A stretch of 64,000 nucleotides of DNA, taken from the NCBI RefSeq assembly GCF_024181385.1, contig NZ_CP051305.1, forward strand, positions 124,001 through 188,000, read 5' to 3'. The notes under the pieces are model-generated. The model saw only the letters and a program-made list of their open reading frames with translations. It was not told the origin of the DNA and did no database searches. This DNA comes from Treponema sp. OMZ 798 (lineage in GTDB: Bacteria; Spirochaetota; Spirochaetia; Treponematales; Treponemataceae). The first letter of the stretch is position 1. Each line of letters opens with the position of its first letter. The position numbers and the translations under genes were made by a program. Positions 1-64,000 of this stretch are shown in pieces.

Positions 1-1263
1 CTGAATTCGGAATTCACTAATATGAGGACAATAGAGTCCCATGAAATTACTTTCGATTTTTTGGAGTCTCAAAATAATATTACTCCTGTAAAGCTTAAAA
101 TATATGTTAAAGATACATGGAATATCATAGCCTTGCCTTATCCGAGCTTTGATTCGAACAAAGGGCTTGAGTTTAAAATTAAGTTAAAAGATTTTAATTT
201 TTTAGGTTCTCTTGAGCCTCTTACAATGGACTTAATATATAACCGTAACAATGATGGAAAATCTTCTTTTTCACTAGGATCAAATTTTGCTCTGCCCTTT
301 TATATTAATCCGGTGAAGCTTCTTTGGAGCACTAATGCAGGAATGAATATAGATCAGGATAAAAATTTCGGATTTAACTTTGGTACTGGGCTAAATGCTT
401 CATATAAACCGGGTGTTGATTGGATTACTTTAACGGCAGGTATAACTCAGGGTATAAATGTTTATGCATCTCCGTCAGAAAAAAATTATTATCTTACAAA
501 CGGTTTTTATACATCTTTGTCTTTTGACATATATAAAAATCAGACCTTAGGTACAATCACATGGACTCCTTCTTTTGGTATAAACGGTAATTGGAAGTTC
601 ACAAAAATTATCGATGAGAATAGAAAAGGATTAAATATTAATTGGGCCCATAGTTTTGATATGGGAAGAGTGAACTGGATAAATAATTTCCGGCAGGGTT
701 TTAATTTAGATTTAAGCAATACGTATACTTATAATACATATAGAAAGGGAAATGTAGATGTTTCTTTTGAACTCGAAACAAAGGGCTTTTATTCTTTCTT
801 GGATAGGGTAGGACTGTACGGCCGGCTTGATTTCCATTATAACCTATTTACTAAAAAGTCAAACAGGGGCGGAGAAATTTTGCGCGGTATTTTAAATAAA
901 CGGATTTCTACAGATACGGCTATTAGTTTTAACTTTGACGTACCTGTAAAAATCGGAGTTTTTAAATGGGAAGAAATTACCGGAATTGAATGGACCCGCT
1001 TTTTCGGATTTGAGTTACATATATCTCCATTTTTAGATATGGCCTTGGTACATGATACCGAATCAAACACTTATTATAATCCTAAATACGGCTGGTATTC
1101 GGGCGGTTTAGAAATAATAATGTATCCGATAAAAATGAGAAGTATTTATGCGCGTATAAGCTATGGGCATGATCTAAGAGAAATAAAAAATAGAAAAGGC
1201 TATGCAAAGCGTGACGGCGGGCCCGTTTCCGAAATTTTTATCGGTATAGGTCTTCATTATTAA
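1..1263 (+). CDS. Outer-membrane beta-barrel protein, 5' partial
   Basis: The reading frame is open from the first base, so the gene probably begins upstream; the first internal ATG is at 22. The visible ~413 residues start with a stretch that looks like a POTRA or periplasmic domain (to about residue 70), followed by alternating polar/aromatic strands rich in Gly, Asn, Tyr and Trp. The protein ends in an aromatic residue (GIGLHY), as outer-membrane barrels often do. No catalytic motif is seen. A surface-antigen or BamA-like relative is possible, but I cannot name the family. It ends 29 bases before mtnK, which has its own ribosome binding site. Confidence 0.6.
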   Translation: MNSEFTNMRTIESHEITFDFLESQNNITPVKLKIYVKDTWNIIALPYPSFDSNKGLEFKIKLKDFNFLGSLEPLTMDLIYNRNNDGKSSFSLGSNFALPFYINPVKLLWSTNAGMNIDQDKNFGFNFGTGLNASYKPGVDWITLTAGITQGINVYASPSEKNYYLTNGFYTSLSFDIYKNQTLGTITWTPSFGINGNWKFTKIIDENRKGLNINWAHSFDMGRVNWINNFRQGFNLDLSNTYTYNTYRKGNVDVSFELETKGFYSFLDRVGLYGRLDFHYNLFTKKSNRGGEILRGILNKRISTDTAISFNFDVPVKIGVFKWEEITGIEWTRFFGFELHISPFLDMALVHDTESNTYYNPKYGWYSGGLEIIMYPIKMRSIYARISYGHDLREIKNRKGYAKRDGGPVSEIFIGIGLHY

Positions 1264-1292
1264 AAAAAGTATTCCTAAAATATGGAGGCAGA

Positions 1293-2498
1293 ATGCGGTT
1301 TAGTTCCCATTATAAAATGGAAGGCGATGATATCATCGATTATGTCTTTGAGCACAGCAATTTTTTCGATGCAAATGAAAATTTAGTTTATGAAGAAATA
1401 GGAGACGGCAATATAAACTACGTCTACCGAATTTTCGAAAAGGGCACAAAAAAATCCCTTATTTTAAAACAAGCCGATGTTCAAACGAGGGTGCGCCCCG
1501 ACGGATATTTAAATCCGGATAGAAGCGCACGGGAAGCCGGAGTTTTAAAACTGTATAATGAATGTGCTCCAGATTTTTCGCCGAAAGTAATTTATGCCGA
1601 TCCCGTGATGGCCGCAATCATAATGGAGGACATAGGTTCTTATTCCAATTTAAGAAAGGAGCTGATGGCCGGTAAAATATTTTACGGACTCGAAAAATTA
1701 ATTGCAGGTTTTATTGTAGACACATCCCTACCCTCTACCGATTTAGGTTTGGGCTATCAAAAAAAATGTCAAGCAGCTTTTAAATTTTATAATCCCGATC
1801 TTTGTAAGATTACTCAAGACTTAGTCTTTACTCATCCCTATAAGGGTGTGAGGGGAAGAAATATTTTCCTGCCCGAAAATGCCGATTGGCTTAAAAAAAA
1901 GTTTTATGAAGACTCAAAGCTCATTGCAAAAGTTGCGGCCTTAAAAGAAAAATTCAATAATTACCCGCAAGGGCTTATTCATGGGGATTTACATTCCGGT
2001 TCTATCTTTGTAAAAATCGAAAATGAAGAAACAAAGATAAAAATAATCGATCCTGAATTCGCATTTTACGGACCGATAGCCTATGACCTTGGAAATGTGC
2101 TTGCTCATTTTATATTCGCTGAAGGGTATGCAAAGTACTCGTTTATCTTTGATGATGAAAATAAAAAGGCTTCATTTTTACTTTGGATTGAAAATGCAAA
2201 AAAAGATCTGCTTAAATTCTTTTCTATTTTTGCAAAAGAATTTCTTATTAAGAATATAAAAGACCCGATGTATAAAAATGAAATTTTTATTGACGATTAT
2301 ATCGAAAAAATAAAAATAGATGCAGTTTCTTTTTGCGGTACCGAATTAAACAGACGGATAATCGGTTCTGCAAAAACGCCTGAAATTACCGGTATAAAAC
2401 AGATAGAAAACCGCATCCTCCTCGAAAGAGAATTAGCTGAGGCGGGATGTGCCATGATTTTAAACCCCGAAGAAATTTTAAGAGGGATTAAAGCTTGA
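1293..2498 (+). CDS. mtnK: S-methyl-5-thioribose kinase
   Basis: This 401-residue protein has the features of MtnK, which phosphorylates 5-methylthioribose in the methionine salvage pathway. The N-lobe carries 'EEIGDGNINYVYRI' (nucleotide-binding loop) and 'LILKQA'. The catalytic loop is 'LIHGDLHSGS' and the metal-binding motif is 'IIDPEFAFYGP', both typical of the aminoglycoside phosphotransferase-like fold. Length matches the family (about 400). GGAGG lies 8 bases before the ATG. Its stop overlaps the mnmA start (TGATG), so the two are translationally coupled. No other methionine salvage genes are in the window. Confidence 0.9.
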   Translation: MRFSSHYKMEGDDIIDYVFEHSNFFDANENLVYEEIGDGNINYVYRIFEKGTKKSLILKQADVQTRVRPDGYLNPDRSAREAGVLKLYNECAPDFSPKVIYADPVMAAIIMEDIGSYSNLRKELMAGKIFYGLEKLIAGFIVDTSLPSTDLGLGYQKKCQAAFKFYNPDLCKITQDLVFTHPYKGVRGRNIFLPENADWLKKKFYEDSKLIAKVAALKEKFNNYPQGLIHGDLHSGSIFVKIENEETKIKIIDPEFAFYGPIAYDLGNVLAHFIFAEGYAKYSFIFDDENKKASFLLWIENAKKDLLKFFSIFAKEFLIKNIKDPMYKNEIFIDDYIEKIKIDAVSFCGTELNRRIIGSAKTPEITGIKQIENRILLERELAEAGCAMILNPEEILRGIKA

Positions 2499-3598
2499 TG
2501 AAGGTGCTTGCCGGTTTAAGCGGAGGCGTTGATTCCGCCGTTGCAGCAAAACTATTAATCGATCAGGGCTATGAGGTTACAGGAGTTACGATGAAGCTTC
2601 TGCCGAAACTATCCGGCATTTATAAGGAGCAGACCGATGATATTGAAGATGCAAAAAAAGTTGCCGCAAAACTCGGTATAAAACACATGGTGTACGATAT
2701 GCGTGAAACTTTTAAAACTGCAATCATCGACTATTTTGTTGAAGAGTACAAAGAAGGAAGAACGCCGAATCCCTGCTTTATATGCAACAGCAAAATTAAA
2801 TTCGGCCTTTTTTTGGAGCAAGCCTTAAAGGACGGCTTTGATAAGATTGCAACAGGCCATTATGCAAAAATAGAAAAAACCGAAATTGAAGGCGAGGAAA
2901 GATTTTTACTAAAACAGGCTAAAGACAGCCAAAAAGATCAAAGCTACTTTTTAGCTCTTCTTAATCAAAAGCAGCTTTCCCGTTCTATTTTTCCGTTGGG
3001 AGATTTTACAAAAGAAAAAGTGAGATGTATGGCCGAAGAGGCGGGGCTTATAAATGCTCACCGCCCCGACAGCCAAGACATCTGCTTTGTTCCCGATGAT
3101 GATTACACGAGGGTAATAAATGCCCTTGCAAAAGATTCTTTTAAAGAAGGCAAATTTGTAGACACGCAAGGAAAAGAAATAGGCAGGCACAAGGGCCTTC
3201 AATATTACACGATAGGCCAAAGGCGCGGGCTTGCTATCGCGATGGGCTATCCCGTCTATGTCGTAAAAAAAGATGCACAAACAAACACTGTTACTGTAGG
3301 TAAGGACGAAGAACTCTTTGCCGAAAGCCTCATCGCTTCAAATGTAAATATAATCTCAAAAAAAATAATATATAAGGAAATAGATATCGAGGTAAAAACA
3401 CGCTACCGCCAACAAAAGAAAAAAGCAAAATTAATTCCGCTAAAAACTGAAGATCTTAAACCTACAGGAAAATTTAAGGTAGAATTTCTAGAGCCCGAAA
3501 AAGCCGTCGCCGAAGGACAGGCCGCAGTTTTTTATGACAGGGATTATATTATCGGCGGCGGCATAATAGAATCGGTAAAGAGACCGGGAATACTTTAA
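2498..3598 (+). CDS. mnmA: tRNA-specific 2-thiouridylase MnmA
   Basis: MnmA thiolates uridine 34 in the anticodon of tRNAs for Lys, Glu and Gln, using ATP and a persulfide sulfur relay. The PP-loop 'GLSGGVDSAVAA' is at the N-terminus. The catalytic cysteines are in 'TPNPCFICN' and 'SQDICFVPDDD', followed by 'GRHKGLQYYTIGQRRGL'. About 366 residues is normal for the family. An in-frame TTG lies three bases earlier, but the ATG at 2498, overlapping the mtnK stop by one base, gives the standard MKVLAGLSGG start. Confidence 0.95.
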   Translation: MKVLAGLSGGVDSAVAAKLLIDQGYEVTGVTMKLLPKLSGIYKEQTDDIEDAKKVAAKLGIKHMVYDMRETFKTAIIDYFVEEYKEGRTPNPCFICNSKIKFGLFLEQALKDGFDKIATGHYAKIEKTEIEGEERFLLKQAKDSQKDQSYFLALLNQKQLSRSIFPLGDFTKEKVRCMAEEAGLINAHRPDSQDICFVPDDDYTRVINALAKDSFKEGKFVDTQGKEIGRHKGLQYYTIGQRRGLAIAMGYPVYVVKKDAQTNTVTVGKDEELFAESLIASNVNIISKKIIYKEIDIEVKTRYRQQKKKAKLIPLKTEDLKPTGKFKVEFLEPEKAVAEGQAAVFYDRDYIIGGGIIESVKRPGIL

Positions 3599-3605
3599 AA
3601 AAGAC

Positions 3606-3700
3606 TTGACCGCATATGTATATTGTATAATAAGTAAGGAGTTATGATAAACAACTTGGCAGAAATTCTGCCTCATTGTTTATCCGGCGAGTTTTTATAG
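3606..3700 (+). promoter_or_regulatory. Structured leader with a possible 18-codon upstream ORF
   Basis: TATAAT is at 3626-3631, with a weak, closely spaced TTGACC at 3606. AAGGAG (3636-3641) precedes an ATG at 3644 that opens an 18-codon ORF ending at 3700. The same bases form a nested hairpin: TAAACA (3648-3653) pairs with TGTTTA (3677-3682), enclosing GGCAG/CTGCC. A near-copy precedes trxA (56305-56370). It could be an attenuator or leader peptide of the ABC gene downstream; function is inferred only. Confidence 0.5.
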
Positions 3701-3712
3701 GAGAAACTGTTC

Positions 3713-5299
3713 ATGTTGTATAAAAAATGTTATTTTAAATTACATGCTAAAATTGTTTTGCTTTCCATTATTCCGCTTGCATGTTCTGCGGCGATTCCTT
3801 TGCTCTTAGGACAAATAATAGATAGTTTAAGCAAGGGGTTTTCACCCGAAGTATTTAGAACAATAACAATTTGTTTTATCGTTATCTTTGTTCAAAAAAT
3901 TTTTAATTTTATTTGGAACTATAATTTTAATACGGCAAAAAATATTGTTGCCGCCTCCGAGACCGAAATTCTTTTTGACGAGTTTTTAAGTGCAAAGTCT
4001 AATTTGGCAGGTACCTTTAATAACGAAAAACTTTTAAACCGTATCGCAAATGAACCTTATAAATTAGGCTCTCTTTATGGGATAAGTCCCGTAATGCTTG
4101 TCAACAACATTATGATGTTTGTATTGGCTTCCGGTGTTCTTTTATATTTAAATTGGCAGCTTTTACTTTTAACCTCTCTTTTTATTCCGCTGATTTATCT
4201 TATAGGCTGCTTTGTAAGAAAAAACATTATAAAGTATTCGAAAGAAAGTTCTTTAACTTCCGAAAAATTTCTTTTACACTTAGGCGAAGCCTTAAAGGGT
4301 TTTTCGGATATAAAAATTTTTTCTGCCGAAAAGAAAATAAAAACCTCCTTAACGAAGGTAAGAAGAGATATGCTGACAGTGGAAAAATCGGAAGAGTTTT
4401 ATCAGAGGCTTTATAGGGATATAAACGGATTTTTATACACATCCTTGCCTCTTATAAATTTGGTTGCCGGTTTTATATTAATGAAATACGGTAAAATCAC
4501 ATTGGGTTCTACAATTTCATTTTATATGTATGTCGGGCATTTTATCGAACCCGTACAAAACCTTGCCGACTTGCGTATGGCAATTTTAAATTCAAACGAA
4601 AAAAAGAAACTGGTTGATGAGATAAAAAAGGAATTTGCCGCAGATTTGGCAGGGCATGATAAGGCTGTCGATTTTAATTCACTTTTATTAAAGGATATAA
4701 AACATTCGTTTGAAAGTAAGGACATCAACATTAAAACCGATATAGATATTTCTACTTCGGGATTTTACGGCATTTCCGCCCCCTCCGGATTGGGTAAAAG
4801 TACAGCCTTAAAAATTCTTTCAGGTCTTTTATATTCCGAAACGGCCGGCCTGTATATTGGAGGGAAGGAAGTGAAAAGCTTAGACCCTGATTCTCTTAAC
4901 GGAAATATTTTTTACATAAACGATAAGTCGATAATTTTTCAAGGTACTGTTAAAGAAAATGCTGAACTTACGGAAAATGCAAATATTACAAAAGAAGTCT
5001 TTGATTCTATTTTTGATGAAAGCGATAATCTTTCTCTTGAAACAGAATTGGAAACTGAAGGAGCAAATATTTCGTTAGGCCAAAAGCAAAGGGTTGTTTT
5101 ATTAAGACTTTTTGCCCTTAAAGAAGAACCTAAAATCATCATATTGGATGAAGCTCTTTCGGGTCTTGATGAGCTAAGGGAAAGGCGGACTATTGAAACC
5201 TTGCGTAAGGCATTCCCTCATTCAATTATTCTTTTTATAACTCACCGCAAAAAATCCTTTGCTCTCTGCGATAAGGTTTTTGAATTTAAAGAAAGTTAA
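3713..5299 (+). CDS. ABC transporter, fused permease and ATPase (exporter type)
   Basis: A 528-residue half-transporter. The first ~290 residues hold about six membrane segments of the type I exporter fold. The C-terminal ATPase has Walker A 'APSGLGKSTALK', a degenerate signature 'ISLGQKQR', Walker B 'KIIILDEALSGLDE' and an H-loop 'ITHRKK'. Such proteins dimerise in the inner membrane to export lipids, peptides or drugs; the substrate cannot be read here. The gene stands alone behind a structured leader. The signature LGQKQ departs from LSGGQ but is common among functional homologues. Confidence 0.85.
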   Translation: MLYKKCYFKLHAKIVLLSIIPLACSAAIPLLLGQIIDSLSKGFSPEVFRTITICFIVIFVQKIFNFIWNYNFNTAKNIVAASETEILFDEFLSAKSNLAGTFNNEKLLNRIANEPYKLGSLYGISPVMLVNNIMMFVLASGVLLYLNWQLLLLTSLFIPLIYLIGCFVRKNIIKYSKESSLTSEKFLLHLGEALKGFSDIKIFSAEKKIKTSLTKVRRDMLTVEKSEEFYQRLYRDINGFLYTSLPLINLVAGFILMKYGKITLGSTISFYMYVGHFIEPVQNLADLRMAILNSNEKKKLVDEIKKEFAADLAGHDKAVDFNSLLLKDIKHSFESKDINIKTDIDISTSGFYGISAPSGLGKSTALKILSGLLYSETAGLYIGGKEVKSLDPDSLNGNIFYINDKSIIFQGTVKENAELTENANITKEVFDSIFDESDNLSLETELETEGANISLGQKQRVVLLRLFALKEEPKIIILDEALSGLDELRERRTIETLRKAFPHSIILFITHRKKSFALCDKVFEFKES

Positions 5300-5384
5300 T
5301 TGAATTTTTTAACCTCAAGACAAAGTTCAAAAAAAATGATATAATCCCGCCATTATAGATGATAAACTATTAGGAGATTTATTT

Positions 5385-6194
5385 ATGATAAAACTTGCCA
5401 CAATTGCAGGATCTGACGCTTCCGGAGGAGCCGGTTTAGAGGCCGACTTAAAAACCTTTCAGGAATACGGTGTATACGGAATGGCTGCCGTTACGGTAAT
5501 TGCAACAATGAATCCCGACAAGGAATGGGGCCATGAGGTTTTCCCCCTTGATGAGAAGACAATAAGAGCTCAGCTTGAAACTATTTTTAAGGGCATAGGT
5601 GTAAACGCCGCAAAAACGGGAATGCTTGCAACAAACTACGCAGTTGAACTTTCTGCCGAGTACCTCAAAAAATATGATGTAAAAAACTATGTTCTCGACC
5701 CCGTAATGGTTTGTAAGGGCGGAGACCTTGCTTTAAACCCTGAGCTTAACAATCTCATCATCGAAAAACTTTTGCCTTTAGCAAAGATTATAACGCCGAA
5801 TCTTTTTGAAGCGGGGCAGATTGCTAAAATGCCTACTCCTTCTACAATCGAAGAAATAAAAGAAGCCTGTAAGATTATTCACGGAATGGGCGTTCCCTAT
5901 GTCTTTATTAAGGGTGGAGCCAAGCTGGAAGGTGAACAGTCGGCTGTAGACATTTTTTATGACGGAGAACAATTCCTAAAAGTGGAAGGCGGTCTTATCG
6001 ACACAAAATGGACTCACGGAGCAGGCTGTACAACAGCCGCTGCCATCGCAGCCGGTTTAGGTATTGGCCTTGAACCCTATGAAGCTGTAAGGAGGGCAAA
6101 GAAATTTATAACTTTAAGCCTCCAAAACGGATTCCAACTCAATAAATGGGTAGGCCCCGGTAATCCTGCCGCATGGCGAAAGAGCTTTAATTAA
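5385..6194 (+). CDS. pdxK: Pyridoxal/pyridoxine kinase of the ThiD-like type
   Basis: A 269-residue ribokinase-fold kinase that phosphorylates vitamin B6 vitamers and possibly hydroxymethylpyrimidine. It opens with 'IAGSDASGGAGLEADLKTF', carries 'DPVMVCKGG' and the anion-hole motif 'THGAGCTTAAAIAAG', and ends with 'NKWVGPGNPAAW'. This pattern, including the YGMAAVTVI and WVGP segments, resembles the Bacillus-type PdxK (once annotated as ThiD) more than dedicated ThiD. No thiamine genes adjoin it, which favours a B6 salvage role. A TAGGAG-type ribosome binding site precedes the ATG, and a terminator follows. Confidence 0.85.
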   Translation: MIKLATIAGSDASGGAGLEADLKTFQEYGVYGMAAVTVIATMNPDKEWGHEVFPLDEKTIRAQLETIFKGIGVNAAKTGMLATNYAVELSAEYLKKYDVKNYVLDPVMVCKGGDLALNPELNNLIIEKLLPLAKIITPNLFEAGQIAKMPTPSTIEEIKEACKIIHGMGVPYVFIKGGAKLEGEQSAVDIFYDGEQFLKVEGGLIDTKWTHGAGCTTAAAIAAGLGIGLEPYEAVRRAKKFITLSLQNGFQLNKWVGPGNPAAWRKSFN

Positions 6195-6209
6195 TTTGTA
6201 ATTACCGAC

Positions 6210-6246
6210 GGGTAATGAGCGGATGAACCTCTTATTACCCTTTTTT
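6210..6246 (+). terminator. Rho-independent terminator after pdxK
   Basis: GGGTAAT (6210-6216) pairs with ATTACCC (6234-6240), followed by six T. It lies 16 bases after the pdxK stop and separates it from the ABC-2 operon. Confidence 0.8.
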
Positions 6247-6385
6247 ATCCCTTCTTTAAAGTAACCTCCTATGACAAATGTCATATTTAAAACCTAAAAA
6301 ACATGACAATTTTTACTTTTAAAATTTTAAAAATAAGGTATAATCTATCCATAAGTGATATAGAAAGTTTTTATAGGGGGACATT

Positions 6386-7318
6386 ATGATTTTAACGGTA
6401 AAAAATCTTGTAAAAAGATACAACGAAAAAACGGCACTTGATCATTTTAACATGGAAGTTAAAGAAGGTGAAATTCTCGGTCTTTTGGGGCCGAACGGAT
6501 GCGGAAAAACTACAGCCATAAACTGTATGCTTTCTCTTTTAAAACACGGGAAGGGCGAAATCAATATTTTCGGTGAAGAGATGAAGCCCAATGCCCTCCA
6601 TATCAAAAAAAGGATAGGCCTTGTTCCTCAAGAGGTTTCGGTTTTCTATAATTTTACTGTAAGACAAAATATAGATTATTTTTGCGGCCTTTATGTGAGC
6701 AATGCTGCGGAGAGAAAAAAGCTGATTGATGAAGCGATCGATTTTGTAGGCTTAAACAATTACGCTTCCTTCCGTGCAAAAAAACTTTCCGGCGGTCTTT
6801 TGCGTCGGCTCAATATTGCCTGCGGTATAGCCCATAAACCTGAGCTGATCTTTTTGGATGAGCCGACAGTTGCAGTCGATGCTCAAAGCCGCAACTTCAT
6901 TCTTTCAGGAATAAAGGAACTTGCAAAAAAGGGCAGCACCATTGTGTATACTACCCATTATCTTGAAGAAGTGGAAGAGCTTTGCGATAGAATCATCATA
7001 ATGGATGAAGGACGCGATATTGCAAACGGAACTTTGGAAGAATTGCACAAGCTGATCCGCACGAGCGAAAAGATGGTTGTCGAATTTGTTGAAACCAAAG
7101 ACAATCTGCAAGAAGAACTAAAAAAAATCCCTCACGTTTTGGAAGTTACAAAAAACGGAAACGAATTTTTAATCAGCTTTGAAAATTCGATTAACAACTT
7201 AAATGAACTTATCTTATTTATAAACAATAAGAACTTGGCTTACACCAAGTTATATTCGGAATTACCCAGCTTAAACGACATTTTCTTGGAGCTTACGGGA
7301 AAGGAGTTAAGGGACTGA
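6386..7318 (+). CDS. ABC-2 type transporter, ATP-binding protein
   Basis: A 310-residue ATPase of the drug/lipid export class. It has Walker A 'GLLGPNGCGKTTAINC', Q-loop 'GLVPQEV', signature 'KLSGGLLRRL', Walker B 'LIFLDEPTVAVD' and H-loop 'TTHYLEE'. The last ~80 residues form the regulatory tail common in this class. A TATAAT lies near 6340 and GGGG just before the ATG. The stop overlaps the next start (TGATG), so it forms a coupled three-gene operon with two permeases. Confidence 0.9.
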   Translation: MILTVKNLVKRYNEKTALDHFNMEVKEGEILGLLGPNGCGKTTAINCMLSLLKHGKGEINIFGEEMKPNALHIKKRIGLVPQEVSVFYNFTVRQNIDYFCGLYVSNAAERKKLIDEAIDFVGLNNYASFRAKKLSGGLLRRLNIACGIAHKPELIFLDEPTVAVDAQSRNFILSGIKELAKKGSTIVYTTHYLEEVEELCDRIIIMDEGRDIANGTLEELHKLIRTSEKMVVEFVETKDNLQEELKKIPHVLEVTKNGNEFLISFENSINNLNELILFINNKNLAYTKLYSELPSLNDIFLELTGKELRD

Positions 7319-8373
7319 TGAAATTCTTTTTACGCGAAATAAAATATTATAGCATAGATATGCTTCATTCTTTGGACGGAATGTTTTGGACCCTTATATA
7401 CCCGATTCTTCTGTCCTCACTTTTTTTTGCAGTATTTTCCGCCGTGGATAATTACGATAGGGGCAAAATAGAAATAGGCATTGAAAAGAACAATCCTATT
7501 TATATGCCTCTTCAATTTACAGGAATGTTCAATGCAACCATAATAGACGAAAGCGATGCAAACGAGATGCTCCGTACAAAAAAAATAAAGGCCTTTGTTG
7601 AATCCGATCAATCTTTAAGGCTAAGCGAAGACGGATTATCTCAGACAATAACAAAAACGGTTATAGATCAAATAAAACAAATTAAAGCTTTAGATATTCC
7701 AATCAATTCTCTTGAGCACGGTAAAAATTATATTGAAAGTAAAAATGAAAAGATGAGTTTGACGATTATCTTGTTCTATTCTCTTTTGGCAATGGTTTCG
7801 ATTTACACAATGTTCGGGTCACTGGATATTGCCGTAAAAATACAGGGAAACATTTCAAAGCTTGGGGCAAGAATTTGTACAACGCCTATTAAGCGCTTTT
7901 ATTCTTATCTTGCAGGAATTGTATTTTATATTATTTTTAATCTTACGGCCAATCTCATATACATTTCCTTTGTGCTCTTTGTTTTAAAGATACCCTTTAT
8001 TACCGATTTTAGGCTTACGCTTTTACTTTTGGTTTATGCAAATGTTTTTGGTGCAGTTGTAGGTTTATTTATAGGTTCTATGTCCATAGGCGATGTCCAA
8101 TCGAAAAGTATGGTCTGTGTTTTTACAAGTCTTTTTTTAGCCTTCTTATCAGGATTGATGGGACCGGAGGTAAAAGTGTCTCTTGAAAATGCAATACCGA
8201 TTTTAGGTACGCTAAATCCTATAGCTATTTTTACTACTAACCTTTACAATATAAATATTTTGGGGGAATATAATGCAATATCCGAATTTTTTATCGTCTA
8301 CACAATAGGTATTATCATTTTTTTATCGCTTTCATTTATTAATTCAAGGAAGGTGCAATATGACAGTTTATAA
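7318..8373 (+). CDS. ABC-2 type transporter permease
   Basis: A 351-residue membrane protein: one N-terminal membrane segment (about residues 20-40), a large extracytoplasmic loop to about residue 145, then five or six hydrophobic segments. This is the ABC-2 permease layout. It overlaps the ATPase gene upstream by one base and the second permease by 14 bases, so two different permeases probably pair over the same ATPase. The substrate is unknown. Confidence 0.85.
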   Translation: MKFFLREIKYYSIDMLHSLDGMFWTLIYPILLSSLFFAVFSAVDNYDRGKIEIGIEKNNPIYMPLQFTGMFNATIIDESDANEMLRTKKIKAFVESDQSLRLSEDGLSQTITKTVIDQIKQIKALDIPINSLEHGKNYIESKNEKMSLTIILFYSLLAMVSIYTMFGSLDIAVKIQGNISKLGARICTTPIKRFYSYLAGIVFYIIFNLTANLIYISFVLFVLKIPFITDFRLTLLLLVYANVFGAVVGLFIGSMSIGDVQSKSMVCVFTSLFLAFLSGLMGPEVKVSLENAIPILGTLNPIAIFTTNLYNINILGEYNAISEFFIVYTIGIIIFLSLSFINSRKVQYDSL

Positions 8374-9526
8374 AAACTTTTTAAGATTGGTTTGGACAAG
8401 AAAAGTGAGTACCATGATTTATGTTGTGATTTTTTTGTTTATAAGTTTTATGACACTAAAATCTCAAAACTCTCAGGTAAGCGAATTTGCAGAAACTCCT
8501 TTAACCATAAACATAATTGATAGGGACGGTTCTGAGCTATCAAAACATTTAATCTCTTATTTACAGTCAAAGCATGATGTTTATATCATAGATGAAAAAG
8601 ACAAGACTAATGAAGAGATTTTACGGGAACTGAAAAAAGGAATTTCCTTACAAAGAATCCATGCAGGGCTTATAATAAATGAAAACATGGAAGAAAATGT
8701 GACTAAGGGCAAAAAAGCTCTTATAAGTTTTAAAGATGACAGAAAAAAATCCGGCTTTTATATAGATCTTCAGGTGAACATGTATTTGGCTTTTGCCGCA
8801 AGCGTAAAAAAAGCTCAAGGAAATTTTGATTTTCAAAAAATAGAAGATGCTTTGAAAGTAAACACAAAGGTGAATAAGGTTAATTTTCAAAAAAACATTT
8901 CGGTAAATATTTGGTTTAAAATCTTTTTTAACTTTTTGGGTTGGATAGTTTTTTCGGTTATTCTTAATTCGGTAGGCTGGGCAATGTTCGAGCTTAATAA
9001 TGAGCGTTTAAAGATGAGGAATAATATCTCGCCCCTTTCTACCTTGCGCTTTGTTTGTGAAAATTTTTTGGCTCAATTAACTGTAGTAGTTGCAATTCTT
9101 TCAATTTTAATAGGCTTTGCCGTTATTACAAATATAACAAGACTTGATAACATTCCTCTTCTATTCTATATATTTAATGCTTTAATTTATACGGCTGTTA
9201 TTTTGAGCCTCACCTTTATGTTTAATTCTTTTTTAAAGAAGGGTTCGGTTATGGGGATAGTTGGTTCAGTTCTTCCTCTCTCCCTGGCTTTTATTTCCGG
9301 AGTCTTTGTGGAGCAGGAATTGCTTCCCGATTTTATTGTAAATATCTCCCGGCTTTTCCCGACATATTATTACATAAGCGCAAACGAATTTACTCAAGTT
9401 AATTTATCGATTGACTGGAAAAGCATCGGAATGCTGTTTTTGTTTCTTCTTCTTTATTTTACGATAGGAACTTACTTTTCAAAATTGGGAAGGTCTCAAA
9501 GCAGAATAGAATTTACCCAGCAATAA
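8360..9526 (+). CDS. ABC-2 type transporter permease
   Basis: A 388-residue second permease with the same topology: a membrane segment at about residues 15-35, a soluble extracytoplasmic domain to about residue 185, then a cluster of hydrophobic helices including 'FLGWIVFSVILNSVGWAMF'. It starts inside the end of the previous permease and is followed by a strong terminator, so it closes the operon. A heterodimeric export channel with its neighbour is the simplest reading. Confidence 0.85.
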   Translation: MTVYKNFLRLVWTRKVSTMIYVVIFLFISFMTLKSQNSQVSEFAETPLTINIIDRDGSELSKHLISYLQSKHDVYIIDEKDKTNEEILRELKKGISLQRIHAGLIINENMEENVTKGKKALISFKDDRKKSGFYIDLQVNMYLAFAASVKKAQGNFDFQKIEDALKVNTKVNKVNFQKNISVNIWFKIFFNFLGWIVFSVILNSVGWAMFELNNERLKMRNNISPLSTLRFVCENFLAQLTVVVAILSILIGFAVITNITRLDNIPLLFYIFNALIYTAVILSLTFMFNSFLKKGSVMGIVGSVLPLSLAFISGVFVEQELLPDFIVNISRLFPTYYYISANEFTQVNLSIDWKSIGMLFLFLLLYFTIGTYFSKLGRSQSRIEFTQQ

Positions 9527-9563
9527 AAAAAACCGATAAGATTTTTATCTTATCGGTTTTTTT
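9525..9563. terminator. Bidirectional terminator between convergent genes
   Basis: AACCGATAAGAT pairs with ATCTTATCGGTT around a TTTT loop, with A-rich and T-rich flanks. It serves the ABC-2 operon on the plus strand and the selenoprotein gene on the minus strand, which stops at 9566. Confidence 0.9.
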
Positions 9564-9565
9564 GT

Positions 9566-9847
9566 TTAAATCATTCCTTCAACCATTAACTTTTCAAACC
9601 ATAAAAATGATCCGACTGTAATCGTTAAGGTTCCGTTAACAGAGGGTGTTCCCTTTTTAACGTAAACGATAATTCCGTTGTCTTCAAATTTATCGAAATT
9701 ATCAATATTGTTGGGCACGCCGACATACACGGTCGGTTCTAACCTAGTGCCCCCTCAAGATGCGCACATTTGAAGTGCACAATAAACCGAGTCTGTATTT
9801 TTTGCTTTAATCTTATCTCTAGCAGAATCTTCAACTCTAACATTCAT
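9566..9847 (-). CDS. HesB/IscA-like selenoprotein with in-frame UGA (Sec31)
   Basis: Read on the minus strand from ATG 9847, the frame codes for 93 residues if the TGA at 9757-9755 is selenocysteine. The UGA falls at codon 31 in 'QMCAS-U-GGTRLEPT', the place where IscA/HesB-like proteins have their Cys-Gly pair. The sequence after the UGA remains a well-formed domain (FEDNGIIVYVKKGTP, NGTLTITVGS) to a proper TAA. TTGGAGG precedes the ATG and a terminator follows. The neighbouring selenoprotein grdA shows that the genome decodes UGA as Sec. HesB-like selenoproteins are a recognised prokaryotic class. The alternative is a pseudogene broken by one nonsense codon. ORF callers miss it. Confidence 0.75.
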
Positions 9848-9976
9848 GTTGGGCCTCCAAAAAATAATTGCAATCCGCCTTATCAATACGGTGTGAATTG
9901 TTTAGGCTCTTACAGACTTAAAATAAGAATTTTTACCGTAAAAGTCAACAAAATTCTAAAATATTTTTCGTTCAAA

Positions 9977-11029
9977 CTAAGCCGAGCAGTCACAATCATC
10001 TACAAAGAACAAGAACCACTTATCTTCAATATCGAAAAAGTAAAAGGTCTTTTTGATAAAGCCTTCATCCAAAATAACGATTTTTAAAATAGCCTTATAA
10101 TCTTTGGGTAAGTCTATTTTTAATTCCTTTATATCTCCATTTTGAAAACTTGCAGGATCAACGGCTGTAGGAAGCTCTTGTACGATGGCACAATATACAC
10201 CGTCTTTATCATTTGACTCTTCACAAAAGCCTCCTTTGGGCATTTTTTCATAAAAGGGTATTGAGCCTCCGAACTTATTTGCTGAGGGGATTGTAGAAAA
10301 ATCGGTGCTTTCATCAAAGCCGAAGTTTTCCTCTGCCGAAAAAAGCCGGACCGTCGTTCCGGGATTATAAAAACGTCTGACTCCGTATTCCGGATGTACA
10401 AAATCGGCTAATTTGGAGCTTGAATTTTTTAAAAGAAGATTAAAATTGTTTTCCCAATACACATTCGATAAAAATGAAAAAGCAAAAGAAATGAGTTTTC
10501 CCTCATCATAAGAATTATTATGAGAGGCTACTGCAGAAGTCAACTCAAATGAATCAATTATATGAGTTAAAATATCCCTATATGTATCGTAATCTTTTTT
10601 ATTATATTCAAATCTGATTTTATAAAACTTTTCATTTATAGCAAGGGCCTGACAAAAAAACATTTTATCCTTCGAATAACCTTTTAAAATAAAGCCGTCG
10701 CGCCCCATGTTTTTATCGCTTACAGTAAACTTTTCAGATTCCTTTTTTTCGTAAAGGTCGGCGGTTTTAAAAATAAAGTCAGGACCGGTTTCTTCTATAT
10801 CCGAAACGGAAACCGATAAACTCACATCTCCGTCATTGCTTGCAAATACTTGTTCTGAAGGAGAACTTTCTAACGGTTTTAAAATTTCTGAAGGATAGTC
10901 AATCTCATATCCTTCTTGTGTATTTGTGTATGTTAAATATTTTCCGCTAAATTCAGGCTGTTTCTTTGAACATGATAGTATAAAAATTAATGCAAAAAAA
11001 ATAAAACCGATTTTTTTTAGATTGAACAT
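9977..11029 (-). CDS. Lipoprotein of unknown function
   Basis: A 350-residue protein with a signal peptide ending in a lipobox (IFILSCSKK, Cys about 20), so it is probably anchored to a membrane facing the periplasm. The mature part begins with a domain that contains 'YTNTQEGYEIDYPSEILKPL', similar in style to PsbP-like or lipoprotein domains that bind small ligands. The C-terminus ends with closely spaced cysteines (CDCSA). The gene stands alone on the minus strand. I do not recognise the family. Confidence 0.65.
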   Translation of the reverse strand: MFNLKKIGFIFFALIFILSCSKKQPEFSGKYLTYTNTQEGYEIDYPSEILKPLESSPSEQVFASNDGDVSLSVSVSDIEETGPDFIFKTADLYEKKESEKFTVSDKNMGRDGFILKGYSKDKMFFCQALAINEKFYKIRFEYNKKDYDTYRDILTHIIDSFELTSAVASHNNSYDEGKLISFAFSFLSNVYWENNFNLLLKNSSSKLADFVHPEYGVRRFYNPGTTVRLFSAEENFGFDESTDFSTIPSANKFGGSIPFYEKMPKGGFCEESNDKDGVYCAIVQELPTAVDPASFQNGDIKELKIDLPKDYKAILKIVILDEGFIKKTFYFFDIEDKWFLFFVDDCDCSA

Positions 11030-11075
11030 ATTGCCCCCATAAAACTATTATAAAATTTTGCAGGTAAAAAGAAAA

Positions 11076-11100
11076 TGCACTGCAGAAGTCCTGCAGTGCA
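11076..11100 (-). terminator. Terminator of the SPFH gene pair
   Basis: TGCACTGCAG (11076-11085) pairs perfectly with CTGCAGTGCA (11091-11100). On the minus strand the stem is followed by a T-rich run. It lies just after the stop of the second SPFH gene. Confidence 0.8.
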
Positions 11101-11106
11101 TAAAAA

Positions 11107-12024
11107 TTATTGGATTATTTCTTCGGCCATGTCTATGGTCATCTTCTTTATATCGGTGAGATCTGCAGACATAATAATCTTTGTTTTTTCATCTATAGAG
11201 CTTAGAGCGCTTATCCATTCCTGAGAAACGGTGAGCTTTGCAGCTTCCATACCGCCTTGGATTTGGGTAGAAGCGGCAATCTTCTTAATACCCTCGGCAG
11301 TTGCTTCGGCAACCGCAACAATTTCGCGTGCCTGACCTTCCGCTTCGTTTATCATTCTTTCTTTTTCACCCTCGCTTATGTTTACGGCTTCTTCGTAAGC
11401 GGCTCTCGAAAGGTTAATAACCGTTTCCATCTCTCCGACAGAGTGGGCTATTTCGGCTCGCTTTTCGCGTTCGGCCTTCATCTGGTTTTCCATTGCATCC
11501 ATGATAGAATCGGAAACTCTTATGTTTTGAATTTCGTAGCGTGTAACCTTTACGCCCCAAGGATCCGAGGCCTCATCTACAGCCTTTACGACCTGAGCGT
11601 TTATCTGTTCTCTGGCCTCGAAGGTGTCATCCAAATCAAGCTGTCCTACCACCGAACGCATGGTTGTCTGTGCAAGCAAGATGGTTGCATAGCGGTAATC
11701 CCGTATACCGTAGCTTGCCTTAATCGGATCGAATACTTGAAGGTAGAGGATACCGTCAATGCGTACTTGAACGTTATCCTTTGTAAAGCAGTCTTGAGCA
11801 GGAACATCTATCGCTTGCTCCTTTAAATTCTGCTTATATTTTACCCTATCCAAAAATGGAAACAGGATGTGGAAACCTGCATCCAAGGTTGTGTGGTATT
11901 TTCCTAAGCGCTCTACAATTAAAGCTACCTTATGAGGAACAATGCGGATGCTTCTAAAAAGGGCAACAATAAAAACTATGGCTATGATTGCTGCAATAAC
12001 AATCGGGATTATAAAATTAAGCAT
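11107..12024 (-). CDS. SPFH/band 7 (stomatin-like) membrane protein
   Basis: A 305-residue protein with one N-terminal membrane segment (about residues 5-25), then the SPFH domain starting 'VALIVERLGKYHTTLDAGFHILFPFLDRV' (split here only by position), and an Ala/Glu-rich coiled-coil tail after about residue 190. Such proteins oligomerise into membrane microdomain scaffolds and often partner with proteases. The start lies inside the end of the homologous upstream gene (8-base overlap), so the two form an operon and probably hetero-oligomerise. No NfeD protease partner is in the window. Confidence 0.88.
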   Translation of the reverse strand: MLNFIIPIVIAAIIAIVFIVALFRSIRIVPHKVALIVERLGKYHTTLDAGFHILFPFLDRVKYKQNLKEQAIDVPAQDCFTKDNVQVRIDGILYLQVFDPIKASYGIRDYRYATILLAQTTMRSVVGQLDLDDTFEAREQINAQVVKAVDEASDPWGVKVTRYEIQNIRVSDSIMDAMENQMKAEREKRAEIAHSVGEMETVINLSRAAYEEAVNISEGEKERMINEAEGQAREIVAVAEATAEGIKKIAASTQIQGGMEAAKLTVSQEWISALSSIDEKTKIIMSADLTDIKKMTIDMAEEIIQ

Positions 12025-12946
12025 TTCTACCTCCCTCCGGTGTCTTTATTTCTTTACCGGCATTTTTAATAATGTCGGTAAAGGCTGCAAGACCTGCAAT
12101 GTTTTCGGGGTAAACCGAAACATTGGATTTTTTGATAATGTGTTCAAACCTTTGAATATAGTTTTCGGCAAGGCGGATACCCATAGCCGTTCTTCCTCCC
12201 GGCTGAGAAAGGGCATCTGCAATTAAACGCAAACCTTCGGCTGTCGCATTACTCGTTATCTCGATAGCCTTTGAGCGTCCTTCAGCGAGATTGATCCTTC
12301 GTTGTTTTTCGCCCATAGCCTTGTTTATGGCTTCCTGCTTTTTACCCAAAGAAATATTTATGCGGGATTGCTGTTTTCCTTCACTCGAAAGAATATTAGC
12401 CCGCTTTTCGCGTTCGGCCCTCATTTGCCTTTCCATGGCTTCGAGGATTGTGCGGGTAGGAGTGATATCCCGTATTTCGTAACGGGTAACCTTTATGCCC
12501 CAGTTGTCGGAAGCCTCGTCTAAAGCCTTTACAATATTGTCGTTTAGGCCTTCTCTTCCGCAAAAGGTTCTATCAAGTTCCAGCTTTCCTATTTCGCTTC
12601 GCATAGTTGTCTTTGCAAGCTGAGCAACGGCATAGCGGTAATTGTCGATTCCGTAGCTGGCCTTAACCGGATCAAAAATCTTTAGGTAGAGAATGCCGTC
12701 TACCTGTACCTGAACGTTATCGGCTGTGATACAAACTTGCGGATCTACGTCCAAGGCTTCTTCCTTTAGGTTTTGCTTATAAGCAACCCTGTCTATAAAT
12801 GGGGTTAAGATATGGAAACCCGCAGTAAGAGTCCGCGAATATTTTCCAAGCCTTTCAATAACATAACTTTCCTGTTCCGGAACTACAACGGCTATAGAAA
12901 ATAAAATAATAACCGTTATGACCAGAGCAATGTATAAAGCTATCAT
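12017..12946 (-). CDS. SPFH/band 7 (stomatin-like) membrane protein
   Basis: A 309-residue paralogue of the next gene, first in the two-gene operon. It has one N-terminal membrane helix, the SPFH core ('ESYVIERLGKYSRTL', 'ITADNVQVQVDGILY') and the ERQMRAEREKRA segment at the start of a long helical tail. GGAGG precedes the ATG. The pair looks like a local duplication, with identity highest across the SPFH core. Confidence 0.88.
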   Translation of the reverse strand: MIALYIALVITVIILFSIAVVVPEQESYVIERLGKYSRTLTAGFHILTPFIDRVAYKQNLKEEALDVDPQVCITADNVQVQVDGILYLKIFDPVKASYGIDNYRYAVAQLAKTTMRSEIGKLELDRTFCGREGLNDNIVKALDEASDNWGIKVTRYEIRDITPTRTILEAMERQMRAEREKRANILSSEGKQQSRINISLGKKQEAINKAMGEKQRRINLAEGRSKAIEITSNATAEGLRLIADALSQPGGRTAMGIRLAENYIQRFEHIIKKSNVSVYPENIAGLAAFTDIIKNAGKEIKTPEGGRNA

Positions 12947-13193
12947 CAGAGCGACCTCCTAATTTAATTCTTGGTTACTAAAATTTATATTTTAATGACC
13001 CTTTTGATTGTAACTTGTTTTGTAAGATTTGTCTATAGTTTTAACATGATGAATCGGGTTATATCGATTTTTTCCTCAGTTATGTCTTTATTCTTTTTTA
13101 AGTACTTGCCGAGCTTCGGTCTTCTATCTTCTTGCAAGTTTTTCATCTTTATAGTAGTATGAGCTTTCTTTAATTTAAGGAAGCACCGAACCT

Positions 13194-14306
13194 ATGAAAG
13201 AACCGCAAGAAGAAAATAAGGACTTTCTTACCACACAGATAATTACGTATCTCGGAAATAAAAGAACTCTGATAGATAAAATAGAGGAAGAGGTGAAGCT
13301 TATTTCAAAAAGCTTAAACAAGGAAAAACTTATCTGTGCGGATCTTTTTTCAGGCTCCGGTATAGTTGCACGCATGTTAAAAAAATATGCTTTAAAAATA
13401 ATCGTTAATGATTTGGAAAATTATTCGTATGTGATAAACTCATGTTATCTTACAAACAAAGAAGAATATCCTAAAAAACTTTGCGATCAATTAAGAAAAG
13501 AAATTATCTCTTCTTGTTCAGATAAAAAAATCCCGGGCATAATTACCGAAAACTACGCTCCCAAGGATGACAACAAAATCGAAAAAGGAGAAAGAGTTTT
13601 TTATACACATCAGAATGCTCTTTTAATCGATACCTATAGAAATCTTATCGATAAAATTGTACCGGAAGAAAATTTAAAGAGATTTTTTTTGGCCCCCTTA
13701 ATTACCGAAGCTTCAATTCACGTAAATACGAGCGGTGTATTTAAGGGTTTTTATAAGGACAAAAATACGGGGATAGGCTGCTTCGGCGCCAGCGGAAAAA
13801 ATGCCCTAACAAGAATCTTAGGCGAGGTGGAATTAAAAGAACCCGTCTTTAGTAATTTTAATTCCGAACTTGAATTTTTTACAACGGACGCTGTAGAGCT
13901 TTCAAAAAAAATAAAGAATATAGATATCGCTTATATCGATCCGCCTTATAATCAGCATCCATACGGTTCAAATTATTTTATGCTTAATTTAATTCTTAAA
14001 AATAAACTTGATGTTCCTATAAGCAAGGTAAGCGGAATTACCCAAGACTGGAAGCGTTCCGCCTTTAATAAACCTTATCTGGCTTTAAAATCTATGGAAG
14101 AAATTATCTCTTCTCTTGATTCGAAGTATGCAGTTATTTCTTATAATTCGGAGGGCTTTATTTCTTTTGAAGATATGACCGGGATGCTGCAAAAATACGG
14201 AGAATTAAAAACCGTCGAAATAAAATACAATACTTTTCGTGGAAGCCGAAATCTTAACAATAGAAACATTCATGTTTCGGAATACTTGTTTGTTTTAAAA
14301 AAATAG
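13194..14306 (+). CDS. D12-class adenine-specific DNA methyltransferase
   Basis: A 370-residue N6-adenine methylase. It has 'ITYLGNKRTLIDKI' at the N-terminus, the AdoMet-binding motif 'ADLFSGSGIVARML' at about residue 53 and the catalytic motif 'IAYIDPPYNQHPYGSNYF' (DPPY) at about residue 245. The motif order is that of the Dam/D12 group. No restriction endonuclease gene adjoins it, so it may be an orphan methylase. The target sequence cannot be read from the protein. Confidence 0.85.
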   Translation: MKEPQEENKDFLTTQIITYLGNKRTLIDKIEEEVKLISKSLNKEKLICADLFSGSGIVARMLKKYALKIIVNDLENYSYVINSCYLTNKEEYPKKLCDQLRKEIISSCSDKKIPGIITENYAPKDDNKIEKGERVFYTHQNALLIDTYRNLIDKIVPEENLKRFFLAPLITEASIHVNTSGVFKGFYKDKNTGIGCFGASGKNALTRILGEVELKEPVFSNFNSELEFFTTDAVELSKKIKNIDIAYIDPPYNQHPYGSNYFMLNLILKNKLDVPISKVSGITQDWKRSAFNKPYLALKSMEEIISSLDSKYAVISYNSEGFISFEDMTGMLQKYGELKTVEIKYNTFRGSRNLNNRNIHVSEYLFVLKK

Positions 14307-14321
14307 ATTAAAATACCTGTG

Positions 14322-16634
14322 ATGGAAGAACAATTATCTAATTTTAGAATTAAACAGGGCCGCAGCGTTTTTAGTGCGTACAATGGAATCAACTCGTTTT
14401 CATTTGCTCTCGTTACAGGAAACACAATCACTCTTTATGCTCTTGCTCTAAAAGCTAACAGTACCGTCATAGGTTTGCTTACAGCCTTTATGTACATGTG
14501 CTATTTTACAATTCCCTTAGGAAAGCTGATGGCTCGGCGTTTTACAATTGTAAAAACCTTTGCTTATACTTGGTTTTTGCGAAACAGCTCGCTTTTACCC
14601 ATCTTGTTTATTCCGTTCTTTTATTTTAGAGGCGAAAATGAAGCCGCCATCTTTATGCTCTTACTTGCAGTAGCTCTTTTTAATTTTTTCCGTGGAGCCG
14701 GAATAGTTGCAAACAATCCGGTCATAAGCCTTTTGGCTCCGGGCAAGGATCGAAATTCTTATATAGTCAAAATCTCATTGACAAATAACTCGGCAGCCCT
14801 TGCAGCCATAATATTTTTAACCGTCTTTTTATGGTTTTCTCCAAGACTCGGAATCGATATAGTTTCTACATATAATATAACTGCAATAATAGGAATTATT
14901 ACGGGCTTTGCAGCCTCGGCTCTTTTGCTTAAACTTCCCGATCCCGATTTTGAAAGGAGAATGGAGGCTGTAAAAGAAGCTAAAGCAGAAGGAAGAAGCC
15001 GAAAGGAAATACGAAAGCTAAAGAAAGGAAACCAAAACCTGCAAAAGGGTTCTTTTTTTGCTGCTGCAAAGGAAGCCTTTGGCGATAAAAATTTTGCGCT
15101 CTATATTTTTTCGTTTTTTATAATTCAGTTCGGAATAAGTTTGGCCCGTCCCTTTATAATTGTTTATGGAAGATCGGTTTACGGTATACCCGATAATTTG
15201 GTAATTATCTTTTCTCTTGCTTCAACTATGGGTTCCCTTTTGGTCGGGCTTTTAATGCGTCTTTTAATAGACAGGATGGGAGCAAAGCCGATGTATGTTA
15301 TTTTTACGGCACTCAGTGTTGCAGCTCTTTTTCCTGCAATTGTAGCTCCTGCGAGAGAAATGCAGCTTATCGCATTTATATTTTTAATTCTGTTTTCGAT
15401 GATAACCAACATGGGCTTTTCCGCTCAAATGGATGCATCTCAGGCCTACTTCTTCGGAATAGTTCCGTCAAAATCCTTGATGGATTTGAGTATGCTTAAT
15501 TTTTTTGTTATGGGTATTACAGGAGCTCTTGGTTCAATCTTGGGCGGCCGCATTTTGGATATGCTCCAAACCTCAGGCTTTTCCAATTTGAGTATGTACC
15601 GTTTATTTTTTTCGGGCGTTATAATCTGCATCCTTTTCGGAATGATTTTTCAGATTAGGCTTTTAAATCTTGGAGGCCGCCTTGTAAAAGATGCTCTTGC
15701 AGTTATTTTTTCGCCGCGCGACATGAAGGCTTTAAACCTTTTATATAAACTGGATTCGAGTGAAAGCCTTCAAACGGAAGAAAAAATTTTGCATGAACTT
15801 ACGGCAACAGCTTCTCAAGAATCGGCCGACAAGTTAAATCAATATATGAAGTCTCCCCGCTTTTCGATAAGATATTCTGCAATGAAGTCGCTAAATTCCT
15901 TAGAAAAACTTTCGGCAAAAAATAGGGAATCTCTTTTAGAAGAATTGAATAAGGGAGAATTTACTACGGCCGCTCTTGCTGCTAAAACCCTTGCCCATTT
16001 TAATGTTTACCAAGCTGTCGAACCTTTGAGAAAAGCCATTGAAAGTGAAGACTATCTTTTGGCCGGAGAGGCGATGGTTGCTCTTGCCCGCCTTAAAGAT
16101 GAGGCTTCTCAATTTAAAATTTATCAAATCCTATCGGGAACACAAAATCCTAAAATTCTGCTTGCAGGCATTAAGGCTATGGAAACTTATAGGTCGGTAA
16201 ATTCTATTCCTTTTATAATCGACTTGCTCCGCAGGGAGGGACTTCCTTCCTTGGTAGAAGATGAGGCTTATTTAAGTTTGGCTTCGATGATGAATGTGGA
16301 GGGCGGTTTTTATTTTGCTTATGACCGCTTTAAAAACGAAGCGAGAGATACGGGAGCTATTTTTACCGACATGCTGGATGAAGCCTTTGCAAAAAGAAAA
16401 AATTCTGATCTTGAATTTAAAAAGATAATTTTAACATTTATAAGCGAAGCTTCAAACGATACAGAATTTATAAAATGGTTTTTAGATTTGGCTGAAGATT
16501 TTTTAGGCATGAATACGGCTCTTCTTTTGAGCGTTGTAATGGATGTCGATATGGTTACAAATAAATCCTTTAGATTTTTCTTGTGCTATTGGGCCGTGTC
16601 GATTTTTAAGGAACCGAAATTGGCAGCAATCTAA
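14322..16634 (+). CDS. MFS transporter fused to a HEAT-like repeat tail
   Basis: A ~770-residue protein. The first ~470 residues form a 12-segment major facilitator, interrupted by a basic cytoplasmic loop near residues 210-245. The final ~290 residues are soluble and made of paired helices in repeats ('SIRYSAMKSLNSLEKL', 'AAKTLAHFNVYQAVEPLRKA', 'GEAMVALARLKDEAS'), like HEAT/Armadillo arrays. An in-frame GTG sits one codon earlier; I chose the ATG. The fusion is unusual for an MFS protein and suggests that a cytoplasmic partner or lipid binds to the tail. Substrate unknown. Confidence 0.75.
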   Translation: MEEQLSNFRIKQGRSVFSAYNGINSFSFALVTGNTITLYALALKANSTVIGLLTAFMYMCYFTIPLGKLMARRFTIVKTFAYTWFLRNSSLLPILFIPFFYFRGENEAAIFMLLLAVALFNFFRGAGIVANNPVISLLAPGKDRNSYIVKISLTNNSAALAAIIFLTVFLWFSPRLGIDIVSTYNITAIIGIITGFAASALLLKLPDPDFERRMEAVKEAKAEGRSRKEIRKLKKGNQNLQKGSFFAAAKEAFGDKNFALYIFSFFIIQFGISLARPFIIVYGRSVYGIPDNLVIIFSLASTMGSLLVGLLMRLLIDRMGAKPMYVIFTALSVAALFPAIVAPAREMQLIAFIFLILFSMITNMGFSAQMDASQAYFFGIVPSKSLMDLSMLNFFVMGITGALGSILGGRILDMLQTSGFSNLSMYRLFFSGVIICILFGMIFQIRLLNLGGRLVKDALAVIFSPRDMKALNLLYKLDSSESLQTEEKILHELTATASQESADKLNQYMKSPRFSIRYSAMKSLNSLEKLSAKNRESLLEELNKGEFTTAALAAKTLAHFNVYQAVEPLRKAIESEDYLLAGEAMVALARLKDEASQFKIYQILSGTQNPKILLAGIKAMETYRSVNSIPFIIDLLRREGLPSLVEDEAYLSLASMMNVEGGFYFAYDRFKNEARDTGAIFTDMLDEAFAKRKNSDLEFKKIILTFISEASNDTEFIKWFLDLAEDFLGMNTALLLSVVMDVDMVTNKSFRFFLCYWAVSIFKEPKLAAI

Positions 16635-16649
16635 ACTAAGGAGTGGAAT

Positions 16650-17165
16650 ATGAATGAGGTTATTGAGAACATGCTCACTCGTGTGAGTGTCCGTAAGTTT
16701 ACGGCAGACAGGGTCGAAGACGAAAAGCTTAAAACGATTGTAGAATGTGCTAAGGCTTCTCCGACAGGTAAAAACAGGCAGATGAGAAAATTTACCGTTG
16801 TGCATAATAGGGAGAAAATACAGGAACTTGCAAGGGCTGTTTCTTCCGTGCTTGATATTCCGAATTATCGAATCTATGACTGTGATGCGTTGATACTCAT
16901 AAGTTTTGAAGAGGATGACCGCTTCGGCTACTGCGATTCTTCGGTTGCAATTCAAAATATTTATCTTGCAGCCCATGCCTTAGGGCTGGGGTCGGTTTGG
17001 ATAAATCAGCTGAGGGAAAAATGTAATTCGCCCGAAATAAGACGCGTTTTAGATTCTTTTAATATTCCTAAAAATCATGTTGTCTGCGGAATATCCGCTA
17101 TCGGTTATCCTGCTGAACATCCCGAACCTAAAACACGTACCGAGCCTGTGGAATTCATAAATTAA
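16650..17165 (+). CDS. Nitroreductase-family flavoprotein
   Basis: A 171-residue FMN-dependent NAD(P)H oxidoreductase of the nitroreductase fold. It opens with 'RVSVRKFTADRVEDEKL', the FMN-binding RxSxRxF start, and contains 'AKASPTGKNRQM' and 'AAHALGLGSVWINQLRE'. The protein is at the short end of the family and acts in the cytoplasm on nitro or quinone compounds. AAGGAGTG precedes the ATG, 15 bases after the MFS gene, so cotranscription is possible. Confidence 0.85.
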   Translation: MNEVIENMLTRVSVRKFTADRVEDEKLKTIVECAKASPTGKNRQMRKFTVVHNREKIQELARAVSSVLDIPNYRIYDCDALILISFEEDDRFGYCDSSVAIQNIYLAAHALGLGSVWINQLREKCNSPEIRRVLDSFNIPKNHVVCGISAIGYPAEHPEPKTRTEPVEFIN

Positions 17166-17174
17166 AAGAATAAA

Positions 17175-17210
17175 AAAAGACCGGTCAACTTTTGCTGTAA
17201 CCGGTCTTTT
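17175..17210. terminator. Bidirectional terminator
   Basis: AAAAGACCGGT (17175-17185) pairs with ACCGGTCTTTT (17200-17210) around a 14-base loop. It separates the nitroreductase gene from the convergent msrAB gene. Confidence 0.88.
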
Positions 17211-17237
17211 ATATTAGCCAAAACTATCTAATAATTT

Positions 17238-18302
17238 TTAGAAGTTTCCTGTAGGTTTTACATAGGGGAGGTAATCTCCGTAACCTTCTTTTTCCATGTT
17301 TTCATAAGGGATAAAGCGCAGGGCTGCACCGTTTATGCAGTATCTTAAACCGCCCGCATCGGCAGGACCGTCATCGAAGACATGACCGAGGTGTGCTTCT
17401 CCGGTTTTTGAAACAACTTCGATACGGTTCATACCGTAACTTCTGTCTTCCAAATACTCAAGGGCTTGAGTGGTAATAGGCTTTGTAAATGAGGGCCAGC
17501 CGCAGCCTGCATCGTACTTGTTTAATGAAGAAAAAAGAGGCTTCCCTGTTGTGATGTCGACATAAATTCCTTCAGCATCAAATTTATCGTACTCGCTTGT
17601 AAAAGGTCTTTCGGTCGCTTTTTCTTGAGTAACGGAAAACTGTATTGTCGTTAAAGATTTTTTTAATTCTTCTTTTGACGGCAGTTTAAATTTACTCTCA
17701 TCATAGAGCGGTTTTAAAGCAAGGGTTAAGTCTATGTGGCAATAGCCGCCGGGATTTTTTTCAAGATAGTCTTGATGATAATCTTCTGCAAGAATAAAAT
17801 GACGCAGTTTTTCTACCTCAACAACAATCGGCCTTGAATATTTTTTTTGCATAAACTTTACAAAGCTTTGTATTTCTTTAACCATAGAATCATCTACATA
17901 GTAGATGCCCGTCCTGTACTGACGGCCTGTATCGTTTCCCTGTTTGTTTAAGGATGTCGGATCTATTATTCTAAAATAATGAGCCAATAACTCCTGCAAA
18001 CTTACTGTAGAAGCATCATAAACTATCTTTACAGTTTCGGCATGATCACTTTCCTTTAAGCCATTGTAGCCCGCTTTTGAGCTTTTGCCGTTTGCATAGC
18101 CCGTGTCCGTTTCTTTTACGCCCGGTATCTGTCTAAAATATCCTTCAACGCCCCAAAAACAACCGCCTGCAAGATATATTTCTTTAATCATTCCGTTTCC
18201 TCCAATGGGTAATTTTTGCTCTGCCTGAGCCTTTGTGCATGATAGGAATAAAACTATCATCAGCAAAAGACTCGTGTGCATTAAGATGTTTTTATTTTTC
18301 AT
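17238..18302 (-). CDS. msrAB: Peptide methionine sulfoxide reductase MsrA/MsrB fusion
   Basis: A 354-residue envelope protein that repairs oxidised methionines (both S and R diastereomers). A signal peptide with a lipobox-like 'LFLSCTKA' (Cys about 22) precedes the MsrA domain, with active-site motif '[14 protein letters not shown]'. MsrB follows from about residue 210, with '[10 protein letters not shown]', '[13 protein letters not shown]' and the catalytic Cys in '[13 protein letters not shown]'. The order is MsrA-MsrB. As a likely periplasmic lipoprotein it would protect surface proteins of this anaerobe from oxidant exposure. Confidence 0.93.
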
Positions 18303-18375
18303 ATCTAATTCCTCTCGAAAAAAAATTTACATCTTTTTTTTATAAAAAACAAGGTATTTTAATAATAAATTTATT

Positions 18376-18828
18376 TTATTGTTTTTTGTTTGCTGCTTTT
18401 TTCTTTATGGTTCTAATAAGACGTGTTGCCGATGTAGAAATAATTAAGCCTATTGATATGGCTATGGCTATAAAAGCTGCTTGAACTCCTTCGCTTACCC
18501 CTTTTTCTAACCTGTCAGTGACGAAAAAGAGCATGGTCTTATAAACCTTAAAGCCGGGAACCAATGGAATTGTGCCTATAACGATAAAGCATGTAACCGG
18601 AGTCTTTTGAAGGACGGCAAACCAATCAGCTAAGAGGCCTACTGCTAAGGCTCCTGCCAAGGTTGCAAATATATAATTGACACCCATATTCTGAAAAAAT
18701 ATTAAGACCGTCCAAGAGATGCTTCCGCAGAGGGCGCTTAAAACCGTATTTTGTTTCGGAACCGAAAACAAAAAACAAAAACAAAAACTTGCTATAAAAG
18801 ATGCTATTGCATGTATGTAGAGCGGCAT
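18376..18828 (-). CDS. ThrE-type exporter, small membrane subunit
   Basis: A 150-residue protein with four or five hydrophobic segments, matching the short partner of the split threonine/serine exporter family. 'GTIPLVPGFKVYKTMLF' is a typical segment. Its ATG overlaps the stop of the larger subunit by one base. The two halves together correspond to one ThrE polypeptide. The transported solute is inferred from the family only. Confidence 0.8.
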   Translation of the reverse strand: MPLYIHAIASFIASFCFCFLFSVPKQNTVLSALCGSISWTVLIFFQNMGVNYIFATLAGALAVGLLADWFAVLQKTPVTCFIVIGTIPLVPGFKVYKTMLFFVTDRLEKGVSEGVQAAFIAIAISIGLIISTSATRLIRTIKKKAANKKQ

Positions 18829-19598
18829 TATATTCCTCCAAAAAGAGAGTAAGCGAAAAGAACGGAACCTATACCGAAGGCGATGGCCACGGCGATGAGT
18901 ACAGCCTCACAGGTACGGGCAATTCCCGAAATTAAATCTCCCAAAATAAAGTCCCTTATACCCGATGTAAAGGCGACTCCCGGTACAAGTGATAAAACGG
19001 CTCCAACTATTATCATGTCAAGATTTTTTACAAAGCCTACATGATAAAAAAGAATGGTTATTATGCCTACAAAAAAGCCCGCTATAAAATTTCCTAAAAA
19101 TACCGTTTTAGAAAACCGGGTAATCCTATCATTTAAAAATACGGCAGCAAAGGTTGCAAGAAAGGTAACGATAAAATCGTTTACCGTACCGCCTAGAAGT
19201 ACGGAGAAAACTCCGCAGCCTATTCCGGCCGTCGTCAAGATAAGCCAATAGGGATAACCTTTTTCTGCATCAATCTTTTTTAAAATATCGAGGGCCTCAG
19301 TTTCAGCGATTTTGCCTTGAGTAAAGTTTCTTGAAAATTCGTTTACCAATGAAATCTTTTTTATATTGCTGCCGCGGCTCTTTATATTTTTAATATACGT
19401 AGTGCCTTCTTTTTTGTCGTCACCTATCATTATTACGGTAGGACTTATAAAAACGGCTATATCTGTAAAACCTCGCGAAGCACAGATCCTTAAAATAGTC
19501 TCTTCGGTTCTATTCATCTCGGCTCCGTTTTTTATTAAAAGCTCTCCGGCCGCTAAAGCGATTCTAAAAATTGAAACCGCTTTTTTTTCTTCTTCCAT
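18828..19598 (-). CDS. ThrE-type exporter, large membrane subunit
   Basis: About 256 residues starting at MEEEKKAVS, preceded by GGGG; a longer frame to 19661 adds a hydrophobic but poorly supported 21-residue lead. The N-terminal ~110 residues are the soluble domain ('LIKNGAEMNRTEETI'), followed by about five membrane segments including 'LVPGVAFTSGIRDFILGDL'. It is coupled to the small subunit downstream. The likely role is export of threonine, serine or small dipeptides. Confidence 0.8.
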   Translation of the reverse strand: MEEEKKAVSIFRIALAAGELLIKNGAEMNRTEETILRICASRGFTDIAVFISPTVIMIGDDKKEGTTYIKNIKSRGSNIKKISLVNEFSRNFTQGKIAETEALDILKKIDAEKGYPYWLILTTAGIGCGVFSVLLGGTVNDFIVTFLATFAAVFLNDRITRFSKTVFLGNFIAGFFVGIITILFYHVGFVKNLDMIIVGAVLSLVPGVAFTSGIRDFILGDLISGIARTCEAVLIAVAIAFGIGSVLFAYSLFGGI

Positions 19599-19783
19599 TA
19601 TTTTCCCCAGTCGTGTTAAAGTCTTGAACCAAAATATAACACAGGCGATTGAAAAAAACAAGTAATCCTGTGTTATGTAAGGGTAATACCGCTTGCAATT
19701 TATACGGTACGACTTAATCGGTGAAACTTAAATTAGAGGCAGTACTTTATTTAATGCGGATTTTATGATATAATCACTCAAAT

Positions 19784-20320
19784 ATGGATTATTATGTAGT
19801 TCAGGTCAGTACAGGTAAAGAAAAGAATTTTATCGAAGATGCGGAATTTAAAAATAAATTTAAAGAACTATCTTATTCTATAGTTTTTCCTCAAAGAATT
19901 TTAAAGATAAGAAAGTCCGGTAAGGTAACGGAGAAGCAGCTGCCTGTTTTTGCTGGGTATTTGTTTATAGGTGCTGATGAGATTTCAAAAGAGTTGTATC
20001 AGCATATTAGAAAGTGTAAAGGCTTTTATAGATTTTTACCTAATAATCAAGAACCCAGATCTTTAGAAGGAAGAGATTTGGAAATCCTTAATCAATTTAT
20101 TTCTTTTGGAGGGGTTGCGAAAATTTCACAAGTCGTATTTGATGAAAATGATAGAATAAAAGTTATTGAAGGTCCTTTAAGCGGACTTGAAGGTTATATT
20201 GTAAGAGTGAATAAGAGGAAGGGAAGAGCTACCGTTTGTCTGGATATGTGTCAGACTGCTTTTTCTATCGACTTAGGATTTGAAACAATAAAGAAGGAAG
20301 AAAAAAATGGACCGTCCTAA
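19784..20320 (+). CDS. NusG-paralogue transcription antiterminator (LoaP/RfaH-like)
   Basis: A 178-residue protein with a NusG N-terminal domain (starts 'YYVVQVSTGKEKNF', with 'AGYLFIGADE') and a C-terminal KOW domain ('FDENDRIKVIEGPLSGLEGYIVRVNKRKG'). Specialised NusG paralogues bind elongating RNA polymerase and suppress termination across polysaccharide or secondary-metabolite operons. It overlaps the CapD-type gene by 14 bases. TATAAT lies near 19767. Its natural target is probably this sugar operon, whose next member now lies 23 kb away beyond the peptide island. Confidence 0.85.
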   Translation: MDYYVVQVSTGKEKNFIEDAEFKNKFKELSYSIVFPQRILKIRKSGKVTEKQLPVFAGYLFIGADEISKELYQHIRKCKGFYRFLPNNQEPRSLEGRDLEILNQFISFGGVAKISQVVFDENDRIKVIEGPLSGLEGYIVRVNKRKGRATVCLDMCQTAFSIDLGFETIKKEEKNGPS

Positions 20321-21782
20321 TAAGCAAAAATCTTCTATATATATAGTAGGCGCAGGTCTTGCCGGAACTATGATTGCGCATGAAATTTCGGCAAAAAAAA
20401 TATTCGGTAAGGTTGCCGCATTCTTGGACGATGATCCTAAAAAAATCGGAACCAAGATTGATGGAATCCCGGTATTCGGTCCCATAAGTGAAACGGTTCA
20501 TTTAATAAGAATAGATGCAGGAGATGTGGCTCTGATTGCAATTCCCAGTATACGCTCCGAACGTTTGCGGGAAATATATGAGCTTTTAAAATCGGCAGGG
20601 TTTTCAAAAATAAAGTTGTTACCTGCAATTTCGCAAATCATTGACGGTTCGGCGCATTTGGTGCAGGCCCGCGAGATAGACCCGCAGGACTTACTTACCC
20701 GCACTCCCGTCACAATTTCTTTAAAAAAAAGTTTGGCATACCTCAGAGGAAAGCGTGTTTTAATTACAGGTGCCGGAGGTTCTATCGGGAGCGAACTCTG
20801 CCGTCAGCTTTTATCCGGCGGTGCCGAACGCCTCTATCTTTTCGGGCACGGAGAAAATTCCATCTACCAAATTTATAAAGAGCTTAAAATATTGCAGGCA
20901 GGCGGTGTCGGCGACAAAGCTACAATTGTTCCGGTTATAGGAGAGTTAAAAGACTGCGAGTATATGCGCTACATCATCAAGCAATTAAAATGCGATGCGG
21001 TTTTTCATACGGCGGCTTATAAACACGTTCCTTTGATGGAAGAAAATCCTGTTGCGGTTATCGAAAACAATGTCTTCGGAACAAAGAATCTTTTGGATGC
21101 CTGTGTCGAATTCGGAGTAAAACGCTTCGTTTTAATTTCGACCGATAAGGCTGTTGAGCCTGTTTCGGTTTACGGTGTTTCAAAACTATTAAGCGAAAAA
21201 TTGGTATTGCAGGCTGCCGAAGCCGTAAAAGAAAAAAAAGATTCGGCCTACATGTTTGTCCGCTTCGGAAATGTTTTGGGTTCAAGAGGTTCTATCTTTC
21301 CCTTATTTGTAGAGCAAATACAAAACGGAGGTCCCGTTACCGTAACCGATAAAAAGATGATCCGCTTTTTTATGACAATCCCCGAAGCTTGTTCCTTGGT
21401 ATTGCAGACTGGAGGTGTCGGCAAATCGGGCGAGTCCTATCTTCTCGACATGGGGGAACCTGTAAATATTTATGAGACGGCAAAACAGTTGATAAGCTAC
21501 ATGGGCTTTGAACCTGAGAAGGATATTAAGATAGAAATAATCGGCCCCAGAGAAGGGGAGCGTTTGGAAGAACCTCTTTGGTCATCAACCGAATATCTTG
21601 AAAAAACCGATTACGAAAAAATTATGCGTCTCCGCGATAAAAAAGAATTCGATTCTAAAATCTTAAACGAAATTTTAAAGACCCTGCACCCTTTTTGTTT
21701 TTATAGTGAAGAAAACAAAGATGACTTCCGCAACAAAGAAAAGATGCGCAAGTTTTTAGAGGAAAAAGAGCTTTTAAGATAA
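20307..21782 (+). CDS. CapD/FlaA1-type NDP-sugar 4,6-dehydratase/epimerase
   Basis: A 491-residue protein. An N-terminal Rossmann-like sensor or CoA-binding-like domain ('IVGAGLAGTMIAHE') covers about residues 1-140 and lacks the four membrane helices of full-length PglF/CapD proteins. The catalytic short-chain dehydrogenase domain follows, with 'VLITGAGGSIGSELCRQLL', 'AAYKHVPLMEENP' and 'ISTDKAVEPVSVYGVSK'. It makes 4-keto-6-deoxy sugar nucleotides for surface glycans. The logical next enzyme, a DegT aminotransferase, lies at 44601. Confidence 0.88.
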   Translation: MDRPNKQKSSIYIVGAGLAGTMIAHEISAKKIFGKVAAFLDDDPKKIGTKIDGIPVFGPISETVHLIRIDAGDVALIAIPSIRSERLREIYELLKSAGFSKIKLLPAISQIIDGSAHLVQAREIDPQDLLTRTPVTISLKKSLAYLRGKRVLITGAGGSIGSELCRQLLSGGAERLYLFGHGENSIYQIYKELKILQAGGVGDKATIVPVIGELKDCEYMRYIIKQLKCDAVFHTAAYKHVPLMEENPVAVIENNVFGTKNLLDACVEFGVKRFVLISTDKAVEPVSVYGVSKLLSEKLVLQAAEAVKEKKDSAYMFVRFGNVLGSRGSIFPLFVEQIQNGGPVTVTDKKMIRFFMTIPEACSLVLQTGGVGKSGESYLLDMGEPVNIYETAKQLISYMGFEPEKDIKIEIIGPREGERLEEPLWSSTEYLEKTDYEKIMRLRDKKEFDSKILNEILKTLHPFCFYSEENKDDFRNKEKMRKFLEEKELLR

Positions 21783-21783
21783 A

Positions 21784-21917
21784 CCTTGACATATATTTGA
21801 GTTGTGTTATACTTATAAAGATGATATTTATAACCACCACGGAAAACTAATTTTACTGTTTAATAAAACCGCGAAAAAGATGTCTTGTTGCGTAATTTGT
21901 AAAATTTTAGTATGCTT
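21784..21917 (+). promoter_or_regulatory. Two promoters and left copy of the island-flanking repeat
   Basis: TTGACA, a 16-base spacer and TATACT occur just after the CapD stop. A second promoter-like unit (TTGCGT 21888-21893, 17 bases, TATGCT 21911-21916) lies inside a repeat at 21868-21917. Closely related copies are at 38791-38841 and 44511-44561. Confidence 0.65.
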
Positions 21918-21947
21918 TTGAAAGGTGTTTGCAAGCAGGAGTTTAAG

Positions 21948-23249
21948 ATGAAAAAAATTATCTTTCGAATTGTTATTGCTGTTTTGATTATTGGAACTGC
22001 CGCTTTTTTTATTTTATTTTCAAAATATTCCGAAGCAGATGAGCAAAAATATAAAAATTCTTATATGTCAAAAAAAGAATTGGAAGAAGATTACGCCTTT
22101 GTTTGGGATTTTATAGAAAACGGTTATCCTTTTAAAAATGTTTGTATAAGAGCCGGAACTGATTTAGAAAAAATAAAAAAAGATTATTTTAAAAAGTTAC
22201 CGGATATAAAAGATGAATTGGAGTGTTATTTATTTTATATGAGTTTGCTTTCTAAAATACAAAATAATAAACATATTGGGCATCTTGATGTATATGATGT
22301 GTATTCATTAAATTCGGATACATATAGAGTACAAAATACTAATGTATATGATAATGATGTAAAAGTAAATTCGTTTTATTATTTACTTCTTATGAGAATG
22401 AACTCTGCAATAGAGCAAAATCGTTCGGAAGAGATATTAAAAAAATATGATTTAAACTTAAAGCCTACTATTGATTTGGAAGAGGAGAATGGTCTTCAAT
22501 CTTATTTTGAAACAAAAATTATTGAAGATAAAAAAATTGCCTATTTAAATATAAAAAGCTTTTATACGTATACTAATGAAATTAAAGAAGCATATAAAAA
22601 AAGACTGAATTCAATTTTAACTTCATTTCAAGATTATGAAAATTTAATCATAGACCTGCGGGAAAATAGAGGGGGTGTTAGACGCCTTTGGCAAGATTGT
22701 ATTGTTTCTCCCTTAATTAAAAAAGAGCAGGAGTTTTGCTGGGAGGTTGCTTATAATAGTAATAATAAATTTACAAAGGCTTTTATAAAAGATTTTCATT
22801 CCAGTAAACTTGAACCCAATAGAAATTTCGATTCTTTTAGTTTTAGCAGCAAAAATAAACCCGATAAAGAAAATTTTGATTCTATATGCAGTTATACAAA
22901 AATTATTAAACCCTTGCAGCCTTCTATTAATTTTTCAGGAAAGATTTGGTTATTGATAGGATCGGCCGCCGAATCTGCGGCTGATGAATTTGCATCATTT
23001 GCAAAGCAGACAAAGTTTGCGAATGTGATTGGAGAAAATACTTCAGGAAACGGTCTTAACAGCAGCTGCTTTTATTTAAAACTACCCAATAGTTCCCTTC
23101 TTATCCAAAGCGATATTTTGTACGGTCTTAATTCCGATGGTTCATGTAATTCCGAAGTAGGCACAGCTCCCGATATTTATAATCTCCCCGGTAAGGATGC
23201 CTTAGAGACTTGTTTGGAAGAAATCAAAAGATTGGAAAATAAAAACTAG
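21948..23249 (+). CDS. S41-peptidase-like protein A, membrane-anchored, no precursor partner
   Basis: About 433 residues starting at MKKIIFRI after GCAGGAG. An N-terminal helix (about 5-25) anchors it, with the rest outside the cytoplasm. It carries the island-wide start motif 'FVWDFIENGYPFKNVC'. The C-terminal half is peptidase S41-like: 'LIIDLRENRGG', the putative nucleophile in 'SAAESAADEF', then 'VIGENTSGNGLN', where the usual catalytic Lys is missing, and the invariant tail 'GTAPDIYNLPGKDALETC'. It is closest to copy F (31006). No leader-peptide gene precedes it, unlike most copies, so it may be the founder or an orphan partner. Confidence 0.75.
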   Translation: MKKIIFRIVIAVLIIGTAAFFILFSKYSEADEQKYKNSYMSKKELEEDYAFVWDFIENGYPFKNVCIRAGTDLEKIKKDYFKKLPDIKDELECYLFYMSLLSKIQNNKHIGHLDVYDVYSLNSDTYRVQNTNVYDNDVKVNSFYYLLLMRMNSAIEQNRSEEILKKYDLNLKPTIDLEEENGLQSYFETKIIEDKKIAYLNIKSFYTYTNEIKEAYKKRLNSILTSFQDYENLIIDLRENRGGVRRLWQDCIVSPLIKKEQEFCWEVAYNSNNKFTKAFIKDFHSSKLEPNRNFDSFSFSSKNKPDKENFDSICSYTKIIKPLQPSINFSGKIWLLIGSAAESAADEFASFAKQTKFANVIGENTSGNGLNSSCFYLKLPNSSLLIQSDILYGLNSDGSCNSEVGTAPDIYNLPGKDALETCLEEIKRLENKN

Positions 23250-23470
23250 TTTTTTACCGTTTAATTTAACCGCCAAGCCCGCGAAGGGCGCAAAGAAATT
23301 TTTAGGGGAGAAGAAAAACTTTTGATGGAGCAAAAGTTTTTCTTCTCCCCTAATATAGCGGTATGGATTATCATTAAGACAAACCTGCGGTTTTTCTTAA
23401 TAATCTTTTTCCTTTGCGTTCCTTACGGGTTATTAAAAATAAATAAAATTGTAAACTTCTAAAATAAACA
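23250..23470 (+). repeat. Intercassette repeat with two hairpins (complete copy)
   Basis: An outer imperfect inverted repeat (AACCGC... to ...CCTTACGGG) encloses two stem-loops. The first spans 23302-23353, a perfect 23-bp stem with loop ATGGAG. The second is ATTAAGACAAACC TGC GGTTTTTCTTAAT near 23373-23401. The same block follows copies C, D, E and G. It sits where a transcript should end, so it probably works as a terminator, and it is also a recombination substrate. Confidence 0.75.
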
Positions 23471-23471
23471 C

Positions 23472-23570
23472 TTGACAGATTACAAAAGTATGTTAAGATT
23501 AAATTAAGGTCTTTTTAAAAGACTAAAAATATTTGAATTTAGGTGTAGGAGCCTAAACAAAGGAGTTTTT
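23472..23570 (+). promoter_or_regulatory. Cassette promoter and 5'-UTR hairpin, precursor 1
   Basis: TTGACA (23472-23477), 16-base spacer, TAAGAT (23494-23499). The UTR has GTCTTTT/AAAAGAC and then TTTAGG (23538-23543) pairing with CCTAAA (23552-23557), immediately before AAAGGAG. Confidence 0.75.
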
Positions 23571-23781
23571 ATGAAAGACTTATTGAACAATGGGTTTTCA
23601 GCCTGTGTCTGAAACAGAGATGCTGATGGTTGAGGGCGGTGCAGGTGATAATGGGCCGCAAAAAGGTAAAGATCCTTTATGTCCATTTCCTGATGAAGGC
23701 GGAGGAAAACCGAAAGAACCGAAAGAACCAGATCCTGGTTCCGGCGGAGGCAGTGGTGACCTACAAAATTTTAATGTATGA
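23571..23781 (+). pseudogene. Double-glycine precursor peptide 1, frameshifted in the leader
   Basis: ATG 23571 with a good ribosome binding site begins the common leader MKDLLNNG, but one extra T in a run of four (near 23594-23597) shifts the frame to a stop at 23610. The correct frame continues from an internal ATG at 23590 as MGFQPVSETEMLMVEGG, then a 44-residue Gly/Pro/Lys-rich core starting AGDNGPQKGKDP. The internal ATG has no ribosome binding site but would yield a shortened leader that still has the double-glycine site. Either the gene is broken or it uses the second start; an assembly error is also possible. Confidence 0.7.
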
Positions 23782-23790
23782 TAATAACAA

Positions 23791-23826
23791 TTAATCGTTG
23801 AGATGGATTTCTGTCTCAACGATTAA
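23791..23826 (+). promoter_or_regulatory. Hairpin between precursor 1 and S41-like protein B
   Basis: TTAATCGTTGAGA (23791-23803) pairs perfectly with TCTCAACGATTAA (23814-23826). No long T-run follows, so partial attenuation or RNA stabilisation is as likely as full termination. Confidence 0.7.
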
Positions 23827-23852
23827 CAATTATCATATTAAGGAGAATTTTT

Positions 23853-25127
23853 ATGAAACCTGATGCTAAAAAGAAAGTAGAATTTTTTTTTATTTGTGCT
23901 TTAGTTGTTCTAGTAATTTCTTTTTTTGCATTTTCTATATATTTATCAAAAAAAGAGGAAAATGGAGAGTTTAGTTTTAATTCATTCAAATCGGGTTTTA
24001 TTTCTTTTGAAGATTGCATCGCTGATTACGAAGCTTTTTGGGATTTTATCTACACCGAATATCCTTTTACCGAAGTATGTGAAAGAAAAGGAGCCGATTT
24101 AAAAAAAATAAAGGACGAAGGACATAAAAAAATTGAATATTCAGCCCCCATAGATAGTCAAAACTCATATATATCTTTTTATGCAAAACTTTGTGAAGAT
24201 ATCACTTCCCGTTATTTTACAGGTCATCTTTATCCTGTATCTATGAGAGATTATGAATATGGTATGGCTTCTTCCGATTCCTATTTTAAGTTATATGATG
24301 TAGATTTAATGAACTCTTTTTATAGTGCTAAGCCTTATTATACCGTTAATTCTTTAATAGGCAGCGGTGCAAGAATGGTTAAGGCCGATATAAAAATAAT
24401 CGAGGAGGGTAAGATAGCTTATGTAAGGATAGATTCTTTTCGGAAAAGAGGATATGCAAAAGAGTATGTACAGTATAAAAAGGATATGAAAAAGTTTTTC
24501 TTGGATACCGAAAAATATAAACATATAATAATAGATGTATCTCATAACGGCGGGGGAAGTGTTGAATGTTATGACAGTGATATTTTGAGTTATAATAATA
24601 TTGGCAGAAATATCCGGCAAAAAATATATTTTTTATGCTCAAAAAACAAATATACAGAGCTTAATCCTTCATTTAAAAACAATCAAATAGATATAAAAGA
24701 AGTTCCCAATATAAAAAATGCAAATACAAAAAAAAATACTATAGCTCTTTATGAAGAAGATGCTGCCAGTTTTCAAGAGTTGTCTCCCGGATATGCTCCG
24801 CCCAAGGATAGGAGATATTGGTTATTGATAAGCGGAAAAACAGCCTCGGCCGCTGATAGGCTTGCAGGTTTGTGTAAGGCTTCAGGGTTTGCGACCCTTG
24901 TAGGCTCTAATACGGGAGGCTTGGGACATAACGGTTTCTATTCTCCTATTCACATGATGCTCCCGAAAAGCGGACTCCTTATAAAATTCGATCTATTGTA
25001 CGGATTAAATTCTGAAGGATATTGCACAGACGAATTCGGCACCGCCCCCGATATTTATAATCTTCCCGATAAGGATGCTTTAGAGACCTGTTTGGAGGAA
25101 ATACAAAAATTAGAATCGAGAGATTAA
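23853..25127 (+). CDS. S41-peptidase-like protein B, membrane-anchored
   Basis: A 424-residue protein with an N-terminal anchor helix (about 9-29). It has the family start motif 'FWDFIYTEYPFTEVC' and 'RYFTGHLYP'. In the S41 part, 'IIIDVSHNGGG' is the strand-loop near the oxyanion region, the putative nucleophile is about Ser332 in 'GKTASAADRLAG', and 'VGSNTGGLGHNG' lacks the Lys of the classic Ser-Lys dyad. The tail is the shared 'FGTAPDIYNLP' block. AAGGAG precedes the ATG. It pairs with precursor 1 and is very similar to copy C. Confidence 0.78.
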   Translation: MKPDAKKKVEFFFICALVVLVISFFAFSIYLSKKEENGEFSFNSFKSGFISFEDCIADYEAFWDFIYTEYPFTEVCERKGADLKKIKDEGHKKIEYSAPIDSQNSYISFYAKLCEDITSRYFTGHLYPVSMRDYEYGMASSDSYFKLYDVDLMNSFYSAKPYYTVNSLIGSGARMVKADIKIIEEGKIAYVRIDSFRKRGYAKEYVQYKKDMKKFFLDTEKYKHIIIDVSHNGGGSVECYDSDILSYNNIGRNIRQKIYFLCSKNKYTELNPSFKNNQIDIKEVPNIKNANTKKNTIALYEEDAASFQELSPGYAPPKDRRYWLLISGKTASAADRLAGLCKASGFATLVGSNTGGLGHNGFYSPIHMMLPKSGLLIKFDLLYGLNSEGYCTDEFGTAPDIYNLPDKDALETCLEEIQKLESRD

Positions 25128-25260
25128 TTTAACCGCGAAGTTCGCAAAGGGCGCAAAGAATTTTTAGGATGTTTTTATAACCAAATCTTTAATATCCCGT
25201 TGCGGTCTTGGCGTTCCTTGCGGTTATTAAAAAAATAAAAATTATAAATTTATGTAAAGA
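25128..25260 (+). repeat. Intercassette repeat lacking the inner hairpins
   Basis: Only the outer arms are present: AACCGCGAAGTTCGCAAAGG on the left and GGCGTTCCTTGCGGTT on the right, around about 60 unrelated bases. It separates S41 copy B from the next promoter. Confidence 0.6.
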
Positions 25261-25265
25261 AACAC

Positions 25266-25469
25266 TTGACAGATTACAAAAGTATGTTAAGATTAAATAT
25301 AGTGTCTGAAACAGAGATGCTGATGGTTGAGGGCGGTGCAGGTGGTAATGGGCCGCAAAAAGGTAAAGATCCTTCATGTCCATTGCCTGATGAAGGAGGT
25401 GGGGGTAAAATAACACGACCTCCTAGGCCTGGAGGCGGCGGCGGAGGATCAAGCTGTGGTCACAGTTAA
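25266..25469 (+). pseudogene. Double-glycine precursor peptide 2, 5' end deleted
   Basis: The cassette promoter (TTGACA 25266-25271, TAAGAT 25288-25293) runs straight into the leader codons VSETEMLMVEGG. The UTR, ribosome binding site and first ~10 leader codons, present in the other cassettes, are missing. The frame is open upstream through the promoter (ATG 25284), but a transcript from that promoter would begin after it. The core starts AGGNGPQKGKDPSCPLPDEG and ends in a Gly-rich stretch with SSCGHS. Expression would need read-through from upstream or initiation at an internal ATG (25317). Confidence 0.7.
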
Positions 25470-25488
25470 ATAAGTTATTATTAAAAGA

Positions 25489-25514
25489 TAGCCGGTTTAA
25501 TATTAAATCGGCTA
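25489..25514 (+). promoter_or_regulatory. Hairpin between precursor 2 and S41-like protein C
   Basis: TAGCCGGTTTA (25489-25499) pairs with TAAATCGGCTA (25504-25514) with one G-U. It has the same position as the other intracassette hairpins but an unrelated sequence. Confidence 0.65.
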
Positions 25515-25531
25515 TTAATTAGGAGCGCTTT

Positions 25532-26767
25532 GTGAAAAAATCTCATATATTTATAGTTATAAAATGTTTATTCTTAGCCGCCTTTGTAATATGTACAATT
25601 GTTATCTCAAAAAACCGGTATAAAATATCAGGTTTTATAAGTTTTGAAGACTCCGAATCCGATTACGAAGCTTTTTGGGATTTTATTTATAACGAATATC
25701 CTTTTACCGAAGTATGCGAAAGAAAAGGGGCCGATTTAAAAAAAATAAAAGAAGAAGGTTACAAAGAAATAAAATCTTCATCTCCTAGATATAGTCAAAA
25801 CACATATATATCTTTTTATGCAAAACTTTGTGAAGATATCACTTCCCGCTATTTTACAGGTCATCTTTATCCTGCATCTATGAGTGATTATGAATATGCT
25901 ATGACTACTTCCGATTCCTATTTTAAGCTATACGATGTAGATTTAATGAACTCTTTTTATAGAGTTAAGCCTCATTATTATATTAATTCGCGTATAGGTT
26001 ATAGAGGAGTCGTTAAAGCTGATATAAAAATAATAGAAGAAGGTAAGATTGCTTATGTAAGGATTGATTCCTTTTGGTCAGGAGGATATGCAAAAGAGTA
26101 TATACAGTATAAAAAGGATATGAAAAAGTTTTTCTTAGATACCGAAAAATACAAGCATATAATAATAGATGTTTCTAATAATGGCGGAGGAGATGTGAAA
26201 TGTTATGACAGTGATATTTTGAGTTATAATAATATTGGCAGAAATATCCAACAAAGAATATATTTTTTATGCTCTAAAAATAAATATACCGAGCTTAATC
26301 CTTCATTTAAAAACAATCAAATAGATATAAAAGAAGTGCCCAATATAAAAAATGCAAACACTAAAAAAAATACTATAGCTCTTTATGAAGAAGATTCTGC
26401 CAGTTTTCAAGAGCTGGCTCCCGGATATGCTCCGCCCAAGGATAGGAAATATTGGTTATTGATAAGCGGAAAAACAGCCTCGGCCGCTGATGGGCTTGCG
26501 GGTTTGTGTAAGGCTTCGGGTTTTGCAACCCTTGTAGGTTCTAATACGGGAGGCTTGGGACATAACGGCCGACATTCACCGATTTATATGATGCTTCCGA
26601 AAAGCGGACTTCTTATAAAATTCGATCTATTGTATGGATTAAATTCGGAAGGCTATTGTGCAGACGAATTCGGCACCGCTCCCGATATTTATAATCTCCC
26701 CGGTAAGGATGCCTTAGAGACCTGTTTGGAAGAGATACGAAAATTAGGGGAAAAGACAAACTTTTGA
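25532..26767 (+). CDS. S41-peptidase-like protein C, membrane-anchored
   Basis: A 411-residue protein beginning at GTG 25532 after TTAGGAG. The anchor helix is at about residues 7-26. It has 'FWDFIYNEYPFTEVC', 'IIIDVSNNGGG' and the putative nucleophile Ser in 'GKTASAADGLAG'; the dyad Lys is missing as in its relatives. Long stretches are identical to copy B, including 'KNKYTELNPSFKNNQID', and both partners follow precursors of the DNGPQKGKDP type. The last residues, KLGEKTNF, are encoded by the left arm of the terminal hairpin repeat. Confidence 0.78.
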   Translation: MKKSHIFIVIKCLFLAAFVICTIVISKNRYKISGFISFEDSESDYEAFWDFIYNEYPFTEVCERKGADLKKIKEEGYKEIKSSSPRYSQNTYISFYAKLCEDITSRYFTGHLYPASMSDYEYAMTTSDSYFKLYDVDLMNSFYRVKPHYYINSRIGYRGVVKADIKIIEEGKIAYVRIDSFWSGGYAKEYIQYKKDMKKFFLDTEKYKHIIIDVSNNGGGDVKCYDSDILSYNNIGRNIQQRIYFLCSKNKYTELNPSFKNNQIDIKEVPNIKNANTKKNTIALYEEDSASFQELAPGYAPPKDRKYWLLISGKTASAADGLAGLCKASGFATLVGSNTGGLGHNGRHSPIYMMLPKSGLLIKFDLLYGLNSEGYCADEFGTAPDIYNLPGKDALETCLEEIRKLGEKTNF

Positions 26768-26930
26768 TGGAGCAAAAGTTTTTCTTCTCCCCTAATTTAG
26801 AGGTATGGATTATCATTAAGACAAACCTACGGTTTTTCTTAATAATCTTTTCCCTTTGCGTTCCTTACGGGTTATTAAAAATAAATAAATAAAAACGAAA
26901 AAAAATATTATAAATATTTGTAAACATCAC
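26747..26930 (+). repeat. Intercassette repeat, overlapping the S41 C stop codon
   Basis: The hairpin (26747-26792) has its left arm inside the coding end of copy C and contains mismatches against the perfect version at 23305. The second hairpin and the AT-rich tail follow. Together with the next promoter and leader it is repeated 3,628 bases downstream with no change in spacing. Confidence 0.75.
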
Positions 26931-27012
26931 TTGACAAATAAATAAAGTATGCTATACTTAACCTAATCTTAAATTTGAGTTTAGGTGTAGGAGCCTAAAC
27001 AAAGGAGTTTAC
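26931..27012 (+). promoter_or_regulatory. Cassette promoter and 5'-UTR hairpin, precursor 3
   Basis: TTGACA (26931-26936), 16 bases, TATACT (26953-26958): the strongest promoter of the set. GTTTAGG (26979-26985) pairs with CCTAAAC (26994-27000) just before AAAGGAG. The upstream GTCTTTT hairpin seen in other copies is missing. Confidence 0.8.
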
Positions 27013-27270
27013 ATGAACAATTTATTAAGAAAAGGGTTTCAGCCTGTGTCTGAAACGGAGATGGTAATGGTTGAGGGCGGTGCAGGTGATAATGGGCCGC
27101 AAAAAGGTAAAGATCCTTCATGTCCATTGCCTGATGAAGGTGGTGGGAGAATTGGACGTAAAAAAAAGCAGAAAAAGACTTGGGATCTCACTCGTTTTCC
27201 TGAAGAACGTTTTGGTCCAGATACTATAGGTGGGGTATTACCAATTACTCCATGGATGTTATATCGTTAA
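27013..27270 (+). CDS. Double-glycine leader precursor peptide 3
   Basis: An 85-residue small secreted-peptide precursor. The leader MNNLLRKGFQPVSETEMVMVEGG has hydrophobic residues at -4 and -7 and ends with the Gly-Gly that C39 peptidases cut. The ~62-residue core starts AGDNGPQKGKDPSCPLPDEG and then turns basic (GRKKKQKKT) with a distinctive hydrophobic end (GGVLPITPWMLYR). Its ribosome binding site is AAAGGAG. Export through the C39 transporter at 32317 is inferred. No modification enzyme is nearby, so the peptide may be unmodified. Confidence 0.8.
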   Translation: MNNLLRKGFQPVSETEMVMVEGGAGDNGPQKGKDPSCPLPDEGGGRIGRKKKQKKTWDLTRFPEERFGPDTIGGVLPITPWMLYR

Positions 27271-27321
27271 TATTAGTTTTTATTGCTGTTAAAGATATTT
27301 TTTTGCGTATAGTAACTCTTT

Positions 27322-28593
27322 ATGATTAAAAAAATTTTAGGTATCTTTCTTGTTATTAACTTACTATTCTCTTGTTCAAAAAAGATGGAAAGTCGAGATA
27401 ATAAATTTATGTCGCTTAGCCAAATGGAAAAAGAGTATGAATATTTTTGGAAATTTATTTACGAAGCTTATCCTTATAAAAATGTATGTATTAGAAATGG
27501 TATTGATTTAGAAAATATCGAACAGATATATAAAAATAATCTGGAGAGTATAAAAAACGAATTTCAGTATTATAAATTTTATAAATATCTTATTGCTCAA
27601 ATAACCGGACATAAGTATTATGGACATTTTTATCCTTTAAACTATACTATGTATTACTATGATATAAAAACGTGGTTACCCGAGTATGATGATTATGAAT
27701 TAGTTAAACCTATTCAAGAAGATGAAAATGTAATTAAATTTTATGATAAAGGTTTGATTGAATATGAAACTGTTTTATATAAGAATTTTACAAGTTCTAA
27801 AATGTTTTGCAATAAACCTTATTCAAACACTATTGAAAAATTTGAATTTAAACCTCTTAAAGAGAATGAAATATTTTATATAAAAATTCCTACATTTATG
27901 AATTCAGATGATTTTGATTGGGAAAAATTTCATGATGTATGGAAGGAGATTTGCATAAAAAATTATAAACATATAATTATTGATGTTCAAAATAATATGG
28001 GCGGATCTATGAGCAATTGTGAGGATTTTATTATTTATCCGTTTTTAAAAGAAAATAAAATCTACAAGGCTTTTGTAATGTATAGATATACTAAATTTTC
28101 TGATAAATATATTCCTTATTTTTTTAACCAAGAAAAACAGGAACTTGAAATTTCAATTAGTAAAAATGAAATTTTGGATTTACCTAAAATTAATCAAGAT
28201 GATAAAGAAGAATTTAACATTTTTTACACAGTGTTCTATAAACTAAATCCTATAAATTCAAGTTATAATTTTGAAGGCAAATTTTGGGTTTTGGTTGATT
28301 CAAATTCTTTTTCTGCATCAGATAGGTTTGCATCTTTTTGTAGGCAAACGAAATTTGCAACAGTAGTAGGCTACAATACAGGGGGTGATGGATTACAAGG
28401 TTTTCATCCCGTATTCTTAAAATTACCTGATAGCGGGTTAATTATAAAATATGATATGTTTTATGGTCTAAATCCGGATGGTTCATGTAATTCCGAAGTA
28501 GGCACAGCTCCCGATATTTATAATCTCCCCGGTAAAGATGCCTTGGAGACCTGTTTGGAGGAAATAAGAAAGTTAGGGGAAAAAACGAATTAG
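27322..28593 (+). CDS. S41-peptidase-like lipoprotein D (most divergent copy)
   Basis: A 423-residue protein with a lipoprotein signal (INLLFSCSKK, Cys about 19). It keeps 'FWKFIYEAYPYKNVC', 'IIIDVQNNMGG', the putative nucleophile in 'SFSASDRFA' and 'VGYNTGGDGLQG'. The middle differs strongly from every other copy, matching the equally distinct core of precursor 3. Yet the last ~35 codons are nearly identical in DNA to copy A (about 60 identical bases ending near 28533), which suggests gene conversion. The ribosome binding site is weak. Confidence 0.75.
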   Translation: MIKKILGIFLVINLLFSCSKKMESRDNKFMSLSQMEKEYEYFWKFIYEAYPYKNVCIRNGIDLENIEQIYKNNLESIKNEFQYYKFYKYLIAQITGHKYYGHFYPLNYTMYYYDIKTWLPEYDDYELVKPIQEDENVIKFYDKGLIEYETVLYKNFTSSKMFCNKPYSNTIEKFEFKPLKENEIFYIKIPTFMNSDDFDWEKFHDVWKEICIKNYKHIIIDVQNNMGGSMSNCEDFIIYPFLKENKIYKAFVMYRYTKFSDKYIPYFFNQEKQELEISISKNEILDLPKINQDDKEEFNIFYTVFYKLNPINSSYNFEGKFWVLVDSNSFSASDRFASFCRQTKFATVVGYNTGGDGLQGFHPVFLKLPDSGLIIKYDMFYGLNPDGSCNSEVGTAPDIYNLPGKDALETCLEEIRKLGEKTN

Positions 28594-28759
28594 GGGAGAA
28601 GAAAAACTTTTGATGGAGCAAAAGTTTTTCTTCTCCCCTAATATAGCGGTATGGATTATCATTAAGACAAACCTGCGGTTTTTCTTAATAATCTTTTCCC
28701 TTTGCGTTCCTTACGGGTTATTAAAAATAAATAAAATTGTAAACTTCTAAAATAAACAC
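28593..28759 (+). repeat. Intercassette repeat with perfect hairpin
   Basis: The 46-base hairpin (28593-28638) is identical to the one at 23305 and abuts the stop codon of copy D. The second hairpin and AT-rich tail follow. The whole block through the next promoter matches the block after copy A. Confidence 0.75.
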
Positions 28760-28860
28760 TTGACAGATTACAAAAGTATGTTAAGATTAAATTAAGGTCT
28801 TTTTAAAAGACTAAAAATATTTGAATTTAGGTGTAGGAGCCTAAACGAAGGAGTTGTTTT
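28760..28860 (+). promoter_or_regulatory. Cassette promoter and 5'-UTR hairpins, precursor 4
   Basis: TTGACA (28760-28765), 16 bases, TAAGAT (28782-28787); GTCTTTT/AAAAGAC; then TTTAGG/CCTAAA at 28826-28845 before GAAGGAG. Confidence 0.75.
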
Positions 28861-29061
28861 ATGAAAGATTTATTGAACAATGGGTTTCAGATAGTATCTG
28901 AAACAGAGATGTTAATGGTTGAGGGCGGTACAGGTGATAATGGGCCGCAAAAAGGTAAAGATCCTTTATACATTCTTGATGGAGATGGTGAATATACACC
29001 GCCTCCACCTCCTTCTAATGGCGGCGGATGTGGTGATGTAAATTGGGTTGAGATGAGATAG
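28861..29061 (+). CDS. Double-glycine leader precursor peptide 4
   Basis: A 66-residue precursor. The leader MKDLLNNGFQIVSETEMLMVEGG is followed by a core starting TGDNGPQKGKDPLYILDGDG, then a pentaproline stretch and the end SNGGGCGDVNWVEMR with a single Cys. The core has no obvious amphipathic helix and looks extended and flexible. The C-terminal ~20 residues are the same as in precursor 6 although the middle differs, so cores appear modular. A strong hairpin lies between it and S41 copy E. Confidence 0.8.
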   Translation: MKDLLNNGFQIVSETEMLMVEGGTGDNGPQKGKDPLYILDGDGEYTPPPPPSNGGGCGDVNWVEMR

Positions 29062-29081
29062 GAACTCTAATTCTAGGACAC

Positions 29082-29115
29082 CCCCTCACAATTCTATGAT
29101 TTGAATTGTGAGGGG
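29082..29115 (+). promoter_or_regulatory. Hairpin between precursor 4 and S41-like protein E, covering the ribosome binding site
   Basis: CCCCTCACAATTC (29082-29094) pairs perfectly with GAATTGTGAGGGG (29103-29115). The right arm contains the AGGGG that would serve as the ribosome binding site of copy E (ATG 29127), so folding could limit translation of the partner relative to the peptide. Confidence 0.7.
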
Positions 29116-29126
29116 AAATTATCGAT

Positions 29127-30395
29127 ATGAAAAAACAATTTTTATTTATTTTAATATTTATTTTTATTCTTTCTTTTTCATGCTCGGATTATACAAATGG
29201 CGATGAAGTCAGATTTATCTCTTATAAAAAAATGAAGGCTGATTATGAATATTTTTGGGATTTTATTTATAAAGGTTATCCCTTTAGTGAAGTATGTGAA
29301 CGTAATGGTGCCGATTTAAAAAAGATAAAGAGAAAAAATTATGAATACCTGCCGGAGCTAGCCTCTGAAAATGCTTATCTTGCCTTTTATGATAGACTGT
29401 GCAGACAAATAACTGTGGGAAAGGCAACCGGTCATCTATATGCTGCAGATAAATATGATTACAAATACATATTTAAAAAATCATCAGCTGTTCTTCCGAT
29501 TTTTAGCAAATTGTCACTTATAGACGGTTTTTATTCTAAGCTGATAGGCGGAAGATCAAGTATTGAAGCCGAGAAAAATATATTCTATTGTGATTTTTTT
29601 AATGATGAACTTCCTTGTTATTCATGTGATATTTATACGGGGTTTTTAAAACGCATAATAGAACCGGGTAAAATAGCTTATGTAAAATTGGACTCATTTT
29701 TAATAGTAAATCGTGAGATAGAATATCAATACCTTAGAGATTTAAAAGATTTTTTTATTGAAACTGCCGACTACAAACATATTATTATAGACATACAAAA
29801 TAACGGAGGCGGGTACACCGATAACTACGAAGAAATAATATCTCCAAATATAAAGGAAAATCTGACAGTAGTCTCTTATGGTCTTTATAACGAAAATAAA
29901 TATACGAATCCTTATTTGGAAATGTTTTTTAAAGATTATAGAGATATAAAAAAGATAGAAAAACATGAAGTTCCGAATATAGAAAACTGCGGTACCGCAA
30001 AAAATGATAAGGCTTATAAATTGGAAGATGTAATTTGTTCTCGTCGCATTAAGGGATATAAACCTTGTGAAGATAAAAAGTTTTGGCTTTTAGTAAGTGA
30101 TGATGTATATTCAGGTGCAGACCGTTTTACTTATGTGTGTAAAAAGACCGGTTTTGCTACAGTTGTTGGGACTAATACAAAAGGATCCGGAACTAATGGT
30201 TTATGGCCTATGTATATCGTTCTTCCCAACAGCGGCTTATTGATAAAGTTTGATTTTATGTACGGTTTAACCGACGACGGCTATTGCACAGACGAATTCG
30301 GCACCGCCCCCGATATTTATAATCTCCCCGGAAAAGATGCCTTAGAGACTTGCTTGGAAGAAATAAGAAAATTAGGGGAAAAGACAAACTTTTGA
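29127..30395 (+). CDS. S41-peptidase-like lipoprotein E
   Basis: A 422-residue protein with a lipoprotein signal (ILSFSCSDYTNG, Cys about 19). It has 'FWDFIYKGYPFSEVC', 'IIIDIQNNGGGY', the putative nucleophile in 'DVYSGADRFTY' and 'VGTNTKGSGTNG', which has a Lys two residues before the usual position. The tail is 'FGTAPDIYNLPGKDALETC' and ends KLGEKTNF from the repeat arm. It is almost the same protein as copy G; they differ mainly near residues 65-130 and around the nucleophile. Pairs with precursor 4. Confidence 0.78.
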   Translation: MKKQFLFILIFIFILSFSCSDYTNGDEVRFISYKKMKADYEYFWDFIYKGYPFSEVCERNGADLKKIKRKNYEYLPELASENAYLAFYDRLCRQITVGKATGHLYAADKYDYKYIFKKSSAVLPIFSKLSLIDGFYSKLIGGRSSIEAEKNIFYCDFFNDELPCYSCDIYTGFLKRIIEPGKIAYVKLDSFLIVNREIEYQYLRDLKDFFIETADYKHIIIDIQNNGGGYTDNYEEIISPNIKENLTVVSYGLYNENKYTNPYLEMFFKDYRDIKKIEKHEVPNIENCGTAKNDKAYKLEDVICSRRIKGYKPCEDKKFWLLVSDDVYSGADRFTYVCKKTGFATVVGTNTKGSGTNGLWPMYIVLPNSGLLIKFDFMYGLTDDGYCTDEFGTAPDIYNLPGKDALETCLEEIRKLGEKTNF

Positions 30396-30558
30396 TGGAG
30401 CAAAAGTTTTTCTTCTCCCCTAATTTAGAGGTATGGATTATCATTAAGACAAACCTACGGTTTTTCTTAATAATCTTTTCCCTTTGCGTTCCTTACGGGT
30501 TATTAAAAATAAATAAATAAAAACGAAAAAAAATATTATAAATATTTGTAAACATCAC
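30375..30558 (+). repeat. Intercassette repeat after S41 copy E
   Basis: The same imperfect hairpin version as at 26747, overlapping the stop codon of copy E. From here to about 30684 the DNA is a direct repeat of 26747-27056 with constant spacing. Confidence 0.75.
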
Positions 30559-30640
30559 TTGACAAATAAATAAAGTATGCTATACTTAACCTAATCTTAA
30601 ATTTGAGTTTAGGTGTAGGAGCCTAAACAAAGGAGTTTAC
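30559..30640 (+). promoter_or_regulatory. Cassette promoter and 5'-UTR hairpin, precursor 5
   Basis: TTGACA (30559-30564), 16 bases, TATACT (30581-30586); GTTTAGG/CCTAAAC at 30607-30628; AAAGGAG before ATG 30641. Essentially the same as for precursor 3. Confidence 0.8.
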
Positions 30641-30928
30641 ATGAACAATTTATTAAGAAAAGGGTTTCAGCCTGTGTCTGAAAAAGAGATGCTGATGGTT
30701 GAGGGAGGTGTATTATATTAGCCCCCTGTAGATGAAATTATGGGAGCTGAGTGTTATAAAATGACTGGTAGAAGTCGTCATTTTTCAGGTATACGAGCTG
30801 AGAAATATATAAATGGAATTTCAGGAGCAGCATCCGTTGCTTCAGCATTGAATACTGCTAGAAAATTTGATTCGATTGGTACTTCTGGTCTTTTTTGTGC
30901 TGTTAAAAGTATAAACGATTGGTTCTAA
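30641..30928 (+). pseudogene. Double-glycine precursor peptide 5, amber codon in the core
   Basis: The leader MNNLLRKGFQPVSEKEMLMVEGG is intact, but the core stops after VLY at a TAG (30719-30721). In the same frame the sequence continues as PPVDEIMGAECYKMTGRS and on to a stop right after 30928, adding about 69 residues. The end has small-residue-rich, bacteriocin-like character (NGISGAASVASALNTARKF, two Cys). Unlike the other cores it lacks GDNGPQKG and polyproline. I read this as a full precursor of ~95 residues interrupted by a nonsense mutation; a separate ORF from ATG 30740 has no ribosome binding site. Confidence 0.7.
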
Positions 30929-30948
30929 AGTTAGATTTTATTAAAGAT

Positions 30949-30981
30949 TGTCCTATGTAATTTTGTATTTTACATAGGACA
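30949..30981 (+). promoter_or_regulatory. Hairpin with U-tract between precursor 5 and S41-like protein F
   Basis: TGTCCTATGTAA (30949-30960) pairs perfectly with TTACATAGGACA (30970-30981), followed by a T-rich run. It is the most terminator-like of the intracassette hairpins. Confidence 0.75.
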
Positions 30982-31005
30982 GTTATTTTTTATGGGAGTT
31001 TAATG

Positions 31006-32310
31006 ATGAAAAAAATTATCATTCGAATTATTATTACTGTTTTGATTGTTGGAACTGCCGCTTTTTTTATTTTGTTTTCAAAATATTCTGAAGAAGATGA
31101 GCAAAAATATAAAAATTCTTATATGTCTAAAGAAAGATTGGAAGAAGATTATGCCTTTGTTTGGGATTTTATAGAAAACGGCTATCCTTTTAAAAATGTT
31201 TGTATAAGAGCCGGAGCTGATTTAGAAAAAATAAAAAAAAATTATTTTCAAAAATTACCGGATATAAAAGATGAATTGGAATATTATTTATTTTATATGA
31301 GTCTTTTTTCAAAGGTAAGAAATGATAAATTTATAGGTCATCTTGATGTATACAATATTGATTATTTAAATCCCAAGACTGATAGAGTACAAGGCACTAT
31401 TGTTTATGATAATGATTCGAAGGCAAACGGATTTTATCAATTGCTTCTTAGACGGGTGAATACCGCATTAAAACAAAATAATTTGGAAGAGATTTTTAAA
31501 AAGTATGATTTAAAGTTAAAGCCTCCTCTAAGCTTGGAATTTGAAGATATTCTTGAAAATTATTTTGAGACAAAAATTATTGAAGATAAAAAAATTGCCT
31601 ATTTAAATATAAAAAGTTTTTATACGTATAATGATGAATTTCAAGAATTATATATAAAAAAAATAAATTCAATTTTACACTCGCTTGGAGGCTATCAAAA
31701 TGTAATTATTGACTTACGGGAAAACAGAGGCGGTTTTAATACACTGTGGCAAGAGCATATAGTCTCACATCTTATTAAATATAGTTTGGAATATTATTCC
31801 CACCTTGTATATAATAATCAAAATAAATTTTTTAAGATTTTAGAAGATAACTTTTTATTGGTAAAGCCATTAGAACCTAACGGCAATTTTAAAACGGTGT
31901 TTTTTTCTAAGCAAAATGAAGACGATAAAGAACTGTTTAATTCTATTAGAAGTTATTTTGCCGAAGTTTTGCCTTCTCCGCCTTATATTGATTTTAAAAA
32001 AATATGGGTACTTATCGGAAACGATACTATATCGGCTGCCGATGAGTTCGCAGCATTTGCCAAACAAACGAAATTCGCAAAACTTATAGGAGAAAATACC
32101 GGCGGCGGCGGTTTGAACTGGCTTCCTAAACTGTATTTACAGTTACCTAATTGCGGCTTGCTAATCCAAAGCGATATGCTTTATGCTTTAAATCCCGATT
32201 GGACCTGCAATGACGAAGTAGGCACCGCTCCAGATATTTATAATCTCCCCGAAAAAGATGCCTTAGAGACTTGCTTGGAAGAAATCAAAAAGATAGAAGG
32301 CAAAAATTAA
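31006..32310 (+). CDS. S41-peptidase-like protein F, membrane-anchored
   Basis: About 434 residues from the second of two adjacent ATGs, which sits 7 bases after GGGAG. The anchor helix and 'FVWDFIENGYPFKNVC' closely match copy A. It has 'VIIDLRENRGGF', the putative nucleophile in 'NDTISAADEFAAFA' and 'IGENTGGGGLN', then the shared tail. It ends 6 bases before the C39 transporter gene, so peptide 5, copy F and the export genes probably form one transcript. Confidence 0.77.
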   Translation: MKKIIIRIIITVLIVGTAAFFILFSKYSEEDEQKYKNSYMSKERLEEDYAFVWDFIENGYPFKNVCIRAGADLEKIKKNYFQKLPDIKDELEYYLFYMSLFSKVRNDKFIGHLDVYNIDYLNPKTDRVQGTIVYDNDSKANGFYQLLLRRVNTALKQNNLEEIFKKYDLKLKPPLSLEFEDILENYFETKIIEDKKIAYLNIKSFYTYNDEFQELYIKKINSILHSLGGYQNVIIDLRENRGGFNTLWQEHIVSHLIKYSLEYYSHLVYNNQNKFFKILEDNFLLVKPLEPNGNFKTVFFSKQNEDDKELFNSIRSYFAEVLPSPPYIDFKKIWVLIGNDTISAADEFAAFAKQTKFAKLIGENTGGGGLNWLPKLYLQLPNCGLLIQSDMLYALNPDWTCNDEVGTAPDIYNLPEKDALETCLEEIKKIEGKN

Positions 32311-32316
32311 CGGCGG

Positions 32317-34470
32317 ATGAAACTTATCAGGCAATTTGACGGGACGGATTGCGGGGCGGCTTGTCTTGCTATGGTTGCATCCCATTACAAAGCAAAATAC
32401 TCTGTAACATCGATCCGTGAAATTGCCGGAACCGATACGCACGGTACAAATCTTGCGGGACTTGTAAAAGCGGGTGAGGCTATGGGCTTTTCGGTGCAAG
32501 TTTTAAAAGGCGATAAGGAAGCCCTAAGCCAAGACCTGCCGCTTCCCTTTATTGTCCATATAAAAAAATGTGAAGAAAAAAGAGAATTTTTTCATTTTGT
32601 TGTTGTCAAAAAAATAAAAAACAAAAAACTTACAATATACGATCCAGCAGGGGAAAAGAAAAAAATTGATATTGAAGAGTTTGCAAAAACATGGACGGGG
32701 TATACTGTTTTTCTTAGTCCCTCAGCCGAGTTTAAAATACAGGATAATACCAAAGGATTTTTTGAACGCTTTGCTCCGCTTTTAAAACCCTATATCCACG
32801 AAATAATTCAAGTTATAATAGCATCTTTTTTATTGACTTTTTTGGGTATTATAAGTTCCCTTTATTTTAGATACATAATAGATGATGTAGTTTACTCAAA
32901 AGCTTTTACGTCTCTTACAAGTCTTTCTATAGGAATAATTATTTTAACTCTTTTTTCCTCAGGGCTTTCTGCGGTACGCTCTCATATTATTTTGTTTTTT
33001 TCGTTAAAGATGGATTACCATCTTATCTTTTCATATTTTAAGCATGTGTTTTCTCTACCTATAAAATTTTTCGATACAAGAAAAACGGGCGAAATTCTTT
33101 CCCGCATAAATGATGCTCAAAAGGTCCGTTCTGCCCTTTCCGGAACGGCGGTTTCGGTTGTCATTGATTCTTGTATGGTAATTATTGCAGGCGTGGTACT
33201 TTATTTTAAATCTCCCTTTCTTTTTTGGATAGGTCTTATTACCGTGCCGTTATCTTCTATTATAATATGGCTTTTTTCAAAAAAATTTGCAAAGGCCTAC
33301 CGTGAACTTATGGGTCAATTATCCGAAGTACAGTCATACTTGGTTGAAGCCGTTTCAGGGGCGGCCTCATTAAAAGCTCTTAATGCAGAAGATTCCGTTT
33401 ATGATGAATATGAAAAAAGAGAGGTAAAGTCCGTAAAAATAAACTATAGACTTGGAGTTTTAAGCAATATTCAATCTTTTTTAAATTCTATTTTAACGGG
33501 TTGGAGTTCCAATATTATTTTTTTTGTAGGGACTTATTTAATTTTAAAAGATCAATTTACCGTAGGACAGCTCATCTCATTCAATGCTCTTTTGGGCTTT
33601 TTTACAAGTCCTCTCCAAAGGCTTTTAACATTGCAGCCTAGTTTGCAGGAAGCCTTTGTTGCAGGAAGCCGCTTGGGAGAAATTTTCGATTTAAAAAAGG
33701 AAATAGCAGATGAAGGGTATTGGATAAAACCTGAAAAAATTTTAGGCAATATCGAAATCAAAGACCTGATTTTTAGATATGGAACGCGTAAGCCTGTTTT
33801 AAATAAGATATCTTTAAACATAAATGCAGGGGAAAGTATAGGCTTTGTCGGAGCATCAGGCTCGGGAAAAACAAGCCTTATTAAACTGCTTTTAAAATTT
33901 TATTCGCCTGAATCAGGCTCAATAAAAATTGACGGACATAATATTGAAGATATAGATACAAAAGCTCTCCGTGCAAAAATAGGCTATGTGCCGCAAGATA
34001 TCTTTTTATTTTCCGGAACCATTGCAGAAAATATTTCTATTCATGATGACAATGCTTCTATTGAAGATATTATAAGGGTTTCTATGGAAACGGGAGTACA
34101 CTCTTTTGTAGAAAACCTTCCTGAAAGATATAATACCATTCTTGCAGAAAGAGGTGTAAGTCTTTCAGGCGGAGAAAGACAGCGCATAGCTCTTGCCCGC
34201 GCCCTTATATCGGATCCTGATCTTTTAATTTTTGATGAAGCTACAAGTAATCTTGATACAATATCCGAAAAACAAATTCACGGTATAATCGAAAACATAA
34301 AAACAAAAAAAATAACCACTCTTATGATTGCGCATAGACTTACAACCGTAAAAAATTGCGATAAAATTTTTGTAATGCAAAACGGCGTAATTGCCGAAGA
34401 AGGCAATCACTCATCTCTTTTAGAAAAAAAAGGCTTATACTATAGGTTATGGAATGGAGATGTCCTATGA
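32317..34470 (+). CDS. C39 peptidase-containing ABC transporter (bacteriocin-type exporter)
   Basis: A 717-residue PCAT. The N-terminal C39 peptidase has Cys12 in 'DGTDCGAACLAMVASHY', His93 in 'FFHFVVV' and Asp109 in 'TIYDPAG', the complete catalytic triad for cutting after Gly-Gly. About six membrane helices follow (residues ~160-440), then an ATPase with Walker A 'GASGSGKTS', signature 'VSLSGGERQRIALARAL', Walker B 'LLIFDEATSNLD' and H-loop 'IAHRLTT'. It both trims leaders and drives export. It stands in the middle of the precursor array and is coupled to an HlyD adaptor (ATGA overlap). Its likely substrates are the seven double-glycine precursors around it. Confidence 0.93.
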   Translation: MKLIRQFDGTDCGAACLAMVASHYKAKYSVTSIREIAGTDTHGTNLAGLVKAGEAMGFSVQVLKGDKEALSQDLPLPFIVHIKKCEEKREFFHFVVVKKIKNKKLTIYDPAGEKKKIDIEEFAKTWTGYTVFLSPSAEFKIQDNTKGFFERFAPLLKPYIHEIIQVIIASFLLTFLGIISSLYFRYIIDDVVYSKAFTSLTSLSIGIIILTLFSSGLSAVRSHIILFFSLKMDYHLIFSYFKHVFSLPIKFFDTRKTGEILSRINDAQKVRSALSGTAVSVVIDSCMVIIAGVVLYFKSPFLFWIGLITVPLSSIIIWLFSKKFAKAYRELMGQLSEVQSYLVEAVSGAASLKALNAEDSVYDEYEKREVKSVKINYRLGVLSNIQSFLNSILTGWSSNIIFFVGTYLILKDQFTVGQLISFNALLGFFTSPLQRLLTLQPSLQEAFVAGSRLGEIFDLKKEIADEGYWIKPEKILGNIEIKDLIFRYGTRKPVLNKISLNINAGESIGFVGASGSGKTSLIKLLLKFYSPESGSIKIDGHNIEDIDTKALRAKIGYVPQDIFLFSGTIAENISIHDDNASIEDIIRVSMETGVHSFVENLPERYNTILAERGVSLSGGERQRIALARALISDPDLLIFDEATSNLDTISEKQIHGIIENIKTKKITTLMIAHRLTTVKNCDKIFVMQNGVIAEEGNHSSLLEKKGLYYRLWNGDVL

Positions 34471-35609
34471 AAGTAAGGGATTTGGAAACGATTAAAAATA
34501 GAATTCTTTTTTTTGAGTACAGGCTTCCGATAGTTTATACCTGCTTTATCTATATAATTTTATCCGTCTTTATAATTACTCTTTTATGGATATGCTTTGC
34601 AGAAATGGATCAGACGGTAAAAGCGTCCGGAATCTTACGATTAAAAACAAATACTTCAATAGGTAAGGCGGCTTATTCAGGTACCGTAAAATCAAAGAAA
34701 TTTAAATCCGGTTCTAGAATAAAGAAAGGGGATATTCTTTTGATTTTAGAAACAGCCGATATTGAAGAAGATAAGACTAATACCGAAAACGAAATACACC
34801 GGTTAAATAAAGAGATTAATAATCTTCTTTCATACGAAAAGGCTGTTCATTCGGATAAAAATAATATTCCTTTGGAACAAGCCATAGCTAAGGCCAGAGC
34901 CGAAATATATTTTGCAAAAAAAGAAAAGTTAAGAATCTTTTATGAAGAAGCAAAAGAAGAATATGCTCATGAAAAAGAATTACCTTCTTCAATGAAAACA
35001 AAAAAATCGTTAAGTTCACTTTTTGATAAAGTTAAAATTGCAGAATTGGATTATAAAACTTTTAGTGCTCAAGAAATAATAAACATAGAAAGTGAAAAAA
35101 ATCTTCTTACACAAAAACTTGAGTCTGCTAAAAAAACTTTAACCCGTCTTAATAAAGAAATATACGAAAGTAAAATAACATCTCCTCTTAACGGCACAGT
35201 AGAAGAATTAATTAGAATAAATGAAGGAGACTATATATTTTCAGGTACGGAAATACTCCGTATCATTCCGGATATGATAGAAGAATTAAAAGCTGAGTTG
35301 ATAATATCCGATAAGGATATAGCCGAATTAAAAATCGGTATGGAAGTAAATTTAAAATTTACGGCACTGCCGCCTTCCGAATACGGTGTATTAAAGGGTA
35401 TAATTACAAATATTTCCAATGACAGCTTTAATAATCAAAATACTCCCTCATTTTTTTTAGTCGATGCCGATATCCTTTCTTCTTCTTTAAAAAATAATGA
35501 GCAAAAGGAAGTTAAGTTAAAGCCCGGAATGAGTACCGAAGCCCATATTATAATAAAACGTAAAACAATTATAAAATTTATTTTAGAAAAACTGGATTTT
35601 GTTAAATGA
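34467..35609 (+). CDS. HlyD-family membrane fusion protein
   Basis: About 380 residues starting at MKVRDLETI, whose ATG overlaps the transporter stop. One membrane helix (about residues 20-45) is followed by a biotinyl-lipoyl half (SGTVKSKKF, KKGDILLILE), a long coiled coil (about 90-220), the second lipoyl half ('ITSPLNGTVEELIRINEGD') and a beta-barrel domain. It bridges the inner-membrane C39 transporter and the TolC-like channel. Translation is coupled on both sides. Confidence 0.9.
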   Translation: MKVRDLETIKNRILFFEYRLPIVYTCFIYIILSVFIITLLWICFAEMDQTVKASGILRLKTNTSIGKAAYSGTVKSKKFKSGSRIKKGDILLILETADIEEDKTNTENEIHRLNKEINNLLSYEKAVHSDKNNIPLEQAIAKARAEIYFAKKEKLRIFYEEAKEEYAHEKELPSSMKTKKSLSSLFDKVKIAELDYKTFSAQEIINIESEKNLLTQKLESAKKTLTRLNKEIYESKITSPLNGTVEELIRINEGDYIFSGTEILRIIPDMIEELKAELIISDKDIAELKIGMEVNLKFTALPPSEYGVLKGIITNISNDSFNNQNTPSFFLVDADILSSSLKNNEQKEVKLKPGMSTEAHIIIKRKTIIKFILEKLDFVK

Positions 35610-36991
35610 AGCGTATCGGTTTAATATTGTTGTTTTTGATTTTCCCATATTTACTTTTTACTGAAAGCCGTGATTGGGAAGAATTTTTTAATGAACGGCT
35701 TTCATATTCTTTATCAGCATCCTTAAACGATATCGAATTAAAAAAAATAGAGCTTTTGGAATATAAAGAAAAAACAAAATGGATACCCTCTCTTTCTTTT
35801 GACTTTCCAAAGCTATTTGCATGGAAAAATATTCCTGTAGAACTTACTAATACAAATTCATTAATTAAGAAAAAATATGCTGATGTTTTTAGCGGTAAGT
35901 ATTCTCTATTGTTAAATCAAGCCTTGCCCTCAGCCGGAAATATTTTATTTTCATTTAATTTTAATTATGAGAACTTATTACAAAGTAAAGAATTTAAACA
36001 TACTCCTTCTTTTGCGATTCAATTTACTCAGCCTATAACTAAATATAGTTTCGGGTTTTTAAATGAAGCAAAAAAAATAAACTTTTTAAAAAGCTCGGTT
36101 AAAGAAAAAAGATTTGCACTCTATGCCGATTTTATTAAAACATTTTTAAAATCGGCTTTAAATATCGAAGTTTTAAGTGCAGAATCGGAATACTTAAAAA
36201 ATAATTATCTTTATGCAGCAGAACAATATTCTGCAGCCGAAGCTGAGTTTAAAAAAGAAAGATTTAAAAAAAGTGAATTATTAAAAGTAAAACAAAAGAT
36301 GATTGAAGCAAAGCAGGAATACGATCTAAATCTAAATTCTTTAAATAGATTAAAGGAAGAGTTTGTCTTAAATTATAATTATGAGTACTCTTTAATGAAT
36401 GAAAAAGATTCTTCTTCTCTTATTGATTTTTTGGAAACCGTTTTTTTTGATTCGTATATTTTTGATATACAAAATACCGAATATGAAATATTTTTATTAA
36501 ACTCGGAAAAGGAGCAAGCCCATATTAAAAATGCTCCCCGTTTTAGTATAGGCTTTTCGGTTGATCCTAATCCCTTAAAAAACAGGTTTTCCTCTTATAC
36601 ATCCTCATGGCAAAGCCTTAAAAAAACTGAATGGCTGCCTGAATTATTTATATCCTTTTCTTGGACTCCCGACTATACTTTTACACAAAAAAAAGAAATA
36701 GATTTAATCGATTTAAAAATATCTTATGCAAAAAATAAACTTAAAACTTTAAAAGAAAAAAAAGAAATTAAAAATAAGGCTAAAACATTACGAATAAAAA
36801 ATCTAAAAGAAGATTTACATATTCTTTCTGAGAATTTAAATCTTTATCTTGAATTAAATGAAGAATATAAAAAGCTTTATAAAGATGGAGTTATAACAAA
36901 CCTTAATTTATTGGAATACACCGTAAGCCATTACCACCAAAAACTTTTAAAATTGAAAAAACTTAAAGACCTGATTTTTGAAATCTTTTAA
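35606..36991 (+). CDS. TolC-like outer-membrane efflux protein
   Basis: A 461-residue protein with a signal peptide (about 20 residues) and long alpha-helical segments with heptad patterns, typical of outer-membrane efflux channels. The repeated helical hairpins include 'NYLYAAEQYSAAEAEFKKER' and 'YKKLYKDGVITNLNLLEY'. Its ATG overlaps the HlyD stop. With the previous two genes it completes a type I secretion route across both membranes. Sequence conservation in this family is low, so the call rests on length, pattern and context. Confidence 0.82.
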   Translation: MKRIGLILLFLIFPYLLFTESRDWEEFFNERLSYSLSASLNDIELKKIELLEYKEKTKWIPSLSFDFPKLFAWKNIPVELTNTNSLIKKKYADVFSGKYSLLLNQALPSAGNILFSFNFNYENLLQSKEFKHTPSFAIQFTQPITKYSFGFLNEAKKINFLKSSVKEKRFALYADFIKTFLKSALNIEVLSAESEYLKNNYLYAAEQYSAAEAEFKKERFKKSELLKVKQKMIEAKQEYDLNLNSLNRLKEEFVLNYNYEYSLMNEKDSSSLIDFLETVFFDSYIFDIQNTEYEIFLLNSEKEQAHIKNAPRFSIGFSVDPNPLKNRFSSYTSSWQSLKKTEWLPELFISFSWTPDYTFTQKKEIDLIDLKISYAKNKLKTLKEKKEIKNKAKTLRIKNLKEDLHILSENLNLYLELNEEYKKLYKDGVITNLNLLEYTVSHYHQKLLKLKKLKDLIFEIF

Positions 36992-37018
36992 AAAAATTGC
37001 AAATTTATGCAAAAAGAC

Positions 37019-37119
37019 TTGACATATTACAAAAGTATGTTAAAATTAAATTAAGGTCTTTTTAAAAGACTAAAAATATTTGAGTTTAGGTGTAAAAACC
37101 TAAACGAAGGAGTCGTTTT
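37019..37119 (+). promoter_or_regulatory. Cassette promoter and 5'-UTR hairpins, precursor 6
   Basis: TTGACA (37019-37024), 16 bases, TAAAAT (37041-37046); GTCTTTT/AAAAGAC; GTTTAGG (37084-37090) with CCTAAAC (37099-37105). The loop is TGTAAAAA, not TGTAGGAG as in precursors 1, 3, 4 and 5, while the stem is kept. Confidence 0.78.
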
Positions 37120-37308
37120 ATGAAAGATTTATTGAACAATGGGTTTCAGATAGTATCTGAAACAGAGATGTTAATGGTTGAGGGCGGTGCAGGTGCTTCA
37201 GATATGGTAATAGATGGTGATAATCCTGGAGCTCAAAGACCAACACCGCCTCCACCTCCTTCTAATGGCGGCGGATGTGGTGATGTAAATTGGGTTGAGA
37301 TGAGATAG
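37120..37308 (+). CDS. Double-glycine leader precursor peptide 6
   Basis: A 62-residue precursor with the same leader as precursor 4 (MKDLLNNGFQIVSETEML, then MVEGG). The core starts AGASDMVIDGDNPGAQRPT, then has the polyproline run and the SNGGGCGDVNWVEMR end shared with precursor 4. The first half of the core is instead shared with precursor 7. It looks like a recombinant between the two types. It is followed by the same hairpin as precursor 4 and by S41 copy G, a near-duplicate of copy E. Confidence 0.8.
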   Translation: MKDLLNNGFQIVSETEMLMVEGGAGASDMVIDGDNPGAQRPTPPPPPSNGGGCGDVNWVEMR

Positions 37309-37328
37309 GAACTCTAATTCTAGGACAC

Positions 37329-37362
37329 CCCCTCACAATTCTATGATTTGAATTGTGAGGGG
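37329..37362 (+). promoter_or_regulatory. Hairpin between precursor 6 and S41-like protein G
   Basis: The same 13-bp perfect stem as at 29082-29115, again containing AGGGG of the downstream ribosome binding site. Confidence 0.7.
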
Positions 37363-37373
37363 AAATTATCGAT

Positions 37374-38642
37374 ATGAAAAAACAATTTTTATTTATTTTA
37401 ATATTTATTTTTATTTTTTCTTTTTCATGTTCGGATTATACAAATGGCGATGAAGTCAGATTTATTTCTTATAAAAAAATGCTATCCGATTATGAATATT
37501 TTTGGGATTTTATTTATAAAGGCTATCCCTTTAGTGAAGTATGTGAGCGTAATGGTGCCGATTTAAAGAAAATGAAAATAAAAAATTATGAGTCCTTATC
37601 GGGTCTGGCCTCTGAAAATGCTTATCTTGCCTTTTATGATAGACTGTGCAGACAAATAACGATAGGAAAATCAATCGGCCATTTATATGCTGTGGATAAA
37701 TATGATTACAAATATGTATTTAAGACATCAATGATAGGAGGTCCGTTTATTACTAAGGTTTCACTTATAGACGGTTTTTATTCTAAGCTGATAGGCGGAA
37801 GATCAAGTATTGAAGCCGAGAAAAATATATTCTATTGTGATTTTTTTAATGATGAACTTCCTTGTTATTCATGTGATATTTATACGGGGTTTTTAAAACG
37901 CATAATAGAACCGGGTAAAATAGCTTATGTAAAATTGGACTCATTTTTAATAGTAAACCGGGAGATAGAACATCAATATCTTAGAGATTTAAAAGATTTT
38001 TTTATTGAAACTGCCGATTACAAACATATTATTATAGACATACAAAATAACGGAGGCGGGTACGCCGATAACTACGAAGAAATAATATCTCCAAATATAA
38101 AGGAAAATCTGACAATAGTCTCTTATGGGCTTTATAACGAAAATAAATATACGAATCCTTATTTGGAAATGTTTTTTAAAGATTATAGAGATATAAAAAA
38201 GATAGAAAAACGTGAAGTTCCGAATATAGAAAACTGCGGTACCGTAAAAAATGATAAGGCTTATAAATTGGAAGATGTAATTGAACCTTCTTATATTTTA
38301 GATTATAAGCCTTGTGAAGATAAAAAATTTTGGCTTTTAGTAAGCGATGGTGTATATTCAGCAGCAGATCGTTTTACTTATGTGTGTAAAAAAACGGGTT
38401 TTGCTACAGTTGTTGGGACTAATACAAAAGGAGCCGGAAATAACGGTTTATGGCCTATGTACATCGTTCTTCCCAACAGCGGTTTATTGATAAAGTTTGA
38501 TTTTATATATGGTCTAACCGATGGCGGTTATTGCACGGATGAATTCGGCACTGCTCCCGATATTTATAATCTACCTGGTAAGGATGCCTTAGAGACCTGT
38601 TTGGAAGAGATAAAAAAATTAGGGGAAAAGACAAACTTTTGA
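37374..38642 (+). CDS. S41-peptidase-like lipoprotein G
   Basis: A 422-residue near-duplicate of copy E. It has a lipoprotein signal (IFSFSCSDYTNG), 'FWDFIYKGYPFSEVC', 'IIIDIQNNGGGY', the putative nucleophile in 'GVYSAADRFTY' and 'VGTNTKGAGNNG'. Differences from E cluster near residues 65-130 and 305-335, which would be candidate specificity regions if the proteins recognise their own peptide. It ends KLGEKTNF in the terminal repeat. Confidence 0.78.
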   Translation: MKKQFLFILIFIFIFSFSCSDYTNGDEVRFISYKKMLSDYEYFWDFIYKGYPFSEVCERNGADLKKMKIKNYESLSGLASENAYLAFYDRLCRQITIGKSIGHLYAVDKYDYKYVFKTSMIGGPFITKVSLIDGFYSKLIGGRSSIEAEKNIFYCDFFNDELPCYSCDIYTGFLKRIIEPGKIAYVKLDSFLIVNREIEHQYLRDLKDFFIETADYKHIIIDIQNNGGGYADNYEEIISPNIKENLTIVSYGLYNENKYTNPYLEMFFKDYRDIKKIEKREVPNIENCGTVKNDKAYKLEDVIEPSYILDYKPCEDKKFWLLVSDGVYSAADRFTYVCKKTGFATVVGTNTKGAGNNGLWPMYIVLPNSGLLIKFDFIYGLTDGGYCTDEFGTAPDIYNLPGKDALETCLEEIKKLGEKTNF

Positions 38643-38790
38643 TGGAGCAAAAGTTTTTCTTCTCCCCTAATATAGCGGTATGAATTATCATTAAGACAAA
38701 CCTGCGGTTTTTCTTAATAATCTTTTCCATTTGCGAAGTTGAGCTTTAGCTCAACTCTTGGCGTTTCTTGCGGTTTATTTTCGGGGTCAA
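38622..38790 (+). repeat. Intercassette repeat with an inserted small hairpin
   Basis: The imperfect terminal hairpin (38622-38667) and second hairpin are followed by a version of the right arm interrupted by GTTGAGC TTTA GCTCAAC. The same extra hairpin occurs in the left arm of the copy at 43010. Confidence 0.65.
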
Positions 38791-38845
38791 GCTTAACCGC
38801 GAAAAAGGTGTCTTATTGCATAATTCTTAAAATTTTAGTATGGTT
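38791..38845 (+). promoter_or_regulatory. Middle copy of the island-flanking promoter repeat
   Basis: 51 bases (38791-38841) are identical to 44511-44561. TTGCAT (38816-38821), 17 bases, TATGGT (38839-38844). It would drive the small lipoprotein gene at 38876. Confidence 0.65.
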
Positions 38846-38875
38846 TCGAAAAATACTTGCAAATAAGGAGTTTAA

Positions 38876-39271
38876 ATGAAAAATAAGATTCTAGTCATTT
38901 TACTGTGTGTATTTATATTTTCTTGCTCAACAATGAATAGTAAACATGCAGCTAAAAATAAACTACCGATTTATATATTATCAGGAAAAGTGCGGATAGA
39001 ACTTATACGTCAACATTCTGTATATCATCATCAAAATGATTCTATAATTAAAATTCATAGGCAAGGTGTAAATAATGATTCACTATTTGAAAAAGGAATA
39101 ATGTTTTTTAAGGCGGGTGAGATGTTTGATCAATCATTGGTATTTTATGACTCTATTATAGCTAAAGTTGTTGCAGAGGAGCAACCTGCTGAAATAATGT
39201 GTAGCGGAAAATATTATAAAATTACTCCTGATAACAAATCTGGGATAGTTTTTTCTTTTTATAAAAATTAA
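38876..39271 (+). CDS. Small lipoprotein of unknown function
   Basis: A 131-residue protein with a clear lipoprotein signal (VFIFSCSTMNS, Cys about 17) and AAGGAG before the ATG. The mature part is short and has no recognised motif; it contains two His-rich spots (RQHSVYHHQ). It sits alone between S41 copy G and a barrel protein, not paired with a leader peptide, and may be a passenger gene of the island. Confidence 0.6.
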   Translation: MKNKILVILLCVFIFSCSTMNSKHAAKNKLPIYILSGKVRIELIRQHSVYHHQNDSIIKIHRQGVNNDSLFEKGIMFFKAGEMFDQSLVFYDSIIAKVVAEEQPAEIMCSGKYYKITPDNKSGIVFSFYKN

Positions 39272-39374
39272 TAAAAAAGAGTTATTGGTATTTATAAAAA
39301 ATACTTAACAAATAAATCTTTTCTGCTTAACATAATATGCGAATAGTGTTATAATGCGTTTTGAGGAGAGATAA

Positions 39375-39485
39375 GGAAATGGTTGGGATTTAGAATTTGG
39401 AAACGGCTCATTTGTTAAAGTTTCAGGCGGAGGAGGTTCTTTTTCAGTTCATTCTATTAGATTTTCTATAGGTTTTAGTTACTAA
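39375..39485 (+). pseudogene. C-terminal remnant of an outer-membrane barrel protein
   Basis: A startless frame reads WDLEFGNGSFVKVSGGGG and then SFSVHSIRFSIGFSY before a stop. The alternating aromatic pattern and terminal Tyr are typical of the last strands of a barrel protein. It lies just upstream of a protein that begins like a barrel protein but ends without such a tail. Confidence 0.5.
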
Positions 39486-39507
39486 ACTATTAAATTAAGG
39501 AAAGAAA

Positions 39508-40059
39508 ATGAAAGTTATTCAATCTAAAAAAATTATCACAAAAAAAATATTAGCTATGAGTGTATTGATTTATATTTTTTGCTGTGCTGATTTGCTTTTT
39601 GCTTTCGATTTTGCTCCCTCGTGGGATTTTGGACACATCAACATTGCAGGAAGTTTTTCAAAAGATTCACAAATCCTATATGGTTCTGGAACTTTATTTG
39701 ATATAAACCTATCAGATGCTGACACAGGGGTAGCATTTTCTTTCTCGCCTTTAGAAATAGAATCAAATCAACAATTAGGGAAAACCAATCTGTTTTTTAT
39801 AAATGCTGAATTTTCATATAACACATTTAATAATCTATATAAAATATTTCGCTTAGCAGTGTTTGCTAGAATAAATTGGCTTACAGAATCTAATACTTAT
39901 AAATATAGATTTATGTCCGGTCTTGAATTTTCAATAATGGCGGAGATGTCTCCATTTTGCGATTGGAAATTTCCACTTATTTTTAAGGCTTTTTCAGCTA
40001 AGACAGGTTTCAGATTAGACTATCCGGCTAAACCTTCTTTTTTTGTAGTGCAGGCATAA
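39508..40059 (+). CDS. Signal-peptide protein, probably truncated outer-membrane barrel
   Basis: A 183-residue protein with a long basic start and a signal peptide ending near residue 32 (LLFAFDFAPSW). The mature part has barrel-like strands (NAEFSYNTFNNLYKIFRLAVFA, shown here only as a pattern of alternating residues) but ends PSFFVVQA without the aromatic terminal signature. Combined with the remnant upstream, this suggests a rearranged or truncated barrel gene. AAGGAAAG precedes the ATG. Function unknown. Confidence 0.5.
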   Translation: MKVIQSKKIITKKILAMSVLIYIFCCADLLFAFDFAPSWDFGHINIAGSFSKDSQILYGSGTLFDINLSDADTGVAFSFSPLEIESNQQLGKTNLFFINAEFSYNTFNNLYKIFRLAVFARINWLTESNTYKYRFMSGLEFSIMAEMSPFCDWKFPLIFKAFSAKTGFRLDYPAKPSFFVVQA

Positions 40060-40162
40060 CACTTTCACTCCCCTTTTATGGCTTAAGTCAAAGTGCTAAT
40101 AAAAATTAGTAATAAAGTAAAAAAATTAAAATAAAAAAATTATAAATTTATGTAAAAAACAC

Positions 40163-40263
40163 TTGACATATTGCAAAAGTATGGTACACTCAAATTAAGG
40201 TCTTTTTAAAAGACTAAAAATATTTGAGTTTAGGTGTAAAAACCTAAACGAAGGAGTCGTTTT
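40163..40263 (+). promoter_or_regulatory. Cassette promoter and 5'-UTR hairpins, precursor 7
   Basis: TTGACA (40163-40168), 16 bases, TACACT (40185-40190); GTCTTTT/AAAAGAC; GTTTAGG/CCTAAAC at 40228-40249 with the TGTAAAAA loop; GAAGGAG before the ATG. Confidence 0.78.
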
Positions 40264-40440
40264 ATGAAAGATTTATTGAACAATGGGTTTCAGATAGTGT
40301 CTGAAACAGAGATGGTAATGGTTGAGGGGGGAGGAGGTGCTTCAGATATGGTAATAGATGGTGATAATCCTGGAGCTCAAAGACCGACACCTCCACCACC
40401 TCCATCAGGAGGCGGAGGTAATTCATATTCCAATCAGTAA
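40264..40440 (+). CDS. Double-glycine leader precursor peptide 7
   Basis: A 58-residue precursor, below usual gene-calling limits. The leader MKDLLNNGFQIVSETEMVMV ends in EGGGG, so cleavage could fall after either Gly pair. The core has ASDMVIDGDNPGAQRPT, shared with precursor 6, a run of five Pro, and a unique end SGGGGNSYSNQ without Cys. GAAGGAG precedes the ATG. It is followed by S41 copy H. Confidence 0.8.
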   Translation: MKDLLNNGFQIVSETEMVMVEGGGGASDMVIDGDNPGAQRPTPPPPPSGGGGNSYSNQ

Positions 40441-40457
40441 GGTAATATGATTCAACG

Positions 40458-40496
40458 AAAGGACTGCATGACGTTTTTTAGGTTGTGTAGTCCTTT
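40458..40496 (+). promoter_or_regulatory. Hairpin between precursor 7 and S41-like protein H
   Basis: AAAGGACTGCATGAC (40458-40472) pairs with GTTGTGTAGTCCTTT (40482-40496) through three G-U pairs. The longer S41 frame that starts at 40447 would begin before this hairpin, which argues for the ATG at 40513. Confidence 0.6.
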
Positions 40497-40512
40497 TTAT
40501 CGGCATCCTACA

Positions 40513-41784
40513 ATGAAAAAGAAAAAACTAATATTCCGAACTATAGTATCTATTTTTGTTTCCGTGTTTGTTGCAATAGCTCTTAGTGTATCAAAAAAAA
40601 ATGATACAATATCCGGTTTTATTTCTGCTGAAAAAATGAAGGCTGATTATGAATATTTTTGGGATTTTATTTACAACGGCTATCCTTTTAGTGAAGTGTG
40701 TGAACGAAAAGGTATAGATTTAAAAGAAATACAACAAGCGGGATATAGATATTTATCGGATCCTATGATGCAACATGGATATTATTCTTTCTATGGTGAT
40801 TTATGCAGAAAAATTACAGGAAATAGATATATAGGCCATCTTTATCCTTCAGATTATTTTGATTATAAGAAAATATTTAAGCAGACTACAGCTCAGTTTC
40901 CATTGCGTGAACAAGAAGCTTTGATAGATAATTTTTATGCTTCAATGCCTAAAACAGGTGCTTTTGCCGAGAAAAACAATATGCTATATGCAGATGATTT
41001 TAAAAATATAAATCCTCCGTTGATGGGGACTCGTAAGTACTCAAAACCATATACAAAGATAATAAATACTGATTATATTGCATACATAAAAATCAATTCT
41101 TTTCTTATAACGGAAGGGAAAGAAAAGCAAGAGTATATAAAAGTCTTGGAAGATTTTTTTATTGAAACGGCAAATTATAAACACATAATAATAGATATAC
41201 AAGATAACGGAGGCGGATATATTGAAAATTATGAAGCAATAATATCTCCCAATATAAAGGAAAATCTGACAATAGTTTTTTATGGTCTTTATAATGAAAA
41301 TAAATATACTGATATTTATTTAGGTATGTTTTTGAACTATAACGATGTAAAAAAAATAAAAAAGAATGAAGTTCCAAATATAGAAAACTGCGGTACTATA
41401 AAAAACGATAAGGCTTATATATTAAAAAATATAATTTTTTCTCGTTCTGCTAAGGGATATAAACCTTGTGATGATAAAAAGTTTTGGCTTCTTATAAGCA
41501 GTGATGTATACTCAGGAGCAGATCGTTTTGCTTATGTGTGTAAAAAAACAGGATTTGCTACAGTGATCGGTACCAATACGGGAGGTGCCGGAACAAATGG
41601 TGAATCGCCTACGTACATTGCTCTCCCCAACAGCGGCTTATTGATAAAGTTTGATTTTATATATGGTCTAACCGACGATGGCTATTGCACAGACGAAGTG
41701 GGAACTGCTCCAGATATTTATAATCTTCCCGGTAAGGATGCCTTAGAGACCTGTTTGGAAGAAATAAGAAAGTTAGGAAAATAG
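40513..41784 (+). CDS. S41-peptidase-like protein H, membrane-anchored
   Basis: About 423 residues from MKKKKLIFRT. The anchor helix is at about residues 7-27. It has 'FWDFIYNGYPFSEVC', 'IIIDIQDNGGGY', the putative nucleophile in 'SDVYSGADRFAY' and 'IGTNTGGAGTNG' without the dyad Lys. The C-terminal half is close to copies E and G while the N-terminal anchor matches copy I, so it is a mosaic. The aspartic-protease gene begins two bases after its stop. Confidence 0.77.
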   Translation: MKKKKLIFRTIVSIFVSVFVAIALSVSKKNDTISGFISAEKMKADYEYFWDFIYNGYPFSEVCERKGIDLKEIQQAGYRYLSDPMMQHGYYSFYGDLCRKITGNRYIGHLYPSDYFDYKKIFKQTTAQFPLREQEALIDNFYASMPKTGAFAEKNNMLYADDFKNINPPLMGTRKYSKPYTKIINTDYIAYIKINSFLITEGKEKQEYIKVLEDFFIETANYKHIIIDIQDNGGGYIENYEAIISPNIKENLTIVFYGLYNENKYTDIYLGMFLNYNDVKKIKKNEVPNIENCGTIKNDKAYILKNIIFSRSAKGYKPCDDKKFWLLISSDVYSGADRFAYVCKKTGFATVIGTNTGGAGTNGESPTYIALPNSGLLIKFDFIYGLTDDGYCTDEVGTAPDIYNLPGKDALETCLEEIRKLGK

Positions 41785-41785
41785 A

Positions 41786-42979
41786 ATGATAAAGTTTTAC
41801 CTAAAGTTTTTATTTTTTTTACTTGGTTTGATTTTATTTTCATGTAAGGTCTCCATTGAAGAAAATATTGATAACCAAGTAGAAGTATTTGAATTTGAAA
41901 TACGGCCTATGGCTAGGATAGTTGTTCCGGCAAAACTTGGTAATGTATCTTGTAACTTTATGATAGATACAGGATGTGATTTCTCGGTTCTCTCAGAAGA
42001 ATTTGCAAATAAAATCGGTAAAAGTTTTTTATTTCCTACGGTTATTAAGACATTTTCCGGGAGCGGTATTAGTCTTGGAGGTAGATGGAAATCAAAAGAT
42101 GTATTAAGAATAGGAAGTTTTAATTTCGGAAAATTACAATTTGTTATCGGTGAGCTTGATGATTTTATGTTAAAAAATATTCACGGAATAATCGGTACCG
42201 ATATTTTACAAAAATGTATTTTAAACTTAAATTATTCAAAAGGAAAAGGATATCTTATCCCCCGATCAATTTTCAATGATAAAGAATATTCAAAATACGA
42301 GAAATTAAAAATAGACAGAAAAAGTTTAATGCCTGTCGAAATTGAAAATAAAAAATATAAGTTACTTGTAGATTCCGGTGCAGAAGGTATCTTTTTGGAT
42401 ATCGATAATAGAATAACTTTTACTGATTCGGTTGTTGTAAAGAATATTGAATCTAAGTATGATACTATTATTTCTTCTGTTAAAATTGATGGTAAATTAT
42501 GCCGATCGCAAAAAGGAATTAAGATAAATAACATTCTTATTAATGATATTGTGTATCAGACATATAAATTATCTAAAAAAGTTATATTTAATTCTGAAAA
42601 AATAATAGCAGGTATTGTATTTATATCCAAATTGGATTGGGTTTTTGATTATTACAATAATTCGGTGTATATTTTTAAACCGGACAATTTTACTTCTGAT
42701 TTCAAAGAACATAAAATTAAAGAAGTTGTTTCGTATCGTAAATTAAATGCTCTATGGTTAAAATGGGAAAATAATGAAAATCCTCTTATAAATATAACGG
42801 ATATTAAAAGCAGTGATAAAATTATTGAAGTCAACGGAGTGTCTTTTAAAGAGTGTATTGAAAAACTGGGTTATGAAAAAGGTTATGATGTTTTTTTATC
42901 TGTGATTGAATCTTTAGATTTTGATTCTATCACTGTTATACGGGAAGATAAAAAAGTTATCTTAAAGCGAAAAAAATAA
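41786..42979 (+). CDS. Two-lobed aspartic-protease-like lipoprotein with a C-terminal PDZ-like segment
   Basis: A 397-residue protein with a lipoprotein signal (GLILFSCKVS, Cys20). The first lobe has 'FMIDTGCDFSVLS' (Asp61) and the flap/hydrophobic motif 'IHGIIGTDIL'. The second has 'KLLVDSGAEGIFLD' (Asp196). Two DTG/DSG signatures in one chain recall a pepsin-like two-domain clan AA protease, whereas most bacterial members are single-domain or have one active Asp. Residues ~330-397 ('SSDKIIEVNGVSF') look PDZ-like. It starts directly after S41 copy H, so it is cotranscribed with that cassette. A role in trimming or degrading peptides outside the cytoplasm is inferred. Confidence 0.75.
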   Translation: MIKFYLKFLFFLLGLILFSCKVSIEENIDNQVEVFEFEIRPMARIVVPAKLGNVSCNFMIDTGCDFSVLSEEFANKIGKSFLFPTVIKTFSGSGISLGGRWKSKDVLRIGSFNFGKLQFVIGELDDFMLKNIHGIIGTDILQKCILNLNYSKGKGYLIPRSIFNDKEYSKYEKLKIDRKSLMPVEIENKKYKLLVDSGAEGIFLDIDNRITFTDSVVVKNIESKYDTIISSVKIDGKLCRSQKGIKINNILINDIVYQTYKLSKKVIFNSEKIIAGIVFISKLDWVFDYYNNSVYIFKPDNFTSDFKEHKIKEVVSYRKLNALWLKWENNENPLINITDIKSSDKIIEVNGVSFKECIEKLGYEKGYDVFLSVIESLDFDSITVIREDKKVILKRKK

Positions 42980-43008
42980 CTAGGAATGTATTTGTTTCAC
43001 TTTTCAAT

Positions 43009-43130
43009 TTAACCGCAAAGCGTTGAGCTTATGCTCAACTTCGCGAAGGGCGCAAAGGAATTTTAAGGTAGCTTTTATAAGCAATATTTTAATTAGTCTT
43101 TGCGGTCTTGGCGTTCTCTGCGGTTTATTT
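43009..43130 (+). repeat. Intercassette repeat, outer arms only, with small hairpin
   Basis: AACCGC, then GTTGAGC TTAT GCTCAAC, then CGCGAAGGGCGCAAAGG on the left; TCTTTGCGGTCTTGGCGTTC and TGCGGTTTA on the right. The two large terminal hairpins are missing. Confidence 0.6.
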
Positions 43131-43142
43131 TTATAAAGCCCT

Positions 43143-43206
43143 TGATTTATTGCAGAGTTGTGATATAATTAAAATAGAATTCGGTAAAGGAGGTAAAATA
43201 AATATT
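43143..43206 (+). promoter_or_regulatory. Promoter of S41-like protein I
   Basis: TTGATT, a 16-base spacer and TATAAT, followed by AAAGGAGGT. The sequence is unlike the cassette promoters and no precursor gene lies between it and the S41 gene. Confidence 0.7.
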
Positions 43207-44502
43207 ATGAAAAAATTAATATTCCGAACTGTAGTATCTGTTCTTGTTTTGGTGTTTGTTATAACAGCTCTTATTGTATCAAAGAAAAATGACACTGTAT
43301 TTGGTTTTATTTCTGAAGAAAAAATGAAGGCTGATTATGAATATTTCTGGAATTTTATTTATAACGGCTATCCTTTTACTGAAGTATGTGAGCGCAAAGG
43401 TGTGGATTTGGAACAAATACGGCAAGAAGGATATAAATACTTATCTGATCCCATGATGCAATATTCTTATTATTTTTTTTATAAAGATTTGTGCAGAAAA
43501 ATTACGGGAAATAAATATCTGGGGCATCTTTATCCTTCCGATTATTTTGATTATTACTTCAATTATTATTTTAATTATAAAACAATACTTAAAAATGATT
43601 CAGCTCAAAATCCATTTATTAAGAAAGAGACTTTGATAGATAACTTTTATTATCATATATATCAGGCAGATGCTATTAGTGATAAAGACTATATGGTGTA
43701 TGCGAGAACCTCTAGTGATAGGATTGCTCCGTTAATAGGAACACGTACATATTCAAAGCCGTTTATACAGATTATCGAGACCGGCCGTATTGCATATATA
43801 GAAATCAAATCTTTTTTTACAACGGGAGTAGAAAAACAACAAACGTATCTAAAAACTTTAGAAGATTTTTTTATTGAAACGGCAAACTATAAACATATAA
43901 TAATAGATATACGAAATAATGGAGGCGGCCGTTCAGAAAATTATGAAGCGATAATATCTCCGCATATAACGAAAGATATGAATATAGTTTTTTACGGCCT
44001 CTATAACGAAAATAAATATGCGGATGCTTATTTGGATATGAATTATATGGAAATAGAAAAGATCGAAAAGTACGAGCTTCCTAATATAGAAAACAGCAGC
44101 ACTATAAAAAACAATAAAGCTTATAAATTAAAAAATGTAATTTCTTCTCGCCCAATTATGGGGTATGAACCCTGTGAAGATAAAAAATTTTGGCTTCTTG
44201 TTGATGGCGGTGTATACTCTGAAGCGGATAGATTTGCTTATGTGTGCAAAGCAACAGGTTTTGCTACTGTGGTCGGGACCAATACAGGTGGAGCCGGAAC
44301 AAACGGTAAATCACCTGCGTATATTGTTCTTCCCAACAGCGGTTTATTGATAAAGTTTGATGGCCTGTATGGTTTAAATGAGGAAGGTTATTGTTCTGAT
44401 GAATTCGGTACTGCTCCGGATATTTATAATCTTCCCGGCAAAAGTGCTCTTGGAACCTGCTTGGAAGAAATAAAAAAATTAGGGGAAAAGACAAACTTTT
44501 GA
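43207..44502 (+). CDS. S41-peptidase-like protein I, membrane-anchored, no precursor partner
   Basis: About 431 residues from MKKLIFRT, chosen over the longer frame because AAAGGAGGT lies just upstream. The anchor helix is at about residues 5-25. It has 'FWNFIYNGYPFTEVC', 'IIIDIRNNGGGR', 'GGVYSEADRFAY' for the putative nucleophile, and 'VGTNTGGAGTNG'. The tail departs slightly (PGKSALGTC). It ends KLGEKTNF in a truncated copy of the terminal hairpin repeat (44482-44507), where the right arm is missing. Second orphan partner, at the right edge of the island. Confidence 0.76.
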   Translation: MKKLIFRTVVSVLVLVFVITALIVSKKNDTVFGFISEEKMKADYEYFWNFIYNGYPFTEVCERKGVDLEQIRQEGYKYLSDPMMQYSYYFFYKDLCRKITGNKYLGHLYPSDYFDYYFNYYFNYKTILKNDSAQNPFIKKETLIDNFYYHIYQADAISDKDYMVYARTSSDRIAPLIGTRTYSKPFIQIIETGRIAYIEIKSFFTTGVEKQQTYLKTLEDFFIETANYKHIIIDIRNNGGGRSENYEAIISPHITKDMNIVFYGLYNENKYADAYLDMNYMEIEKIEKYELPNIENSSTIKNNKAYKLKNVISSRPIMGYEPCEDKKFWLLVDGGVYSEADRFAYVCKATGFATVVGTNTGGAGTNGKSPAYIVLPNSGLLIKFDGLYGLNEEGYCSDEFGTAPDIYNLPGKSALGTCLEEIKKLGEKTNF

Positions 44503-44510
44503 TGGAGCAT

Positions 44511-44566
44511 GCTTAACCGCGAAAAAGGTGTCTTATTGCATAATTCTTAAAATTTTAGTATACTTT
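44511..44566 (+). promoter_or_regulatory. Right copy of the island-flanking repeat; promoter of the aminotransferase gene
   Basis: TTGCAT (44536-44541), 17 bases, TATACT (44559-44564). It is identical to the middle copy over 51 bases and similar to the left copy at 21868-21917. Confidence 0.7.
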
Positions 44567-44600
44567 GCTGCTGATTTTATGAGGCAAAGGACTAAGATTT

Positions 44601-45776
44601 ATGCAAGATGCTCCGGTTAAAAAAACGATTCCTTTTTTTACTCCTTCCTTTTCTGATGAAGAAGAACAAGCTCTGATAAGGGTGCTCCGTTCAGGATGGC
44701 TTACTACTGGAAAAGAAACTCTTGAGTTTGAAAAAGAGTTTGCCGCTTTTACCGGAAGTAAGGCCGCTCTTGCCGTCAACTCGGCTTCAAACGGGCTTAT
44801 GCTTGCAATGGATGCCTGCGGTATAAAGAGCGGAACTAAAATCTTGACTAGTCCTTATACCTTTATTTCGACGGCAACCTCAGCCCTACACTTAGGCGGT
44901 GATGTAGTTTATGCCGATATAGAAAAAGACTCTTACAGTATCGACCCTGAAAAAATTGAAAATATATTAAAAAAAGATAAGAGTGTGAAGGCTATTGTTC
45001 CAATTCATATTGCGGGAAATGTTTGCAATATGAAGGCTATAAATGATCTTGCAAAAAAATATTCCGTTGCCGTGATAGAAGATGCGGCTCATGCTTTTCC
45101 TTCAAAGACAAAAGAAGGCTATGCCGGTACTTTCGGAACCTGCGGCGTTTTTTCTTTTTATGCAACAAAGACAATTACGACGGGCGAAGGCGGAATGATC
45201 TGTACCAATGATGATAAAATTGCAGACCGTATAAGGCTCATGCGTTCTCACGGTATAAACCGCACCATCTGGGACAGATACACCGACACAAAGGCCTCAT
45301 GGAAGTACGATGTTACGGCTGAGGGCTGGAAGTGTAACCTGCCGGATATTCTTTCTGCAATAGGAAGGGTTCAGCTTAAAAAGGCTCAAAGTTTTTTTGA
45401 ACAGCGTAAAAAAATTGCCGAAAAATATAATGCTGCATTTGCAGGGAATGATTCTTTTATTCTTCCACCTGATGGAGAAGGCAATGCTTGGCATCTTTAT
45501 ATTTTACGGTTGAACCTTGATGCTTTAAAAATAGGCAGAGACGAGTTTGGTCAAGCCTTACAAGAAAGAGGCTTGGGTATTTCGATGCATTTTATACCTC
45601 ATTTTGAAATGTCTTATATAAAAGAAAGGTATGGTTTAGATCGTTCCGATTTTCCGGAATCAAATAAAAAATATTTGCAAAGTTTAAGTTTGCCCTTCTA
45701 TCCTTCAATGAGTGAAGATGATGCCGATTATGTTATTGAAACAATAATTAAACTTGCAAAATTAAATAGGCGCTAA
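44601..45776 (+). CDS. DegT/DnrJ/EryC1-family sugar aminotransferase
   Basis: A 391-residue PLP enzyme. It has 'LRSGWLTTGKETLEFE' at the substrate entry, 'VIEDAAHAFPSK' and the PLP Lys190 in 'SFYATKTITTGEGGMI'. Such enzymes aminate 4-keto-6-deoxy sugar nucleotides, the product of CapD-type dehydratases, for surface glycan or flagellin modification. The CapD gene is at 20307, so the pair was probably adjacent before the island came in. Three molybdenum hydroxylase genes follow after three bases. Confidence 0.88.
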   Translation: MQDAPVKKTIPFFTPSFSDEEEQALIRVLRSGWLTTGKETLEFEKEFAAFTGSKAALAVNSASNGLMLAMDACGIKSGTKILTSPYTFISTATSALHLGGDVVYADIEKDSYSIDPEKIENILKKDKSVKAIVPIHIAGNVCNMKAINDLAKKYSVAVIEDAAHAFPSKTKEGYAGTFGTCGVFSFYATKTITTGEGGMICTNDDKIADRIRLMRSHGINRTIWDRYTDTKASWKYDVTAEGWKCNLPDILSAIGRVQLKKAQSFFEQRKKIAEKYNAAFAGNDSFILPPDGEGNAWHLYILRLNLDALKIGRDEFGQALQERGLGISMHFIPHFEMSYIKERYGLDRSDFPESNKKYLQSLSLPFYPSMSEDDADYVIETIIKLAKLNRR

Positions 45777-45779
45777 TTT

Positions 45780-47867
45780 ATGGATAAAACTTTTGTTTCC
45801 GATTTGGAATTTGAAAATCAAGAATGGGCTTGTCTTATACGCTCTTCCGATACAGATGCTAAAATTATAGATATAGAAATTCCCGAATTACCTGAAGGTT
45901 TTTCTTTTTTTTCTGCAAAGGATATTGTAGGAAAAAATTCCATCAGCTTTTTAAAAACGGAGATGCCTGTTTTTGCCGACGAAAAAATAGAGTATGCCGG
46001 CCAGGCTGTAGGAATTTTGATAGGCCCGGATAAAAAAAAGTTATTTGAACTTTCAAATCTTTTTCAAATCAAAACTCAAGGTCTTTCGCGTCCCAAGGCT
46101 CAATTTACCTTTGAGGAAGAAGAAAAAAATTATTTTGATTATCCTATAATTTCTCGGGAAAGTTTAAGTTCGGGAAATGCTGAAGAAGTTTTTGAAAAAA
46201 GCTCACAAGTGGTTTATTCTACTTTTTCTTTTAAACAAAGATATCACTATCATGCTGAAACTGCCTGCGTTAAAACAAATTGGATTGATGACAGGCTTGA
46301 AGTTCATCTTGCAACCCAGTGGCCTTATCAGGTTTTAAATTCTGTTTGTAATGTTTTAAATTTACCGAAGGAAAAAATAAACATAATTTCACATGCGGAA
46401 GCCGAATCTCTTGACGGAAGAATTTGGTTTCCTGCTTTACTTGCTGCACAAGTTTCCATAGCATCTTTTTTGACAAAGAAAAATATAGTGATTGAATTTT
46501 CCCGTCAAGAAGATTTTCTATACACGGCGAAGACTCCTGTCGTTATGATTCAGCATAAGACTTCCGTTTCCGAATTGGGAAAAATTACGGCTATGGATGT
46601 TTCGATAATTGTGGATGCTGGTTCATTTAATCCTTTTATAACTCAAATGCTTAAGCAGATGGTTGTAACTGCTGCCGGTATTTATCATCTTCCCGTTTAT
46701 ATGATTAGTGCCGTCGCAATAAAAACCGAAAAAGGTTTGACGGGTTTATTTTCAGGCTGGGGAGATTCTTATGTAATATCTGCATTGGAAAAACATATCA
46801 GTGAGATAATCAATCAGCTGGATTTATGTCCCATTCAATTTAGACTTCAAAATAATTTGAAAGTAGGGCAAAAAACAATTACGGGAATAAAAAAAGAAGA
46901 AAATTTTATTTTTGAAAATATCTTAAAGGCTGTTTGCAACACCAGTGATTTTTATAGAAAGTTTTATGCTTATCGATTGATGAATAAGGGCCGTAAAAAC
47001 CGTTATGACGGAAACTGGAGAGGTATAGGAATTGCTGTAGGTTGTCAATATAACGGCTTACACATTCTTGTAAAATCGGGAATGAATTATAGTGCTGAAA
47101 TAACTTTGACAAAGGACGATAAGGTCTTGGTTAAGGCCGAACCTACCTCAGAGGGCTTAAAGCGTATTTTAAAAAAACAAATTGCAAAAGAATTGGAAGT
47201 TGAAGAAAATCAAATTGTTTTTTTAGGAGCTTCAACCGATGAAATGATTCCCACAGGAGCTTCAACTGCATCCTGCGGTATCAGCATCTTGCCTGACCTT
47301 ATTGCAAAATGCTGTACGGGAATAAAAAATCAAAGATTTAGAAAGCCTCTTCCTATTACCGTAAGCAGAACCTACAAGCTTTCACGTTCTAAAGACTGGG
47401 ATAACGAAAGCTTAACAGGTCATCCCTTTATTTCCGAAACTCCCGGGGCCTGTGTTATTGAGCTTGAACTTGATCCGAGTACCTATCAAATTAATGTAAG
47501 AGGTATTTGGTTTGCCTGTGATCCCGGAAAAATATATTCAAAAAAAATGGTGCATAGAAATATTCATAAGACAATTGCAAATGCCGTCTCAAATATTTCT
47601 GTAGAAGATATTAGAGAAAATAATTTACTTCCCTCAAATTATAAAATAATTGCAACAGGGGCGATTCCTCCTATAAGAGATTTTATTTTAGACAGCGAAT
47701 TAAAAACCAGAGGTCTGGGAGAATTAGCTGAAAGTCTTGTACCTGCAGCCTATATTTCTGCACTGAACCAAATTATGCTTAACCACGAACGTATAGATTT
47801 TTTACCTGTCTTTACTGAAGATATTTTTAATGCCGTTACAAAAAGCGAGGCTGTAGATGAAGATTAG
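45780..47867 (+). CDS. Molybdenum hydroxylase (xanthine dehydrogenase type) large subunit
   Basis: A 695-residue protein with the XdhA/aldehyde oxidase a/b hammerhead region at the N-terminus ('EKIEYAGQAVGILIG') and the molybdopterin-binding half. The C-terminal 'LKTRGLGELAESLVPAAY' keeps the catalytic Glu of the GxGE motif. It is shorter than typical (~750) and the usual GGGFGGK motif is replaced by 'AESLDGRIWFPALLAA', so substrate use or activity may differ. It overlaps the 2Fe-2S subunit by 11 bases. The set probably hydroxylates purines or related heterocycles. Confidence 0.8.
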   Translation: MDKTFVSDLEFENQEWACLIRSSDTDAKIIDIEIPELPEGFSFFSAKDIVGKNSISFLKTEMPVFADEKIEYAGQAVGILIGPDKKKLFELSNLFQIKTQGLSRPKAQFTFEEEEKNYFDYPIISRESLSSGNAEEVFEKSSQVVYSTFSFKQRYHYHAETACVKTNWIDDRLEVHLATQWPYQVLNSVCNVLNLPKEKINIISHAEAESLDGRIWFPALLAAQVSIASFLTKKNIVIEFSRQEDFLYTAKTPVVMIQHKTSVSELGKITAMDVSIIVDAGSFNPFITQMLKQMVVTAAGIYHLPVYMISAVAIKTEKGLTGLFSGWGDSYVISALEKHISEIINQLDLCPIQFRLQNNLKVGQKTITGIKKEENFIFENILKAVCNTSDFYRKFYAYRLMNKGRKNRYDGNWRGIGIAVGCQYNGLHILVKSGMNYSAEITLTKDDKVLVKAEPTSEGLKRILKKQIAKELEVEENQIVFLGASTDEMIPTGASTASCGISILPDLIAKCCTGIKNQRFRKPLPITVSRTYKLSRSKDWDNESLTGHPFISETPGACVIELELDPSTYQINVRGIWFACDPGKIYSKKMVHRNIHKTIANAVSNISVEDIRENNLLPSNYKIIATGAIPPIRDFILDSELKTRGLGELAESLVPAAYISALNQIMLNHERIDFLPVFTEDIFNAVTKSEAVDED

Positions 47868-48336
47868 TTTTAATTTAAATAAAACCGCAGTTCAAATTGA
47901 TGCTCCTGCAAATGAAAGGCTTTTATCGGTGCTGAGAAGGGAGTTTAATCTTTTAAGCTTAAAAAGTTCATGCCTAAGCGGTCAGTGCGGTTCGTGCACC
48001 GTTTTAATGAACGATAAACCCGTACCTGCATGTTTTGTTCCTGTATTTAATGTTGAAGGAAAAAATATAATAACCTTGGAATATTTTAAAACAACCGAAG
48101 AATATAAAATAATTGCAACAGGTTTTGATCAAGCCGGTGTCGATATGTGCGGCTTTTGCGATGCAGGAAAAATATTTTTTACATATGCAATTTTAAATTC
48201 TAATATAGATATCAGTTCCCCTGATGCAGAAGAGATTGTAAGAAAATATTATTCGAGTACGATGTGCCGATGTACAAGCTTTGAAGATTTATTTTCGGCT
48301 ATTGAAAAAATAGGTAAAAATCAACGGAGAAAATAG
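47857..48336 (+). CDS. Molybdenum hydroxylase 2Fe-2S subunit
   Basis: A 159-residue CoxS/XdhC-like protein. The plant-ferredoxin type cluster is bound by 'SSCLSGQCGSCTVLMN', and the second [2Fe-2S] domain by 'DMCGFCDAGK' and 'STMCRCTS'. All eight Cys appear to be present. It passes electrons from the molybdenum centre to FAD and lies between the large and FAD subunits in an overlapping operon. Confidence 0.92.
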   Translation: MKISFNLNKTAVQIDAPANERLLSVLRREFNLLSLKSSCLSGQCGSCTVLMNDKPVPACFVPVFNVEGKNIITLEYFKTTEEYKIIATGFDQAGVDMCGFCDAGKIFFTYAILNSNIDISSPDAEEIVRKYYSSTMCRCTSFEDLFSAIEKIGKNQRRK

Positions 48337-48341
48337 AGCTT

Positions 48342-49187
48342 ATGATTGAATTAACTAAAAATAGTATTGTTTATAGGGTACGTCATATGCAGGAAATGCA
48401 GGCTATCTTAAAAAATATTTCAAATATAAAACCTATTGCAGGCGCTACCGGTTTTTTAAACCATCAGACTGAAGAGATACTCGATTTACCTGAACATATT
48501 TTGGATTTGAATTTTTTACCCGAATTAAAAGTTATTTCAAAAACCGAGCGCTATTTCGAGTTCGGTGCCGCCGTTACATTAAATGATATATTGGATCTAG
48601 GTAAAAAAAATATTCCGCCTTCCTTATATTATTCGATAGAAAAAATTGCAAATAATGCCATACGCTCTCTTGCAACAATAGGCGGCAACATAGCAACGGC
48701 AAACCCTCTTGCAGGAACTTTTTTACCTATGCTCGCTCTTGATGCAAAGCTGGAAATCAGAACAGCCGAAGATATTGAATGGGTTCCATTTGCAAGGTAT
48801 ATTGATAAGAGTTATGCCGAAAAAAGACAAGAAAAGTATATTATCAGCCGGATTAGAATTCCCAACGAAACATGGACAAAGAGTTTTTATACAAGGCTCG
48901 GCACTCCCGGATATATAGGAAGCGATACAGCCTCGTTTTTATTTTTGATTCTTATTCAAAAGAATATATTATCAGATATGAGATTGTTTTTTGCATCGGA
49001 TAAACTTATAAGGAATAAGGAATTCGATAACTTGCTTTTAGGAAGATCTTTGCCTCTTTCTCAATCTGAAGTTCCGGTAATTATTCAAAAAGCAAGACAG
49101 ATTTTTACTCCCGAACAATTTTCTTCGGAGTTTCATAATTCTTGTTTTTATAATTTACTTGAAGATAACTTGTACAATCTGACCTAA
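48342..49187 (+). CDS. Molybdenum hydroxylase FAD-binding subunit
   Basis: A 281-residue CoxM/XdhB-like subunit. FAD-binding motifs are 'KPIAGATGFLNHQTEEIL' and 'IRSLATIGGNIATANPLAG'. The C-terminal CO dehydrogenase flavoprotein domain follows. It completes the three-subunit enzyme and is the last plus-strand gene of the operon, meeting holA tail to tail. Confidence 0.9.
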   Translation: MIELTKNSIVYRVRHMQEMQAILKNISNIKPIAGATGFLNHQTEEILDLPEHILDLNFLPELKVISKTERYFEFGAAVTLNDILDLGKKNIPPSLYYSIEKIANNAIRSLATIGGNIATANPLAGTFLPMLALDAKLEIRTAEDIEWVPFARYIDKSYAEKRQEKYIISRIRIPNETWTKSFYTRLGTPGYIGSDTASFLFLILIQKNILSDMRLFFASDKLIRNKEFDNLLLGRSLPLSQSEVPVIIQKARQIFTPEQFSSEFHNSCFYNLLEDNLYNLT

Positions 49188-49194
49188 ACAGGGT

Positions 49195-50211
49195 TTAAAT
49201 ATTATCTAAGGTATACTGCTCTATTTTATTTCCGGACTTACAAGCTATTTCATATAGGCACATATCCATAACAAGGTTTTGAAGTCCTGTACCTAAGGAC
49301 CTTAACTCCAAATCCGTTTCCGATAAGAGAGCAATTATTTTTACGCATTGAACCTCATTCCAGAGTTTTGCAGCTCTTCTGTATTGAGATAGTGCGGTCT
49401 TTCCCGAAAAACCGAAACGCTTTAAAGCAAAATCATCCAAGTATTCGTTACCCCGATGTATTTTGTGCCAGTCCTGTAAGCGCCTAAAACAATAGCTTAA
49501 GCCTGCAATAATTTGAGCCGGTGAAGAATTTTTTGAAAGTATTATCTTTTGACTTATGGATAAGGCTGTTTCGAGGCTTCCCATTGTTAGGGCATTAAAA
49601 AGACTGAAAGGCGTTTCTTCTTTATTGTGCGCAAAAAGTTTTTCGATATCTTCCTGTATAAGATGTGAGCCTTTTTGAAAGTAGAGTACCAAGTGAGAAC
49701 AGGCTGTTTTTAAAGCGTCGGTATTATTTTCTACTAATTCCAAAAGTTCATCTACAGCTTCATCTTCAATCTCAATGCCTTCTCTAAAAAGAAAAGATCT
49801 TATCCACTCTTGTTTTTTGTTTTCAAAAAGTTCCCAAAATATTTTTTGTTGAGTTTTAGAAACCGTATCGCTTATTTTTTTTGCAACAGATGTTTCGTCG
49901 GAAACTAAAATTAAAAAAGAATCGTTTGTATTTTCTTTTTTTGAAACGGATTGAATCCAGTCTGTAAGCAGATCGATGTCTTCTTTCTTTTTGATAAGCT
50001 CTGCCGATTTTAATATGAGGAGCTTTGCCGAAGAAAAAAGAGATGCGTTTTGTAATAGTGAAATTATACTGCCCATGCCTGTATCTCCTGCATAGACGGT
50101 ATGCGTTTCAATATCACCGTATTGCTTTGAAAGAGTTTTTAACACTGTGTCGACAGCGGTGTTTCTTTCTCCGATTTCAGGCCCCATAAAAAGCCAAACA
50201 GGACTTGTCAA
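49195..50211 (-). CDS. holA: DNA polymerase III delta subunit
   Basis: A 338-residue clamp-loader subunit. It starts 'VWLFMGPEIGERNTAVDTV', the P-loop-like region of HolA, has the delta pattern 'LLILKSAELIKKKEDIDLL', 'FENKKQEWIRSFLFREG' and 'EETPFSLFNALTMGSLETAL', and a helical C-terminal domain. It opens the beta clamp ring during loading. It follows a set of envelope protein genes on the minus strand. Confidence 0.9.
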   Translation of the reverse strand: MTSPVWLFMGPEIGERNTAVDTVLKTLSKQYGDIETHTVYAGDTGMGSIISLLQNASLFSSAKLLILKSAELIKKKEDIDLLTDWIQSVSKKENTNDSFLILVSDETSVAKKISDTVSKTQQKIFWELFENKKQEWIRSFLFREGIEIEDEAVDELLELVENNTDALKTACSHLVLYFQKGSHLIQEDIEKLFAHNKEETPFSLFNALTMGSLETALSISQKIILSKNSSPAQIIAGLSYCFRRLQDWHKIHRGNEYLDDFALKRFGFSGKTALSQYRRAAKLWNEVQCVKIIALLSETDLELRSLGTGLQNLVMDMCLYEIACKSGNKIEQYTLDNI

Positions 50212-50276
50212 TTGTTTCTCCCTAAAAAAATTTATACACAGCAGTATACAATAAATACAGGACTTTGTCAGCCGCT

Positions 50277-51659
50277 CTATTCTACAATTTCACTAAAGGC
50301 TAAAGCTATTGCCTTTGCAATAGCAACTGAGGCCGATCTATGAGCTTCTTTTTCGGTAAAGCCTGCACCTCTTTTGCTTATATGTTTTTTATAAAGGATT
50401 TCTTGTGTGCGCAGATTTTTTATTTCTATATGTGCATTAAGCCTCACTAAAAATCCATCGGCAGCCTTTGAGACTTCGTCTGTTTCTATCCTTGCGTGAA
50501 TAAAAAAATCCGTAGATTGGTTTTCGTTTTTTGCAGACATGGTTTTAAAATTCATATCTTCTAAAATATCGGAAGTTTTTTCTTCGGTAATTGAGCTTTT
50601 AATATCAGCCTGTTCTATAAAAAGCGAAACTGTTCCTTTTTTTTCGTTTTTTATTTTATTGTCATGTTTTTTAAATTCAAAATTTATCACTTGTTTAAAA
50701 ACAATTTGCTGAAGATCTCTGACAGCTTCTTTATATTCATCAAAATCTTTTGATCCGAGGATTTGTTTTATTTCGGAAATATCCAATTCTATTCTTATCC
50801 GGCTTTTGTTTTCAATTTTTTCATCATGTAAAATAAAATGTGCAGTTCCGTTTTGATCCGTTTCAACACCTTCGATTATTATGGATGTAGTATTTTTTAT
50901 TTTTGTTTTGTAGCTTATCAATAAGGGAACTCCTTCTTCAAGGCTTCCTATATCGATGGGAATTAAAAATTCGTTTGAAGGATCTTCAAGGCCGGCTTTT
51001 TGTACATTAAGCTTAATCTTTTTTAAGCTCTCTTTTGCTTTTGAAATATTGTTTCTATATTTTATGTCATAGTTTTCTATTTGCGAGTTCAACGCTGCAG
51101 AGGCTGCTTTAATATAATGAAGAGTCGCAGAGTAATATTTTTTATCTTCAAAAAATTCATCAGCTTTTTTTTGCGGTTCGCTCACCGATAAGATTTTTTC
51201 TTCTGCAATTTTTAATAAGCGGTTTCGTTCTTTACGAAGCTCATGCTTATCGTATTCGGCCAAAAGATAAACGGTAACGCTGTCTTTGCCTTTCTCGGTA
51301 TAGCGGTTTTTGATTTTTAATTTTTTTATATTAGCAGCTGAAGACTGAGAAATTTCGGACTTTAATATTTTTTCAAGATTCTCAACGGAACCTAAAGCTG
51401 TCGTCGTCGTTTCCGTTTTTATTGATACACCTAAGTATCTTATGATTTCATTTATAAGATTATTTTTTGCATCCGTTTCTGCAAGGGTAAAATCTGTGTT
51501 TGTTCCTGAGGCTGTAAAGTATTCGTAATTTTCATCACCTGCCGGTACCTTCTCTATCCAAGCAGGATACTGTTCCTCGGTTTTGTTTTTATAACTTGCA
51601 CAAGAGAATAAGGTTAAGGTTAAAATCAATAAAATTAGTATTTGTTTTTTTTTCTGCAT
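50277..51659 (-). CDS. LPP20-like lipoprotein
   Basis: A 460-residue lipoprotein (LTLFSCASYKN, Cys about 19). Its N-terminal part fits the LPP20 pattern: 'YPAWIEKVP', 'AETDAKNNLINEIIRYLGV', then a Tyr/Val-rich strand 'TVYLLAEYDKHELRKER'. A coiled coil and further beta-rich domains follow. Its C-terminus ends 'SASVAIAKAIALAFSEIVE', again a domain of small periplasmic type. It is fourth in a minus-strand set of envelope proteins. Confidence 0.7.
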   Translation of the reverse strand: MQKKKQILILLILTLTLFSCASYKNKTEEQYPAWIEKVPAGDENYEYFTASGTNTDFTLAETDAKNNLINEIIRYLGVSIKTETTTTALGSVENLEKILKSEISQSSAANIKKLKIKNRYTEKGKDSVTVYLLAEYDKHELRKERNRLLKIAEEKILSVSEPQKKADEFFEDKKYYSATLHYIKAASAALNSQIENYDIKYRNNISKAKESLKKIKLNVQKAGLEDPSNEFLIPIDIGSLEEGVPLLISYKTKIKNTTSIIIEGVETDQNGTAHFILHDEKIENKSRIRIELDISEIKQILGSKDFDEYKEAVRDLQQIVFKQVINFEFKKHDNKIKNEKKGTVSLFIEQADIKSSITEEKTSDILEDMNFKTMSAKNENQSTDFFIHARIETDEVSKAADGFLVRLNAHIEIKNLRTQEILYKKHISKRGAGFTEKEAHRSASVAIAKAIALAFSEIVE

Positions 51660-51756
51660 ATTCTTTATTTTTTAAAGGAATAATGCGAAAGAAAGAAAAT
51701 TTTATAATTTATAGCTTATAAATAAAGGCTTTTCTTTCTTCCGCAATTTAAAAGAT

Positions 51757-52413
51757 TTATAGGCCTTCTGAAAGAGCTTCCCTTACTCTTTCACGGACAA
51801 CCTTCTCTTCTTCACTCTTGGGTTTATCCTCGTCTGCTCCGTTGATTGCGTTCTGAATGAGCTTATCCAAGGTTTTTTTGGAGATGCTGTATAAAACTAG
51901 GTAGGTATAATCATCTCCAGTGGGATTTCCATCGGCGTCAAAGTACCTCATCTGAACCCAATAATCAGTTTCTTTCTTAAAGCCGGAAAGTTTTGTAGAA
52001 GTAACCGTTTTGACTATGTCTTCAAGGTAGCCTTCAATCTTATCCTTATCGCCTGCAGCGGCAGCGGCAGCCTTGCTTTCTACTCTTACCTTAACCATCC
52101 TTGCCATTTCGGAAGGGACTGAAAAATCTCTTGTCCATAATTCGGCTCCCTCCAAACTTTTTGATCTGGGTGATTCAAACTTAAAAAGATAAACGTCCTT
52201 GCTCTTATAGTCATCCGTTCTTTCGATAACATTGGGTTCTTCTGCAACCCAGCCGGGGACAGGCTTATCCCATTTAAGGTTTTTGTGATCGAGCATTTCC
52301 GGCTTTTTAACCTTGCTCGAGACGGTTCCAAGCGGTTTTAATTTGTTTGCACAGCCTGATAAGGCTATAACTGCAAATAATGCAAGGAACATAATTTTAA
52401 TTGCTTTTTTCAT
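51757..52413 (-). CDS. LPP20-like small lipoprotein
   Basis: About 218 residues from MKKAIKIMF, chosen because AGGAGG lies just before it; a longer frame starts at 52437. The lipoprotein signal is ALSGCANKLKP. The mature part opens 'PVPGWVAEEPNVIE', the PxWV entry typical of LPP20/FlgP-like proteins, and has an Ala-rich helix (KAAAAAAGDKDK) and an acidic tail. It may act with its two neighbours at the outer membrane. Confidence 0.65.
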   Translation of the reverse strand: MKKAIKIMFLALFAVIALSGCANKLKPLGTVSSKVKKPEMLDHKNLKWDKPVPGWVAEEPNVIERTDDYKSKDVYLFKFESPRSKSLEGAELWTRDFSVPSEMARMVKVRVESKAAAAAAGDKDKIEGYLEDIVKTVTSTKLSGFKKETDYWVQMRYFDADGNPTGDDYTYLVLYSISKKTLDKLIQNAINGADEDKPKSEEEKVVRERVREALSEGL

Positions 52414-52473
52414 ATCTTGCCTCCTAAAATAATGCAAATATATTTTTAAAATTAGGCGTATTTTACGTCCAAT

Positions 52474-53796
52474 TTAAAAGCCCGATTTAAATGTTAAGGT
52501 CTTACCTCTTAGCATTACCAATTTTATATTTTCGAATCCCGGGACGGAATCTGCTGCATCGTAAATAACGGCTTCAAGGTCATCAATCGTTCCGAAAAAT
52601 GAAACGGCGTATTTTGTTTGTGCCGAGGATTGATATAAGGTTTTTATATCATTGAGATTTTCGCTTAAAGCCTTTCTAAGGCGGGACATGCTCTTGCTGT
52701 CGGGAGTTTCGTTTATGATAACTTCATATCTTATACCGCGTGAATAGGCCTTGGCCAAAAGAATCTTTGCCTGGTCTATAGCCATAGGTAAAGCCTTGTT
52801 TACTGCTGATTGGATGGCATTCGATTGGGCATCATAGCTGCTTACTCGGCTGAAAGTTTTTTGACTTGTGTACGGAACAGCTCCCAACAGTTCGCCTGTT
52901 GAAGGATTAAATATTTTTAAGGTTATTTTAGCCGAACCGTAATAGCCGTTTGACTCATAACCGCCTTCGGTTACCGCATCAATTTCCATATAGACATCGG
53001 CATTCAGCTTTTGGGCTATCAGCTGAATGGCAGACATTCCTTCTTCGCTGCTTTCCTGATATATGACGGCTTGGTCTTTTTTTAGTTTTTCTACCTCTTT
53101 GGAATCTATTGCCCTGTATCCCTGTTTTAGAAGAAAGGCATTGCCCGTTTCTACTGCTGCTTTTAGTAAAAATCTGTCTGCATTTGCTTCTTCTGCATCA
53201 AAGACCATATAGGTCATGTTTTCTATGTAATTATTTAAAAATTGAAGATTTTTTTTGCCTTCGCCGGAAGCTTGGGCTTCTTTTAAAATAAGATCTGCAT
53301 CCTTAGGTTTTTGTGCGGAGTTGGGGTTTTCATTCAATTGTCCATCTCCGAAAACCAAGTCATCCATAGTTTTATTGTTTGAAGTTTTTTGTGAAAAAAT
53401 CCCTGCTGCAGAAAGAGCGGCCGAAACCTCATTCATTTTTACGGGGATCTTAATCTTGATTATATATACATCGCCTGTTTTTGACTTTTGTAAAACATCC
53501 ATTTTTTCATTTACTACATACTTGTTTGGATATTCAGTATTGTAAAGCTCTTCTCTAATTCGTTCGTAATTGTTTTTTTCCGATTCGGGGCCTATAATAT
53601 CTATGACTCCTTGACGGATTGCTCCTACTTTTGCCTTATTTATTGCCTGCAAAAAAGAAACATCTTCTCCCATTGAAGTATACTCTTTTGTTTCAGTGTA
53701 AGCCGGCCTTTTTACGTCTAAGGCATCTTCAATACTTGCACATGAAAAAAAGAATAAGGGTACAGATAAAAACAAAAAAAGTGAAATCTTTCTCAT
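52474..53796 (-). CDS. Lipoprotein with FlgT/LPP20-like domains
   Basis: A 440-residue lipoprotein (LFFFSCASIEDA, Cys about 19). The N-terminal domain 'SFLQAINKAKVGAIRQGVID' resembles the repeat that opens FlgT-like and LPP20-like proteins. A middle domain 'MSAIQLIAQKLNADVYMEID' is CsgG/FlgT-like, and the C-terminal part 'MSRLRKALSENLNDIKTLY' looks like a further small mixed fold. It lies 16 bases after the gene upstream. Function is not established. Confidence 0.65.
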   Translation of the reverse strand: MRKISLFLFLSVPLFFFSCASIEDALDVKRPAYTETKEYTSMGEDVSFLQAINKAKVGAIRQGVIDIIGPESEKNNYERIREELYNTEYPNKYVVNEKMDVLQKSKTGDVYIIKIKIPVKMNEVSAALSAAGIFSQKTSNNKTMDDLVFGDGQLNENPNSAQKPKDADLILKEAQASGEGKKNLQFLNNYIENMTYMVFDAEEANADRFLLKAAVETGNAFLLKQGYRAIDSKEVEKLKKDQAVIYQESSEEGMSAIQLIAQKLNADVYMEIDAVTEGGYESNGYYGSAKITLKIFNPSTGELLGAVPYTSQKTFSRVSSYDAQSNAIQSAVNKALPMAIDQAKILLAKAYSRGIRYEVIINETPDSKSMSRLRKALSENLNDIKTLYQSSAQTKYAVSFFGTIDDLEAVIYDAADSVPGFENIKLVMLRGKTLTFKSGF

Positions 53797-53812
53797 TATA
53801 TTTCTCCTAAAG

Positions 53813-55129
53813 TTATAATTTTATTGTAAAGCCGACTCCTGCGGTAAATCTTAGGATTCCTCCTATCCCATCGTGAAAGGTTGAACCTATTTTTACGCCC
53901 GCATCGCCCCCTATTTTAAAATTCTTTGTTACAAGAAAGCTTGCATGTACAAAGGCCCTAAGTCCTGCTCCTCCAGGAAGCGGAATCTTTTCTTTAGAAC
54001 CGGTTATAATCATTGTATAATAAAATTGCACAGTAGGCAAGATTTGTAAACGTCTAAGGTAGGTATTTCCTATTTCGGCGCCGGCGAATATTGTTATAGG
54101 AGCCCCTAAAGAAAGCAGTTTTGGGAAATGCGTGTCAATCGTCATCTCAGTTCCAAAGCATGGTCTAAATCGGTAAAATCCTCTTGTCCCCGAAATATGA
54201 AGGCCGAAAGTCCCTCCTGCGTCATATAAACCATTTTCGAGAGAAAAAACGCCTATTTCTCCTAGGGCATAAGCCCTGTATTCAAATGGCCCGTGAGGAA
54301 CTTCCTTAATAGGATCTCCTAACTTTAAGGGATTTTTTGAATAAAGTATTAAGCCTTCCGAAAAATCGTTTTCTGTTTTGGTAACAACAATTAAGCCTGT
54401 TTCTTTCTTTCCGTCCTCGTTTAAAACAACATACTCATCTCCAAGTTTCACACCCATTTTTTTCCCAAGCTCAAATGTAATGGTGTTTTTTTCGGACTTG
54501 ATTATACCTGTCTTTATCTTAAATGCTTCTATTTTGCGCAGCTCAAGATCAAGTTTATCTGATAAGCTTGAAGCGGCTGCCTTACAGGCTTTTTCATAAG
54601 AGTAACTTGCAGATTCTATTCCTACAAGAAATTCTTCTTTTAGATCTTCTTTTGGAGAATATACGGTAAATTTAGCTGTAAATTTTACGCAAAATCCGTC
54701 AATTTCTCCCAAAAACAGATCATTGTATTTTTCTTTTTTGATGGAAATGTTTTTGACTACCGGTACGGCTACATAGTAAGAGTTGACTAGTTTCTCCCAA
54801 TCTTCTCTTGTAAAGGCTTCAAGGCCCCTTAATACATCCTCAGGTATGGAAACATTTTCTTCACGGGATTTGAGGATGACTTCGGTAAAGGCATCTGCAT
54901 CCTCTGTAGTTAACCTGTATTCTAAGCCTATTATATTAAACCTTTCTAAGCTAAAAAAAACATCCATGATTGCTTCATCAATCATGGCAATGAATTCGCT
55001 TGAAGTATAAAGATCTTCATAGAGTGTTGCAAATACGGCTACATCCTTTTTTTCGCTGACCTTTTGTGCATAAAAAGGGAGTGAGAAGAAAAATGTCATA
55101 AAAAGTACGGAAAAACAAATTTTTTTCAT
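53813..55129 (-). CDS. Signal-peptide protein with FlgT-like domain and barrel-like C-terminus
   Basis: A 438-residue protein, first of the minus-strand set. A signal peptide (about 21 residues, cut near FYAQKVS) precedes a domain that begins 'DVAVFATLYEDLYTSSEF'. Residues ~215-265 ('TITFELGKKMGVKLGDEYVV') match the beta domain of FlgT/CsgG-type periplasmic proteins. The last ~160 residues alternate Gly/aromatic strands and end 'GVGFTIKL', suggesting a barrel. With the next three genes it forms an envelope complex candidate. Confidence 0.65.
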   Translation of the reverse strand: MKKICFSVLFMTFFFSLPFYAQKVSEKKDVAVFATLYEDLYTSSEFIAMIDEAIMDVFFSLERFNIIGLEYRLTTEDADAFTEVILKSREENVSIPEDVLRGLEAFTREDWEKLVNSYYVAVPVVKNISIKKEKYNDLFLGEIDGFCVKFTAKFTVYSPKEDLKEEFLVGIESASYSYEKACKAAASSLSDKLDLELRKIEAFKIKTGIIKSEKNTITFELGKKMGVKLGDEYVVLNEDGKKETGLIVVTKTENDFSEGLILYSKNPLKLGDPIKEVPHGPFEYRAYALGEIGVFSLENGLYDAGGTFGLHISGTRGFYRFRPCFGTEMTIDTHFPKLLSLGAPITIFAGAEIGNTYLRRLQILPTVQFYYTMIITGSKEKIPLPGGAGLRAFVHASFLVTKNFKIGGDAGVKIGSTFHDGIGGILRFTAGVGFTIKL

Positions 55130-55221
55130 TTTTGTCTGCTTACTTTGCCTTTCTCCTTAGTTTATTGGCAGTATATACCATTTATTAGGTATTTTCAAGT
55201 AAAGCCGTTGCCTTTTTTCTG

Positions 55222-55256
55222 TGCGAAATTTTAGACAAAATTTCGCATATTTTTTT
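55222..55256 (+). other. Stem-loop with T-run upstream of trxB
   Basis: TGCGAAATTTT (55222-55232) pairs perfectly with AAAATTTCGCA (55237-55247), followed by a T-rich run. No plus-strand gene ends here, so it may be an attenuator of the trxB operon or a minus-strand structure. Confidence 0.5.
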
Positions 55257-55350
55257 GCGAATATAAGACTCTGATGTGTTTGCCCTGATTACATCTTGAT
55301 TAAAATGATAAAACCTGATATATTTGTGAGGAAATATTTAGGAGGACTTT

Positions 55351-56304
55351 ATGTCAGAAAAATATGATTTGGTTATAATTGGAGGCGGTCCCGGCGGTAT
55401 GGCCGCAGGAATTTATGCAGCCCGTTCAAAGTTAAAGACTGTTATTCTTGAAGAAAAGCCCAACCAGGGCGGACAGTGCTTCATAACAGAGGAAATCGAA
55501 AACTACCCCGGTTTCCCCGAATCTTCAGGTCCTGCACTAACCGAGGCCTTTCAAAAACATGCCGAGAAATTCGGTGTTGAGTTCAAAAGAGCAAGGGCCG
55601 AAAAAATCGAGCTTGTTCCCAATTCACCTACACGAATCGTTCACGGAAGTGACGGCGTAAAATATGAATGCTTGGCTGTTGTTGTAGCAACAGGTGCAAG
55701 CGCAAGAGAGCTCGGCTGTAAGGGTGAAAAAGAACACTGGGGTAAGGGTGTTTCATACTGTGCGACCTGCGACGGTGCCTTCTTTGAAGAATGCGAAATC
55801 GTAGTTATCGGCGGCGGAGACTCTGCTGTTGAAGAAGCTATGTACCTTACAAAATTTGCCGACAAGGTAACTATCGTTCACCGAAGAGATGAACTTAGAG
55901 CTGCAAAATCCATTCAGGACAAGGCCTTTGCCAATCCCAAGATGGCCTTTAAGTGGAATGCCGTTGTTGAAGAAGTTTGCGGAGAAGGTCTTGTAGACAG
56001 CGTTATCTTAAAGGATACAAAGACAGGAGAAACTTCCAAATTCGATACCGAAGGTGTATTCGTATTTATCGGACACAATCCTCAGACAGCCTTTATTCAG
56101 GGCTTGGTAGACCTCGATGAAAACGGCTACATCCTTACAAACGGAAAAATGGAAACAAACGTACCCGGCATTTACGGCGTGGGCGATGTTATTCAAAAAG
56201 AATCTCGCCAGGTTGTTACAGCCGCAGCCGACGGTGCCCTTGCAGGTATCTGGGCCGGTCACTATATCGACGATATCAAAGCCAAAATGGCTATGAAAAA
56301 ATAA
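55351..56304 (+). CDS. trxB: Thioredoxin reductase
   Basis: A 317-residue flavoprotein. FAD-binding 'VIIGGGPGGMAAGIYAARSK' is at the N-terminus, the redox disulfide is 'CATCDGAFFEECE', NADPH binding is 'VIGGGDSAVEEA', and the FAD-closing 'GVGDVIQK...QVVTAAADGALAG' is near the end. It reduces the thioredoxin encoded next, which supplies electrons to glycine reductase. AGGAGGAC precedes the ATG. First gene of the trxB-trxA-grdA set. Confidence 0.95.
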   Translation: MSEKYDLVIIGGGPGGMAAGIYAARSKLKTVILEEKPNQGGQCFITEEIENYPGFPESSGPALTEAFQKHAEKFGVEFKRARAEKIELVPNSPTRIVHGSDGVKYECLAVVVATGASARELGCKGEKEHWGKGVSYCATCDGAFFEECEIVVIGGGDSAVEEAMYLTKFADKVTIVHRRDELRAAKSIQDKAFANPKMAFKWNAVVEEVCGEGLVDSVILKDTKTGETSKFDTEGVFVFIGHNPQTAFIQGLVDLDENGYILTNGKMETNVPGIYGVGDVIQKESRQVVTAAADGALAGIWAGHYIDDIKAKMAMKK

Positions 56305-56370
56305 GGAGATACGATAAACAGTTCGGCGGGAATTCGGCCTCACTGTTTACAAAAAGTTTTTATAGGAGAA
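56305..56370 (+). promoter_or_regulatory. Structured leader of trxA
   Basis: TAAACAG (56315-56321) pairs with CTGTTTA (56343-56349) around an inner GGC...GCC hairpin, ending in TTTTTATAGGAG. Most positions match the leader at 3636-3705, including both AAGGAG and TATAGGAG boxes. Confidence 0.6.
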
Positions 56371-56374
56371 AAAA

Positions 56375-56692
56375 ATGATTGAATTGACAAAAGAAAATTT
56401 TGAACAAGAAGTTCATCAGTCAAAGGGTGTAACCTTTGTAGATTTTTGGTCGGACGGATGCGTCCCTTGTAAACAATTAATGCCTGATGTTCATGCAATG
56501 GCAGAACGCCATGCAGGAAAGGCTAAGTTTTGCTCATTCAATATTGACGGTGCAAGACGAGTCGCCATGAAAGAGCAGGTCTTAGGTCTTCCTACAATGC
56601 TCATCTATGTTGACGGAGAGCGAAAAGACGGTGTTACAGGAAGCGACTTAACCATCGATCAAATCGAAGAGATGGTAAAAAAATACATCTAA
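56375..56692 (+). CDS. trxA: Thioredoxin (glycine reductase type)
   Basis: A 105-residue thioredoxin with active site 'DFWSDGCVPCKQLMPD' (CVPC) instead of the usual WCGPC. This GCxPC variant is typical of thioredoxins encoded beside glycine reductase genes. The cis-Pro is in 'LGLPTMLIYVDGE'. It shuttles electrons from TrxB to the Grd complex. Confidence 0.93.
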   Translation: MIELTKENFEQEVHQSKGVTFVDFWSDGCVPCKQLMPDVHAMAERHAGKAKFCSFNIDGARRVAMKEQVLGLPTMLIYVDGERKDGVTGSDLTIDQIEEMVKKYI

Positions 56693-56735
56693 TTTTACTT
56701 AATTTTTAATCTTTTAAGCCGGAGGAAAGGTGATA

Positions 56736-56820
56736 AACTTTTTTGACGGCTTTTTAAAGATACGGTTTAATAGACCGTGGGCAGGTTCTCCCTGCCTCAA
56801 TAAATTTTATCCTAGGAGGA
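56736..56820 (+). promoter_or_regulatory. Structured leader of grdA
   Basis: Two hairpins, ACGGT/ACCGT and GGCAGG TTCTC CCTGCC, lie inside an outer GATAAA/TTTATC pairing, ending at TAGGAGG. The GATAAA...GCCTCA order recalls the trxA and 3.6-kb leaders. Confidence 0.5.
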
Positions 56821-56824
56821 TGCT

Positions 56825-57298
56825 ATGGTTGAATTGAAAACCAAAAAAGTCATCATCATTGGTGACCGAGACGGCGTTCCCGGGGAGGCTATTAAGCTCT
56901 GTGCAGAATCGGCAGGTGCTGAGGTTGTATATGCTGCAACCGAATGCTTTGTCTGAACAAGCGCAGGAGCAATGGACTTGGAAAACCAAAAGCGAGTCAA
57001 AGATTTAGCTGAAAAATACGGTCCTGAGAACGTAATCGTTCTTTTGGGCGGTGCAGAAGCCGAATCTTCAGGTTTAGCCTGCGAAACTGTTACAGTAGGC
57101 GACCCGACTTTTGCAGGTCCGTTGGCTGGAGTCTCGTTGGGACTCTTGTGCTATCACGTGGCAGAACCGGAAATTAAGAGCCAAATAGACCCTGCGGTCT
57201 ATGAAGAGCAGGTAAGCATGATGGAAATGGTTATGGACGTCGATGCTATTATCGCGGAAATTTCGGAATACCGAAATAAAGGCTGCAAATTTCTGTAA
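56825..57298 (+). CDS. grdA: Glycine reductase selenoprotein A (Sec44 at an in-frame UGA)
   Basis: 157 residues if the TGA at 56954-56956 is read as selenocysteine at position 44. The motif is '[17 protein letters not shown]', the CxxU redox centre of GrdA. The N-terminal '[19 protein letters not shown]' and C-terminal segments agree with the family in length and order. GrdA forms the carboxymethylselenoether intermediate during reductive deamination of glycine, giving acetyl phosphate. The bases after the UGA should form the SECIS element. AGGAGG precedes the ATG. grdE and grdB are not in the window. Standard ORF calling sees only the part after the UGA. Confidence 0.95.
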
Positions 57299-57350
57299 TG
57301 CCTTTCGGAGCTTATGAGTTTTAAACCATAGGCTTCTTTCGTGTTAGTCG

Positions 57351-57419
57351 GCGGTGCGGTTATACAAAAATGATTCCATTCTTTAAAATGGAGCATCTTG
57401 TAGCTGCACCGCTTTTTTT
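57351..57419 (+). terminator. Terminator of the trxB-trxA-grdA set
   Basis: GCGGTGC (57351-57357) pairs with GCACCGC (57406-57412), with a second internal stem, and is followed by seven T. Confidence 0.85.
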
Positions 57420-57498
57420 ATTTACAGCGGGATAGGTTTTCATAAAATAAAATTACATATCAAGTATGTTTTTTTTTCGACTTTTAGAAGGATAAATA

Positions 57499-59004
57499 AT
57501 GGCTAAGAAAAATAACGCAAACATAGGTTTTGAAAAACAAATTTGGGAAGCGGCTTGTGTGCTTTGGGGATTTATTCCTGCCGCTGAGTATAGAAAGGTC
57601 ATCATCGGTTTAATTTTTTTACGCTATATTTCCAATGCTTTTGAAAAGCGGTATGCAGAGCTTGTTGCCGACGGCGAAGGGTTTGAAGATGATAGGGATG
57701 CCTATGCCGAAAGGAATATTTTTTTTGTACCCGAAAAAGCCCGATGGAAGGTTATTGCTGCTTCGGCCCACACTCCCGAAATAGGTTTGGTAATCGACAA
57801 GGCTATGCATTCTATTGAAGAAGAAAATAAAAGTCTTAAAAATGTGTTGCCTAAAAACTACGCGAGCCCCGATTTGGATAAAAGAGTTTTGGGCAATGTT
57901 GTAGATCTTTTTACCAACATGGATATGGAAGAAACGGAGGATAGCAAGGACCTTTTAGGAAGAACCTATGAATATTGCATAGCCCAGTTTGCCGCCTATG
58001 AAGGGAAGAAGGGCGGAGAATTTTATACTCCTGCGAGCATCGTAAAAACGATAGTTGAAATTTTAAAGCCTTATTCAAACTGCCGGGTTTATGACCCCTG
58101 CTGCGGTTCGGGCGGAATGTTTGTTCAATCCGTAAAATTTTTAAAAGAACATTCAGGCAAGCGGTACAGCATATCGGTATATGGACAGGAAAGCAATGCC
58201 GACACATGGAAGATGGCCAAAATGAATATGGCTATTCGCGGAATAGGTGTAGACTTCGGCTCCTATCATGCGGACACCTTTTTTAATGATCTTCATCCGG
58301 CTCTTAGAGCAGACTTTATTATGGCAAATCCTCCCTTTAATTTGTCAAACTGGGGACAGGAAAAACTAAAGGATGATGTAAGATGGAAATATGGAGTTCC
58401 TCCTGCCGGAAATGCAAACTATGCTTGGATTCAGCACATGATTTATCATCTTGCCCCTAACGGAAAAATCGGCCTTGTTCTTGCAAACGGAGCCTTGTCA
58501 ACTCAAACGAGCGGGGAGGGAGAAATAAGAAAAAAAATTATAGAAGATGATCTTGTTGAAGGTATCGTAGCTATGCCGACCCAACTTTTTTATAGCGTTA
58601 CAATCCCCGTAACTCTTTGGTTTATTTCAAAAATTAAAAAACAAAAAGGAAAGACCTTATTTATCGATGCCCGAAAAATGGGTTACATGGTTGACAGAAA
58701 CCACAGAGACTTTACCGATGAAGATATTCAAAAGCTCGGCAAGGTCTTTGAAGACTTTCAAAACGGAAAAACAGAAGATGTTAAGGGCTTTTGCGCAGTT
58801 GCCTCAACTGAAGATATAGCAAAACAAGACTATATCTTAACTCCGGGGCGCTATGTCGGGGTAGAAGAACAAGAAGATGACGGTGAACCCTTTGACGATA
58901 AGATGAAGCGTCTTACCTCCGAACTATCCGAACTTTTTGCAAAATCCCATGAACTTGAAACCGAAATCCGCAAAAACCTGGGAGCTATCGGCTATGAGAT
59001 GTGA
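57499..59004 (+). CDS. hsdM: Type I restriction-modification DNA methylase subunit HsdM
   Basis: A 501-residue N6-adenine methylase. The N-terminal HsdM domain (residues ~10-150) is followed by the AdoMet motif 'VYDPCCGSGGMFVQS' and the catalytic 'FIMANPPFNLSNWG' (NPPF). It acts with HsdS to methylate a bipartite target. It overlaps hsdS by 11 bases. AAGGAT precedes the ATG. No hsdR is visible in the window; it may lie past the right edge. Confidence 0.94.
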   Translation: MAKKNNANIGFEKQIWEAACVLWGFIPAAEYRKVIIGLIFLRYISNAFEKRYAELVADGEGFEDDRDAYAERNIFFVPEKARWKVIAASAHTPEIGLVIDKAMHSIEEENKSLKNVLPKNYASPDLDKRVLGNVVDLFTNMDMEETEDSKDLLGRTYEYCIAQFAAYEGKKGGEFYTPASIVKTIVEILKPYSNCRVYDPCCGSGGMFVQSVKFLKEHSGKRYSISVYGQESNADTWKMAKMNMAIRGIGVDFGSYHADTFFNDLHPALRADFIMANPPFNLSNWGQEKLKDDVRWKYGVPPAGNANYAWIQHMIYHLAPNGKIGLVLANGALSTQTSGEGEIRKKIIEDDLVEGIVAMPTQLFYSVTIPVTLWFISKIKKQKGKTLFIDARKMGYMVDRNHRDFTDEDIQKLGKVFEDFQNGKTEDVKGFCAVASTEDIAKQDYILTPGRYVGVEEQEDDGEPFDDKMKRLTSELSELFAKSHELETEIRKNLGAIGYEM

Positions 59005-60160
59005 AGGTGGAGATGTTGGTGTTATAAAGATGGAAACTATTCCTGCATACAAATATTGTAAATTTGTTACAGATGGTACTCATGATTCACCAAAAAGAAC
59101 AAATTTTGGAAGAAAACTTATTACATCTAAGCATTTAGGAAGATATGCATTAGATTTTCAATCTGCCAATTATATTTCCGAAGAAGATTATCTTAAAATA
59201 ATAAAAAGAAGTAATGTTGAGCAGTGGGACATTTTATTCAGTATGATAGGCACAGTAGGAAATATTTATATTGAAACAATGCCTAATGTTGATTATGCAT
59301 GTAAAAATGTAGGCATATTCCAATGCGGCAATGATCAAAATAAATCTAAGTGGTTGTATTATTATTTACAGACTCCTAAAGCAAAAAAACATATTTATTC
59401 TTTTATTAGAGGTACAACACAAGGGTATATTCCTCTGGTATCATTACGAAATATACCTATTGATATTATTGATTTTACAACGCGAGATAAAATAATTCAA
59501 ATACTGTGGTTATTGGATGAAAAGATAAAGAATAATATGCATATAAATGATAATTTAGAGCAGCAAGCACAGGCCATTTTTAAAGCATGGTTTGTCGATT
59601 TTGAACCGTTTGGCGGTATAATGCCTGATGACTGGAAAGTATATAAACTAGGAGACTTTTTACCTGTTATAACCGGTAAAAAAAATGCTAATGTTTCTTC
59701 CTTAAAAGGGAAATATCCTTTTTTTAGTTGCTCCCATGATATAAGCTGGACTGATGAATACTCTTTTGACGGATATGCTATCCTAGTAGCAGGTAATGGT
59801 GATTTCAATGTTAAGTGGTATGACGGAAAATTTGAAGCATATCAACGTACTTATGTATTAATTCCGAAGGATCCAAGATATACAAGTTGGTTATATTATG
59901 CCGTTAAACATAATTTATCCGACATTACAAGGGCTGCTAGGGGATCCGTTATCAGTTTTATTACAAAAAGTAATCTGGAAGAGTTCAGTTTTGTTGCTCC
60001 TAAAAATCTTGAAAAATTTAACCTTATTGATAAATTTATATCTATTAACAAAATAATTGATCATAATATAAAACAAATTTATCTACTAACATCCCTCAGA
60101 GACACTCTTTTACCAAAACTCATGTCAGGCGAGATAGATGTTTCAAATATAGAGATATAG
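58994..60160 (+). CDS. hsdS: Type I restriction-modification specificity subunit HsdS
   Basis: About 388 residues starting at MRCEGGDVGV within the end of hsdM. It has two target recognition domains (about 10-180 and 205-360), separated by a conserved helical spacer 'NDNLEQQAQAIFKAWFVDFE', and a C-terminal conserved helix 'LRDTLLPKLMSGEIDVSN'. The spacer DNA holds a 15-base site (59543-59557) that also occurs at 61090-61104 in the opposite orientation and at 62654-62668 in the same orientation. The expressed specificity can therefore probably be switched by recombination. Confidence 0.92.
   Translation: MRCEGGDVGVIKMETIPAYKYCKFVTDGTHDSPKRTNFGRKLITSKHLGRYALDFQSANYISEEDYLKIIKRSNVEQWDILFSMIGTVGNIYIETMPNVDYACKNVGIFQCGNDQNKSKWLYYYLQTPKAKKHIYSFIRGTTQGYIPLVSLRNIPIDIIDFTTRDKIIQILWLLDEKIKNNMHINDNLEQQAQAIFKAWFVDFEPFGGIMPDDWKVYKLGDFLPVITGKKNANVSSLKGKYPFFSCSHDISWTDEYSFDGYAILVAGNGDFNVKWYDGKFEAYQRTYVLIPKDPRYTSWLYYAVKHNLSDITRAARGSVISFITKSNLEEFSFVAPKNLEKFNLIDKFISINKIIDHNIKQIYLLTSLRDTLLPKLMSGEIDVSNIEI
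59543..59582 (+). repeat. Recombination-site repeat in hsdS (copy 1)
   Basis: 40 bases are identical to 62654-62693, of which the first 15, ATAAATGATAATTTA, also occur inverted at 61090-61104. The site codes for the INDNL part of the HsdS spacer. Confidence 0.75.
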
Positions 60161-60279
60161 TACGCAGAAATAAGATTTTCATTAATTAGCTGAAAAAAGT
60201 GGGACGAGGCAAAATGGCTGCCCTGTTAATCAATTATAGATTTATACTGACAATCTAATATTTTATTATTATATTGTAC

Positions 60280-60324
60280 TTGCAAATTTTTTATTTTGTA
60301 TTATAATGTTATATGGAGGTAAGT
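60280..60324 (+). promoter_or_regulatory. Promoter of the toxin-antitoxin pair
   Basis: TTGCAA (60280-60285), 16 bases, TATAAT (60302-60307), then TGGAGGT before ATG 60325. Confidence 0.75.
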
Positions 60325-60636
60325 ATGGCAAGTACATTAGTACAAATTCGAGTTGATGAAAAATTGAAAAATGATGTGACTGCTGTATATGAACAGCTGG
60401 GCCTAGATTTATCAACAGCTGTACGTATATTTTTTAAGCGAAGCATTGCTGAAAATGGAATTCCTTTTAGTATGAAGTTGGAAAATACCAAGCAGAATGA
60501 TATAAAAAAACAAATTCCGCCTGAAATTCTGTCTGCAATGCGTACTATGTCGCAAAGTGCTGCTATAAATGGTGTGGCAGAAATGAACCTTGATGAAATC
60601 AATAATGAAATAGAAGCTTCCCGTAAAGGACTATAA
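60325..60636 (+). CDS. RelB/DinJ-family antitoxin
   Basis: A 103-residue protein from MASTLVQIRVDEKLKND, the ribbon-helix-helix DNA-binding start of DinJ/RelB antitoxins ('GLDLSTAVRIFFKRSI'). The C-terminal half should wrap the toxin. GGAGGT supports this ATG over one 12 bases earlier. It lies one base before a PIN-domain toxin gene, not the YafQ/RelE-type toxin that DinJ usually accompanies. Confidence 0.85.
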   Translation: MASTLVQIRVDEKLKNDVTAVYEQLGLDLSTAVRIFFKRSIAENGIPFSMKLENTKQNDIKKQIPPEILSAMRTMSQSAAINGVAEMNLDEINNEIEASRKGL

Positions 60637-60637
60637 T

Positions 60638-61051
60638 ATGCCTTTGTATGCTGTCATTGATACAAATGTTCTTGTTTCGGCATTTTTAAAAGAAGATTCT
60701 ATTCCCCGCTTTGTTATTAACTATATGTATTCAGGTAATATTGTTCCAATCTACAATGAAGATATTATTGCAGAATATTTTGATGTATTGCATCGTCCTA
60801 AATTTTGTTTTCCGCCAGAAGCGGTTGATATTGCCGTTAATGAAATTCAAAAAATAGGCTTAAAATTTGATGGTATAAAAGTTTTAGATACAATGCCTGA
60901 TCAGAAAGATACCGTTTTTTATTCAGTCACATTACATGCTAGGCGTACTTTCGAGACTTATTTAATTACAGGCAATATAAAACATTTTCCCAGAGAAGAT
61001 TTTGTATTAACGCCTCATCAAATTTTGGATATAATTGAATGTCAAACTTAG
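60638..61051 (+). CDS. PIN-domain toxin
   Basis: A 137-residue putative ribonuclease toxin. It starts 'AVIDTNVLVSAFLKED', with the first catalytic Asp, has an acidic Glu in 'EDIIAEYFDVLHRPKF' and a third acidic site near 'DQKDTVFYSVTL', then 'LITGNIKHFPRED'. This fits the COG1569-type PIN toxins. It is coupled to the antitoxin. It lies within the hsdS switching locus. Confidence 0.87.
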   Translation: MPLYAVIDTNVLVSAFLKEDSIPRFVINYMYSGNIVPIYNEDIIAEYFDVLHRPKFCFPPEAVDIAVNEIQKIGLKFDGIKVLDTMPDQKDTVFYSVTLHARRTFETYLITGNIKHFPREDFVLTPHQILDIIECQT

Positions 61052-61080
61052 TGAAGTTTAAAACCATTTTAAGCCTCGGC

Positions 61081-61605
61081 TTAAGCCGATAAATTATCAT
61101 TTATGAGCTTATTTATCTCAATTTTACTATCAATTGCTCTAAGTATTTTGGTTAGTTTTTTCTGAATTTTATATTCAAAATCATGTATATCAAATTTGTT
61201 TATTGCAGATTTATCACCTCTAGGCATCTTAGTACCCTTAGAAGTTTTCATAACATAGTCAAAAAAACGATCGTTCGCTAAATTATAATAAATAAAATCA
61301 TAATAATAATTTTCTTTAGCTCGAAATACAAGAACATCATTGGAGCAAACTCCATCATGTGTTGCGAGCCATATTTTTTTAAAATACGGTCTAATATTTG
61401 ATACCAAAATATCATTGATTTTGTATTTATTAGTACTTTTAATATCAGGAATAGATTTTGATGGTATAATTCCGTTTTTATTCGGTAACATATTTTCTGT
61501 AGATATATAATTCAAATTTATGAGATGGTCATTTATAATTTTGTTAAGTGGAATTTTTTCAGTTATAATGTCGCATATATATTCTAGCGTTGTAATCTTA
61601 TTCAT
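61081..61605 (-). CDS. HsdS half-subunit, inverted cassette with one recognition domain
   Basis: A 174-residue protein with one target recognition domain ('ILVSNIRPYFKKIWLATHDG') followed by the conserved spacer 'AIDSKIEINKLINDNL', then a stop three codons after the 15-base recombination site (61090-61104). It has its own start and a TAGGAAAAT ribosome binding site, 6 bases after the recombinase gene. It is either a store of an alternative N-terminal half or a working half-HsdS that dimerises. Confidence 0.78.
   Translation of the reverse strand: MNKITTLEYICDIITEKIPLNKIINDHLINLNYISTENMLPNKNGIIPSKSIPDIKSTNKYKINDILVSNIRPYFKKIWLATHDGVCSNDVLVFRAKENYYYDFIYYNLANDRFFDYVMKTSKGTKMPRGDKSAINKFDIHDFEYKIQKKLTKILRAIDSKIEINKLINDNLSA
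61090..61104 (-). repeat. Recombination-site repeat (copy 2, inverted)
   Basis: ATAAATGATAATTTA on the minus strand, at the same place in the HsdS spacer as copies 1 and 3. Confidence 0.72.
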
Positions 61606-61611
61606 ATTTTC

Positions 61612-62595
61612 CTACCCTATGTATTTTCTATGTGCAATTTTTACATTGCTTTGTTTTACCATTGCGTATTGCAAGGTGGTATCTATACGTTTATGCCCTA
61701 AAAGCTGTTGGAGCTGCTCAATGGGCATTCCCTTATCTATTGCCATTGTTGCCAATGTCCTCCTGAATTTATGAGGATGAACCTTAGAGATACCAAGTTT
61801 TTTACCGATCCGCCTTAATCTTACTTCAATTCCTCCGATGTTCATTCGTTTGTGCGGAGACCTTAACGATACAAAAAGAGCCGGGTTATTGTCGGTTCTA
61901 TGTCGTAAATAATCTTTTAAATGTATCTTAGTTCTTGCATCAAAATATACTATTCTTTCTTTGTTTCCCTTTCCTAAAACGATGCATTCCCTTTCATTAA
62001 AATCTATATCATTCCGGTTAAGAAGAACCATTTCTCCAATCCTCATGCCTGTTGAAGCAAGCATGTCTATCATGGCTAGGTCGCGTTTTTCCATGCAGCT
62101 GTCTCTCATAAGCTCAAGAGCTTCATCGGAGTAGGTTTCTTTTATATTTGTTGCAGTTTTAACCTTATGGATTCTTCTTACAGGACTTTTTAAAATATAG
62201 TCTTCATCTTCAAGCCAAGAAAAAAAACTTGATAGAATACGTCTAATATTATCTATGGTTACCTTACCGGAATTGTTTTTGTATTGATAATCTGTTAAAT
62301 AAGAGCGTATGTCCTCAGTTTCAATTTCTTTTACATTTTTTTTCATATAATTAAGCATAGATTGAATTGTGGAGTAATAGTATTTTAAGGATTTTTCAGA
62401 ACAGCCCTCCACCCTCTTTGCAGACAAGAATAGATTTACAAAATCAATTTTTTCATCTTCCGAGTTTTCTTCTTTTTTATTTACTTCATAACTAAAAAGA
62501 ACATGCTGAATTACCGTTTGTAATTTTTCGATCTGAGCATTATTCAAATGAGGCAGCATTTTTTGAGTAATGTCATTAATAAGTCTTTGTTTCAT
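61612..62595 (-). CDS. Tyrosine recombinase, probable hsdS invertase
   Basis: A 327-residue XerC/D-like integrase. The N-terminal SAM-like core-binding domain covers about residues 50-145. The catalytic domain has Arg in 'ASTGMRIGEMVLLNR', the 'HPHKFRRTLATMA' box (HxxR), 'LQQLLGHKRIDTTLQYAMV' with His and the nucleophilic Tyr. It lies between inverted hsdS pieces, the arrangement of phase-variable type I systems. It probably acts at the ATAAATGATAATTTA sites. Confidence 0.9.
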   Translation of the reverse strand: MKQRLINDITQKMLPHLNNAQIEKLQTVIQHVLFSYEVNKKEENSEDEKIDFVNLFLSAKRVEGCSEKSLKYYYSTIQSMLNYMKKNVKEIETEDIRSYLTDYQYKNNSGKVTIDNIRRILSSFFSWLEDEDYILKSPVRRIHKVKTATNIKETYSDEALELMRDSCMEKRDLAMIDMLASTGMRIGEMVLLNRNDIDFNERECIVLGKGNKERIVYFDARTKIHLKDYLRHRTDNNPALFVSLRSPHKRMNIGGIEVRLRRIGKKLGISKVHPHKFRRTLATMAIDKGMPIEQLQQLLGHKRIDTTLQYAMVKQSNVKIAHRKYIG

Positions 62596-62653
62596 TCTTA
62601 TTTTCTCCTTAATTACTATGGTATCGGCATAATTTTAACTTAGCTCTTTTTAG

Positions 62654-63310
62654 ATAAATGATAATTTAGAGCAGCAAGCACAGGCCATTTTTACAAAAAA
62701 TTTTATAAATATTTCTCATATTCCTAATGACTGGAAAAAGAAAAGTTTATTGGATATAGCCGATTTTTTAAATGGTTTACCAATGCAAAATTATCGCCCT
62801 GTCGAGTCTGAAAAAGGGATTCCTGTTATGAAAATAAAAGAACTTAGACAAGGATTCTGTGATGCTAATAGCGAACAATGTTCACCAAGTATAAATTCAG
62901 AATATCTTATACAGGCAGGTGATGTTATTTTTTCATGGTCAGGAAGTTTAATAGTTGATTTTTGGTGTGGGTTAACTTGTGGACTAAATCAACATCTTTT
63001 TAAAGTTACTTCAAATAGATATGATAAATGGTTCTATTATTCTTGGATTAAATACCATCTTTATAGTTTTATCAATATAGCTGCAGATAAAGCTACTACA
63101 CTCGGTCATATTAAAAGAGAGGATTTAGCAAAAGCGGAAGTCATAGTTCCTAATCAAAAGGATTATATAAAATTTGCTAATTTATTGGAGCCAATATATA
63201 ATTTAATAATAGCAAACCGAATAAGCAATACCATGCTTACATCCCTTCGTGACACCCTTTTACCGAAACTCATGTCGGGAGAGATAGATGTTTCAAATAT
63301 AAAGGTATAG
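62654..63310 (+). pseudogene. Silent hsdS 3' cassette (second recognition domain, no start)
   Basis: An open frame with no start begins at the recombination repeat (62654-62693), reads INDNLEQQAQAIF and on into a recognition domain ('SLLDIADFLNGLPMQNYRPV') that differs from that of hsdS, and ends with the conserved 'LRDTLLPKLMSGEIDVSN'. The ATG at 62750 is internal and probably not used. Recombination at the repeat would attach it to an N-terminal half and express it. Confidence 0.8.
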
Positions 63311-63427
63311 GATGCATAACCGACAGCCATTTAAGAAAAAATAATTGATTGTCTCTTAAAGTTATTTTTTTATAATAATTCATTAGTATGCTTGATAAAA
63401 AGTATCAAATTTGATACAATATATTTA

Positions 63428-63787
63428 ATGAAAATGGATAAAATAGTTGTAGCCAAATTTTTTAAGACCGAAACGGGAAATGAACCTGTTCGTGATTTTC
63501 TAAAAGATTTAGCACCGGCTGATCGAAAAACAATAGGAGCGGATATAATGGCAATAGAAATGTCTTGGCCTCTTGGATATCCTGCTGTAAGGAAGCTTGA
63601 TTCAAATTTGTGGGAGGTGCGTTCGAATATTTCGGATAAAAGAATTAGCAGAGTGTTTTTTACGATAGAATACGGTAACATGATATTGCTTCATGCAATT
63701 ATAAAGAAAACTCAAAAAACTCCTCAAGAAGATATAGATTTGAGTAAAAAAAGAAGAAATTTAGTATTAGGAAGGCATTATGAATGA
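63428..63787 (+). CDS. RelE/HigB-family (phage Gp49-like) toxin
   Basis: About 119 residues from MKMDKIVVAKFFKT. Features of the Gp49-like mRNA interferase group are 'GNEPVRDFLKDLAPADRKT', 'KLDSNLWEVRSNISDKRISRVFF' and 'LLHAIIKKTQKTP'. It overlaps the antitoxin gene by 8 bases, in the toxin-first order typical of HigBA. Confidence 0.85.
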   Translation: MKMDKIVVAKFFKTETGNEPVRDFLKDLAPADRKTIGADIMAIEMSWPLGYPAVRKLDSNLWEVRSNISDKRISRVFFTIEYGNMILLHAIIKKTQKTPQEDIDLSKKRRNLVLGRHYE

Positions 63788-64000
63788 GAAGTACATAGGA
63801 AGGTCTTTTGATGATTTTCTTGAAGAAGAAAATATTGAAGTTGAAGTTAGAAATGAAGCTATAAAAAGATTAATTTCATATAATTTATTGAATGAAATGA
63901 AAGCTCAAAATATTAACAAAACAGAAATGGCAAAAAAAATGAACACATCACGAGCCGCATTAGATAGACTTCTTAATCCTAAAAATGATTCGGTTACCTT
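63780..64000 (+). CDS. HigA-type HTH antitoxin, 3' partial
   Basis: The visible 73 residues start MNEKYIGRSFDDFLEE and enter a helix-turn-helix ('INKTEMAKKMNTSRAALDRL') of the Xre/HigA class. The gene runs off the window. It overlaps the toxin and should repress the pair. Confidence 0.82.
   Translation, partial: MNEKYIGRSFDDFLEEENIEVEVRNEAIKRLISYNLLNEMKAQNINKTEMAKKMNTSRAALDRLLNPKNDSVT

Follow-up and report, generated by a model that had tools for sequence, protein, structure and literature searches.

We describe an island of nine S41-like genes in Treponema sp. OMZ 798, which is related to the oral bacterium Treponema denticola; seven of these genes directly follow a gene for a short peptide with a double-glycine leader. 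Judged from sequence, the S41 proteins fit best as peptide-specific, envelope-anchored immunity proteases, NSR-like in action while standing outside NSR, and the peptides probably serve as weapons against related bacteria. On balance, we lean towards a bacteriocin-like peptide system in which each S41 protein would shield the producer through cleavage of the cognate peptide.

S41-like proteins and precursor peptides of the island

The island covers positions 21784..44512 of the window (the whole stretch of 64,000 nucleotides that was analysed), between capD-like and degT-like genes. The nine S41-like paralogues of the preliminary description are all on the + strand and all match Pfam Peptidase_S41 (PF03572) at 73-87 bits against a cut-off of 24; numbered 1 to 9, they lie at 21945..23249 (78.7 bits), 23853..25127, 25532..26767, 27322..28593, 29127..30395, 31003..32310, 37374..38642, 40510..41784 (scored as 40447-41781) and 43204..44502 (scored as 43108-44499). 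Proteins 4, 5 and 7 have, by eye, a lipobox-like N-terminus, and the structure of protein 5 was predicted. As had been claimed, all seven leader genes immediately precede an S41 gene; S41 genes 1 and 9 stand alone, the 700 bp upstream of each being free of leader genes.

S41 enzymes are C-terminal processing proteases, and in those of the CtpA/Prc type a lysine is an active-site residue. When the 31 S41 proteins of the window and five related genomes were aligned with 8vcb and 4l8k, the His, Ser and Glu of the likely active site were kept in 31 of 31, and the possibility that these are dead enzymes was rejected on this ground; the lysine of the CtpA/Prc type was not seen in this active-site alignment. 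The genes are under purifying selection, stand-alone copies included.

The seven MVEGG leaders reported before were all found, also on the + strand, but three of their genes are disrupted, which had been missed. Precursors 3 (27013..27270), 4 (28861..29061), 6 (37120..37308) and 7 (40264..40440) are intact, with VSE codons beginning at 27046, 28894, 37153 and 40297, and share the VSETEMxMVEGG leader with five precursors elsewhere. Precursor 1 (23572..23781, VSE at 23605) has a frameshift within the leader; in precursor 2 (25266..25469, VSE at 25302) the promoter is fused to mid-leader without a ribosome site; and precursor 5 (30642..30722, VSE at 30674), which has an uninterrupted relative in P0163, meets a stop three codons past GG and is followed by another ORF at 30740-30928. 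Alignment gave a promoter, 5'UTR and ribosome site common to six window precursors, within the six or seven proposed; that of precursor 3 has the promoter-like TTGACA-16-TATACT at 26931..26958 (+ strand), with similar ones 5' of the other precursors. Six window precursors were scanned against NCBIfam: no family scored above its cut-off, and their cores were not found to belong to a described bacteriocin family.

The exporter and its candidate cargo

The three-part exporter of the earlier account is present on the + strand. A C39 peptidase-containing, TepA2-like ABC exporter (32317..34470; TIGR01193 607 bits, cut-off 524) lies beside double-glycine precursors, and with it are a TepB2-like, HlyD-like adaptor (34449..35609; TIGR01843 164 bits, below the cut-off of 209) and a TolC-like outer-membrane channel (35606..36991; Pfam OEP 24.1 bits, cut-off 22). 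By identity (ABC 98.3%, adaptor 95.3% to the counterparts in L026) this is the same exporter as T. denticola tepA2-tepB2 (TDE_0719-TDE_0720): the sites of the published tepA2 knockout primers 718D2, 719D and 720U are located in L026, and in L026-L027 orthologues of the ABC and adaptor occupy this locus between the same capD/degT flanks as in the window. The accessible part of the 2016 paper (PMC4947327) reports no double-glycine gene near tepA2; contrary to this, the tepA2 island holds three leader genes, together with four S41 genes. An S41 partner of tepA2-tepB2 is not mentioned in the accessible parts of PMC4947327 and PMC11879956.

The island further contains the end of another core and two other genes on the + strand. 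One encodes a 131-aa lipoprotein-like product (38876..39271), whose relative in L026 comes immediately after a GG precursor. The other encodes a retropepsin-like aspartyl protease (41786..42979; PF13650 46.7 bits, cut-off 24.3) with a lipobox-like N-terminus by eye; an 82% identical relative in G004 is preceded by a leader gene that has lost its core. An Rfam scan of 21700-44700 gave nothing at gathering scores.

The majority of window cores are hydrophilic and rich in Gly/Pro, which sets them apart from pore-forming class II bacteriocins; signal peptides, too, are exported by C39 systems. Both points speak for peptides that are signals or surface-active factors instead of toxins, destroyed or sensed by the anchored S41 protein, the array thereby determining which members of a population would respond to which others. 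The accessible part of PMC11879956, in which T. denticola ATCC 35405 inhibited none of seven oral strains, points the same way; the tepA2 island of G002 has two intact precursors, which matters for this null screen if G002 is ATCC 35405. Against signalling, the same leader also precedes membrane-type, GxxxG-rich cores (P0152, P0156, P0162), inspection of the island's ORF lists by eye revealed neither a response regulator nor a receptor kinase, and diverse cores linked to partners fit toxin-immunity pairs better. We consider a signalling or surface-active role quite unlikely.

Pairing, decay and the case for immunity

The window and the five related genomes together hold 31 S41 genes and 17 leader genes. 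A leader gene lies directly upstream of 13 of the 31 S41 genes (7 of the 9 in the window), and the other 18 are unpaired; the remaining four of the 17 leader genes have as their partner an aspartyl-protease-like gene (three) or a lipoprotein (one) instead. The expectation that precursor-S41 adjacency is conserved in relatives was borne out in two further genomes, G002 and G004, and precursor and S41 partner are co-inherited. Rce1-like genes are also present in related islands. Among 195 family genomes, the S41 profile found six at E<=1e-25, all of them within the genus group of eight, and the leader profile found five at E<=0.01, of which G018 is weak (E 0.0016). Beyond these, four plasmid records carry S41 proteins with 23-29% identity to P0106, a Clostridium perfringens relative, and no precursor relatives were found in viral contigs.

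The two partners differ clearly in their decay: disruption or alteration affects 8 of the 17 precursors and 1 of the 31 S41 genes (a stop a few codons early), counts that are not independent and come from an S41 search that favours long genes. S41 genes are still open where precursors are broken or absent, or where the exporter is broken. G001 and G008 have no leader gene genome-wide at E<=0.01, and no tepA2-type ABC was found beside the S41 genes of L001, L002, L028 and L032, save one match of 30% at the end of L002.

Such losses, with most S41 genes unpaired, could also mean a decaying locus, in which duplicated S41 genes have independent envelope roles beside relic peptide genes, and the pairing is a by-product of copying. 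Nine intact precursors spread over three genomes, the complete exporter retained in the window and in G002, and at least 53 further leader-bearing precursors listed at E<=1 in the protein database, many of them intact, are hard to reconcile with this, and we regard it as very unlikely.

The same pattern bears on maturation, by which each exported, C39-cleaved peptide would be trimmed to its active form by its own S41 protein. The direct pairing, the co-inheritance and the established C-terminal processing by S41 enzymes are all consistent with such a role. A paper on bacteriocin production (PMC9298176, accessible part) deals with SilX, a CAAX protease encoded next to a bacteriocin cluster. Genes that are unpaired, lack any leader gene in their genome, or stay open beside a broken precursor or exporter are difficult to explain by trimming, and because of the unpaired genes a strict maturation role was rejected; a looser one we hold to be unlikely. 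Immunity, in contrast, is favoured by S41 genes that outlast their precursors and by purifying selection on the stand-alone copies, although these copies could have a different job. Of the roles first offered for the S41 protein (immunity, maturation or receptor), immunity is thus preferred over maturation and the receptor is without support, as is the suggested action of the peptides on a host.

Under the immunity reading, the promoter-leader module seen before the precursors would drive their expression, cleavage after GG by the C39 domain would accompany export of the core through the ABC/HlyD/TolC set, as these families suggest, and the exported core would act on related bacteria. The S41 protein, presumably held in the envelope by a membrane segment or a lipid anchor, would read mainly the C-terminal end of the core and then cleave the core, as NSR cleaves nisin. 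Core-S41 cassettes may be swapped by recombination in the conserved flanks, namely the leader and the last 30 S41 codons.

Core and S41 gene do correlate, though not in a way that singles out the active site. For the core tail, the correlation is highest where the S41 gene begins (0.81) and lowest (0.57) towards the part that includes the active-site Ser; in sliding windows it has no active-site peak and declines along the gene, as linkage predicts, and the core head correlates too (r 0.43, p 0.001). Linkage alone, which a decaying locus would also provide, can yield such correlations and may be all there is to that of the tail. Lacking an active-site peak, tail recognition by the S41 protein is something we infer.

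Relation to known systems and significance

Class II bacteriocin loci may carry CAAX-type (Rce1-like) immunity or accessory proteases. These loci share with our island the double-glycine leader, the C39 ABC exporter and a peptide gene adjoining a membrane protease gene, and they resemble the related islands that also hold Rce1-like genes. The differences are that the partner here is S41 or retropepsin-like, that the cores are mostly Gly/Pro-rich, and that the island is a multi-cassette array with a three-part exporter in a spirochaete. On this basis we tentatively put forward, as possible and not yet probable, a wider polymorphic treponeme system of peptide-specific proteolytic immunity: one leader-promoter module would serve many cores, each with an envelope protease reading its C-terminal end, and S41 serine and retropepsin aspartyl folds (with Rce1-like in the same islands) would fill one partner slot.

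The nisin-resistance protein SaNSR is a membrane-associated S41 protease that destroys nisin and is encoded by a resistance gene. Its TASSAEM motif with the catalytic Ser, as given in PMC4698656, occurs in 0 of the 31 S41 proteins (TASAAD occurs in four), on which ground membership of NSR was rejected, and the island proteins have 410-440 residues against about 320 in SaNSR. NSR is moreover a resistance gene of non-producers, whereas the island S41 genes stand one-to-one with peptide genes of their own producer cell, and their cores, unlike nisin, are not lantibiotics.

In the same species group, the tepA1-linked pairs TDE_0415-0416, 0421-0422 and 0423-0424 (PMC11879956, accessible part) likewise set double-glycine proteins each beside an envelope protein, in tandem duplicates, but have cargo of 167-614 residues, a lipoprotein upstream instead of downstream, and tepA1 as the exporter.

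The arrangement had been presented as one not known. Because the exporter had already been published as tepA2-tepB2 and bacteriocin-destroying S41 proteases of the NSR type are known as resistance genes, its novelty is only partial; among the titles listed from the open-access literature, a scope outside which most subscription journals lie, none names S41 genes paired with double-glycine peptides.

The leader peptides offer tepA2-tepB2 candidate cargo; this published exporter was reported to lack any nearby, and the species is one associated with periodontal disease. Since the tepA2 mutant KT-3 is already published, the first step is soon testable. If the S41 proteins are immunity proteases, they would offer natural enzyme-substrate pairs for mapping S41 specificity, and the NSR-type resistance enzymes would gain a counterpart in the self-immunity genes of producers. 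Proteolytic self-protection by S41 proteins, if true, would be an unusual form of self-immunity.

The island and its cassettes

Nine S41-like genes, which run on the + strand and score without exception above the Pfam S41 cut-off, occupy the interval between a capD-like gene (20307–21782) and a degT-like gene (44601–45776), two names assigned by eye. This bears out the number of paralogues in the preliminary description. The secretion system it placed among them is also there: a C39 ABC transporter (TIGR01193, 607 bits against a cut-off of 524) with a HlyD-like adaptor and a TolC-like channel. The seven short genes with an MVEGG leader, each said to precede an S41 gene, hold as to leader and position, with an S41 gene immediately 3′ of every one (7/7), but only four precursors are intact (27013, 28861, 37120 and 40264). 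Precursor 1 (23572) has a frameshift in the leader, possibly a sequencing error because the lesion sits in a T run; in precursor 2 (25266) the middle of the leader is joined to its promoter; and precursor 5 (30642) has a stop codon three codons past the GG. The promoter-to-leader fusion (25230–25310) occurs also at L026:18097, in genome G002, and in database proteins P0166, P0167, P0169, P0170 and P0172; because it is found again with several different cores, it may represent a silent donor form rather than a single accident.

Two further features were seen between the genes. An inverted repeat, GTTTAGG...CCTAAAC (26979–27000 and equivalents), with a loop that varies among cassettes and without an Rfam match, lies immediately 5′ of the ribosome site in six precursors. 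Between a lipoprotein gene and 39508, a frame at 39370–39486 (GNGWDLEFGNGSFVKVSGGGGSFSVHSIRFSIGFSY) matches database precursor P0158 at its end and is the remaining tail of a different type of core that has been lost.

Over six window cassettes (all but the second), mean DNA identity is high in the promoter and 5′UTR (0.79), the leader (0.87) and the last 30 S41 codons (0.82), and lower in the core (0.51), the S41 body (0.54) and the 150 bases past the S41 end (0.54). Conserved flanks around a variable payload suggest that core–S41 units have been exchanged by recombination. A repeated 3′ sequence (a hairpin-like stretch, then AAACCT(G/A)CGGTTTTTCTTAATAATC), a possible recombination flank, follows the S41 genes ending at 28593, 30395 and 38642.

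Related genomes and the tepA2 locus

Named S41 homologues among the matches listed (at least 120) belong to Treponema, mostly T. denticola, or to Clostridium perfringens, and a protein identical to precursor 3 is present among the database proteins. A profile search found 23 S41 genes in six of the eight genus-group genomes and in no genome beyond those six among 195 of the family; with the window's nine added and the one of G006 left out, 31 were examined. The precursor–S41 adjacency is kept in part in related genomes: 13 of the 31 S41 genes have a leader within 700 bp upstream (seven in the window, two in G002, four in G004), but 18 do not. Seen from the 17 leader genes (seven in the window, three in G002, five in G004, one each in G003 and G005), the next gene is S41 in 13, retropepsin-like in three (G003, G004, G005) and a 131-aa lipoprotein-like gene in one (G002).

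Retropepsin-like genes, of which some also match PDZ, were found at 41786–42979 in the window and at L028:15157–16323, L061:7773–9005 and 9722–10861, and L060:9266–10234; in G003, G004 and G005 they fill the partner slot of the GG peptides. Reduced islands carry an Rce1-like (CAAX) protease and look-alikes (L001:11829–12707; L026:8969–9802; L028:11270–12947), of which that of L001 matches PF02517 at 87.5 bits and has a Gly-rich 74-aa ORF lacking a GG leader immediately upstream.

With neighbour names assigned by eye across genomes, the island lies at the capD/degT site in the window, G001, G002, G003 and G008, the site holding just one or two S41 genes in G001, G003 and G008; a second site, adjoining an elongation-factor-P-like gene, is used in G004 and G001. 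The capD/degT site is a variable one, because its left border (19784–21782, NusG/LoaP-like and capD-like genes, by eye) is found again in G001, G002, G003 and G008.

The window ABC and adaptor are 98.3% and 95.3% identical to those of L026 in G002. This locus contains the tepA2 knockout primer sites 718D2, 719D and 720U, and G002 would therefore be T. denticola ATCC 35405 or close to it. Despite the 2016 paper's statement that tepA2 and tepA3 have no nearby double-glycine gene (PMC4947327), three leader genes lie in the G002 island, at L026 10593, 16407 and 18097, the last a short promoter-fused form. From the primer table of that paper (Table 2), I-1F and I-1R map to the tepA2 locus (L026) and I-2F to the locus of the tepA1 primers (L045), opposite to the methods text; I-2R, I-3F and I-3R have no site in the fetched loci. 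The swapped placement bears on the gene assignment of the Southern bands.

S41 proteins and their covariation with the cores

The predicted model of the S41 protein at 29127 is good (pLDDT 85.8, pTM 0.83). Its best solved relative by Z is 4l8k (Z 20.6, rmsd 4.2, 272 aligned), followed by 4ghn (Z 19.6) and 8vcb (Z 19.2), all small S41 proteins of Bacteroidales, and further on by CPAF (Z 17.6) and the nisin-resistance protein NSR (4y68, Z 17.0, rmsd 5.0, 272 aligned), which a 48-sequence S41 profile also matches at sequence level (E 7e-6). His103, Ser329 and Glu390 are kept in 31/31 S41 proteins and align with their equivalents in 8vcb and 4l8k. NSR is described as cutting nisin near its C-terminus (PMC10581189), and SaNSR as using His98 and Ser236, the latter within TASSAEM (PMC4698656). 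That motif occurs in none of the 31 S41 proteins examined (TASAAD in four), which are therefore not members of NSR, although the work proposed for them would be alike.

Core similarity follows S41 identity over the 13 pairs (Mantel r 0.74, p 5e-5) and also within the window alone (seven pairs, r 0.68, p 0.005). The correlation is 0.73 for the last 15 core residues against 0.43 for the first 15 (p 0.001 for the latter), and 0.68 against 0.27 once two helical-type pairs are removed. Precursor 4 resembles precursors 1–3 at its start and precursor 6 at its end, and the S41 partners of precursors 4 and 6 are 90% identical over the body. Linkage alone could give the tail correlation, because the correlation declines along the S41 gene, being 0.81 where the gene begins and 0.57 close to the part that contains the active-site Ser.

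A possible immunity or maturation role, and the predicted peptides

Disruption or alteration affects eight of the 17 precursors: three belong to the window, one is a short form in G002, one has a stop inside the leader in G003, two are in G004 (core lost; normal start codon lost) and the one in G005 combines a stop with a changed GG. Two others in G004, which begin with GTG and have weak ribosome sites, were scored intact. Of the 31 S41 genes, by contrast, one ends a few codons early, in G008 (Fisher p 5e-4; 6/16 against 1/31, p 0.004, if the two short forms count as one and the changed start as intact), a contrast that may be overstated because long genes are picked up more readily by the S41 search. 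When 15 loci were scanned with the profile, no fragment of an S41 gene reached an E below 0.3, and dN/dS is 0.13–0.40 in moderately diverged pairs covering 19 of the 31 S41 genes, stand-alone pairs included.

The S41 protein had been put forward as an immunity, maturation or receptor partner. That these proteins are the maturation proteases of their peptides we consider improbable: S41 genes are present in G001 and G008, yet neither is among the five genomes in which the leader profile gave a match, and in the G004 island the ABC and adaptor are broken, yet all eight S41 genes of that genome are open (another C39 ABC lies elsewhere in it). Persistence beside broken or absent precursors favours immunity. 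Of 44 Streptococcus equinus genomes, 20 are reported to have immunity genes for nisin E but not the production genes (PMC9958725).

Most window cores are hydrophilic and Gly/Pro-rich, and database proteins with the same leader have GxxxG-rich or membrane-type cores (P0162, P0152, P0156). In the distant genome G018 a similar leader (a weak match, E 0.0016) comes ahead of a core of this kind; the same stretch contains a C39 ABC that shares 50.8% identity with that of the window, together with a HlyD-like gene (27.7%), a TolC-like ORF named by eye and a lipoprotein-type ORF whose retropepsin match is under the Pfam cut-off. What counts against a toxin role is a published screen in which none of seven strains was inhibited by T. 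denticola ATCC 35405 (PMC11879956).

The best reading, to which we give somewhat better than even credence, is that of bacteriocin-like peptides that are exported and of cognate S41 proteases, anchored in the envelope, that confer immunity: each core peptide would be exported, and its own anchored protease would provide the producer's immunity. Our search of the literature, open-access and mostly outside subscription journals, found no one-to-one pairing with a protease in a multi-cassette array; the individual parts are already known, and it is this pairing that would be new.
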